The notes below the pieces were generated by a model. The model searched no databases and had not been told where the DNA came from. It saw only the letters and a program-made list of their open reading frames with translations. A stretch of DNA of 64,000 nt from Cladocopium goreaui (lineage: Eukaryota; Sar; Dinophyceae; Suessiales; Symbiodiniaceae), in NCBI GenBank assembly GCA_947184155.2, contig CAMXCT020000449.1, positions 95,168 through 159,167 of the forward strand, given 5' to 3'. The translations under genes were made by a program, and so were the position numbers. Below are positions 1-64,000 of the stretch, in pieces; position 1 is the first letter of the stretch, and every line of letters starts with the position of its first letter.

Positions 1-10552: not shown

Positions 10553-11726
10553 TCACAATAGCAGTCAACAACACAGTAATAATAAACATACCCCTGTTAT
10601 GATGGTAAGATCTAATCAGTTTTGCTTTCCACCCCAACTTGGGGATCATTCCATCTCGCCCTTTGTTGCAGCTTTGTTGTAGTGGCTATAGTGGTATCGA
10701 ATCCCATCCCCTATGATGGATCCAATACAAACCCTGACTTCCAAGGTTGGTTGATATTTGGGAGAAGGGATTACACAGTAATATAAGACAAACATATTAC
10801 ACAGGGATACATAGTGATATATATATATATATATGTGTGTGTGTGTTCTATATTGTCCTATATATTAGTGGGCATCACTCACCACTTGAAATTTCAGGAG
10901 AACACCCTCAAATCCCATAGTGCCATAGTTGATCAGCATATGACGCTTCTCCTGCCATTATGGCCATGGCCGAGTCTCGGAGCACGCGAGCACGGCCACA
11001 AATCCAACCAGTCATTTTTGTTGCCAGTCAGCAGTATCCCCATGATATCCCCATGGTATCCCCAGAAAATGACCCGGTTTTCATAGCTGGTATAACCCTT
11101 ATAACTATCACCAAAAGGGGAAGGGATTGCATACAGATCCCCCTGACACTCTTTATGCAGGCGGGTTTCTTGTCACACCGACCTGGCGATTTCGCGCCAG
11201 GGGGTAGGGGGTGTCAAACACTGGAGTTTTTCACATGGTGAATGGAGCCTGAAGTAAATGATGTAAATGGCAATGCAAGTACATGAATAATCACTGGATA
11301 TCATTATGGAAATAATAATATGATGTCCAGTAATATGAAAAAATCATGATGTCCAGTAATTTGAATATGATGATTGCCAAACGCTGGACATTTGACTCAA
11401 CAATATTCAACAATGATTTCCATGATTTCCATGAATCTCGTCTCTTTTGGCTGGTATTTCGGCCTGATTTCATGGAATCCATTGGACTCCCTGGGAGAAT
11501 CCCAGAATCCCAGGGAGAACACAATAAGATCTTACATGGTGATTACATGATTAAGGGAATTTAGGGCATTCATTTCAGCACGAACTGCCAAGCTATTTAA
11601 GTGGCTTTCATGCTTTGACATGCTGAAAAACGATTTCACCGTATGTTTCACAAGATATTTGCTAAAGCCGAAACCACTGCGGGCCAACCCATTTCTTCCC
11701 ACCTTTGATGTGAAGGCAACACTCAA
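10553..11726. other. No confident gene; small hairpin
   Basis: A minus-strand frame at 10,908-11,016 (ICGRARVLRDSAMAIMAG) is protein-like but has no acceptor and lies beyond the glucan synthase stop, so I do not call it. A short perfect hairpin CCTGGCG-ATTT-CGCGCCAGG lies near 11,182. TA repeat at 10,818-10,850. Confidence 0.4.
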
Positions 11727-11885
11727 TCAATTCCATGACCACACAGAGGAAGGAGAACTTCCTTTGGCGTACTGCGAATCGTCGCTGGAATTGGCGGGCA
11801 TAGCCCCCGTGCGCTCTAGCAAACCACTGGAAACTGGCCCCAAGATGGCTGAGAAACACTGTCGGGTTCGCGCCGAAAATACTGG
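11727..11885 (-). CDS. Glucan synthase terminal exon 42
   Basis: 159 bp: [20 protein letters not shown], then [32 protein letters not shown] and TGA at 11,727-11,729. Ser-rich, likely cytosolic end. Acceptor CACCAG, in phase with exon 41. Confidence 0.72.
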   Translation of the reverse strand, partial: PVFSARTRQCFSAILGPVSSGLLERTGAMPANSSDDSQYAKGSSPSSVWSWN

Positions 11886-14290
11886 CTGGTGGGCAGTTCC
11901 ACCCATTCCAACCCATTCCAATCATATTGGCCTACTGCAAATCATCATCAGCCTATCGCAATTTCCATGGAAGATACCAAGAACAGAGTGCCGGGAGAAA
12001 TGTCAACATTGGGGTCCTGCCAAGCCTAACGAACCAATGGCTGTTGTCATGTTTTGGTTTAGTATGGTATAGGCTGTTGCGACCCATCCCGCCATGCTTT
12101 GCCTGATTTTGCGCATTTGGATTTGCCAAGCCCGTGGATTTTTAAAGCCATTTGAGTTTTCGCTTCCTCCAAAATCTACCTTCTGGTAATGACTGACATA
12201 GCTATTGAAATGGCCATAGAAATAGCTGATTTATATACCCATGAAAAAAGGTGGATCTTTCCATAGACGATTCAAATCTTGGCATCTGAGTTCCGATCTG
12301 ACTAGATCCCATGATATCCCATGTCAAGACGCAACAGAATGCCCACCACGAAAGACTTGTGCCAGCCCATCAAGTGGAACTTCCACAGCAGCAAGCCGGT
12401 CTCTACCTCAGTAGCGACGACCTGGCGAACTGAGCATCTATAGAGTCGCCCTAAATACATGGGTGCATCACTTTTCCTATTGAACATGGTGATTTATAGT
12501 GGATTTACCCAACAAATTGGTAGTTAAGACGGGTGATTCACAATAGTTGCATAGATCAGGTTGCGTGAATCACTCATCTGAAATAAGGCCTTCCATATAC
12601 TGTAGGCGATGTTCCAAACAGTGTTCCTCTCTTTAGCTGAATCCAGATGATGATCCATTGTGTCCCCGTAATATCCCCTTCTTAACCAATTGTGTTGGCT
12701 AAGTCACCATGTTTGATGCGGACCAACAAATGAAACCAAATTAAGACCCACCCCAAACCTTCATGATTGCTTCTTGATCCCAGAAGGGAATGTACTGGCC
12801 AACACATGGGGAAGATTTGCCGTCCAAAAGGGATTGAAGTCACATTTGAAACGGCCATTGATGACCCCATCCCCAGAGCAGCACCATCAATTCACATCTT
12901 CCTCTCCCCAAACAAATATTAGGGATTGTCACGGGATTGTCTGGGTATACTATATATTAATATTTATATACATATATATATACGATTATATAATTATATA
13001 AATATATGTACAAAAATAATATTATATATATATATGTATACAAACACAATATAACACCCCTAGAAGTTCGATAAAGTTCGTAACACCAGAGATTTCACCC
13101 CGAGCTACAGGGACCAGTACTATCACCAGGACCATGCTCAGCCACACGTGCAGCTCCTGGCGTAAGAAGTCCAACAATGGCTTAAGGCGCCAAGATAGAA
13201 ATCGATTTACCATGATTTACCATGATGAAACCTGCGGATTTTTCAGAAATTTTTTCCATGAAAAAAATTGCACCCAAAAAAGAACCCGGGATTCAGTAAA
13301 ATATGATTCATTCGCCACATTTTTCCTTTTCAACACCGGACTCTCACGAGTTGATTGGGATCAACAAAAGCGCACCTTCTTTCGACGAAAACTCAAAGGG
13401 AAATCTTCCAAGGTCACAGTTTGTCCCGGAAGTAGCACATCGCCGTTCTTTTTCCACACTTCATAGGTTAAGGCCTGGCGGTGGGGCCTTGTTGGTGACC
13501 GAAAGTGGTGCATTTTGGAGTGCCAAAATTTTCCAAAATAGCAAGTCTGAAATATGATCCAAGCAAAAGTAGCATCCATGATGTTTAGCAAACAACGGGG
13601 TGTTCCTAGGTGAACTTCGGCAGACGCCTGGGTGTTTTCACGAAGTCGGCTGACACTTGGATCGTGGTGAACCATTTTCATAGTCCGGAGTGCAAGCATC
13701 AAATGTTGGGATATACATATGTAGTCTGGCTACAATGGGATACAATGAGGTCTGTAATGCTAAATCATATTAACCTAGTACTGGGGATATAATGGGGATA
13801 TGCTGGGAATATACATGGAATGTAGCAATGGTAAGACCAACTGGTGGGGGCTACCCATTTTGGATAACCTCATTTGGTACCCCAAGATGAATAACCGATG
13901 ATAACTGGCATCTTGGATTGGATGCCAGTCATCTCAACCACCTAGGATAGCCATCGATAGCCATCCTTCAAACTGGGTCTTTCTCAACCAATCAACTGAT
14001 TCTTTTTCATGACTGCATCTTTTTCCCCATCATTGGTGGTGACCAAACATGGGGAGCTCCAAATAGCACCATTTCCCTCACCGAAACCCACACATTTTGG
14101 ATGTCCACCACGGCGCGAAGTGGCCTCCATCAGCTTCTTGTCCTGCCCCCCAGATGGTTCCCACTTGGGGGATGTCAAGTGTATAAGGAGTATATGGGAA
14201 GTATCTAGTTTACAGGGAGTGAATGGGAAGTATTTAGGGAGTGTACATGAAGTATATTCATATATATATATATACAGTTCTATCTATCTA

Positions 14291-14340
<50 letters not shown>

Positions 14341-17300
14341 GAGATAAATTTGTAGTATACGGCCGCACTCTGCAGTGAGCCGTAAACGGGTACGCTATGA
14401 AAGGTATCTGTATTCCCTGTTTTTTTTTTGGGGGGGGCCATAGGGGGCGATGTACAACGAGTAGTAAAGTCATGTCTGAGGTACGCTATAGGATCCAGTG
14501 ACCAGGTTGTGGCTCTCCAATACTGCAAAGAACGTACAGTAAGGTTTGGGCTGGGGGGGATGGGGGTCCGCGGACCGGGCTCATACATATATGTAAAGAG
14601 ATACTTATCTATATCTATATAATATATAATGTAATAACATATGTAATGTATATAAATATATATACACATTTGTATTTGTTTCTTATTCTTTTTGAAATAT
14701 GATACATCAGTTCTGGGTATCCATCCACCTAAACCCATCACACCATCTCCACCATCACACCGCGTAGAGCACCTTGCAGTGCTGCTCGAAGGCCCTCAAC
14801 CAGTTCTCCAGCCACGCCGCTGTGTCGTCCGGCCGGGCCGGCCGGGGGACGGTGAAGACACGCTCGTCTGCCTCGGCCAAAAGGGTTGATTTAAGCACTC
14901 GGAAAATGGTGATCTTCCATGGTGATTTAACCATTATAAATGGTGATTTAATGGTGATTTTCCATGGTTTAGCAATGGGTTAACAATGGTGAATAATGGG
15001 ATGATATGGGAACTACCCTCTGGTTACTTGACAGTTTGCGAACTGGAAAACGAGCCATTTAGTTCGATGATGTACCAACAAACAAAGTGACTTCCATGGC
15101 TACATTAAATAACCAAAGGGTAGATGGACAAATTATAGAACATGTGGATAATCATATGGAAACGTGTGGAACACTATAATTATTATGGAACAACATGAAC
15201 AACTATGTAAAAATATGGATAACATGATAAATATGGAAGACCTGGAAGACATATTGTAAAACTATGGAAACATCTGGAACAAATCTGGAAAATGAGGTTG
15301 AACTATTTTTTGCAGATATACTGTACCTATCTGTACCTGATGTAAATTGTCTGGATCAGCACCACTTTGGATATGTGCGTAGTAAATGCGGTCCAAAAAA
15401 CCCTTGATTTCATCGGATTCATCCAGGCACACCCCAATTGGATAGGAAAATAGAGCCGGGGATGGGTGGAAAGGGTGGAAATCGTATGGCAACTTGAATG
15501 AGGCACATGATGATTAACCGTAGACGACAATCATTTTGGCAAACAGTGCTATACCGTTTTGCCACAGCAATCGAAATCCCCACGTATGAATGGAACATAG
15601 AACATCACCTACAAGTGGGTATAAATACCAGAAGGTAGAGTAACTAAGCGGCAACATGGGTAGAGACGAGTCTATACAACTGCAGCCTCCAAACCAGAGC
15701 TGATCCCTGGCTGCCCTAAAGACAAAGGGGGGAAAGAGGGTAGATAAAGAGCTAAAATGTCCAATCTCCATCCCTTGTGGTTATACATGGCTATCATTTA
15801 AATATTAAGGTTCAAGATGGTTGGAGCAACCAGTTCAAAACCCTCGTGTGTCATCCCACTGCCTGGTAGTGGACTTTCTCAAAGGCCCATTTGAGGCACG
15901 GTGGATTTGGCATCTGGCGGCTGGATCACCAAAAAATCCAGCCGAAAAAATGGCGTTCCACAAGAAATCTCACATTCCACCAGGGTTTCTGGCGGTCTCA
16001 TAATCACTGACGGAATGATTTCAATCCATTGGTTCGAACAAAAAGCTGCCTCCGGCTCAGTGAAGCTCAGGGGGAAATCTTCTTCAGTGAGCGGCACCTG
16101 GCCGAATGCCATGTAGACACATCAACCAAACATATAGATCAATCAGTGAGCAAGAAATCGCAAAGACACAATTTTCATAAATCGATCAATCATGATCAAT
16201 CAACCAAACAGATACAAAAAGGATAGATATCGATATCTAAACAGGTACAGATACTCTTTGGTAATTTAACATAGCTATTGAAAATTGCCATTGAAATAGT
16301 GAGTTTTCCCTTTAAAATGGTGGATCTTTCCATAGTTATGTAAACGTTTACCAGGCCGGATATACTGAATACACACCTACAGCGTACATCAAACGCACAC
16401 ACGACAGCCTTGTTTTTCTTCATCCCCTACAACCCCCGGCGTCGCCGGCTGAGATTGGATAGGGACATGGGCCATGGGATTTTTGGCCAATGATAGTTCG
16501 GCCATTTGGGGGTGATTTTCTGTATTAACCATGATTCCAGGGTTCGGTCGCAGTGAGGTCGTAATAATTTACCCAGAGTATTACAATGATATAGTATTGT
16601 TGCTTCATTGTAATACCCAAAATCCTTGTGAAAATCCCAAGCCAATTCACAATGATTCTTGCTGTTACAATGAACCAACATTGGGAGATGAACATCAGCT
16701 GCCAGTCTGCAGCAACTTTAATGCCTGAATGAAAAAATCGCGGATGACCAAAACGATGGTTAAACCCCATGGGTTTGATCACATCATTGTCCCCTTGTCC
16801 CGTTGTTGTTTAATGGGCATGAAACAAAGTGGCCTATCCAACCATTTACAGACACATCCAAACATAAACTATATATAACTAGATATTAAATATATATAAA
16901 TAGTAAGGGTACTATTTACAAACGCCATTCATTATACGGGTATTCTAACTATAGATAAATATGAATAATTAGTATGAATGGCCCATAAGATGGTCCAATT
17001 CCATCCAAATTCTGCCATGTGAGTTGAACTTTCCAGGTATCCAAAGTGCTCTATCCACAGTCTTGGGGGATTGCTATTCAGTTGATATTCCACTATTTAT
17101 ATTTATCTATCCCCATTCTATTCCCATATATCCTCATATTTGAGCTTCAATTTCCCATTAATTCCCATTAGTTCCCATTAGTTCCCACTATATAATTCCC
17201 ATTAGTTCCCATTACATCTATATATATATATATACACACATATATATATATAGATATATATGTATATATATATGTGTGTGTATATATATATATATATTTA

Positions 17301-20300
17301 CCACTATATTTTCGTCAGCTTTCCAACTTTTCTATCATCTTTTGGGGCTCGAAAAACATCTCCCCACCCCCCATGGCATCCCGTTGCCGACCCCGCCGAA
17401 GCTCACACCTCGCCGTCCGCAAAGTTCACCACGTCGCCGGAGCGCGTGCGCACCGTGCGGGTCTCGGAACCCATGGGGATATCATGGGGATCTGTTTGTG
17501 GAATATCAGCAACATCATAACATCATAACTGGTGGTTGAGCCACCTAATATATAATAATCATTAATGGTTAATATATAATAATCATTAATGGTTATTATA
17601 TGGTTAATGATGGTTAATAATAATCTGGTTGGTGGTATAACATATACCCTCCAGTAAATTAACATAGACCCTGCCAGATAGGGGTTGGAAGACTAGTTTC
17701 CACTAGCAAAATTGGCCATTTTCAGGGTCTATGTTAATTTACCAGAGGGTAACTGGTTGGTGGTTTCAACCCCAATCTATCTTGGATGATTATTCCCAAT
17801 CGATGTTTGTGGAATATACCCTCTGGTAAACGTTGACATAACTATGGAAAATCACCAGCTCCAATAGGTAAATCAGCAACATCATAACTGGTTGGTCAAC
17901 TAATCATCAATCATTGTTGTGGCCATAATCTGAATCATAATATTGATAATATATCATGAATCACTGGTTGGTGGTTGAGCCACCCCTCCGAAAAAGATGA
18001 AAGTCAGTTGGGATGATGACATTCCCAATCTATGGAAAAATAAAACATGTTCCAAACCACCAACTGGTCATAACATACCATGGGAATATCATAAGATATC
18101 ACTGTGGTGTGTCAAAACCTCTTGTTCCCACACTGATGGAAGAAATCCTGCACCGCCTTGGATGGTTGAAACATGTTGAAACCCTTTATTGGGATGTTTA
18201 GCATCGTTTTCAACTGGTGCAGGATTTCGCAACCATCCACCGTATGACCGAATATAAGCAACAATCACGAAATATGGTTTCCCGGTTTGGACAATACATG
18301 GATCATTGACAGAAAGAAACTCAGTTTATCAAATATAATAACGATGTACCACTGAAAGTTAGCTTTTTGGGAACCCCCCGATGAAGTTTCAGAGAAGGCC
18401 AAAAGAAAACCGATGGGGTCACCTGCTTCAGGGTCACCGAAATCGGTGTTCGGTGCTGGATCCGAACCTTTCTCGGAGTATCCCCGAAACTTCGCTACAA
18501 ACAACGGAATCACGTAACTTGGGATATGGGGTCCCTAGAAACTATGGCTATATATCCACTCAGTTCACAGGCACCCCCAAGTGGTCCCGTGATGTCCCGT
18601 GTCCAAGACTCCCTAGCTTCTCTTGCGACGGTTTCCATGAGATTCGCATCTCCACTCCTCCAACTCCATGGTCCAAATGCCGTGCACGGCCTAGCTGCGA
18701 TTCTCCGAGAAAAACATGGGCGAAATGGATTCTGACATTGTCCGAAAGTGGGATACATCATGACCATCATGATTATATCCTTCATTGCCATATCATCCTG
18801 AAAATCCATCGGAAATCCATGGAATTAGGGTCGGACCATTTTCAGATCAAGCAAAAGGATGATTAACCACTCCCCATTGACCAATCCAATCGGATCTTGT
18901 TGCAATTGGATCCCCACTTTGCCGAATTTTTTATCTGATCTCCTGCTTTTCAGAATATTTTTCTTATAACATCCCCATTCTTCACGTTTTTTTGGGTTCG
19001 ATGGACAGATCCAGCCCCGCCTCGTCCTGGTGCTCCTGACGTCTCAAGAACCAACCCATGACGGAAAGCGCCTCGACGCCGGGCCATTGAGGTTTCGGGC
19101 CGGTTTCGGGCCGTTTCGTAGCATACTTGATGAGGATGTCATAGGATACACAAACACATAATATATATATATATATCATGGTAATTTATAATAATTCACT
19201 AACCTGAATAGTTCGGCCATTTTGGGATGATTCCCCTTACTAACTATGATTTCCAGTGAGGTCGCAGTGAGGTCGTTATAATTTACACAGATAGATAGAT
19301 AGATAGATAGGTAGGTAGATAGATAGATAGATAGATATATATATAACCAACGACGTCATATGGTCTGTCCGAAACTGAGCCTCAATGTTCTAGCAATTCT
19401 TGGGTAGTTTCTCGTGACGCACATTGATAAAGTTAGACTCCAATGGAACCTGTAGGAAAGGAACCACCCTCGGGGGAAATGAGGATAATATGCGAAAAAA
19501 ACATGGGAACAGATTACGTGATATTACGTGTGACTATCTGCGATTACTTGAAAACTACTAATGAAACAGATTGGGAAGACTATTAAAAGGAACATCACCG
19601 CTCTCGATGTATCTAAGGTTGCACGCTATTTTCATATATTTTCATCTGAGTCATTTCAGCCATGTAGCGATGGACTCTGTGCAGTGGGTTAAGCTGCGGA
19701 GAGTAGCTGCGGATAGTTGCTGCTAGCAACGTTGAAAGAATTGGAACCTTCAAAGTCAGATGCAAACTTCTGCGATAAAAATGGTCTGTCGAGCCTCTCC
19801 CTAAGTTGTTAGCACCTAAATGTGTAATAATAATAATAATATATATATATATATTATATATAATATATATATTATATAATATATTATATGTGTATATATA
19901 TATACAGGAAGCACCAGGTGTCCCCTCCATCGCCGGGAATACCCCCATCAATTTGCCATGGCACTGCAATGAAAATCATGGTGGCGAAAATGGGTGGCAC
20001 GATGACCATGCCAATGCTTTGGAACTGTCCACCTCGGCTGAATGTATTGGTCTTCCAAAAGGATCAAGAGCCGTCTCTTTATATACAATACACGACATAC
20101 ATACATTGCATATGTGTAAATAAGTGATAAATAATCATATATAATATATTATATATATATATATATATTACGCACACATCGTGCCATGTGCATATGCAAA
20201 AAATATGTCTTTAGATTCAGAATCAATATGTCCATATTATGTATAGTATACATACATGCAAATGCGCATTTACCAAAGTCTGCACGTGTGCTTTCTTTTT

Positions 20301-23300
20301 TAACAATGTGGCATGTCAATACCTCGAGCATTCAGCATTAAAGTTCATACTCGATCCGCGTCCAGGCACGACACGTTGGTGACTCCAACAATGCAAAAAA
20401 CGCTCTCTTCAACATAATGACTTAAGGATCAGCATTTCTCTCGAGCGGCTTCCTCAGAGCCGTGTCAGCTATCATCGATGATCCTTTTCTACAAAACATC
20501 ACAAAGACCTTTCATTTATTCCACAAATCAATACCAACATGGCTAAAAAGAGGATTGGTCGGAAGATAGTCCGCATCTGAATCTATGGGTTTATCATCAC
20601 TGGTTGGTGGTTTCAACCCCTTTGAAAAATATTAGTCAGTTGGGATTATTATTCCCAATATATGGAAAAATAAAACATGTTCCAAACCACCAACCAGATC
20701 ATATTCCCTAAAAAATCATTCTGTTGGGGCGGGGATCCCCCATTTTCAGACACACCGAAATCACGAAATCAGGGATCCGGCCTTCAAATATCACGGTGAG
20801 CAAGTGGACCTGAGCTACAGTAAATCACGGCCCCCTAATGTATGGCACTTTGAACGGGTAGTTTGATCGGAAATTTCCCAGAAGAAATGGAGATTTCATG
20901 GGATTTTATGGGGATTCATAAGATGTAACTAACCAACAATATGATTCTAATCACACTGTTCAAATTTAACACCCCACATCAAAACCATGTTTTTTTAGAG
21001 ATGAAACCACATATTGGGGACGATAGAACGGGGGTGCTTAATATGAATGGAGGATGGGATTATAGGAATCATGAGTTGAAAATCTGTCTGAAGATTGGGA
21101 AATGAACTCGCCTTAAAATCACGGCACTGTTGGATAACATGATCGAGCACTTCCTTGAGACATAACAAATCCAAAAGCAAATGGAACTTTTTTCACCAGA
21201 AAAATCACAGTGCTGCAAATAGACAAATACATTCCAAACATGATTATCCCATTTCAGAGGATGATTTCCGATGGTTTTTCTCCAGAAAAAATCGGGATTT
21301 CCCAAAGTCCCAGGCCTTCTGATTGGCCACGGTGTAAAGGCAACCGATGAAGAGAGCACGCTTCAGCACCTGGACATGGGAGGTACAATAGATCAATAGT
21401 ACTATTTTCTATAACGATTCATGGTTTAGAATAACTATTCAAAAATATGGTTTATAATTGTAATAAATAGTTATAGTAATAGTATATAGTGCCTTCGTAG
21501 TAGTAATAGTAAATACTAACAGTAGCCGTCTCCGGAAATCCCCGTGGCCTAGCCACGGAGGTTTCGTTCGCTGGGAAAAGCATCGAACTCAATGGGTGAT
21601 TTTCCGGCAAACCATATTTGATTACGGGGGGTAACCAATATTACCAGTGATTAACTACTAATATTCATCGTAGCAATCAACTATTAACTATTTGCGTAGA
21701 AGTATTAAATATTACCATCGCTACTAACCACTATCGTTAAAATTACCGATCAATAGTACTAGTTATAATAGTCTATTACTGTAGCTACCTCCAAAGTATA
21801 GACATATCATGGACGATCCCCCCCACCAGAAAATCCACCAAAATCTTGGCCATAAAAAGTGATGTTTCTTGAGGCTTTGCCTAGACCAAAAGACCAAAAA
21901 ACTGTGTCTCCATCAACCTCTTACCCTCTGTAAACCAACATAACTATGGAAAATCACCATTTTTAATGGGAAAATCCACTATAAATGGCAATTTTCAATA
22001 GCCATCATTGTTTACCAGAGGGTACATCCTCCAAAACTACCAAAAAAGCGAGAAACAGTGAGGGACTCAACTCGGGATGGTTCATGACTTTTGGAAAGGC
22101 CGCTCCCCAAATTCATTCACTAGTAAAATTCATCATGACTTCCCTATGGAAAATGGCTTTAAAATGGGAGTAGATACCATCATTCTTGGGCTAAGCCATA
22201 CATAAAACATATATATATATAATCATACATGTGGACCAACCTACATACATAACGCATATATTTGGACCAGGTGACCAGCATTTTCATGGTCCTTTGGCGC
22301 CTCAGTGCTTGATGCTCTCAAGGGCTGATCGATGCAAAGCCGCTCGGTGCTGTACCATGATTTCCACATTTCTCCTGCACGCCACACAGCCCGCAGGGCC
22401 CGCAGGGCTCTTGATCTCGCACACTGATGGTAAAACACTATGAATGGATTGCTGGGGATATAGTTGAATATTTTCTGGTATATATATATATATATCTTAT
22501 GCGCATATGTCCCTAGTGAAAAAACATATTGTTTTACCAATATGGACGCTTTAGCGGGGATAGAATCTAACGGTACGATTTGCTATACGGTTTATTGGGG
22601 ACATAGTGGACGGGGAAAGAAAAACATATATAACACACACTTGATATGATCTGGCTTTTGTGGCGGGTAATGGTACCAAACCTATGGAATACACCTAACA
22701 GAAATGTAGAAATAATATGAAACAATATAATTAGATATCTTTAAATCAGGGCCTAATGTTCTTGCTGTTCACATGTTTTTCAATCTTGAATGGAATGTTC
22801 ATGGGTTTTATAGGGATTTTATAGGGATTTTATAGGTTCAAACCACTGGATTTTGGAGCCTAAAACAAGACCACCGTGAAAACCATGTTTCCCCATAAGA
22901 CGACCGCGCGACGGGGCGACCGCGCGACGGGGCGACCGCGCCACCTCCCTTGTGAAAGAAGAAGTTCTTCCAGTTCTCGAAATCTTCCTTCCAGCCCTTG
23001 CAGGTGAACCTGGGAGGAGCCACCAACATATTACTACAAGCACCACTTAAGTTACAAACAAATCACATTTTTTGAGAAAAAACTGATAAATCATCCAATC
23101 AACATCGGTAACACATATTTTATCCAACATCTTAAAAAAAACATTCTTCCTGACATTTCATCTGCCATCCAATCTCGCAGCTGGTTTCAGCTCGCCATAG
23201 AGTGGCTGTCAGCTTTCGATGATTCGCTACGAAAAATTGCTGGAAGGTATGGTCAAATGGAAACATGGCTGATGTGAAGGAAAGCATGGACCATTTTGCT

Positions 23301-26300
23301 GATTTTATCGAAAGCTATGGTTTTGTAATTTAAATCAATTGTACGATGCAACTTGCAGGGGCTTCCTGTAGATCTACCATTCAACGAATTCTGAGGTTTG
23401 AAGTCTGCCCCCCCAAAAAATGGGCTACCCCAATATCCATTGGTTTCTCGTAGTTTCGCATCTGAACGCCCATCACATATCATAGGGAACATGCTATCCA
23501 AGCAACTGGTACGGATTGAAGATGAAGGGCGACAAGAGCCATGAACCTGACTGCACCACTGCAAAAATCATCTCAATGAAGCTGGTTGTAAACCTTTTGA
23601 TATAGATGGGCTGAGAGAAATCATTCGAAATCGTTTAACTTTGACATTTTAAAACTCCACAAATTTATGGGACTCAAGTCATGCTGCAATGATTTTGCAA
23701 CGGTCCCAACTCCCACACATGGGTTTGTCTTAAAGTAGGGTATCCCCAAGTCGGATGGTTTGGAGCAGGTGGCACGTTGTTTGAATTTATCCCTTCCTTT
23801 TTACAGACGCTAATTAACCATCATTTGATACAATTTCCCCACTTATCAACCACAAAACTCTTCGAATTGTCCAAACGAAACCATTCATAAACTATAATAA
23901 CTCACCCAAATCACTCAGATGTTCCATTTTTTTTCATTTTCACTTTTTTTCCATTGTTTTCCCATAGAAACACAATATTTTCCATTGTTTTCCCATAGAA
24001 GCATTATATTTTCCATTGTTTTCCCATAGAAACACTATATTTTCCATTGTTTTCCCATAGAAACACTATATTTTCCATTGATTTTTAATTGTTTTCCCAA
24101 AGAAACATATATATATATAAACACCATAAGTTAGCCACTACTCCACCACCATCGCCATGGAAATCGAGCAGCAGATCGTCAAGGACACGGCCAGGAGCCA
24201 CCAGCACAGTTTCCCCATCTGGGGCCCTACGTCAAGACCACCTCGCGGAGCAACATTTGGTGAACTGCTGGGGTGAGGAGGATATCACTGAGATATAGCT
24301 GAGATAAATGATAATTGTGATATAAATGACATGGCATGACAGGACTAATATATATATATATATAACACTGATGTAACATGATGTAGCTGATCGAAGGAAA
24401 TTTAGACGTCAAACTTCCGCAATATGGATAAATGGAAAGGCAGAGAGAAGAGAAGAGGAGAGGAGAGGAGAGGAGAGGAGAGGAGAGAAGAGAAGAGAAG
24501 AGAAGAGAAGAAGAGAAGAGAAGAGAAGAGAAGAAGAGAGAAGAAGAGAGAAGAGAAGAAGAGAGAGCATCAGGGAAGAGAAAGAGTGAGAAGAAAGGAT
24601 TTGTGGCTCCGGAGGGTCGAAAAGTAGGCTCGCTAAAGCGGCGGGTGCGGAGCCGTCTGGCCAGATGAGAGATGAAAAATTGCACGCCGTTGTGGCGCGA
24701 AGCACATTTCGATGTCAAAATGTACAAAGCACACCATTCTCGGAGGACGTTGAGCTGTTGAAAAAGTGCACGCAGTTGTGGCAGGAAGCACATTTGGAAG
24801 TTGCGCTATCGAAAAAGCGCACGCCGTTGTGTGGCGCGAAGCACATTGCCAAGTCAAAATGTACAAAGCACACCAGGTTCGGACCACTTTTGGAAGTTGA
24901 GATGTCGAAAAAGTGCACGCCGTCGTGGCGCGAAGCACATTTCGAAGTCAAAAGTTGAAAAAACTGAGGGGGTTCGGAGCACTTTTGGACGTTCGGATGT
25001 CGATTTGAGTGGCCGGCACAACGTGAAGGTTTTGTAGCAGTTTCAAAAGCGTTGGCAGGCGTGGGACATTTGAAGAGGATCTGGAAAGATGCATTTCGCG
25101 TGGCAGGCGCAGTACAAGAGACGCATGAGGTAGATGTGTTAGGAGATCAGGGCGGAGATCTCCTGAGAGGTGTTGCATTTTGGAGCATGAGATCTTCAGG
25201 TTTGCTAAGACGATTTTGCGTGACAGGTGCAACACTTCCTATGACCTGTCTTCACTTTTTCGTGGCAGGCGCAATAGGTCCCCATACCTTATTTTGGCTA
25301 CTGGACATGCCCTTTTGTTGACCTTGAAGCTGCCGCTTTCAAACGAATTTATCTAGACTAAGGGACCTGGCCTTCAAGGATCCCGCAGCTGCTGCTCGGC
25401 TTGTCAGCAGTGCCAAAGAGGGAAATGTCGAACCTGCTCTGCAAATTCCAATGGAGCGGCCTATTTTTTGGCGGTCGTCCTTGAAGACGAAAGCATGGCG
25501 TTTTCCCGGCCAGGATCTAAAAGAGAATTTTCACGAGGAACTTGCAAGATCAGTTCGTGCAATGTTGTTGGCCCGTGTCCCTAGCAGCTCGGCACGACTG
25601 GTAAGGCGAACTTGATCTCCATAGCGATATAGCCAAAACACGCATTCTCGAAGATGCTTCTTTGGCGTCAGTTTCTGACAGACAACTTGTGCAGACCGCA
25701 ATTCAATTCCTGCCAAAGAATCATGCCTACACGAGGTCCCTATTGCGGGCCCTGAGGCCTGGCAGTGTTCTCACTCGAGCGCGATGCAAAGCAGAAGGGA
25801 TTGTTGCCAAAGATGGTAAATGTGAAGGATGCGACCAAAGAGAGGACCACCTTCATTTATTCAAATCGTGTGGTTTCTACGAAAGGAATCGACCTTCAAG
25901 CTTCTTCCATGACACAACGTGGTGTACAGGCATTTTTTCCAGAAGGTGAGTTAATCACCAAGTGGCGGCAGGAAGTTGTCTCTAGGCCTGTTCTTCCCAT
26001 GGATGATTTTTAAGCTTTTGTGCCTGAAAGTCCCATTTTTGTTGATGGCTCTTGTTTTCATCACTCTTGGGCTCCAATGCGATCTGCTGCAGCAGCACAG
26101 TTGTTTCAAAGCGTGGCTGCTCAAAAGCTTATCTCCTACCTTGCCTTGACCAAACAAGCCAACGGGCTGAGATCTTTGCAGTCGTCGCAGCTTTGTGGCA
26201 CTGCGCCGGGAATATCACGATTTATTGTGCGCCTGTAGTCACAACATGGTCAACTTCTTACAACGCAGTGGTTTCTCAAATGGATGTATCACCAATCTTG

Positions 26301-27940
26301 ACACTCGGGATCCGTGGATTTTGTTCAATTCTGTGGCCACCAAGCGAGGCCAGCCTTTCACCATGTATAGAAAGTAAAAGCCCACTGTGGGAAACACGAC
26401 CTTTGTCAAGATCCTTTTCTCACCGGAGGTAACTCTTGTGCTGACAAGTTAGAAAAAGATACTGCTTGGGCTTTCCTTGAAAAAACCCGCCAACAAACGG
26501 CCTGCGAAGAACTTGCGTTGGCCATGTCATTGCAAACCCATTTGGTCCATACGTTGGCCACACGTAGTTCGTCCTTCAAAATGCTACCAATGGAGATACC
26601 TGCGGGGCAAGATTTTTTCCTCAATATAAGGTGTTGACTTAATCTTTTGTAAGCTCTCCAAAACTAGGCGTTTTTCGAAGGGCTCTGTTTGTTCTGCGAC
26701 ATGTCACTCACTTGTAATCCGTGCCGGTGATGTCTAAAACATGTTCATCTCTTGCGTTGAGCGAGGCGAACCAAGTAGCCCTTCTATCATAACTAGAGTA
26801 TCTTCTCACCAAAACAGCTATATCGCCATCGCTTATCACCAAGAAATGTGGCAGCCATTGGTCAGATTTGGTCAGAAGTCTAGATTCTGCAATTTTGACT
26901 GCTGGACCACGCGGCTCAGTCCCAGCGCAGCTGGCGCTATTTGCGAATTTTTCTCACAATCTGCATGGGTCGTTGGGTCGCATAGATCGATCCATAGAAC
27001 GTCGTGGGTTCATCGTAGCAGGTTGTGTTTTCCAGTTTGGATACTTCGCGGGTTTCATAAATCAATCCATGATTTTGAAAGTTTTTGTCCAAAGGTTCAA
27101 GCGAGCTGCCATGCGACTGTTCCAATCCCACCAGCTGTCCGTCAATGCCCTGAGATCTACATACACATTTGCTGAAGTTTGGTTTTTGCCATGTGGGTTT
27201 CCTGCACATTCCTCGTTCCTTCTAATTTCCGGATCATATTTTTGCTTTCTTGATGGGGTGTGCCTCCAAATTTGCTGCAAAAATAGTCCGCTCAATTTTG
27301 TGCCGCCACTACATGAGTTCATTTGATTGAGTGATGCTTGCATTCAAATTAAATGGCTTTCGCCTACGCTGTCTTCGCCCAGTTTCTTAGCTTGGAGGTG
27401 GCTGCGTTGTTGGAGGAAAAATCGCAAAACGCATTGGTACCAGGCCGTCAGCTCTGCACTCAACTTTCCATTATTGAAGGAAGTCTCGCCGAATTGCTGC
27501 GCTTTGATGTTGTCATTGTCAACTTCAAAAATTGAGGAGGTCTCGCAGAATAGCTTCGTTTTCAAGCTTGCAGATAGACAGATAGATAGATAGACAACTA
27601 CCACTACAACTGCCACTACCACTACACTACAAAGACAAACTACAAACTACAACTACAACTGCAATACACAACGCTAATTACAGTACACTACGTTACAGCT
27701 ACAACTACCACGACAACTACAACTAGAACTGCAACTACTACAACTGTTGCTGCTGCTACTACTACTAATAATAAGAAATAATTTTTGCTGCTACTACTAC
27801 TACTACCACCACTGCTACCACTACTACCACTACTACCACTACTACCACTACTACCACTACTACCACTACTACCACTACTACCACTGCTACCACTACTACC
27901 ACTACTACCACTACTACCACTACTACCACTACTACCACTA

Positions 27941-28001
<61 letters not shown>

Positions 28002-31000
28002 AGGGGAACCCGGTAGTCCCACCAACTTTGTTCTGAGCTCCTTTCCCCCATGGAACTCCGCCCACCACATGTCCAGAAAAGTCACACCAATTCCTTCCCC
28101 CATTGTGAACGCAACACGAATTTATCACTTTGACATTATGACATCTATATGGATGTGGTTTCCCCATTGTAAACGCAAGTCCCACCATAGCAAAAAACCT
28201 GTATTTAGAGGGTTGAACTAAGGTACTATCAGGAACAAATCCTATTGTCAACGCCACATTCAACCATATCCATTTACATCTATATACGGTATTATTTTTA
28301 TGTATGTGGAATTTGCTTTTCCCATTGTGAACGCTTCAAATATGGATTCCTGAATTGGTTAGAACCGGATAACTTAAGAGAACCAGTTGTTTGGTATGGA
28401 GGAACAAATCCTATATTGCTAACGCATCATGCAACTAGACCCTATGATAACTTCTCCTGGTCTTAATATTCATGAAAGTATGCATATGGAATTCGGTTTT
28501 ACCAATGTAAACACTTCAAATATGGATTCTTAAACTTGTTGGGATGGAACCACTATGTTTGGTGCGAGGAAATGAATCCCATTCGCCACACAGTACAAAA
28601 ATCATATCAATCCCATTGCATTTCTTCTGATCGGAACCATTCTGAAATCATGTGTTGGGAATGTATTGTACCATTGCCAACGCTTCAAAATTGGATATAT
28701 TAATACGAACTGGTTGGAAACAATTTTTCTTTGTTCTGGGCACCAAATCCTATTGATAACGCAACCATACCCCATTGAACGTCTGAACTTGTTCAACTTT
28801 GTGTGTGGAATTTGGTTTTCCATTGTGAAGGCTTCGAATATGGATTCCTGAGTTGGTTGGAACCAGATAAATTGGAGAACCGTTTGTTTGGGTTGGTGAA
28901 GCAAACCCTATTGCTAATGCATCAATAGTTCAGCCATGTGCAGCTGCACCTCATGCTGGTGCCCAGTTACCGGATCCATATTCGTATATCAAAACAATTC
29001 CAAACAGGAATTAACAATGTCCATTTCATGCAATCTCACAGGCAAATTGCCACCACGGTTTTTTTTGCCCGGATGCTATTTTTTTGGTGGCTTTGCCACG
29101 AAACGGTTCTTACGGTTGGCTTGCACAGAAGCAAGCCACTTGTCCCTGTCTGCCCTTTTACTCAAAAGACACGATTTCACCAGTTTCTTCTGGATGATGT
29201 GCGAAAGCGGTTCTTTCTTGCTGGCCACAGCTTTCTGCTCATTTACCCAGAATCGAATGCCGGGCAACACCTTTGGCCTGTTGGATTCGCTCCAATGCAA
29301 GCTGATGACTGTAATTGCCTGCTCAACGTTTTCTAAATCTAGTTCTTCTGGTTCAGCAGGAACTTCCTTGGACGAATCTGCCGTTGGCGGCTCAGCAGGA
29401 GGAGCCGCCTGCTGAGCCAATGGAACTTGTGAAGAGGTGGCTGGGGCACTAGAACTAGAAGTGCCTGACGAAGCTTTCTTCTTTCTCAGTTCTGACAGCA
29501 AGTCGTCTAATTGGTTCATCAAGCCTCTGGACACGTCATCTGTTGCAGCGTCTTCTTCTTCTGGTTGGTTGAGATTCTCTGCCTTGCGCCACCCCTTGCG
29601 ATGACCAGTGCGGAGAAGTTCTGCTTTAGCGGAATCGTACTCTGCGTTCTGCTCGCCGCAAACCATGCTAAGGGCCAACGAAGCTGGGGCGCCGTCATCT
29701 TGCGGAGCATCGCGCACAGAAACAAAAATTTCAGCAGCACGTTCTTGAAAAATCTTGTCCGAATCAAATCTTTCTCCGCTCCTCCAGCCAGTCTGGGCCC
29801 ACGACGCCCTGACTACATGAGGCTCGTGGGCAGCGTCAACAATTTCAGAAGCTGCACGAAGCGCCACATAAAGGGTGAGTGGCTGGGCTCTGTAGCTCCA
29901 TTGTTGTCGAAATTGCTTCCAGACTCTTGCCATCGTGCTATGCATCCCCTGGTCCAATGGCATCAGCGCCTTGGTTGTCCAAGCCGGCAAATAGAATGGG
30001 CGGAGGTTGAAATCCAAAGCTACTTTCAAAAGCTTCGGGCTGAGGTGGAGGAATGACCCTCCACCTGAATCGAGAATCACAACATTTGTAGTTGTGGGGC
30101 CTTGGCACCGCGTTCGATCCAGGTCCTATCGAGGTCCGATCGAGGTCCAAAAACACCAAAATGCTGGAGTCGATGAAAGGTTCCCTCCAAGTAAGAAAAA
30201 ACAACTATTTGCTAGCATTCGGAAGCCGAGAGGCTCTCTGAATTCAGGGGAACTATCTGCTCATTCTGCTTGGGCTGGCCTTCACCAGCGCCATGTATAG
30301 CTTCGTCCAGTTTGCAGCGCAGCTTCAAGTCACGGTCAGTTGCTTGGTAAGCAACACCCCATTCCTCTAATGCACTGATGAGACTAGCACGAGACAGCCG
30401 AGTGATTTCCGCTGACGAAAAACGCTTGGGCGCCATTTCCAAGCAGCTACAATTAACAAATGTTTTTTGAGCAAAAATACCAACAGGTTCCGACAGGAAC
30501 TGATCTGGCGCGAGCCGTGAACTGAAAGAAATCTGGTGTGGAGACACGCCACATCTATACAAGCAGAAATTCTGATGGCTCCTAAAACAAATTGGCTCAA
30601 CCGGAGCAAGGTTCAATCAGGACCCGTCTGAAAAACGTGGGATCAATTTCAAACCTATTCAGCAATGTGGTGCAGTGTAAGGCCAAGCTGGTCAGTCTTT
30701 GCAAGTGACACAATGAAAGAGAATCAAAGCAATATGTTTGAATCATTGGTTCTCCAAACACGAGCCGACTTTGTGACCAAACATCTTTTACTCCCTGAAA
30801 GTTCTCAGCAACCTGTCAAGGCACGTACTGCCGAGGAAGTTGCAATTACCCACGCAAGAACATCGTGATGTATTATTATCACTCGTCCTTCTCATCAGGA
30901 CGGCATCGGTGACACCGGCACACATCCTCAACTCCCTTGCTCTGGCGCACAAAAGTGCTGAGCGTAACAAAAACATCGCGAGCCCGACACTGAATTATCA

Positions 31001-34000
31001 GGTTAGGCGAGCGACTGACACCAAGGTAGCGAGCAGTCTTGAAGCACGTGTTACAAATAGAACCATTGCAGCGCCGAGCACCTTTGTAGCCCGACCTATA
31101 CATCCATTCGCAGTGATGCTTTGCAACACTACATATTGAGCAAGTCAAAGACTCTTTGGGCATCTCTCCTTTCAGCATGCACCCTTTCCGACTGCCTTCA
31201 GCCTGTGACAGCTTAGCTTCTTTCGTCAAACGGTCCAATTCTGCAAAAGTATCAGGATATTTTGCACGGAGAGAGCGTGCCAAGCTGATGGCGGTCATGT
31301 CCTTAGCTGCAAATTCATTGCGTACACCCGCAAAGGCACCAAGAAACAAAACGAGCCGACAGGTCATAGAGAAAACTGCCGGCCCTGCCGGCCAAACAAA
31401 AAAGCAGGGAGTTCATCAAGTATACAACGCCTACAACGGCACACTGCGCTGATTCTCCTCAAAAACTATCTGCATGACTTCCACATGGTTCAAGCTGCTG
31501 TCAACAACTCCTACCTTGACATGATTGCATGCTGTAAAGCCACATCCATGGTTGGAAAATCTTTGAAACATCGCTATTCAAGAAACCATTCCCCACACGC
31601 AGGATTACTTCAAGGTTATTCTTTCAAGGGTGGCTAGCCGGATACAATCTCAAATTTGCTAGATCGCAATCCAATACAAAACCCTTTTTTCTATGATAAC
31701 ATATGGCAACATATAACAACACAACTACCCCATATTAAACCCTGCTATTTCCCACATGAACGATGTCAAACGCTTGAGAACTTTGTTTCTCCAACAAACA
31801 AGAAGGAAACATAGAACATACGCGCTCACAATGCAACCAAATGTGTGAATTGATTAGGTTTTCAGATTTCCACACATGGTTGTTGATCAAACTCCAAATT
31901 CCTGGTCCGGGAGCGGCCATTCTTCGTAAATAAAGAAAGTAAATTAACCGAGCATATTCCTATCTGCAGACCCCAGCCATGAGCAGGGGGCGCATCAGAG
32001 GAAAAGCAAAAGCACGAGCCTTGGTGTTCTGTTTGATTCTTACAAAGCCTCACTTTTGGAAGCTTGGCTGCTGCATGTGGAGCTAGCTTCTTGAGACTTC
32101 ATTCACAAAGATAGGTTAGGCAAGCAGTAGGTCCAAGGATGTGCTTCAGAACCATGGTATTTGGCTGTAGGGAAGCTTTTTTGTTGGAAGCCCGGCTGCT
32201 ACCTTTGCATACTCCAGCTGAACACCAGAAAAGCAAGCACGTATTTCAGAAGGGGTTTTTCCTATTGGGACATCATGTGGCGCATGGTCGACAAGCAAGA
32301 GCACAGCAGACAGACAAGCAAGCAGGCAGGAAAACACGCTGAGGCAAGCGCAGGCAGGTTAGGACGCAGGAAGACGAACAGCCAGGCAAGCAGGCGAATA
32401 GGCCACCAAGCAGCAAGCAAGCGAGCAACCAAGCAGGTCAGGTACTCAAAAAGAAGCACCGGCAGCAGCAGCAACAACAACAACAACAAGAAGGACAAGA
32501 AGAAGAAGAAGAAGAAAAAGAAGAACAACAACAACAAGAAGGACAAGAAGAAGACGAAGAAGAAGAAGAAGAAGAATAATAAGAAGAAGAACAACACCAG
32601 CAGCAGGAGCAGCAGCAGCAGCAAGAGCAAGATACGGCTAAGCCATGAGCATTGCCATGTGTATCGCCAAGGTATTGCTAGAGGTACCGCAGACTGCAGA
32701 CACTTCGCTTTGCAAAAAAAAAGGTGGACATTTATGCACAGTGACCCTATTGTAACACAGTGTTTGATGCACTTTCCAGGCGCACAGTGGGCAGCAACCA
32801 GACTTGTGATCCCACCTCCTATCAATATACACATGGCACAGCTTCAAGCACTTCTTGAAAGACCACTCACTTGACAGTGTCCCTGCACCCATCTAGCCAC
32901 GCCCAGCATCAGGATCTGCCACTGGCTCTTCCTTGTCACATCGTGAAGCCTTGCGCGCGGCGAAAAGGAAAGGCAGAAAACGAAGGAGAAACAAGAAAAA
33001 CAACAAGGAAAGGGAACACAAGCGACGTCAGGCCACAAAAAAAGAAACGAAAAAAAAGAACATCAAATGCGCCGCATAAGGATCCAGCCTCCGAATCCTT
33101 CGCTCGCGGTTTCGAATCAGCTCGCGCCTGGCGCAAGACAAGGAAAGCGAACAAAGCAGCACCCGATCAACAAACCAAATCAAACCAAGCAAGCCACGCA
33201 CCCGCTAACCAAAAAGGAAAACGCATACACCAGCACACACACACACACACCGCACATGCACAGGCACACGCAAAAGGAAGAGCAGAAGAAAATGACTCTT
33301 GCCTGCTGATGCAAGATTGAACACCCCTGTGCTTGGGCCGGGCTATCTGCACAACTCTACAATCACTCTCAGGATTCCAAGAATAGACATGTTACAACCC
33401 ACATAGCTGACCAGGTCTGCCCTGCCTTCTCAGACGACTTTGGTGACGTCTGTGGCTCCAATCGGGCTTTCTTCGGCGGTGTCTCCAAATTAGCCATATC
33501 AACTGACCCACAAAATGGCTACAGGATGTAGGGATTCAAATAGTCTTACACTCTTGATATACACTTCCCCGAGCATTAATCGCACAGAAAAGGATACCCC
33601 TCTATATTTCAAAACCATCAAGTTGCAACCTGAACGCAGCATTTAGCATCCACACCTACTCAATCATATGATGATTAAACATCAAATCCAACATGTAAAA
33701 AACAATGGAGTGAGGCCAAAAGTAAGCATAAATTCAGGAATAATCTGCTTATGATATGTTTCCCACCAACTGAACGCAAGTTGGTGCGACTTTGCCGCAC
33801 TGACTTCCCCAACTAATTCTGGCTTTACAACTGAGATGGTGCGACTAAGGGGTTTGAGAGTACGACTAGTACTACTACTACGACGACGACTACTACTACT
33901 ACTACTGCTACTTCTACTACTACTACTACTACTACTTCTACTACTACTACTACAACTACTACAGCTACAGCTACAGCTACAACTACATTACACAACAGCG

Positions 34001-37000
34001 CACAACGCTACACTGTGACACTGCGCTAATTTCAGTACACTACGCTACACTACAGCTACACAACACTACACTACAACTACAACTACACTACACTACCGCA
34101 CACACACGCACACTACACTAGACTACACTACACTAGAGTACACAATGCGACAGTACACTACACTACAGTACACTACACTACTTCACAGCTACAACCACAA
34201 CTACAACTACACTAATTACACTACACTACAACTACAACTCCACTAGACTACATCTACAACTACAACTGCACTACACCATACGACATCCAGAAGTTGTGGG
34301 TGAGGTGACCACTGCAACCATTGCAACCACTGCAAAAAAACAAGTCCAACATACTCAAACAACCTTTCGGTCCATGAGTGGATTCGCTCTGCCATCCGGG
34401 ATTCACAACGACCAACCTCTCCTATAGGTTTCCTATTTTTGAAACTTCCGCCACCGCCTTGTGCGGTACTACTGGTATGACGGATATAGTCTATAGTCTA
34501 TAGTTGATTAGGAGGATATAACGATAGGCATCGATAGTTCATGGAAGTATGAACCAACAACAAAGACAACTGGTGGGTCTCACCTTGTGATCATTAGACA
34601 TAATAATCCTGAAATCATCCGGAAATCATGGAGAAATGTAGAACATCATCCAGGGACATTGGGACTTCAAAGTTACTTTAAAGTCACTAGCTTTTCCAAC
34701 AATAGTCTCAGTGCAGTCCAGAAAGCAGTTGGCTGTTGAAGATTTGCAAGAGGTGCTTGAAACACAACTTCAATCAGCCCAACAAGGAAAACATGGAATA
34801 CTACATATCCGACATATCCCACATAGTGCCACTTAGGACATAGGACATGGGTGTGAGATCTGCGCTGAGCTCTGCAACAGGAGCGGGAAGACAGCTGACA
34901 TGAAATCAGGCAGGGTTGATTCATTGGGTTTGGGGACTGCCTTGACTTCCCTCTTCATTTTTATCAACGGTTTCACTCATGCGTACCTCATTGAAACCAT
35001 TGAGGGCTGGGGAAAAAATGGTTGGTGGTTTCAACCCATCTTTAAAAACATAGTCAATTGGGATCATGACATTCCCAACTGAATGGAAAGTCATAATCCA
35101 TTGCATGGTTCCAGTCACCACCAAGCAATGATTATTAACCATCATTAACCATCATTAACCATCATTAACCATCATTAACCATCATTAACCCATACTAAAC
35201 CGTTATGTTCCGGTCACCAGCAACCAGAAAACCATTGGTTGGGCGGTTCAATGCCAGAAAAACCTCCAGGGATGCTGGAGACCTGCTGTCTCCACCGGCC
35301 TGCGGAAATGACCAGCAGCATGGCAATCAGAAGCTGCGCGCCGTCATACAACGACATGACCGCGTAGTCGTTGTACAAACCATCTTCTGGGCGACGATGG
35401 ATTTGCTGCAGTTCGATTTTTGTACATCACAGAAATTTCACAAAAATGTTGAGACAATTTTTCATCATGTACAAAACAACGTTGTACAAACAATAACAAA
35501 ACAGTTCTCAACTTTAATTTGATTTCTTTGTCATTGTTTTCTTTGCTATAACAAGAAATACAAAATGATCAGTGGTCTGTTAGGTGGTCTTAGGTGTTGA
35601 AATGAGTTTAATCATGTGCTTCCTTTCTGTTGCCAGTCCCTTTGCGCATTTTGCTAATCTTCCGCGCTGACTTTCCTAGCGTCACAAGCTGTTGGACTCG
35701 ATCTTCTTGGTGTCATTCTGGAGGAGAAAGCCACCAAATTCATCACTGGTTGACATCCCATATATGAAATGGAAAATAAAAGCCATGTTCCAAACCACCA
35801 ATAAGATCAAGTTAAACGAAACTGCGCTCGATTTCTCTGCGGAGACGTTTTCATTTTTTCAAGACTGGATAGCACTGGATGGATTTGACGTGACCATCTA
35901 GCAATTGAGGATCATGATCTGGTTGGTGGTTTCAACCCCTCTGAAAAATATGAGTTCGTCAATGGGAAGGATGACATCCCATATATTATGAGGAAAAATG
36001 GTTGAAACCACCAACCAGTGATGATTATACATGATTATGTACCAAGATGTTTTTCATTGGATTGGTTTCGGAAAAAATGCGGGACACCGATTTGTCAAAT
36101 CATCACATATGAGGGTTGAACATGGTGAATTCTACAAAAACAAATGCCGCAACATCTGTTAACCCAATTATGGGAAAGTGATGACAGGATGAGTCTATCA
36201 TGGAAACTTTCAACTTGGAACCTTCAAGGCTATCATAGAAGCTCAAACCCTGTGAAGAACCGGGCCACCCTCTTTTGTGGTTGTGGGGTTGGGACTTGGA
36301 ATAATTTTTGCATACATATATATATATATACAAATGACATGTGGGGAAACAAGAAGAAATCAACTTGCTACCCAATGTAATAAATAAATACAACAAATAA
36401 CCGTAATGCGTTTGGGTTAGGAACAAAGACACAATCCCATCCCGCTACCACTAAACACCCCCCCAGAAACCAAATAGGGGACATACACATATTCGGGACC
36501 ATTTAGGGGGTGTTGCTTACTAGGGGACGAGATTATACTGTTTCACTTGACATAACAAAAGAACTGGTTCACATTGCCGCCATTTGAACCAGAGTCTCTT
36601 GCCGAACGACTGCAGTTGCCAAAACATGTACATTTGCAGCCGACCTTCACTTGAACGTTATTGCCCCACCGCATCCCACACTCCGCCCACGTTTTCGAAG
36701 ACCCAATGGAATATTTATTACTTCATATTACATCATTTTTTCAACTTCGGTCGGGTTGACCCATGTTTTATGGTTAAATCTGGTTAAATTTTGTTAAATC
36801 CTCCCCGTGTCATCTGCAGCTGGAGATCTTCCAATGAACGCGGCACGTTGTGTTGGCAGCTGCCGTCCCGTGGCTTTGTACTTGGCGCCTGCGATGACCG
36901 AATGTACTGCACTAAGGGGACGCCAGCCTAACCAATGTCATTAGGCAGTTTCTAAGTGGGGCGATCCTCCAGGTCCCAGGTAGATTCTTATTTTTAATGA

Positions 37001-39249
37001 TGTCAGGTACAGTTGATTGTTATCACTTAAAATTTCAAAAAATGCGTTTCAGGATGTTCCAAGGTAGTCGTTGCGCCGACGCATGTGGGCATAAAACGGC
37101 GACTGTGTCAGTGTAGGTATATTTCTCGCAAACAAAGGCGTGTTTGAGATGGTGGGCATGCGAGTGTCCTTGAAATGCCAAGAAAAATCAGCCAAGTTCG
37201 GACAGTGGCCCGGCACATGAGCATATCGGTTACCCTCGAATACAGCAATGAAGACTTCATCTTTATCTCAAGGCGCTTGCTGCCCCTTTCCCATTTTCCG
37301 TTCTTCTGAAGTTCACATGGTGAATTCACCACCAAAACACAATTTTCTTCAAGGGATCTCCACCGTGGCAAAATTTGTGGCATATATTCCAACGTTTTAT
37401 GACGAACTTTATCTGGCATTCTACCTGACATATCATCTGACATTGAATCGTTTTTCTGGCATTCTATCTGAACAAAATTTCTGACATTCATGTCACATTT
37501 TATCGGGCATTCTTTCTGGCACAGTGTTCCGGTACAGCACGCCGCAGAGAGGTGGCAACTTCGCCATGTCGGGGGTCGGGTCAAGGTGACTGTCAGCATG
37601 GCTGGCAAGCCGAGGAGGAGGAGGTGGACGAGGAAGAAGAAGGAGCGACCAGGATGTCTTGTTAAAATCTAGAAGCCATCACCTGGCAGCCTGGCAGGTG
37701 AATCATCCGCTTTCACTTGTCTGCGGGCGTGATATATGTGAATTTCCCAACATGAAATCTTCAGTTTCTGTCTGTATGTATATATAGGGATATGTATTGT
37801 GTATGGCACTCCTAGATTTTTGAATCTGTGTAGCTAGAAAAAAATCTATGCACATATAAAGGCACATGCATACGTACATGTCTATGTATATGTCAGAATG
37901 TGTATATGTATAAGTGTGCTATACATATAATATAATATAATATAATATATATATATATAATAGAATAGAATAGAATAGAATAGAATAGAATATAATATAA
38001 TATAATAATATATATATATATATTCCTTAATATACCAGTCGCTCGGCGTTCCAACCTCTGCTTGGTATGGTCGCCCACCTTGCCTCCCAAGGTGATCTCC
38101 CGGGTGATGTTCGCGCCAATAACTTTGGCCTCGACACATGGTGGGAATTTCCATATCTATACGTAATCAGAGGGGGTTAGTGCAAAATGAAATAAAGATA
38201 TAGCCTCTGGTAAACGTTTACATAACTATTGAAAGATCCATCATTTTTCACGGGTAAATCCACGAACTAAATCCACCATTTTCAATAGCTATGTTCAATT
38301 ACCAGAGGGTAATGGGTATATTGATGGCACTCTAATCCGCTGCCGACAGCAGCGGGAAGCCGCGTTCTCCAAGCCAGTGCTTTGGTGTTGTCTGTGTTGT
38401 CTCAAGGCGACAATCCAGGAATATATATTCATGGCATATGAATCCCCATTGCTTGGACCGATTGCCGAAGAATATATGATGAAAAATGTGGGTTTAACAT
38501 GGTTTAACCCACTGCCACAAAGCTACTAAGTCGGGATGGTCTATATCATCCATTTGAGGCAAAAACATCAACCATGGTTTTACCAACACGACATGCCACC
38601 GGATTTCGGGATCCAAGTTGTGATTTTTCATCCGGCTGAAATGGACTCATTTGCTTGTGGTCACTATAGCTGGTTGGTGGTTTCAACCTACCTCTGAAAA
38701 ATTATGGAGTGAAAGTCAGTTGGGATGATGACCTTCCCAACTGAATGGAAAAATAATCCAAATGTTCCCAACCACCAACCAGATAATGTTTCAGGAGTTT
38801 TCAACGCACCAAACATCTAAAACTTTGTCCGACAGGGCACCACAAAACTTGAGGCCGGGGGTGGATGACGAAAGCTAGCGGGGTAGGAGAAAGAAGGAAG
38901 GGAAGAGGTGAGTTGCGGAGGGACTGTCATCATCGTGTCGCGGCATTGTTCGTCCCAACGAGGATGCAACAATGATATATGATATATGATATATAACAAT
39001 GATATATATGGGGAGGGGGCAGGGGGGGGCCCTTTCGCGTGAAAAAGCACGTGATGTCCTTGGGGAGCCCCGGAATACTTGCTAAAGCAAGAAGACTCTA
39101 GCGAGCTGACGCTAGCTTTCGTGATAATGCCAATAATTGCCAAAAATGATAAAATGTAATTGATTAACGATGATGGTGATGATGATGATGATGATGATGA
39201 CGAGGACGAGGACGATGACGATGACGATGACAAGGACGAGGACGAGGAC

Positions 39250-39281
<32 letters not shown>

Positions 39282-39371
39282 CGATGACGAGGACGATGGC
39301 GAGGACGATGACAATGATGATGATGATGATGATGATGACGATGACGATGAAGATGACGATGATGATGATGG

Positions 39372-39407
<36 letters not shown>

Positions 39408-39471
39408 CGACGATGACGAGGACGATGGCGAGGACGATGACGATGACGATTATGATGATGATGATGATGAT

Positions 39472-39506
<35 letters not shown>

Positions 39507-42500
39507 TGATGATGATGATGATGGTGGTGATGGTGGTGGTGGTGGTGGTGGGGGGGTCCCCCCCTTTCGCGTGAAAAATCACGTGATGTCCTTGAGCAGC
39601 CCCCGGAATACTTGCTAAAGCAAGAAGACTCCAGCTAGCTGACGCTAGCTTTCGTGATCATTCCCCAAATCTGGTGATTTAAACCGACAATCACAACGGA
39701 CTACGCTCCATCCAAAGCTGCCTGAAAGATGAAGTGCAAGAAAGCACAGGTCAACATCCTGACAGTTTCCAGTTGGCAAATTGTGAGGATCAAGAGGGTA
39801 ACACTATTACTACGACATCCTGAAAACAAACTTATCAAATCCTTTTTGGGGACTGTTTCTTTTTCAACCCCTTTTGGAAATGAAGCTTGGAATCTTACGA
39901 ATGTTGTTTCAACACTAGTGATGGGGAGGGTTCCAAGGTATAGCAACAACCACAACTGTTCACTTGACTTGTTCTTTCTGCAATTGATATGGCTGGGGCG
40001 AGAAAAATCATCCTTGGGTATGACTCAATATTGGATACCCACCTGTACTCAAACATGGCAATTGAACATCCTCTATAAATGGAGGTGTTCATGGGAAAAC
40101 CCACAATGGAGGACTTTCCGTTGCCAAGTTCGACTACCAAAGGCTACCCGCAAAATTGCCTGGTGACCAGACCATCTGAGTAGCCGGATTCCAGAGGACT
40201 CCCAGAAAAAAAGATCCCGTTGACAACTGGAATAAGCATGTGGGAAACCAACTCATCTCCCTCCATTTTTGAAGGGTACTGATGTCTGACGGTTCACTTT
40301 CAACCAGCGATCAACTTAGGGATCAAACCTGGAGACTGGAGCCACTTCAAAAGCCCAACAGCAACCCTTAAGCAGCCAGGAGGCTGCTTGAAGATCCGTA
40401 GCAGCGCAGCCAAGATGTTTTTCTCCCACCACATCTGCAGCCGCTTGGGCTCTATGCTTGCTGCTGATGGTCTCTCCGATCAAGCCAATCACAGCTCCAT
40501 ACGGGATGTCTGAAAATAGGCTACATATATGGTTACATCCGAATCCACTGGTAATATGCTTCATCAATGTTAATCATAAAAAATCCTATATGTTCATATA
40601 TTTTCCCGATTAAGAAATCCTTTTGGGGTGGTTTACCTCATTTTCAGACACCCTGACCACGCCCCACACGTCTAGCCTGCAAAAAGAGCGGCGCCATCTG
40701 AGCCAGGAGAAAGAGGGGCATCAACCTGCGGCTGGGGCCAGCTTTCCCGATGTTTTTTTTTTGCGGCTTTTGGGGCCCAAAAAATATGGCCTGTAAACGA
40801 TTGTGTCGTTGTAGATATGGTTTATATCTATGTAGATGGTTAATATCATAACTCCCATTTGAGGTGCCTCAGTCTCACATCAAAAAAATCGGTGTAGATT
40901 CCCGCCCAAAAAAAGGTGAATTGTCCTTTGGGACAACGAACAAACATCATAGACTTAGCAACCTGAGGATCATATCGAGAGGATCCAAACCAGATAAAGC
41001 GACTGGAAGCGACTTGGCAACACGAAGCTCTCAGATTTGCTCCCATTATTTCATTGGATCCACAAACAAATCCAAATAATTACATCATCATAATCATCAT
41101 AATCATCATCATCATCATCATCATCCTATTCGAATTATATCCTTGCTATATCACATTATACCACCATTTTTTTGGTAGAATCACACTTTTAATGGTTAAT
41201 ATCCCATACATCCCAAATACATCCATGAAACAAGAACTCAATAAATCCCAGGTTGTACATTCCATGAGATTCTCAGTCTCATAAATTTCATCATTCCACT
41301 AGTGCCCACTATCTCCTCATGATATCAAGTTCATAACCACCATTTTTGATGATAGTTTCATGTTAGGATGTTACTCCCATTAAATCATCCAAACGATCCC
41401 CATGATATTCCCGATAGTGACACAGTGATCTTGGCTTTTGCGCAAAAGGAAGCACAAGAATTACCCTCTGGCAATGACTAACAGTTTGCTATTGAAAATG
41501 AGCATAGAAATAGTGGATTTACCCATTGAACATGGTGATTTTCCATAGTTATGTTTGTTTACCAGAGGGTATTGAAAAACCAACAATATCGATTACCCAG
41601 TCGTAGTGGATTTCCCAGTGGAAAAACCACCAATAAAAAATCATCGACGCAGCAAATCCAAGGGGAACAAAAAGCAATGGAATATCCATTTATAATAGTA
41701 CAGATGATAATGGAACATAGTATATTTAATAATGTTCCATAAATAAATTTATGTTCCATTTTCAATAGATGATAATAGTTGATTCTTAATATACTTGATT
41801 ATATAGTTGATTATAAATGGATGTTCCATTCTACAGTACAATAGTTGTTACCAACAATAGATGATAATAGTTGATTCTTCCATTCAAACCTTCATTTACA
41901 GGGGATCATCCATATATTACCATATACAACAAGTGATTTTCCCATTCAAGAACCTCGATTTATCAAGGTTTTCCCCAAAGTTTTCCCCCATGTTTTCCCG
42001 GTTCTATATCGAGGTGCCAGGCGAACTGCGTGATCAACATCTTGGCCATGATGGTCGCCCCCGACATCCCACCTGCCGAGAAAAAAACAGGACTTTTCAG
42101 CGGGTCAACATGAGGATTTAAACATAGGGGTTCACGATGATTTTGGGCTCTGGCAATGATATATATATATACATGTGTATATATGTATAAAAAATATATA
42201 TATATATTCATATATTCATATATATATATAAATACATTACAAATGTATATATATATATACATAGAGTTAAGAGACATGCACATATGAACATGTTCTAAAT
42301 GGGACATATGCTGGAATGATCAAGCAGCAAATGTGGGGATGCCCATAGGGTTTCAGGAAACATCTTGCAACCACCAGCCAGTTTCAGTTTTGAATGGTTT
42401 TCACGGAAAATAAGGCACCATCAATTTGATGGCTCATCATAATTTTCCAATGATATAAGAGTTAACATTGCCATTTTTGTGGTATGCCCAATTTACAAAC

Positions 42501-45500
42501 ACAATCATAAAGTTTACAAGTTTCACCCACCTCCCTTCGTTACATAATATATATATATATATGTAATTATATGTATATATATATATATCATTCTATAGCA
42601 TTCCTAATTGATGAACTGCAGACATAACTGATCTCAGATACACTCCAAAAACACATTCTTTGGTAGTTGGTACATGTCCCTGGTTTGTAACCACAAAAAA
42701 CATCTGAAACAAAAAGATCCAATAAATTAGATTCACCGCTATCTTAGCAACTAAGATTTTACATTTTTTTCCATACTTGTAGTGTGGGTAAGACAATAAG
42801 AAACCACCCACTTGGGCATATTTGGGAATGGTTTATAGCAGCAAGTTATGGTAATTTGGAGGATGGTTTATGACATTGTTTTTTACCCACATTAATATCC
42901 ACTATAATGTCCATAATCCCATTAATATCCATTAATATCCATTAATCTCCAGTGATTAATGGGATTAATGATTTTGACACTAGTAATCATTAACCACTAG
43001 TTATTACCATAATTCACCATCATTAGTCAACAAATATAACCATTAACCATTTTCAGCCCATTTTTGTTGGTTGCCAAGGTCTCAACCACCTTGCTGCTCG
43101 TCGATGGCTGGGAAGTTCTGCTCAGGGTCATCGAGCACCAGCAACAGCCAGGTGAAAACCAAGAGGGGGATACCTGAAAAAAATGGCCATGGTGAGCGCG
43201 GTGAAAAACATCTGAATTCAGATGGGGTGGTCCAATGGTGGTCCAACATGTTTTAACGAAGAAAACCTGTGATAAAACTAATACAACATGTGATTTAACT
43301 ACTAGTAGGTTACATGGAGATAAAATGAGTGAATGAAATAGGCGATTCACTGTTCTGAATGTTGGTTGATGGTGGTTGATGGTGGTTGATGGTGGTTGAT
43401 GGTCAACACAATTTTCGAAGCACCAAACTGATACCTTAAGCTACTGATGCAACCATTGTGGGAACATCTTCCAGTATCACCTGGATGCGATGGAGTGGAA
43501 ATGGCTAAACTTAGACAACCAAATAAGTCAACATTCACTGGGACATTGGATGCCATTCCATGACATTCCTACAGTTTGATGGCATTTTATACACAACCAT
43601 CTATTATATTCACTGAATATGGCCTGATGATTCACTCAATCACTCATTCCTCCTTAAGAAATGGCATGTTATACTCAACATTCAACCATTGGGATATTTG
43701 AAGCATCCCCATAAGAATTTCAACCAGCACTGATCTCCCAGGGACATTTCGACAGGAGGAATTGGGTGAGGTAGTAGCCTGCATGTGCATAGTAAAACCT
43801 CCAGCACTTGGCATGGCGGTGCTTGGCGGTGCTTGGTGGTGCCATGGTGCCACGGTCAAGATATGTCGTGCCATGGGATAGTCATGGGACTTTTGGTCAT
43901 CTCATTATCGTGAATGGGATTTCTTATAAATGGTTATATGAAGGTTTCCTAAAATGCGGGATCCCCAAAATGGATGGTTAAAACATGGAACATCCTATTA
44001 ACATGGATGATTTCGGGATACCCCCATTTTAGGAAACCTCCATATGAATCCCTATAAATGTTGGTATGAGCATCCCCGAACTTAGGGGAAAAGAAGCTTT
44101 TGAGCCATCTTAGTGACCGTGGCACATATGAATGAATGAGGGGATGAGCATCCACAAATCCAGCTAGGTTAGGGTTCATATAGTAATGATGCAAAAACAA
44201 ACCCTTTCCATCTTGGTGAATTGGTAAACCTCTTGGAGACCCCATGAGAACCTGCTCGGCTGAAGTGCCAATAGCAATTCCTCAAGATTTCTAGTGGATT
44301 GCAACTCATATCATAACTGGTTGGTGGTATACCTACCCCTCTGAAAAATATGAGTTCGTCAGTTGGGATGATGACATTCCCAATATATGGCAAGTCATAA
44401 TCCTTTTATGTTCCAAACCACCAGCCAGATAAAATATGCCTTAACCCGTAATACCATGGACCATGGTCCTAGAAACCAACACGCAAATTCTGCCACTCTT
44501 TGAACGTCTCCCCGAGTGGTTGAGCAACATCCAGCCCTGATGATGCACCACCATGTAACATCCATATGGAGGTTGCCTAAAATGGGACCCTCAGAACCAT
44601 TCAAATTATACCATTCAATTCAAGTCTTGAAAGCCATGTTTGTGGGGATGTTCCATTTAATGTATATAAATCATAAATCCATAGTTGGGGATTACCAGTT
44701 GCATGACTGGACATTGCCGGGACCCAGCTCTGCAGCCACAGGGGCGTGAGAAACTCCGGCAGGTCCTTGGTGCTGCTTGGTTGCTGTGATCTGATCCATG
44801 AACGTATGTCATTTCTGAAGGTGTTAACCACTACAGAGCGAAAAAAATCGCCAAAGGATGATGTGGGTGTCTTGACATGGGGATACCGGGATACAATTTG
44901 CAATCTTGATTGGGACAATGATGATAAACTGAAGAATTGTGGGTCTCCCGGATTGAAGTCAAACACATGATTAAAACCAAAGGTTTGTGTTCTCATGAAA
45001 AAACATGTTAGGAAATTTTTGACCCTGTCTCGCTTCGCATGGAAGTTCGGAACCACCAATGCCTTCATGGACATCCAATCCTGTTTCACAATTGAACCAT
45101 GAAAGATACCCCCCGGTCCCATCCCATTCTATTGGTTGAGTGATAGATGGTATATAGTAGGTGTTCCTAATATGGGCTATGTCATAAGACTCCCAATTAG
45201 ACCACCCGTGATCTCAAAACGATTATACAGTCATCTATATCCTGAATTGAATCCATGATGGTTGATGATTAAATTTGATGGTCAAATCCACTATCTGATA
45301 ATCTTATTAAATTTGATGGTTAAAATATATATATGTTGACATTAAATCCACTATTTAAATCTATTTGATAACCAACCAACAAACAACACATGGCTCAATG
45401 AACACAGTTCCCCAATTTTCCTTCAACGACAAGTAACCAGTTCATCTCCCAGACGTTTCATCTGTCGCGTCAACAACTGTTCACCAGTGCCCTGGAACAA

Positions 45501-48500
45501 CTTGGCAAAGAAGAAGAGCACCTGCTACCGTCGACCCCTTGGGAGCCATCTGGCACCGTTTTTCCAGCATATTGTGTGGACGGGTGGCCCAACCCAGCCA
45601 CCTTCGATAATTTCAAAATCAAACAAACATTTAAGGAAAATTGTCAAATGGAAACGTGGAGAAGAAACAATGATTGCATAAAAATCATGCGCGGATTGGT
45701 CCCATCAGTTATGAAACGCGACATTTTCACCACTTTGGTATCTCAATCTTTTCGTGTGCGCGCATTGACAAAATAGTCTGTCAACTTCTAAAGTACAGTA
45801 CATGTATTTGCACATATGTACATACATCATGTTAAAATACATAATGTTAATATTAACATGAATATCATCATATATAATTATATATATATACTATCTAATT
45901 ATACGGAAAGAAAAAACCTGATATTATATAGCCTGGGAGATTTCGGCAAGGTTTGAAAACACACACACAATTTTTGAATTAATGTATATACCCCGCAGGA
46001 GTATGGACGAGATTCCAAATCTTGGCTTTGAGGTTAGCCTTTTGCCCTACTCTCCGGTAAACTAGCTATTGAAAATGGCCATAGAAATAGTTGATTTACC
46101 CATTAAACATGGTGGATCTTTCCATAGTTTTTTGTATGTTTGCCAGAGGGTAACAAGATTGCAAACCTCACAAGTATGAAGGATTTGTTCATAGCTTTTT
46201 GTTTTTGGCGCATGCCTAAAATAGGAATGGGATTCTGGGGCATGTTCCAGGCAGAGTACTGTAGACAAAGCACATTCATTTTACTGCGAATTTAAGTTCA
46301 ACATACGGTGGATGGTTGCGAAATCCTGCACCAGTTGGTAGATGGTTTATCCCATTATTTACAGGGTTTCAACATGTTTCAACCATCCAAGGTGGTGCAG
46401 GATTTTGCAACCATCCACAGTATGTAACATCCCACTTAGTAACTGCTTAGCAACCATCGTTATAACATGTTATAACCCATGTCGACATGGAAGCCACTAA
46501 GGCCTCACAAAAAAACAGGGTACCAATCACCAGTGGATCTAAGTGGGATGATCGTGACATATCCTATCTACTTCAAGATCACGATAAAATATCATCAACA
46601 TCAATACATACCCTCTGGTAATTTAACATAGCTATTGAACATGGTGGATCTTTCCATAGTTATGTAAACGTTTACCAGAGGGTACATAATTTACAGAACA
46701 TCTACATCATCATTCTTACACCATTCTTACATTACATCGATATCCCATATCCCAACATCCGTGAAAATCTCCAAGTTCCTGACCTTCCACAGTCATCTCC
46801 AAGGCGCTGAGTTGAAGCCCAGGTCACGACCCTTTCCCACGTGCAAATACTCCCGATGCAAGATCTCCCGCAGTCCACCCCTGCAGATCTGCTGGCAGAT
46901 CTGGATGGATCAACATCCCATGGGTTTTCCAGATGATTTTTTGGGGATGATGTTGGATCCATTTAAGGATCATATTGGATCATATATTTTCCAGTGAAAT
47001 CTCTCGAAATGAATTCAGTCATCCCATCATTTTCCATCCATTTTTGGGGGATGTTCCATAAGAATCCACCAAAATCGCGATTGGGTGTGAACAAAAGGCT
47101 TTAATCACTCTACAACCATCTAGAAATATAATGAAATATACTTGTTTAAACGGTTTAAACGCATCGTATCTGTAAAATATCTTCAAATATCCAAGTGATT
47201 AACATCTGTCTTTTTATATTCAGATGCATCTGTATAGACTTCTGTATGTCCTCTGTCCGGTAGCTGATGGAGGTTTCCATGGGGGTACCTCATTTATGAT
47301 CCTATAGAAATGGATGATGGGGGTAGCCCTTATGGAAACCCCCCATCTTTGATCATAGCTGTGGCTATCATGTCCATACCTAGGTCTCCAAAGTCCAACA
47401 AGTGTAGCTCCAACTGGTTCCCCATGAACAATAGAAAAAACTTGGGGAAAATCTGGGAACCTAGTGGAAAAATATGGCAAGCTGGAGATAAAGCTGTGTA
47501 CTTTTGGGTGGTTCCCCTAAATGTTAACAAACAAAGCCAGTTTTTCGGAGATCTTTTCGAGACAAAAATTGATCCCCAGAGGTGAATGTTTTCGGGAGCC
47601 TCAGGGTGAAGTCCTTTCCTGCAAAAATGTCCTGCGCTGAGTTCATTCACCCTTCGGAACCGTAGATTTTTGGAAACAACAAATGGTTCAAAGACTGCAA
47701 TTATGGTCAAAATTCTGCCTTCAAGTGAACAACACATGATCTCTTAAGGGAAGTTTGCTGAAGCACTGAGAGAAGGGAATTTGAACCATGATTTTGAAGG
47801 AACCATTTCGATTAAAACTGCTGATGAAAAACCAAACTTTGTTTCAATGGGCTAGTGGGTGAAATCGAAATCGGACACCAGTGTGTCGTATATGCGTCGT
47901 ATTTATTGGGGCATCCCATCATCTTGTTCTGGGATTATCTATTTCAATGAATGGTTCATGGTTCATCTATTTAAATGAATGGTCTATTCTAGTAATGGAT
48001 TAATTTCATTGAAATTTACCATAAATCCATTTAAATGTTCTGAGTAAATCGAATTATGAAACATCATTGATGTCTTTAACCACTGAGATTTCAGATGGTT
48101 GGCAGGCCCCAGTGAACCAAATCAACAACTTCCAGGACGTCCTCTGAGAGGTTTAACATCTTCGTGGCTTTCGAGACGCCGCCCTGTTGCATCATGTACT
48201 CTTTGTTCATCATGTCCTGTCGTCATCATATAGAGGTAGAACAGTAGAAACCTACTAGTAATATCTAATAATATCTAATAATAGTATAATAATAGTAAAT
48301 AATAACAATATAATAATAGATACTATTAGTAAGATATAGTAACTATTTACTTTTCTATCTTTTTCGGTGGTTACTTTACTGAGGATATGTTTTAGGCACA
48401 GAATTCAAGAACGAAATGCAGTGAGGATGGTTTCATGATTTGCACAAACTGCGTTCAGGTGGCGGGTGCCTTCCAGATTTTTCGTGGCGTGTCAACTTGC

Positions 48501-51500
48501 ACGTCGTGGGGTGGGGTCTGATCTAGAGTGTCATTTACAGTTTAAAACTGTTCCTTTCCCATTTTGTCCATTTTTGCCAGTTCAGGATAGCCACGCGCTA
48601 TCCGGGGGGTTAAAACATGTCTGGTTGGTGGTTTCAACCTACCCCTCTGAAAAATGATGGAGTTCGTCAGTTGGGATTATTGTTCCCAATATGATGGGGA
48701 AGTCATAATCCATTCCATGGTTCCAGTCACCACCAGCCAGTCATAGTTTCCCATCGATTTCCTATAGATTTCCCATCGATTTTCCACCAAACCACCAACC
48801 AGTTCCGTTGAATCCCAGCGGCTCTTGTTTTACAACACCATTGCCGCCGAGCAGATACCCGGCCTGGTACCCTCTGGTAATGACTAACAGTTTGCTATGG
48901 AAAATCCACCATTTATAGTGGTTTTTCCCATTAAACATGGTGATTTTCCATAGTTATGTTAGTTTACCAGAGGGTAAACTAAGATAGCTACTGAACATTG
49001 CCATTTAGTTCGTGGATTTACCCATTAAAAATGGTGGATCTTTCCATAGTTTACCAGAGAGTATCATGTGATGCTGCAACCCCGTGCTGCAACCAATGGA
49101 AACATCATGAAACATCAATTTCCACCATACAGATCCATGGTTCCTCTCCATCTTTGTGGGGGTTTCAGGGTGCTTATACTTTGCCCCATTGGGCTTGGTG
49201 TTGGTGAAGAACTCCTATCCATAAATCACCATTTTGATCCATAAATCCTACCAGTATGGTCAGATCCTCAATTTCTATCCATAAGGCCTGATATCTTTGT
49301 TGGTGCCCTTTCACAAATCCAAGCCGCTGGGTGTCCGTAGTGCATCCGGGCACCCAAAGTTGCCTGGGCGAAACACGTATAGTTTAACCTGATGTTGTCA
49401 ATGTATCTTTGAACATGTTTTTTTAAGTTCCAAACTGCCAAACACCGAATTTCTTGGCGAAACCACCTTGGACCTGCGGCATGAACGAGTCCAAAACCTC
49501 ATTTTTTGCGGCTAAATCATGTGCCATGGTCAAGTTACCAGGGGGATTCATGGGATTGGGTCATGGGTCATGTTCCCATGGGAATCCTGAAACACAATGG
49601 GCATATGGACCATGGCCATGGGAACATGCTGACCATGTGCCGCCTTGACCCAAAATGTATCAAAATGTGCCAAGCGGAGCTAGTTCTCTTCCCCAATAGT
49701 CTATCAACATCGCCCTTTGTTATAGGTGTCCAGCTGCATTTGATGATGCGTCAATCCCAATGGCTTGCTATCCCATGACTCCCATTGTGGGGAAGACTCG
49801 GAATCAAAATTCATGATTCCCAGCTACGACTTATAGGGCACCTACGGATCGATAGGGTCTAAGGGTTTTGACTCATAGCCATATCCGTTCCATTTGCCTT
49901 GAAATGCGGGCTCATCCCCAGGTTTTTGATAAAACCCTTATAGTGATATAAAAGTATAGATATTTATATATATACACCCATCCAGTTGGTTCAATGTCTG
50001 AGAGAAAAAAACATCATATTTCAGTTTTTTAGGCCAGCTCTATGTCTGGGAAAATTACGGAAAATGATCCTATGTCAATATACCCTCTGGTTATTTAACA
50101 TAGCCATGGAAAATCGCCATTTTTAATAGGTAAACCATCAATTTCTATGGGCCATGTTCCATAGCTATGTAACAAATAACCAGAGGGTATTTCACCTGAA
50201 AACTCAGGCCAGCTATGGGGGATTCCCCAACCAGGCGACGTAGCTCCGCTGCAGCACCGTGCCGAAGGCCGTCTCCGCACCCGCCGCGAAGTCGCCCAGC
50301 GAGCCGATGTCGCCTCTGGAGGAAACCAGTGGAAACTGGGAAAACATAGGGAAAAAGGCGGAGAAATCCAATCGTTCCTCTGTTTTCATGTTGATTATTG
50401 CATATATAGTGTTTTAGATGTGTTCGATGTGGTTCAAGCTTGGGTCTATTACATTACATATTGATGGGTATGGGTTAAAGATGGTTAAAGTGTACCGCCC
50501 CACATCTACCATCCAGTGGGCTCTTTCCGTTCACCCAACTTGTCCGATGTCACCTGAACCCACCCAAATGGGTGGGTCAAACCATGCCGAAATACCACAT
50601 GTCCGATGAATTCTACCAGCTTGTACCATCTTAAACCAGCAAGTTTGGTTGGCTAGACCATCTTAAACCATCTTAAACCATCTTAAACCCCACATCTACA
50701 ATACATCTACCATCTTATACCACGGTTCCATGGCCAAAACCCACCCCTTCCAGGATCAGCCCAAAAAAAATCGCCCCTCGCTGAGTGGCTGGTGATATGC
50801 TCCGCGAAGCCCACGATGCGCGCGGCCAGTCCGCCCGTGCTGCGGAACTCGCCCAGGGCACAGGGTAACCTGAAGAAATGGAGAAAACCAAGGGGGAAAT
50901 TCATGGGAATACCCTTTGGTAAACATACACACAACTATGAAAAATCACCATTTTTACTAGGTAAATCAACTATTTTGACTGGGCCATTTTCAATAGCTTT
51001 TTGTATGTTTACCAGGCCGGGTATCATGGGAATTATCATGGGAATCCATGGTGAATACCGTCAAAAAATCCCTTCAGACTCGGAAATGCATTGGGGAAAT
51101 CATTCGGACATGTCGGGGAATATCACGGAAACAATCCACCTTTGGGGGGAATCATCCCATTCCAACACCATTTCCACCATGAATGTTTGATGGATATGTT
51201 TGATGGAAATATCATGGAGATACAATGGATAGGACATCATTTTTCGGAATTCATTTCAGGAAAATCATGGAGAACATATCCAAGTGGAATATCATGGGAA
51301 TAGAATGGGAACAATATTACAGTAAGCCAACCATCATGATGTTAGGGGCTACTAATATGGGAAAAATCAGATGCCATCAGTGAACATGGAGATATAATAG
51401 GGATGTGGTGGGATATAACCTGCCAACATGATATTTCTGGCACCATTCATACCATCCAACATTTTTCATGGCATTACTTGAGTCAAATTTCAAATTATAT

Positions 51501-54500
51501 ACTCAAGTATTTCAGTGTCTGAATTAGCTTATTGATGCCATGGTAAACTTATCGTTGTTTGGCCCATCGCCATCTCTAAAGCCACATAGTCTGTGTTATG
51601 GGACATAGAAAAATATGCAGAAAATGGATGATATGTAGTTTTTCTGATACCAGAATGGATATTTATATATTATATATATATATATATTTCACCTGATTCT
51701 GGGTTATATATCAGAAACATATTCCAGAATTGCAGCTATGGAACATAGATGAAAACGGCAAATTTACAGAAAATTTACTGCACCTATCAACAAATGGCGA
51801 TTTCCACAGCTGTATCCGTTTACCAAATGTTGGTAGGGAAAGTACGTCCAATAGACTTTCAGGGTATCAAATCACTGGCCATCTCAGGAACCTAAATTGG
51901 AGGTACCTACCATATATAAGGCCTAAATTTCAGGGAATCTCCCCACAAAATATGGCCAAACATATGGTACTAACGAACCTCCATTTTAGGATCCTGAAAT
52001 TCCCATTGAAGTTATGTTTGTTGATTTATAACCCCCATGAACTATACACTTGTATCTACCCTAAACCCTGGTTAAGCCACTTATATCTCAACTGAACGCT
52101 ATCTCGAAGGCCCATCAAATGATATGCCCAAAACTGAGGTATACCCAAGGCTCCAGTTCAAAACAAGACAAAAGGTCTGCCAAGTGGCAAGAGCATCTGC
52201 TCAAAGTAGGCACCCTGATTGGAATCAATGGCCTGTGATCAAGCACAAAAAAAACGGGGTAAGTCCTTTGAGATTGACATAGCGTTAATGGCCTTGAGGT
52301 TGATACTTCTATACTTGGGGAAACTTGAAGATATGCACCGTGAAAAAAATCGTCTATATGTTTCTATATATATTTTTTTCTATCCCATTCTATCTTTATT
52401 TGGATGTTCTATGCCTCATTTCATGGCCAAAAAGTGCCAGGCAAATCATTCAGTGACCGTTTCACAGGCTTTGCTCAGTGCGAACGCTCGACTGTTCATA
52501 TCCCCTGGAACGGCACAGGAACATCCGGAACCCGGAAGAAGAAATATGGCAACAGTACCCACAAAAAATGGGTCTCCTGCAAACGTTCAGATCTGAACTT
52601 TCCCAATCATCCAGTTCTCAATCTTCCCATTGCTGTTTTCCCCGACAACACGGCAGACCTTGGTTGCGTAGTGTTGACAACCCCTTGTTGAGTCATTATT
52701 CAAAGTAGCTCATATAGTATAACCCACTATCCACTCCAATAATGGCTCATAATATATCAACAAGGGGCTTTGAACACTGCTCACGTGGCAAAAACAATGG
52801 ATAAAACCATATAAACCATCAAAACAATAAAGAAACCGTGGACAAAACCATCAAAACAATAGAGACAGCATGTTTTTTTGTTTAAAAAAAACCATGGAAA
52901 ACCAACATCTGCTGAGACTTCTCCAAGGTCAAAATGGGATGTTGCCATAGCCGCCTGGATGATGCTGCCACGTGTATAGATAATCCTAGGCCAAGGCGGC
53001 CGTGGAGGACACTGAAAATCACAGGAATCTGGGCAAATTATGAGAATTTTTACTATAAACTATAATAATTCTACTATAAATTACTGTAAATTATCATGAT
53101 ATCTAGTATTTATGGTATATGATTATTATAGTTTTTGGATTATTATATACGATTTTTTTGATTTTACTGGATATTACTGTAAATAATAATCCATAAAAAA
53201 ATCAGAAGCCGGAAATGAATTAGCCATTTTCTGGTATGAGTCATGTCAGACACGTAAACATCATGTATAGTGAGGTCATCCAGAAAAAACCATCCACTAG
53301 CTGCGACTCACATCGCCAAAAGTCCGAAAGGGTCCTAAAACTGGCCAGCATGTCATGCCGAACCAGAAAAGATCACGTTCAGTATCTTTATGCATCTTTC
53401 TTTAAATCCTTTCTTTTAAAACCATTCCTCCTTTAAGATGGTTATAGTCAACCATGAACCAACCAGCCTGCCGATATCTACACCTTTTCCGAGCGTCCCA
53501 CTGTTCTGGTTGTCGCCCTTGCCATCACCAAGGATGGGAAAGCCTCCGATCGACTGGGATCACTTGATGACTCCCCAGCAACAAGCACTGGCCAGAGCCT
53601 GGAAGCTCCACCCGAAAGCGGGGCTTGCGTTTCCTGGGGTCGTTCTCATCCCTCTCGCAATTGGCGTCGATCAAGCAGCTATAGTAACCTCAGACGCGGA
53701 TCTCCATCGGTATCGCTGAAGTTCTGGCGTCCCGGGGTACCTATATGGTAATTCAACACTTTGCTACGGGAAACTCATATGTTTTAGGTAGATCAGCTAT
53801 AAAATCTATAAATGTGCGATTTTCCACAGCTATGTTATTCATCAACTTGCGAACATGAGAAAAGGGTCATCAGCCAGGGTTAAGCTATAGCAGTTCCCAG
53901 AGGTCATGATGGTTATGTTCTCATCCTACTACAGCGGCAATCAGCATGGATCCAAAACAGAGGTGTCAAGGTCCAAACTGCACATCCTGCCTTTGAAAAA
54001 CCCAAACTTCAAGCAGGAAACAGTTGCAGAAAACAGCACGTTTTCATGGCTTGTCTTTCCAGTTGCACGTTTCAATCTGTCAACATTTCACGAAGTCCGA
54101 CCCCGGCCCCATCCATCAGGTGACGTCTAAGCTGTCGGGGATGCACTGCATCTTCCCTCCAAACAGAGGCCCTCGGTTTGTGCTCGATGTAAGTGATCTT
54201 GAAGCTCCTGGGGAAAATTAGGTCCAACTTCCATCATCCAGTGGTCGATCATCATCATCAGCAGCAGCATCAGCATCATCATGAGAATTATCATCCTAAT
54301 CATCCCCAAATGGCCAAATTGGGGCCCAGCTCCCATTTTCAGACACAATTGTTTCAATTAGAAAGTAACAAATCCAACATTCTGTGGGAAGTTTGTGCTG
54401 GAAAATAGACCGAAGGCCGAAGGTTGGAAGTCGCTGCTGCAAGAACGAAGGATTTTGTCTGCCAAATTCTTGTGATACTTGGCCTCAAAATTTCACCGAT

Positions 54501-57500
54501 TTGGGGATGGCTTTGACCAGACTTTCGGGCTTGGGATGGGCATCTTTGAGTGTTTTGTGCAGGATTTATACGGACGGAACTTGCTGGATTTACATCCAAA
54601 ACATGTGTGGTTTTGCCTAAAAAAATCATGTGCTAATACTGTAAACCCAATCATAAACCAACCATTTGGGGTCCTTTCAACAAATCACCTCAAATAGGCA
54701 TTTTTCCCCAATCATAAAATACCAATTTGGCCCTTGATGACTAAATGAGGCTTTCTGGGGTGTGTTGAATCTTAGTCCCCATGGTCTCGTATAATGATTC
54801 ATGATACTTATGATGATACTTCCAACAAACAATACTTGCTGATCATCATGGTTTCTTGGGTACTACCTGGAGTAGCATAACAATCAAACGTATAATACCG
54901 GATCATTATTGCTAATTGTACTACTATAGTGTTGTTTGTTGTACTACTGATTATTACCAATCATTATTACTTTGGTCATTGTCAATAAAAACAACTGTTT
55001 ACTATAATTATTTAATGATCATTGTGATCTATTATCACTATCAATATCTATTTACAATGATTATTATCAATATATAATTTACTACAGTATACCCTCCATG
55101 GTTTCCATCTGTCATAAAACAAACTGGGTTTTCGGACTGCTTGGCGTGCCCTCTGCCCTTGCGCCTGGCTCACCAACAGGGGAATGTAATCAAAAGGACT
55201 GGTGGTTCAACCATCGAAAATTGGGATATGATGATATACCCTCTGGTAAACTAACATAGCTATGGAAAATCACAATTTTCAATAGGAAAATTAACATAAT
55301 CAACTATATAAATGGCAATTTTCAATAGCTATGTTAGTTTACCAGAGGGTGATGCGTCTATATCCTCATTTTCTGGTGTTCGATTTAAATCAAAATGACT
55401 CAACCATCTATCATAATCATAAGACTTATGGTGTATATCTACAGTAAGTGTATATACGAATGTTCTATATATTCTAAAACCCCACTATATCAGGATTCCG
55501 GATTTCTGCAGTTTTGTGACAGTTTCAGTATCCCATTTTTATTTCTGCGAAAAGGAACCGTAAAAAACAGTACTTACCACTCATGATAGATGGGTCCATC
55601 ATATCCTGCGGGTGTTTGGAGAAATGGAACCGTCCTGACTGACCATTCAAATCCGATTATGATAAATGTTATAGGTTATATATGGTTATATTATATCCCA
55701 GAATCCCGCCGACAAGTAGCAAAAACGAATCCCATACTTGCCAGTCGAAAAAAACATCTTGGGATGGTGCTGCAAGTTGGAATGTTCCGTCAAATTCAAT
55801 CACTTCGAACAGTTCAATCCTTTCAATCCGATCAATTTCACTGACTTTTCCACCATTGTATGCGTTGCATTTTCTATGGACAAAACCTCCATGTTCATCC
55901 ATTTTCTAAAAAGAAGCAAATTAATAGGGATACCCATTAATACCGTTAATAGTTAATACCATTAATAGTCAAGATCATTCATAGTGAATAATATCCACCA
56001 TTTCATAGACATTTTGTCATTGATCCACGTCTCCCACCTATCGAAGCGTTGCAGCAACTGCTCGGCATGTTTGAACTCGTGGTCCTTGAAGTCAGCATAG
56101 CGCTGCATGCAGCCCAGGCAGCTGAAGGCCTTGCGAAACGTCGCGAAACTGGGAAGCGTTGTTCAGCGGAAGCGTTGGGTACATTGGGAGTGCAACATGG
56201 AATGGCGGATAAGATAATTATATATATATATGTATGTATGTAAATATGTATGTACATATATCATATCAAGTACAAAGAATATGACATAGCATATACATGT
56301 CGATATAATATTTGTGATGTAAATAGCATATCAATGTGTATACAGTATAGATAAGTAGCCAATATCAGTGGCTAAACCTATTTTATCACCAGCTCCATTT
56401 TTTGGCTGAAGTGGATAGCCGTTTCGGCACCATACTATGGAAATCCATGCATGGTTGTTTCCCCTTCGGAAAATGATGTTTTCTTTCATGGTGGGTTTTC
56501 CACATCAAACTGTTAGCATTTACCCGCCATGGTGAAACCAGTTCCGATTTGGATCGATTTGGGGCTGAAACAATGGCCCATTGTTCGTGATGACAAGACA
56601 CCCAACGATGGGTCGTGAAGCATCAAATAGCTAGATCTCAATTGTTGAAGCTGTTTTCTTCGACCACCGAATCCCAAATCCCGCCAAGCGGCCTCAGTGG
56701 CATCCCAACCCATCTTCTTGTCCTGGTGAATGTGCTCGACCATCTGATGAAATCGCTCCAAGGCTGGCAAATACAGCCTTGGCTTTTCCCAAATATGGAG
56801 ACGCGTCTTGCGCTAATCTCCGACGCACCAACTCAAATAAATCCAACGCAGTGCTGGAAGAAGCCGGGAAAGCCTCTTCTAGACATTCCTGGTTTAAGTG
56901 TCCGCAAGCGTGACAACAACGTGTGTCGTCCCAGTTCTATCAATTTTTTGGACTGGAACATCCAGATTGAAGGCCATCAAAAGACACCACTGCAACCAAA
57001 CTCTACCATGAAATGGCCAGCTGCGCTCAGAAAATGGATGGGTCAAGAGATGGTTCAATGGTACTGATCCCTGCATCCTGAGATCAAACACCCACCAGGA
57101 GATTCTGCTTTAGTGCTGGGTTTTTGTACTTTGTACATTTTTTGGTCTCTTATTTTCCCACCCCAAACTCCAACAAACTATCAGAAACCTGTCTACCTGG
57201 GCAAAACCTGAACCTTTCGTCATTTTGTGGATGATGCCAGCCAGCGAGGTCGCAACACAATTCAAAATCAGATGAATTATGGGTAAAATCTTGGCTTTCT
57301 GGTGCAAATACATGTGTTTCTAGGAACATAATTAACAATTTTCTGGGACAAATACATGTTGATCCTCTTGCAATACAAAATATATACTTTGTTAAAAATA
57401 CATATGTGTATATAGAATAATACAAATGCATGTGTATTATATATGGGGTTTTGTCTGAAAATAGGGTATGCCCGGTACCCCAAATTTGTTGGTTTGTCAT

Positions 57501-60500
57501 CATTCTCATCATCAAACATGCCATTTACATATATACATACGATTAAATGTATGAGATATACGAGAGTGGGGTCTGTTCCAGTTCTTGGAGACACGCATTC
57601 TGTGGATAGGATCTCGATGATAACCTGTGAAACACAACCACTATGTTCCGATGAAATTCCCATGATATCACCATCAATATCTGGATTAGTCAGAATATCA
57701 CCATCACCATTCCTGTGAGAATAGATCTTCTATATATAGATATATAGATAGGAACCAAATGGACGTATTTACAAAACAATCACCTATAAATGAGGGATTT
57801 TCGGTTGCTATGTGTGATGACAATTCCATGGCTATTCCCTCAATGGAAAAACGCTTCCCCCATCCCAAGAGTAACCCTGGCATACGTCGCACGTGATTTC
57901 CATGACATTTTTCATTAACTATTACAAATACCAATAGAAACTCCATGTTCTGTCATATCCCGATGTTTTTCTTTCCATGTTTCAAGTATGTTCCATGATA
58001 TGTTTCCCTATGAGAGCAATCATCCCATCAAACCCCAACTGAGCAGTGTGACCTACACCCATCGACCGTCATCTCAGTCTCTAAACATCCTGGTTGAGAA
58101 CGGGGTTCCCCATTTGCCGAGTCTGATATTCCAACCAAAACTTGGTTGGTATAGTCCCCAATCCAATCATCAATCATTCACCATGTATCAGTTTTACCCA
58201 CTTGTATCCCCATAGTTGGATTATTCTTGATTAGAATCCCGGTGAAATGAAGAACTAATCATCAACCAACCATCATTTAAAAACGATATTGCCACATGTT
58301 GGATAATTAACAGTTTCCCGAAAAATACCGTTGATGCTTACCATCTGGTATTCAACAGTTTGCCATGGAAAATCACCATGCTATTAATAGGTAAACCATC
58401 TATTTCAACTGGGGCCATCGAAAAACCATGGCGAACTGTTAGTCATAACCAGAGGGTAAATTCCCAAGAATCAAGTATCAAATGATCAAATGCCATCAAC
58501 AGAGGTGGATCGCAACCATTGCCCACCTCTTTTCCTCACGTCCAGGCGCATGCAACCCTCCACGGTCCGCCAAAACGTTTGCGACCGCATCGAGGCCCAA
58601 AGGCCTCAGGGAAATGGCGTGGCGATGACATCCATAAGGTGAGGCCGAAACCATAGGAACATGCTGAATTATAACCATGAAGAATCGGGATACAACCATC
58701 AAGACTGCAGATATAGCCAGCCAAACGATAGCTAAATTGAATTAAATTGATGCACATAAGTTGGCAAACTTTAGCTTTTTTTTCGGGAATACTACGATGG
58801 TGCTGGGCGACAATGAAACCTGCAATGAGCGGACAGTTGAACAAATATGATCACATAGTTTCGTCGGAAACTTCCCTGTTTTTATTGGGGGTAATGGGAT
58901 GCAATGGGGATATGATATAGTATGCTAAAATGGTGGTGTATAGTCGGATTCAAACCAAACAAGTGGAATTCAACTAGTGGCAGGATTGAATCAGTAAATA
59001 CGTGGTGCGACGTGGTATGTTTTAATATGGGAGCAGGGATGTTGTAAGGGGCTCATGGGATGTCATGGGTATTGGGGCTATATCATGAGGTTATTTAATG
59101 GGATATAGCATGATATAGCCAACTTCATGATTTGAGCTGTAGGGTTTGATTTTAAATCGTTTGTGTTGCTGCTCCATAGCTCTGACCAATCGCGGAAACA
59201 GCTCTGAGCTGTGCTGGCTGTCTTGCTTTTTTGGTAAGTACAATCCAAGTGGGTCCAATTCTACTAATTAGGTTCGTGCTCTTTTTGCTTAATAGAAGTT
59301 CAAATCCATGCTCAGAGCTCCTTGTAACCACAAAGCTGAGATTATTCAAGGTGTGATTGGGTTTTCTTATGGGCGATTCTTGCAACCGCCCGTGAAGCAA
59401 GCAGCTCTGCGTTGATCATTCTAGAGCAGATCTCGTAATTTCCCTGGCAACCTTTGTCATCAATGAAAACCAATGCAATCAAAAAATCATCTCCAAAATG
59501 CAAACAATTCCCCAAGAGGTGCCCTACAAAATGCCAAGCCCCCAAGAAACCACAATTTTGCCCGTACATAGAAGCACTACAAAATGCCAAACCAGGATCA
59601 TTTTTTAACGATGATAACATGGTTCTGGTACAAAATCCAAGGTCCAGGATACATATTTTTTGTGCAAGGTACATGTTTACGGTCTGGAGCTGTTTTGTAC
59701 CTATCCCGGGATAACGTATTCCGCAGTGCAAATTCCAACCCCCAATGGGTATACCCCAAAGCAGGCAATTCTAATCGGTGGTTCTTTTTGGATTCACCTG
59801 GGGGATTCGGCCCAACTAAGGAAAATTGAAATTCACCCAGTGAAAATGGTGGTTTAACCTCAAATCTAATGAAAGTTCGGATCCTCAGAGGGGACGATGA
59901 GGATTGAACCAGAACAGTTGGGACTTAAACAGCAGCATAAGATCCGTCACAAATGGACACTTGAAGGATTTTCAACAAGACTTCTAGGAGTGTTCGACAC
60001 AAATTCATTGGTGTTTAGGCAGTGCTGCCTCCACCCTTGTCCCTGAAACCGAATGTGGGTAGCTGATGTTGGGAATATATGGGAATATGACGGAATATGA
60101 CATTTTTTCTTGGATTTCCTGCCACTTTTTAGTATTCCTCCCCAAAAAAGAGAACATCGGACCAATTTCTGAGATGATCATCGGGTCTTGTCGCATTCCC
60201 CTCATGGGAACTGGACAACTCTGCTGGTCCCCGAACATCTTGGTCAGGAGCAACATCAAGCAGGTCTGGTCCAAGGCACAAATGTGCTTCCAGTGTTTGG
60301 GCTGGTAGGCTGCCCTTGGTGAGCAAGATCTGCAAAAACAACGGCGGTCTCAGTGAAATTCAGAAACTAGGCTATAGCAACCCAAAAAAGACATAGAACC
60401 GGTTCAATTGAACACTGGTTAAAAAAATATGAATTGCTATTCTAACGCCTATCCTTTTGGGGGTCGCTATATATTTTCAAGGGATGTTGAAAGCGCCACA

Positions 60501-63500
60501 TACCCGAGATGGCCAATCCAATTGACCAAGCTTGCCATTTTGGCAACCTCAGGTACCTCGTAACCAAGCTTTGTCCAAGAATAGAAACATGCAAGTATAG
60601 CAACAACAAAGGACGCACTCCAAATCGATACAGCACCTGCCTTGTTTCTATCGCTGATGGCTGATCCATTTCCCAATGTTAGGTCAAACAGGCAACGCAG
60701 CCTTCCACCAGCTTCCACTTCCACACATCCCCCTTCTTTAAGCCTTGGGCACCAGTTAGTGCCATAGTCGGGCCAATCATTGAACTGCGACTTCATTCGG
60801 TTGGTGAAAGCCACAAAATCCTCATGGTACCTCCCAAGACACCCGCGCAATTCGAAGTGATTTCTGACGCTTCGGGACGCTGATTCTTCAAAAATGGGAA
60901 TGCAATGCGTATATATAATGGAATATGATGGTGTAGATATATATATAATATATATATATATTTATATATATTTATAATGTATATGTATATATATATATAT
61001 ATATATCCGCCGGCCCCTGCCTAGCCGTAGCCTAGGCGGGGGTGTGCGACAGAGCTAACCCCTTTACAATTCCATCGCTGCAAGGCCGGGACCGAGGAGT
61101 CTATCTGTTACAGGGCTTGAAACTGCCGCTCGGCCCAAGGCCTGGTCCAAGGAATCTATTTTACGGGTCTTGAAGCCAGCCCGGCCCAAGGAGTCTGAAA
61201 CTGCTGTCTGGCACTTTTCGTTCCACTGGGCCCAAGGACGGGCCCAATGCTGGTCGTGATTGCTCTGGTTGTTTCATATTCTGAGCCAGCTCAATCCATG
61301 CCCCCTCCCTTTAAGGGGGGTCGGCGGCACCAGGGCGTTAGCCCTTTTATAATGGTATATACATGTATATAATTAATGAGATTCAGTTTCTGGTAATGCA
61401 ACAGTTTGTGAACTGGAACATTACAATTTTTTAATTGGTAAATCTGATCTATCTGATCTATCTATCTATCTATCTATCCATCTATCCATCTATCCATCTA
61501 TCCATCTATCCATCTATCCATCTATCCATCTATCCATCTATCCATCTATCCATCTATCCACCTATCCATCCATCCATCCATCCATCCATCCATCCATCTA
61601 TCTATGTTAATTTACTGGAGGGTAAAGCTTGTATGCAGTTTTTGCTGATATCTTGGCATACCCTTTCAGCCTTGCAGTCACAACGGCCATGATCTGCCCA
61701 AAGGCGCCAACGGATCAACCGAGCCCTGCCTCTTCTCCAACCAAGCGATCAAGGGAACTGCATCCTGGAGACATTCCGTCATGGTGTAACCAGCAGAATC
61801 ATAAACAGATCGAAACGAAGTGAAGTTAACTCTGCCACATGTTGGCCACATGTTGGCCACATGTTGGCCACATTTTGCCACATTTTGGCCACATTTTGCC
61901 ACATGTTGGCCACATTTTCTCTTGGCACCGTATATTACTAACTATCTTTTTCGGCACCAGCTCTCCTGACTGTGATCCGGATACACATCCTTCGGCTCCA
62001 TCAGAATTTGCTCGCCGTAGTGGGGGATCATCACCTCGCTTTCAAACAGCACAGGGTGCACCCCATGGCCCCATGGAATGCGATGTCGAATTGTGATTTG
62101 GGCAGAAGCTGGTTGGTGGTTTCAACCACCACTCTGAAAAATATGAGTTCGTCAGTTGGGATGATGACATTCCCAATATATGGAAAAATAGAACATGTTC
62201 CAAAGCACCAACCAGCCCAAGTTTGCCCATGATCCGGAGAAAAATGACCTTATCGAGTATACCAGGCGCCATCGCCACTATGTCAACCGGGGTTGTAGTT
62301 TTGATTTGACTCTAGGCAGTTCATCAATGTTCATCATAATTTTCCAACTACATGATCTCCCATGGTCCATCTCCACGCTACATGTGATCACCAGGCTGTG
62401 GCAACCAAACTTCATTCGGCCCGTCCTTTCCGGTGCTGCCAAGAGACGGTCATCCCTGGCACATACGGCGTCAAGTATGGCCGCGGAAGGTGGCTGGAGC
62501 CCAAGTTGCCTCGGGAAAGCCATGGGATTTTCACAAAGTTTGCAGTATGTTTTCCTGCGATTCCCCAAAAAATGGAAGTTAGTAACATCATAACATCATA
62601 CTGAAACTAGTGATGAACGACCTTTCCATCTTTCTTTTGGGGGGGAAATCTATGATCCAATTTCAGGATTGTATATATTTCGTCCATGTTCCAGATCCTT
62701 GGATGGAATTCACCGCTTCACCGCTTCGTGATCGGCCAATCTTGGACGACGACAGGTTGGTAAATTCCCAGCTGGGTAAATCATCTCGTCTAGGTGGCTG
62801 GTTAATCAACCAATTCCCATCTTTCCCGGCTCATCTCAAAGATTCAAATTTCATGAAACATCATCTATCAACCTACCGGTACCATGACAAAACTATCAAC
62901 CTACCAAAACCGTTCACCTACGCCAAGGTTTTCATCTCCCTGTCGAAGTGATGCCAAAACACGTGCCAGGGCGTTCAGCCGCCACTGCACTTCCAAATTG
63001 GAAGGCCAGGAATCACTGGGGATGATGCCTCCGACGAAAAGTTGCGTCATAACCATGTCATAACCATGTCATAACCATGTCATAACCATGTCATAACCAT
63101 GTCATAACCCATAGCCATTTCAGGGTGGGACAGAATGAATAAACCATCAACTTGGGAAAATCCATATTTTTGTGTTACACAAATCCAATGATCTTATTCC
63201 AAACATGGTTTTTCTGATGATTTTTTTGGGAGTCACACCTCATGTTTCTGGTCATTTTCTGGCAGTGGTTGAAAGCTTTGTACTGGTCTTGCCCAATATA
63301 TCCCAATATCATAACATATCATAACTATTTCCCGTTTTGGAAGTGACAACTCTTGTCTATGGTCTATGTCCTTTATGTCCCTGTGGCCCAGCCATCCAAA
63401 AAACATGAGAATCACAATTAACACTCAAATGAGGTGGAAACAACTTTAAACAAAAAGCAGCACAACACATCAGTTTGACTGGTGAAATTCCATGAATTCC

Positions 63501-63623
63501 TTGGTAAACTCATGGTCTCCAGCAGGTTTTTAAACCCATCTGATCCCAGAAGTGCACACCTGTGTGCCGCTCAATGAAGAGCTGGCCATAGTTCCTGCGT
63601 TGGAAGATGGAAGGAATCCACAC
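11727..63623 (-). CDS. 1,3-beta-D-glucan (callose) synthase, FKS1/GT48 family, at least 42 exons, 5-prime end outside window
   Basis: Polymerises glucose from UDP-glucose into linear 1,3-beta-glucan at the plasma membrane; in dinoflagellates such glucan serves wall, cyst or storage roles. Seen: motifs in the order of fungal FKS1 and plant callose synthases, namely [145 protein letters not shown] and [12 protein letters not shown]. Forty-two exons total 3,615 bases (1,204 codons plus TGA) and stay in phase throughout. Family members have about 1,750-1,950 residues; the FKS1_dom1 region and N-terminal helices must lie right of 64,000. Odd: 17 of 41 donors are GC or GA, one intron is 11 kb, and a tail of about 270 residues follows the conserved part. 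Exon borders were chosen by phase and AG rule, not by cDNA. Confidence 0.88.
12178..12282. mobile_element. Decayed family A element
   Basis: TTCTGGTAATGACTGACATAGCTATTG and AGGTGGATCTTTCCATAG are typical internal parts; the right end is lost. Confidence 0.5.
12350..12450 (-). CDS. Glucan synthase exon 41
   Basis: Encodes [20 protein letters not shown] then [13 protein letters not shown]. Acceptor TTTAG, GT donor, phase 1 to 0. The frame continues open into VVGILLRLD, so the donor choice is by phase. Confidence 0.72.
13099..13156 (-). CDS. Glucan synthase exon 40 (membrane helix)
   Basis: Encodes [19 protein letters not shown], a strong transmembrane helix within the C-terminal tail. Acceptor GCCAG, donor GT, phase 0 to 1. 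Confidence 0.82.
13361..13480 (-). other. Coding-like fragment inside an intron, EDFPLSF copy 2
   Basis: Minus strand reads [20 protein letters not shown] then [15 protein letters not shown] before a stop. Related at the DNA level to 16,010-16,110. Not in phase with the glucan synthase exons. Confidence 0.4.
14280..14345. repeat. (TATC/TGTC)n microsatellite
   Basis: Tetranucleotide repeat in the intron between exons 39 and 40. Confidence 0.95.
14761..14871 (-). CDS. Glucan synthase exon 39
   Basis: 111 bp, 37 codons: [20 protein letters not shown] then [17 protein letters not shown]. Strongly GC-rich third positions, AG acceptor, GT donor, phase 0 both ends. Confidence 0.85.
15014..15122. 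mobile_element. Family A element, diverged
   Basis: TACCCTCTGGTTACTTGACAGTTTGC to ACATTAAATAACCAAAGGGTA. Confidence 0.7.
15337..15492 (-). CDS. Glucan synthase exon 38
   Basis: 156 bp, 52 codons: [20 protein letters not shown], then [20 protein letters not shown] and [12 protein letters not shown]. Clean GT-AG borders, phase 0 both ends. Confidence 0.82.
15879..16112 (-). other. Coding-like fragment inside an intron, EDFPLSF copy 1
   Basis: Minus strand is open for 77 codons with [19 protein letters not shown] and [17 protein letters not shown]. It shares a block of DNA with 13,361-13,480. It does not fit the glucan synthase reading phase. Probably a dispersed gene fragment or repeat. Confidence 0.4.
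16252..16364. mobile_element. Family A element
   Basis: TACTCTTTGGTAATTTAACATAGC to GTAAACGTTTACCAGGCCGGATA, with the CCGG variant right end. Confidence 0.75.
17409..17462 (-). CDS. Glucan synthase exon 37
   Basis: 54 bp, 18 codons: [20 protein letters not shown]-rich island, acceptor CCGAG, GT donor, phase 0 both ends. Confidence 0.75.
17528..18067. mobile_element. Cluster of family A and B elements
   Basis: From left to right: a B-like fragment with AATAATCATTAATGGTTA repeats (17,528-17,640), a full A copy 17,645-17,751 with 29-bp arms, a left half of B (17,754-17,806), a left half of A (17,817-17,872), and a full B copy 17,964-18,067. They look like successive insertions into one another. 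Confidence 0.75.
18131..18246. mobile_element. Family E inverted-repeat element
   Basis: GAAATCCTGCACCGCCTTGGATGGTTG to GGTGCAGGATTTCGCAACCATCCACCGTATG; same family as 46,302-46,424, in the opposite orientation. Confidence 0.7.
18567..18649 (-). CDS. Glucan synthase exon 36
   Basis: Encodes [20 protein letters not shown] then GPLGGAC. Acceptor GTGGAG; donor GA chosen by phase to exon 37. Confidence 0.7.
18984..19071 (-). CDS. Glucan synthase exon 35 (start of C-terminal tail)
   Basis: Encodes [20 protein letters not shown] then DLSIEPKKT. Not similar to anything I know at this place in the family. GC-rich. Acceptor GTCGAG; donor GA (ACGT|GAAG) joins exon 36 in phase. Confidence 0.75.
20600..20697. 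mobile_element. Family B element
   Basis: CTGGTTGGTGGTTTCAACCCC to ACATGTTCCAAACCACCAACCAG; both ends perfect. Confidence 0.88.
21108..21153 (-). CDS. Glucan synthase exon 34
   Basis: Encodes [15 protein letters not shown] in the phase set by exon 33. A second frame ([14 protein letters not shown]) is also open and more hydrophilic, so the phase of exons 33-34 deserves checking. Confidence 0.55.
21302..21369 (-). CDS. Glucan synthase exon 33 (membrane helix)
   Basis: Encodes [20 protein letters not shown]. Placed where plant enzymes have R....EI.L.LRFF..QYG. Acceptor GTCCAG; donor GA chosen by phase. Confidence 0.7.
21922..22024. mobile_element. Family A element
   Basis: TACCCTCTGTAAACCAACATAACTATGG to TCAATAGCCATCATTGTTTACCAGAGGGTA. 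Confidence 0.85.
22268..22407 (-). CDS. Glucan synthase exon 32
   Basis: Encodes [20 protein letters not shown] then [30 protein letters not shown] corresponds to (K)SWESWWEEE of plant enzymes. 140 bp, acceptor AAGAG, donor GT, phase 1 to 0. Confidence 0.85.
22945..23009 (-). CDS. Glucan synthase exon 31 (ENWKNF)
   Basis: Encodes [20 protein letters not shown] plus one residue. Matches W.....DW.DW..W....GG after FNP in plant callose synthases. Acceptor CCCAG, donor GT. The following CGCGACGGGGCGACCG triplicate is intronic. Confidence 0.9.
23504..23550 (-). CDS. Glucan synthase exon 30 (SPFIFNP motif)
   Basis: Encodes [15 protein letters not shown]. Matches (A/S)PF(I/L)FNP.(G/Q)F at the C-terminal end of the membrane block in fungi and plants. 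Donor GC (CAGTT|GCTTGG) restores the family spacing. Confidence 0.93.
23945..24105. repeat. TTTCCATTGTTTTCCCATAGAAACAC tandem repeat
   Basis: About five units of 31-33 bp inside a glucan synthase intron. Confidence 0.85.
24150..24218 (-). CDS. Glucan synthase exon 29 (membrane helix)
   Basis: 69 bp, 23 codons: [20 protein letters not shown] and MAM, a clear transmembrane helix just before SPFIFNP, as in the family. Acceptor CCCCAG after the 11-kb intron, GT donor, phase 0. An ATG frame on the plus strand over the same bases is a shadow. Confidence 0.8.
24424..24590. repeat. GA-rich (GAGAGGA/AGAGAAG) tract
   Basis: Nearly pure purine tract, same class as 655-690. It is joined to the repeat on its right in both places. 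Confidence 0.9.
24591..25290. repeat. Symbiodiniaceae-type dispersed tandem repeat
   Basis: Diverged units of about 95-110 bp with AAAAAGTGCACGCCGTTGTGGCGCGAAGCACATTTCGA and CAAAATGTACAAAGCACACC. Preceded by GGCTCCGGAGGGTCGAAAAGTAGG and followed by GTGGCAGGCG motifs. Several frames on both strands translate without stops, so predicted proteins here are spurious. Confidence 0.8.
25352..26636 (+). pseudogene. LINE-like retrotransposon 3-prime fragment with zinc finger and RNase H
   Basis: Across several frames one reads [18 protein letters not shown], a [17 protein letters not shown] finger of the type after reverse transcriptase, then [33 protein letters not shown] and [19 protein letters not shown], which match the RNase H order D, E, D and a terminal GN..AD..A block. 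It ends at TGA at 26,634. At least four frameshifts. The reverse transcriptase part is absent. Confidence 0.6.
26640..27560. other. Coding-like but unresolved segment
   Basis: Both strands are open in long, overlapping frames (plus 26,868-27,326 with [17 protein letters not shown]; minus with [20 protein letters not shown] and [20 protein letters not shown]). I cannot assign a strand or family. It directly follows the RNase H fragment and may be another element fossil. Confidence 0.35.
27590..28000. repeat. CTA triplet and CCACTACTA microsatellite
   Basis: (CCACTACTA)n between 27,800 and 27,950, then pure (CTA)n. Frames across it give poly-Ser/Gly, poly-Val or poly-Tyr strings. Confidence 0.95.
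28085..28905. repeat. Degenerate tandem repeat, unit about 150-180 bp, four or more copies
   Basis: Units contain CCATTGTGAACGCTTCAAATATGGATTC (28,320, 28,500, 28,670, 28,815) followed by TTGGTTGGAACC-like and CAAATCCTATTG-like blocks. Similarity falls from left to right. Confidence 0.75.
29076..30080 (-). pseudogene. pogo/Tigger-like DDE transposase, C-terminal half
   Basis: 334 codons open. [16 protein letters not shown] matches the LDN motif with the second catalytic Asp, and [20 protein letters not shown] matches LP..T..LQPLDQG with the third. The rest is a long Ser/Ala/Glu-rich tail ending [11 protein letters not shown]. The part that should carry the first Asp and the DNA-binding region is missing, so it is an internally deleted copy, although the remaining frame is still clean. 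Confidence 0.7.
30212..30436 (-). pseudogene. N-terminal piece of the pogo-like element
   Basis: Begins [20 protein letters not shown] and runs [20 protein letters not shown] before a stop. Short helical, SAP-like spacing. It lies just upstream of the transposase C-terminal half with the middle missing. Confidence 0.4.
30879..31367 (-). CDS. Cys-rich hypothetical protein, 162 aa, possible transposon ORF
   Basis: Intact frame from ATG to stop. Contains [11 protein letters not shown], later CNGSICNTC, and near the end VCRCHRC, which suggests two or three zinc-binding knots; the N-terminal half is helical ([20 protein letters not shown]). Same strand as, and 0.5 kb upstream of, the pogo-like fossil, so it could be part of the same element. 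I do not know the family. Confidence 0.5.
   Translation of the reverse strand: MTCRLVLFLGAFAGVRNEFAAKDMTAISLARSLRAKYPDTFAELDRLTKEAKLSQAEGSRKGCMLKGEMPKESLTCSICSVAKHHCEWMYRSGYKGARRCNGSICNTCFKTARYLGVSRSPNLIIQCRARDVFVTLSTFVRQSKGVEDVCRCHRCRPDEKDE
32280..33300. repeat. Lysine/asparagine-type low-complexity region
   Basis: CAAGCAGGCAGG repeats, then (AAC)n/(AAG)n at 32,460-32,630 and A-rich/CA-rich tracts to 33,300. Open frames of up to 237 codons are composition artefacts (poly-Lys/Asn on plus, poly-Leu/Phe on minus). Confidence 0.8.
33870..34285. repeat. CTA/CTACAA/CTACACTA microsatellite
   Basis: Triplet (CTA)n passes into ACTACACTACAACTACAACT-type repeats. No frame of interest. Confidence 0.9.
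35019..35190. mobile_element. Diverged family B element followed by CATTAACCAT tandem repeat
   Basis: TGGTTGGTGGTTTCAACCCAT to CCAGTCACCACCAAGCA (35,019-35,127), then six copies of the 10-mer CATTAACCAT to 35,190. Confidence 0.7.
35283..35386 (-). CDS. Glucan synthase exon 28 (membrane helix)
   Basis: Encodes [20 protein letters not shown] then [14 protein letters not shown]. Corresponds to F.E.YRLY..SHF..G.ELL.LL after GA.Y..TGR. Acceptor CCCAG, donor GT, ends in phase 0. Confidence 0.88.
35919..36018. mobile_element. Family B element
   Basis: CTGGTTGGTGGTTTCAACCCC mirrored by GGTTGAAACCACCAACCAG; ends are perfect over about 18 bp. Confidence 0.88.
36454..36522. mobile_element. Family D element
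   Basis: AACACCCCCCCAGAAACCAA on the left and CCATTTAGGGGGTGTTGCTT on the right; related to 9,625-9,695. Confidence 0.5.
36832..36888 (-). CDS. Glucan synthase exon 27 (GAKYKATGR motif)
   Basis: Encodes [19 protein letters not shown] with the first Gly split. Matches GGA(K/R)Y.(A/S)TGRGF, found in all fungal and plant members. Donor GA (CATTG|GAAGAT), which joins exon 28 in frame. Confidence 0.95.
38036..38129 (-). CDS. Glucan synthase exon 26
   Basis: Encodes [20 protein letters not shown] then [11 protein letters not shown], directly before the GAKYKATGR motif. GT-AG, phase 0 to 1, G/C-rich third positions. Confidence 0.85.
38201..38311. mobile_element. Family A element
   Basis: TAGCCTCTGGTAAACGTTTACATAACTATTG to CAATAGCTATGTTCAATTACCAGAGGGTA. 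Confidence 0.85.
38670..38782. mobile_element. Family B element
   Basis: CTGGTTGGTGGTTTCAACCTACCTC to AATGTTCCCAACCACCAACCAG, with GTCAGTTGGGATGATGACCT inside. Confidence 0.85.
39030..39125. repeat. Direct repeat with three hairpins, copy 1
   Basis: Contains CGTG-AAAAAG-CACG, CTTGC-TAAA-GCAAG and CTAGCG-AGCTGA-CGCTAG stem-loops. The third stem differs from copy 2 but still pairs. Preceded by a G run as in copy 2. Confidence 0.9.
39168..39548. repeat. GAT/GAC triplet array
   Basis: Long (GATGAC)n-type array, then GGT repeats. All frames stay open on both strands, producing poly-Asp/Glu or poly-Ile/Val strings that are not proteins. Flanked by the two three-hairpin repeats. Confidence 0.95.
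39562..39658. repeat. Direct repeat with three hairpins, copy 2
   Basis: About 97 bp, nearly identical to 39,030-39,125. It holds CGTGA-AAAA-TCACG, CTTGC-TAAA-GCAAG and GCTAGC-TGAC-GCTAGC stem-loops in a row. Confidence 0.9.
40366..40473 (-). CDS. Glucan synthase exon 25
   Basis: 108 bp, 36 codons: [20 protein letters not shown] then [16 protein letters not shown]. Occupies the place of the E.GF..AL....  segment of plant enzymes. A second frame is also open here, but this one has G/C third positions and keeps phase. Confidence 0.7.
41462..41571. mobile_element. Family A element
   Basis: TACCCTCTGGCAATGACTAACAG to ATAGTTATGTTTGTTTACCAGAGGGTA. Confidence 0.85.
42011..42072 (-). CDS. Glucan synthase exon 24 (membrane helix)
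   Basis: Encodes [20 protein letters not shown], weakly hydrophobic. Joins exon 23 in phase. Donor GA (CCTC|GATATA). Confidence 0.75.
43090..43173 (-). CDS. Glucan synthase exon 23 (membrane helix)
   Basis: Encodes [20 protein letters not shown] then PAIDEQQ: a hydrophobic helix followed by an acidic turn. Acceptor TTCAG, donor GT, phase 1 both ends. Confidence 0.85.
43936..44046. mobile_element. Family C inverted-repeat element
   Basis: TATATGAAGGTTTCCTAAAATG with GGGATCCCC, mirrored by GGGATACCCCC and CATTTTAGGAAACCTCCATATG. A half copy lies at about 44,562-44,600. Confidence 0.75.
44317..44428. mobile_element. Family B element
   Basis: CTGGTTGGTGGTATACCTACC to TGTTCCAAACCACCAGCCAG, with AGTTCGTCAGTTGGGATGAT inside. 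Confidence 0.85.
44729..44783 (-). CDS. Glucan synthase exon 22 (tentative borders)
   Basis: Encodes [18 protein letters not shown], a likely loop. Phase 0 to 1 with acceptor CACAG and a GC donor, joining exon 23 in frame. Confidence 0.6.
45024..45080 (-). CDS. Glucan synthase exon 21 (tentative)
   Basis: 57 bp: [19 protein letters not shown]. It follows LGDEL and resembles LD...M.SF in plant enzymes, but the hydrophobic helix usual here is weak. Phase 0 both ends, GT-AG. Another exon could be hidden nearby. Confidence 0.5.
45438..45521 (-). CDS. Glucan synthase exon 20 (GTGEQ motif)
   Basis: 84 bp, 28 codons: [20 protein letters not shown] and MKRLGDEL. Matches K...G.GEQ.LSR....LG of the family. 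GT-AG, phase 0. Open plus-strand frames over the same bases are shadows. Confidence 0.9.
46048..46152. mobile_element. Family A element, diverged left end
   Basis: TACTCTCCGGTAAACTAGCTATTGAAAATGG to TTGTATGTTTGCCAGAGGGTA. Confidence 0.75.
46302..46424. mobile_element. Family E inverted-repeat element
   Basis: ATACGGTGGATGGTTGCGAAATCCTGCACCA mirrored by GGTGGTGCAGGATTTTGCAACCATCCACAGTAT. A second copy is at 18,131-18,246. Confidence 0.75.
46609..46684. mobile_element. Family A element, minimal 76 bp
   Basis: TACCCTCTGGTAATTTAACATAGC to GTAAACGTTTACCAGAGGGTA. The flanks TACATA repeat on both sides, so the target duplication may be longer than TA here. Confidence 0.85.
46808..46900 (-). CDS. 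Glucan synthase exon 19 (GKGRDLGF motif)
   Basis: 93 bp, 31 codons: [20 protein letters not shown] then [11 protein letters not shown]. Matches RGG.(I)(K/T)H.EY.Q(V/C)GKGRD(L/V)G(F/L), the signature of the catalytic domain. Donor GC (TCA|GCGCCT), which restores the family spacing to exon 20. Confidence 0.95.
47268..47346. mobile_element. Family C element, short
   Basis: GATGGAGGTTTCCATGGGGGTACC mirrored by GGGGGTAGCCCTTATGGAAACCCCCCATC. Confidence 0.6.
48139..48216 (-). CDS. Glucan synthase exon 18 (GGVSKA and LSED motifs)
   Basis: 78 bp, 26 codons: [20 protein letters not shown] and LNLSED. Matches TRGG(V/I)SKA.K..(N/H)L(N/S)ED of the family. Arg of TRGG is Gln here. GT-AG, phase 0 both ends. 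Confidence 0.95.
48621..48740. mobile_element. Family B element
   Basis: CTGGTTGGTGGTTTCAACCTACCCC to GGTTCCAGTCACCACCAGCCAG with GAGTTCGTCAGTTGGGATTA inside. Confidence 0.85.
48800..48863 (-). CDS. Exon-like island between element ends
   Basis: Minus strand reads [20 protein letters not shown] between CCAG (next to a family A end) and GTTGGTGG (a family B end). The plus strand is equally open ([20 protein letters not shown]). It is GC-richer than its surroundings. It may be a cassette exon or an old exon copy; phase to exon 18 does not fit with a GT donor. Confidence 0.3.
48868..48976. mobile_element. Family A element
   Basis: TACCCTCTGGTAATGACTAACAGTTTGC to ATAGTTATGTTAGTTTACCAGAGGGTA. 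Confidence 0.85.
48972..49063. mobile_element. Family A element sharing its end with the next copy
   Basis: Continues directly from the TACCAGAGGGTA of the copy at 48,868, then AAACTAAGATAGCTACTGAA and ends CATAGTTTACCAGAGAGTA. The two copies overlap by the shared terminus. Confidence 0.7.
49185..49214 (-). CDS. Possible 30-bp cassette exon
   Basis: AG acceptor (GGATAG), ten codons [12 protein letters not shown] donor; phase 0 at both ends, so it could be included between exons 17 and 18 without a frame change. Not needed by comparison with other family members. Confidence 0.3.
49313..49363 (-). CDS. Glucan synthase exon 17 (RMHYGHP motif)
   Basis: 51 bp: [17 protein letters not shown]. Matches (V/A)RMHYGHPD of plants and KFHYGHPD of fungi, except that the D after HP is A here. 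Donor GA (TTTGT|GAAAGG) chosen because a GT cut one codon earlier breaks phase. Confidence 0.9.
49444..49497 (-). CDS. Glucan synthase exon 16
   Basis: 54 bp, 18 codons: [18 protein letters not shown]. It lies between FGTVLQR and RMHYGHP, where family members have a short variable segment. Phase 0 at both ends, GT-AG. Confidence 0.75.
50081..50189. mobile_element. Family A element
   Basis: TACCCTCTGGTTATTTAACATAGCCATGG mirrored by CCATAGCTATGTAACAAATAACCAGAGGGTA. Confidence 0.85.
50240..50313 (-). CDS. Glucan synthase exon 15
   Basis: Encodes [20 protein letters not shown] and QRSY, matching S..LG..AA..E..FGTL.QR. GC-rich. Acceptor CCAGAG, donor GT. Confidence 0.9.
50775..50869 (-). CDS. 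Glucan synthase exon 14 (IVGFAEHI motif)
   Basis: Encodes [20 protein letters not shown] then [19 protein letters not shown] matches IVG.REYIFS of the family. Donor GC (GAGGG|GCGATT), phase 1. Confidence 0.9.
50870..52602 (-). other. Glucan synthase intron, 1.7 kb
   Basis: Holds the family A copy at 50,910 and a diverged family C-like half near 51,960-52,010 (CATATGGTACT...CCTCCATTTTAGGATCC). Minus-strand patch near 52,250-52,310 ([16 protein letters not shown]) is not needed for the reading frame. Confidence 0.5.
50910..51023. mobile_element. Family A element
   Basis: TACCCTTTGGTAAACATACA at the left; right end TTTTTGTATGTTTACCAGGCCGGGTA carries the CCGG variant of the CCAGAGGG end, also seen at 16,362. 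Confidence 0.8.
52603..52658 (-). CDS. Glucan synthase exon 13
   Basis: Encodes [18 protein letters not shown]. With exon 14 it gives [21 protein letters not shown], aligning with NQDGYIEES.KLPNLL.EF of the family. Phase 0 to 2, donor GA. A longer open frame on the plus strand here is taken as a shadow. Confidence 0.72.
52955..52985 (-). CDS. Glucan synthase exon 12 (IIYTRG), 31 bp
   Basis: Encodes [10 protein letters not shown], equal to A(L/I)IF.RGE.IQ directly after DNQN in family members. Very short. Acceptor CCTAG, donor GC. The frame remains open on the far side of both borders, so the borders depend on phase. Confidence 0.7.
53495..53543 (-). CDS. Glucan synthase exon 11 (GDGKGDNQN motif)
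   Basis: Encodes [15 protein letters not shown]. The motif (N)PILGDGKSDNQNH is one of the most conserved of the family and lies close to the nucleotide-sugar site. Donor GC (GGGAC|GCTCGG) chosen by phase to exon 12. Confidence 0.92.
53544..53598 (-). other. Glucan synthase mini-intron, 55 nt
   Basis: GC-AG intron of 55 nt between VELP and FPILGDGK, repeat-free, far shorter than the other introns of the gene. GGC spans either side of the junction so the exact cut is shiftable. Confidence 0.8.
53599..53688 (-). CDS. Glucan synthase exon 10
   Basis: Encodes [20 protein letters not shown] then KPRFRVELP, matching YS.L.D..C.......PKFRVQLSG of the family. Donor GC. Followed by the 55-nt intron. 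Confidence 0.93.
54125..54207 (-). CDS. Glucan synthase exon 9 (ITYIE motif)
   Basis: Encodes [20 protein letters not shown] and then VHPRQLR. Joined to exon 8 it gives [15 protein letters not shown], the same spacing as LLRAYPDLQIAYLDE in fungal enzymes. Confidence 0.9.
55237..55351. mobile_element. Family A element
   Basis: TACCCTCTGGTAAACTAACATAGCTA is mirrored by TAGCTATGTTAGTTTACCAGAGGGT; arms of about 25 bp are almost perfect. A fragment resembling family B (GGACTGGTGGTTCAACCATC) abuts its left side. Confidence 0.85.
56038..56148 (-). CDS. Glucan synthase exon 8 (MQRYADF motif)
   Basis: Encodes [20 protein letters not shown] then [16 protein letters not shown]. This matches F....SMQRYAKF....E.E..LLRAYP of fungal FKS1. 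Acceptor CCCAG, donor GT. Confidence 0.92.
56386..57110. other. Coding-like segment inside an intron, strand unresolved
   Basis: Plus strand is open for 150 codons (56,615-57,067, with [20 protein letters not shown]) while the minus strand is open at 56,513-56,770 ([20 protein letters not shown]) and 56,894-57,091. Both have protein-like composition. It may be an old retrocopy inserted in the intron; no family recognised. Confidence 0.35.
58339..58457. mobile_element. Family A element
   Basis: TACCATCTGGTATTCAACAG to TTAGTCATAACCAGAGGGTA with the ATTAATAGGTAAACC core, inside a glucan synthase intron. Confidence 0.75.
58538..58604 (-). CDS. Glucan synthase exon 7 (WASMRSQT motif)
   Basis: Encodes [20 protein letters not shown]. 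This is the WASLRSQTLYRTV.G motif present in all FKS and callose synthases. Donor read as GA (GACGT|GAGG) because it then joins exon 8 in phase. Confidence 0.9.
58605..60162 (-). other. Glucan synthase intron with unresolved coding-like patches
   Basis: Minus-strand frames at 59,152-59,731 (for example [20 protein letters not shown]) look like fragments of another protein or element but show no family and no coherent single frame. No inverted-repeat element recognised. Confidence 0.4.
60163..60309 (-). CDS. Glucan synthase exon 6
   Basis: Encodes [20 protein letters not shown] then [20 protein letters not shown]. Phase 1 at both ends, matching exons 5 and 7. Third positions are rich in G/C. 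Acceptor GGGCAG, donor GT. Confidence 0.75.
60637..60885 (-). CDS. Glucan synthase exon 5 (largest)
   Basis: 249 bp. Encodes [20 protein letters not shown], then [14 protein letters not shown] and further [29 protein letters not shown] sits where fungal enzymes have HP.EW..F. The frame stays open beyond the GT donor into a hydrophobic stretch, which I take as intron because phase to exon 6 then fits. Confidence 0.75.
61005..61360. repeat. GC-rich element with repeated LSU-rRNA-like motif
   Basis: Isolated GC-rich block in AT-rich intron. A unit containing CCAAGGAGTCTA and GGGTCTTGAA is repeated about three times with changes. The motif resembles the GTCTTGAAACACGGACCAAGGAGTCTA region of large-subunit rRNA. 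Begins near a palindrome (CTAGCCGTAGCCTAG). No frame with protein character. Possibly a SINE or an rRNA-derived repeat. Confidence 0.55.
61381..61624. mobile_element. Family A element with expanded internal tetranucleotide repeat
   Basis: The left end (TTTCTGGTAATGCAACAG) and the right end (TTAATTTACTGGAGGGTA) are diverged family A ends. The core after AATTGGTAAAT has become (CTAT)n and (CCAT)n over 61,440-61,610. Confidence 0.65.
61698..61764 (-). CDS. Glucan synthase exon 4
   Basis: Encodes [20 protein letters not shown], aligning with the LLEYLK..HP helix of the family. Acceptor CTCCAG; donor GC chosen to keep phase. Confidence 0.7.
61987..62108 (-). CDS. Glucan synthase exon 3 (PHYGE motif)
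   Basis: Encodes [20 protein letters not shown] then [25 protein letters not shown] matches the VLIPHY.E motif that opens the conserved cytosolic part of FKS proteins. The acceptor is the end of the family B element; donor GT (GGAT|GTGTAT). Confidence 0.85.
62109..62215. mobile_element. Family B element whose last CAG is a splice acceptor
   Basis: CTGGTTGGTGGTTTCAACCA at the left and CAAAGCACCAACCAG at the right, with the internal GTCAGTTGGGATGATGACAT block. On the minus strand its terminal CAG is exactly the acceptor of exon 3. Confidence 0.85.
62426..62509 (-). CDS. Glucan synthase exon 2
   Basis: Encodes [20 protein letters not shown] followed by VSWQHRK. It corresponds to the SL..P.P......M..FTV region just before the PHY.E motif of the family. 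Third codon positions are strongly G/C. The donor chosen is GA (AAAG|GACGGG). Confidence 0.65.
62510..63559 (-). other. Glucan synthase intron, 1.05 kb
   Basis: Contains an 11-bp tandem repeat GTCATAACCAT, about six copies, at 63,046-63,110. No inverted-repeat element of families A or B was recognised in it. Confidence 0.6.
63560..63623 (-). CDS. Glucan synthase exon 1 of those visible
   Basis: Encodes [20 protein letters not shown] and one more residue, AG acceptor and GT donor, ends in phase 1. The frame is also open upstream to about 63,670, so the acceptor (GAGCAG) is a choice. It joins the next exon in phase. Confidence 0.55.
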
Positions 63624-64000
63624 CTGCTCCGGTTTCTTCAACTTCCTTAGTTTGTGCGACATGTTCGGGTGACAATCTCTTGTTTTCCATGGCAAAATAT
63701 GGGGGATGTTTGAACAAGACATTGGTGAAATCTAAGAAATGAGGTTTGAAGCAGTTTGAACCGTGGGATTTTGTGGTAATTATCCTATCCCACATGCAAT
63801 CTACCGGAAGAAACATCATATTCTACTATGGTTCAAAACCTGAAAAAAACAATTTATATCTACTATTCTCCAATGAACCGGAAGGGAAAGATCTGCACAT
63901 CTACTGGCACCATTGCAAACTGAGAATGAAGTGGGAGAATGTGGCGTCATGGGTCAACATTTCTTCAGAACGACTAGCCAAGTGGCCAGTGGTGATAGTA

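What the first reader, a model, noticed from the sequence alone, without database searches (positions are those of the whole stretch)
11727..63623. A 1,3-beta-glucan synthase gene of more than 50 kb split into at least 42 small exons
The exon chain was built by eye from family motifs, AG acceptors and phase. It sums to 3,615 bases, divisible by three, with no internal stop and all motifs in family order. Only about 7 percent of the locus is coding. The median exon is about 75 bp, down to 31 bp. Gene predictors would probably miss it or split it, because none of the exons is a long open frame.
Basis: partly seen in the sequence, partly recalled or inferred. Interest (0 to 1): 0.85.

Follow-up and report, generated by a model that had tools for sequence, protein, structure and literature searches.

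The report
Giant, many-exon algal glucan synthase gene
A dinoflagellate gene for the enzyme that makes beta-1,3-glucan is cut into about 60 to 80 tiny pieces spread over roughly 120,000 bases, more than twice the length first seen; fine splitting is ordinary for this group, but the size, and how few intron positions it shares with a close sister gene, are unusual.

Summary
The gene is real. It lies on the minus strand and runs off the window. A spliced profile alignment scores 905.6 nats on the minus strand, against 27-49 on five controls. A model built without seven near relatives refinds all 39 strong window exons and matches held-out relatives at 54-71%. The joined protein hits PF02364 (487.6 bits) and FKS1_dom1. 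Eight of nine published Fks1 active-site positions are kept. Introns are dinoflagellate-type (GC/GT/GA-AG|G). Short exons also appear in other GT48 genes of this genome, so the novelty is size and intron turnover: a 50%-identical paralogue fits in 16 kb, with only 4 intron positions coinciding (58 vs 26). In passing: a miniature inverted-repeat element is gene-sense in 28 of 28 copies at three loci. Among the first 100 listed of 18,234 genomic copies, strand changes once in 95 neighbouring pairs.

The parts
62963..63028 (-). exon, strong
   Evidence: gain over best of 12 local shuffles 20.8 nats
62448..62509 (-). exon, strong
   Evidence: gain 20.5
61966..62034 (-). exon, strong; PHYGE motif (Fks1 Y849/E851)
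   Evidence: gain 30.5; alignment to GSC2
61730..61764 (-). exon, strong
   Evidence: gain 18.1
60753..60830 (-). exon, strong
   Evidence: gain 23.5
60280..60314 (-). exon, strong
   Evidence: gain 14.8
58550..58604 (-). exon, strong; [15 protein letters not shown]
   Evidence: gain 37.2
56693..56777 (-). exon, strong
   Evidence: gain 17.3
56038..56129 (-). exon, strong
   Evidence: gain 31.7
54125..54207 (-). exon, strong
   Evidence: gain 32.6
53599..53688 (-). exon, strong
   Evidence: gain 41.9
53498..53543 (-). exon, strong; GKGDNQN (Fks1 K1082/N1085)
   Evidence: gain 38.3
52955..52985 (-). exon, strong
   Evidence: gain 18.8
52189..52232 (-). exon, strong; DSN in place of Fks1 DAN (D1102-N1104)
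   Evidence: gain 41.7
50790..50869 (-). exon, strong
   Evidence: gain 42.2
50240..50313 (-). exon, strong
   Evidence: gain 57.7
49328..49363 (-). exon, strong; RMHYGHP
   Evidence: gain 34.0
48142..48216 (-). exon, strong; ends in the E of the catalytic ED (E1221)
   Evidence: gain 56.0; the intron after it is one of the four shared with C4635
47600..47631 (-). exon, strong; begins with the D of the catalytic ED (D1222)
   Evidence: gain 19.1
46808..46880 (-). exon, strong; KGRDLGF
   Evidence: gain 51.1
45438..45521 (-). exon, strong
   Evidence: gain 43.2
44746..44765 (-). exon, strong (20 bp)
   Evidence: gain 10.5
43746..43798 (-). exon, strong
   Evidence: gain 39.0
43087..43173 (-). 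exon, strong
   Evidence: gain 29.5
42018..42072 (-). exon, strong
   Evidence: gain 18.1
40677..40725 (-). exon, strong
   Evidence: gain 24.0
40385..40434 (-). exon, strong
   Evidence: gain 14.0
39722..39758 (-). exon, strong
   Evidence: gain 23.1
38084..38129 (-). exon, strong
   Evidence: gain 23.4
36821..36888 (-). exon, strong; [14 protein letters not shown]
   Evidence: gain 28.6
35300..35383 (-). exon, strong; followed by an 11-kb intron
   Evidence: gain 26.1
24173..24241 (-). exon, strong
   Evidence: gain 9.1
23507..23546 (-). exon, strong; SPFIFNPY
   Evidence: gain 33.9
22945..23009 (-). exon, strong
   Evidence: gain 28.1
22301..22374 (-). exon, strong
   Evidence: gain 11.8
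12333..12406 (-). exon, strong
   Evidence: gain 13.0
   Evidence: gain 9.8
   Evidence: gain 11.1
7974..8032 (-). exon, strong; HNILIYRDPGG, last conserved block; in-frame stop 22 codons on if unspliced
   Evidence: gain 10.0
   Evidence: does not beat the shuffles (gain -1.0); aligns weakly with P0037
21316..21369 (-). exon, weaker
   Evidence: gain 4.5; the intron after it (model 1586) is at a position shared with paralogue C4635
20782..20809 (-). exon, weaker
   Evidence: gain 2.9
19965..20032 (-). exon, weaker
   Evidence: gain 3.0
19021..19071 (-). exon, weak
   Evidence: gain 0.9
13115..13156 (-). exon, weak
   Evidence: gain 1.9
   Evidence: gain 4.9
   Evidence: gain 3.1
24242..35299 (-). 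largest intron in the window (about 11 kb); holds open frames at 29076-30125 and 30212-31412 that read by eye like transposase remnants
   Evidence: the chain has only an untested 3-bp segment between the two flanking exons; three frames here had no Pfam hit

Best explanation
A single, apparently intact nuclear gene of a Symbiodiniaceae-like dinoflagellate for an FKS1-type 1,3-beta-glucan synthase (GT48). It lies on the minus strand and spans about 120 kb of contig C449, with the window holding its 3' half. About 60 strongly and 19 more weakly supported exons (median about 65 bp) are joined by removing GC/GT/GA-AG|G introns of 55 bp to about 11 kb. By homology the protein polymerises UDP-glucose into beta-1,3-glucan in its cytosolic GT domain and passes the chain through its membrane channel. 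Shown here: exon chain, order, frame, domain and active-site residues, dinoflagellate-type splice sites. Inferred: that all exons are spliced in one mRNA in this species, the enzyme activity, and the 5' and 3' ends. The size comes from many introns at positions where a sister paralogue has none, and from long introns that carry repeats.
For: 905.6 nats against 27.1-48.6 for five controls. 60 of 95 tested exons beat the best of 12 shuffles by more than 5 nats, 19 by less, 16 not. Hold-out of seven near relatives: 39 of 39 strong window exons refound (31 with identical ends); held-out P0087 71%, P0037 68%, P0046 64%, P0038 54%, training rows 42-43% though over longer alignments. PF02364 487.6 bits and PF14288 53.2 bits. 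FKS1/GSC2 PDB sequences E about 1e-90. Collinear with Effrenium P0037 over 1,499 columns (52%) and with a transcriptome protein of another dinoflagellate, P0038, over 867 (55%). 46 introns with strong exons on both sides: 26 GC, 16 GT, 4 GA donors; 43 of 46 AG|G, against 43.6/36.6/19.8% and 96.1% in Cladocopium goreaui (PMC9412976, passages). In a six-frame search the core's 22 pieces on C449 lie in strict order, once each; pieces on other contigs are 32-85% identical.
Against: No RNA from this organism. 16 of 95 tested segments of my chain (5 of 52 in the window) do no better than shuffles, and four were not tested (first, last, and two between very long introns). The aligner favours family-like peptides, penalises stops and prefers AG|G ends, so the Pfam score, the lack of stops and the splice-site tallies are partly built in. 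One 100-bp assembly gap lies inside an intron (98,650-98,749 in window numbering). Start and stop codons are not fixed.
Confidence: 0.93

Rival explanations
1. A decaying pseudogene or dead duplicate, its size a sign of relaxed selection.
For: The gene is far longer than its paralogue (118 kb against 16 kb). It has an A1103S change in the DAN motif. No transcript was available.
Against: No stop in 1,775 codons (stops are penalised by the aligner, but no exon needed one). Eight of nine listed active-site positions are kept; the DSN variant is also in relative P0087. Splice sites score well and GC3 is 69.9%.
Confidence: 0.05
2. Two or more neighbouring genes or fragments chained together by the aligner.
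For: One 100-bp assembly gap lies inside the chain. Two relatives' gene models (P0097, P0105) lie on one Fugacium scaffold.
Against: The order is collinear with single proteins of up to 1,631 aa (P0037, P0039). The core's 22 six-frame pieces on the contig are in strict order and occur once.
Confidence: 0.03
3. A chance chain: with permissive splice rules and 64 kb of sequence almost any protein can be threaded.
For: 16 of 95 tested segments in my own chain, many of them very short, do not beat shuffles.
Against: Controls reach 27-49 nats, not 906. Hold-out identity to unseen relatives is as high as 71%.
Confidence: 0.01
4. Introners (intron-creating transposons) recently split the gene.
For: Dinoflagellates gain introns through introners (PMC11453091, passages). 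Most introns here are not at positions shared with the C4635 paralogue.
Against: Of 808 similarities between different introns, none touches matching intron ends. Terminal inverted matches are no longer than in shuffled pairs (0 of 46 with 8 bases or more). Other genes' introns were not compared. So no recent introner burst is visible within this gene; an old one is not excluded.
Confidence: 0.25

Closest known systems
FKS1/GSC2 1,3-beta-glucan synthase (GT48, PF02364; Saccharomyces cerevisiae, PDB 7xe4, 9wzs)
   Same: Collinear over the GT domain and following part (query 4-674, E about 1e-90). Y849, E851, K1082, N1085, D1102, N1104, E1221 and D1222 are kept.
   Different: A1103 is S (DSN). 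The locus has about 60-80 exons; that yeast FKS1 has no introns is recalled.
Effrenium voratum P0037 and eukprot g11468 (P0087), dinoflagellate FKS-clade proteins
   Same: 52% over 1,499 columns and 71% over 448; same clade.
   Different: The public models are truncated or fused: P0087 also carries PF00909 (ammonium transporter; name recalled), and P0037's tail leaves the family sequence (by eye).
Own-genome paralogue C4635:305,514-321,798
   Same: 50% identical over 1,811 columns, similar length.
   Different: 27 exons with median 142 bp in 16 kb, against 76 with median 65 bp in 118 kb (exons scoring over 6). 4 shared intron positions of 58 vs 26, 0.28 expected.
Plant callose synthases (GSL/CalS)
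   Same: Same family, and also multi-exon: 19 to 47 exons in nine of eleven Prunus mume genes (PMC10748206, passages).
   Different: Outside the window gene's dinoflagellate clade in both trees.

Membership tests
GT48 / FKS1-type 1,3-beta-glucan synthase | PF02364 Glucan_synthase domain | tested here: met
   487.6 bits, cut-off 37.2, profile 3-717 of 819; the protein is model-guided, so see controls and hold-out
GT48 / FKS1-type 1,3-beta-glucan synthase | FKS1_dom1 (PF14288) upstream | tested here: met
   53.2 bits, cut-off 27; its exons lie outside the window
GT48 / FKS1-type 1,3-beta-glucan synthase | Active-site residues ED, K1082, N1085, Y849, E851 | tested here: met
   GSC2 alignment counted by hand (FKS1 number = GSC2 number minus 19) against residues named in PMC12715860 (passages)
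GT48 / FKS1-type 1,3-beta-glucan synthase | DAN motif D1102-A1103-N1104 | tested here: inconclusive
   DSN: D and N kept, A to S; relative P0087 also has DSN
GT48 / FKS1-type 1,3-beta-glucan synthase | 15-17 transmembrane helices and channel | not tested
   no topology or structure prediction made
GT48 / FKS1-type 1,3-beta-glucan synthase | UDP-glucose-dependent beta-1,3-glucan synthesis | not testable with these tools
   needs expression
Dinoflagellate intron-rich nuclear gene | GC/GT/GA donors with AG|G acceptors | tested here: met
   46 introns: GC 26, GT 16, GA 4; AGG 43 of 46; scoring partly favours AG|G
Dinoflagellate intron-rich nuclear gene | DinoSL trans-spliced mRNA | not testable with these tools
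   no RNA; no DinoSL match with up to 5 mismatches on either strand of the 174 kb scanned, as expected if added in trans; the SL letters are recalled
Introner-made introns | different introns alike at their ends, or TIR/TSD at intron ends | tested here: not met
   within this gene only: 0 of 808 similarities at matching intron ends; 0 of 46 introns with terminal inverted match of 8 bases or more

The most novel reading that the evidence does not exclude
After a duplication within Symbiodiniaceae this copy gained some fifty introns that its sister lacks. Its long introns became a landing zone for a miniature inverted-repeat element (r1) that is kept only in the direction of transcription, so that element strand marks transcription blocks across the whole genome: 28 of 28 gene-sense at three loci, and one strand change in 95 neighbouring pairs among the first 100 of 18,234 genomic copies. 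Strand locking would mean either strand-specific insertion or strong selection against antisense copies in primary transcripts.
Probability: 0.3. Interest if true: 0.72.

Novelty: new member of a known kind. Interest (0 to 1): 0.5.

Why it matters
It is an almost worst-case test for gene finding: about 60-80 exons with a median of 65 bp, mostly non-GT donors, and 120 kb. Several public models of its relatives are visibly broken. The gene and its 16-kb sister form a matched pair in one genome for timing intron gain or loss in dinoflagellates. The strand-locked repeat noticed in its introns may matter more than the gene: a transposon-like element whose orientation seems to mark transcription direction over blocks of up to about 1 Mb is a directly testable oddity of dinoflagellate chromosomes.

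Tried and rejected
First profile (36 proteins, P0001-P0036, mostly a CALS12-like clade) gave only part of the chain and junk at both ends (270.6 nats); replaced by a profile of 59 proteins (P0037-P0093, P0110, P0112) from the second search. Long open frames in the window (61 of 120 aa or more): five frames were tried in Pfam and had no hit; the others were not tested. Rfam and tRNA scans of the window: empty. DinoSL: no match with up to 5 mismatches along the contig; two 12-base core matches with one mismatch inside introns (49655 minus, 56400 plus) and two with two mismatches at C6183; none convincing. Introner origin: no shared intron ends. r1 as a structured RNA: 11 copies, covariation term unfavourable (+0.91), 1 of 22 pairs with a double change. 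r1 as a splice ratchet: acceptor-like sites over my threshold in 11 of 24 copies; a donor-like site at the 5' end in all 21 copies that have that end; not pursued. r1 in pieces of GT48 genes on the plus strand: none found in C592, C881, C324 or C912, so gene-sense is tested at minus-strand genes only; C6 (plus block) had no gene that I could recognise in the 10 kb read. The whole-genome DNA search with the r1 consensus was answered empty (it skips very common words). C-terminal frame at 5827-6363 as last exon: undecided. No structure was predicted.

Full report
WHAT WAS CHECKED. The window is C449:95168-159167 of an unnamed 1.17-Gb genome in 6,202 contigs. A six-frame search of that genome with PF02364 gave 27 matches on other contigs and none on C449 at E <= 0.001, as expected if every exon is too short to match alone. 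tblastn of 36 homologues against the window put the best family-like pieces on the MINUS strand.

GENE MODEL. I wrote a spliced profile aligner (codon-level, three intron phases, GT/GC/GA donors, AG acceptors). I ran it with a profile of 59 proteins (P0037-P0093, P0110, P0112) from the second homologue search (120 listed of 1,170 hits), then with splice-site weights learnt from its own confident exons. The chain crosses the right edge of the window. Neighbouring stretches of the contig were fetched and the chain was followed to about 128,065 in window numbering, and on the left to 7974. One weaker segment further right, at 139,353, was left out. The merged chain has 99 segments, 5,325 bp, 1,775 codons and no stop, over 123 kb counting two unsupported segments beyond 7974. 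54 segments lie in the window.

HOW SURE ARE THE EXONS. Controls on the 64-kb window: minus strand 905.6 nats; plus 48.6; reversed 39.2; three dinucleotide shuffles 31.8, 27.1 and 32.5. Exon by exon, the DNA between the two neighbours was replaced 12 times by sequence drawn from its own dinucleotide frequencies. Four segments were not tested (the first, the last and two between very long introns). Hold-out: a profile of 50 proteins without seven of the nearest relatives, with untrained splice costs, refound all 39 strong window exons, 31 with identical ends. The resulting protein is 71% identical to held-out P0087 (449 columns), 68% to P0037 (618), 64% to P0046 (492) and 54% to P0038 (877), but 42-43% to three training rows (about 980-1,030 columns, so over more of the weaker parts). 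A profile-driven artefact should not resemble the unseen relatives most. GC of strong exons is 54.9%, of the locus 42.6%, GC3 69.9%.

WHAT IT IS. The joined protein has PF02364 (487.6 bits) and, from exons right of the window, PF14288 FKS1_dom1 (53.2 bits). Six distinct FKS1/GSC2 sequences in the PDB match the core at E about 1e-90. I counted the residues named in a 2025 review (PMC12715860, passages seen) along that alignment by hand, GSC2 numbers being 19 higher than FKS1 numbers: Y849, E851, K1082, N1085, D1102, N1104, E1221 and D1222 are all present; A1103 of the DAN motif is S. The protein aligns collinearly with Effrenium voratum P0037 (52% over 1,499 columns) and with P0038, a protein from another dinoflagellate's transcriptome (55% over 867). 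In a tree of 53 rows it pairs with P0087 (100/99) inside a clade of six with Symbiodinium, Effrenium and two 'Skav' (Fugacium; name recalled) proteins (98/99), apart from plant CALS and fungal rows. The organism is therefore most likely a Symbiodiniaceae dinoflagellate; I did not identify the species.

INTRONS. For the 46 introns with strong exons on both sides: donors GC 26, GT 16, GA 4; AG|G 43; phases 18/14/14; median 649 bp, range 55-3,041. Cladocopium goreaui has GC 43.6%, GT 36.6%, GA 19.8%, AGG 96.1%, and on average 17.2 exons per gene, exons of 120 bp, introns of 839 bp and genes of 15.7 kb (PMC9412976, table seen). So the type of architecture is ordinary. The extent is not: about eight times that mean gene length and roughly four times the mean exon number. 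The review PMC11453091 (passages) cites a single 26-kb dinoflagellate intron, so the 11-kb intron here is not a record.

COMPARISON INSIDE THE GENOME. Short exons also appear in other GT48 genes here: the aligner gave 32 exons in 9.4 kb at C324 and 40 in 8.8 kb at C912, and 12 each in 10-kb pieces at C592 and C881; these were not tested against shuffles. In contrast C6183 has exons of up to 824 bp. The nearest full-length paralogue found, C4635 (50% identical), packs the same protein into 16 kb with 27 exons of median 142 bp, against 118 kb and 76 exons of median 65 bp here, counting exons scoring over 6. Intron positions (same codon and phase, both flanking exons scoring over 6): window 58, C4635 26, shared 4 (0.28 expected). 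C5672 shares 1 of 19 with 25 of the window's; C4124 shares 0 of 12 with 28 (both only partly covered). Alignment shifts will hide some shared sites (6 lie within 6 nt for C4635, 4 for C5672), so these are lower bounds. Heavy intron turnover follows, its direction unknown. Introns of different position share internal repeats but no ends: 0 of 808 similarities.

WHY IT WOULD BE MISSED. None of the 120 listed database proteins (of 1,170) is a same-species model of this gene; the highest identity in that listing is 64%. A 99%-identical protein was found for the long-exon gene C6183 (P0001), so DNA of this organism or a very close one seems to be in the database without a spliced model of the window's gene. 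Several relatives' models are damaged.

A REPEAT NOTICED ON THE WAY. Element r1: about 106 bp, ends CTGGTTGGTGGT/ACCACCAACCAG, exact 4-bp target duplication in 8 of 17 near-complete copies (17/256 = 0.07 expected). It occurs 24 times in the 174 kb searched (W -20,000 to 154,000, of which 4,240 are N), always in gene-sense orientation, and at two other GT48 loci 3 of 3 and 1 of 1 gene-sense (C5672, C447). A second, palindromic family (r4) has 38 copies, 20 against 18. The 21-base end of r1 has 18,234 exact copies in the genome, 9,105 forward and 9,129 reverse, backwards control 0. Among the first 100 listed places (five contigs), 95 neighbouring pairs share a contig and only one pair changes strand (counted by hand from the listing; a few copies lie in short tandem arrays; the other places were not seen). 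Symbiodinium chromosomes consist of alternating unidirectional gene blocks (PMC8110479, passages), so r1 strand probably follows transcription. Gene strand was known only at minus-strand genes, and no other asymmetric repeat was run as a control, so this is a strong lead, not a result. My searches for a published report of it (listings only) showed none that I recognised; Roy et al. 2023 on dinoflagellate introners is cited from the review only and was not read.

VERDICT. Observation confirmed and extended; interpretation supported; the gene is a new member of a known kind with an extreme but explicable architecture.

Noticed in passing
window 17964-18067, 20600-20697, 35919-36018, 38670-38782, 44317-44428, 62109-62215 and others; genome-wide: MITE-like element r1 (about 106 bp, 12-bp inverted ends, 4-bp target duplications) lies gene-sense in 24 of 24 copies along the contig stretch and 4 of 4 at two other GT48 loci. 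Its 21-base end has 18,234 exact genomic copies; among the first 100 listed, strand changes once in 95 neighbouring pairs.
   Followed up: partly
window, e.g. around 12174, 41458, 50080; 74861 in window numbering (L012): Second interspersed family r4: about 106 bp, near-palindrome TTTACCCTCTGGTAAAC..., 38 copies with no strand preference.
   Followed up: partly
window 29076-31412, minus strand: Open frames inside the 11-kb intron that read by eye like a DDE-type transposase remnant; no Pfam hit.
   Followed up: partly
window 52189-52232: The catalytic DAN motif of Fks1 is DSN in this gene and in relative P0087, but DAN in P0037.
   Followed up: no
L013/L014 (C6183:158506-163811): A divergent GT48 gene of the same genome keeps several exons of 400-824 bp, in sharp contrast to its relatives.
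   Followed up: no
-4139 to 0 in window numbering (L010 end): A 4,140-base run of N ends exactly at the window's left edge; a 100-base gap lies at 98,650-98,749 inside an intron of the gene.
   Followed up: no
window 2088-2744, 27775-28335, 38817-39657: Long microsatellite and minisatellite tracts that give spurious long open frames.
   Followed up: no
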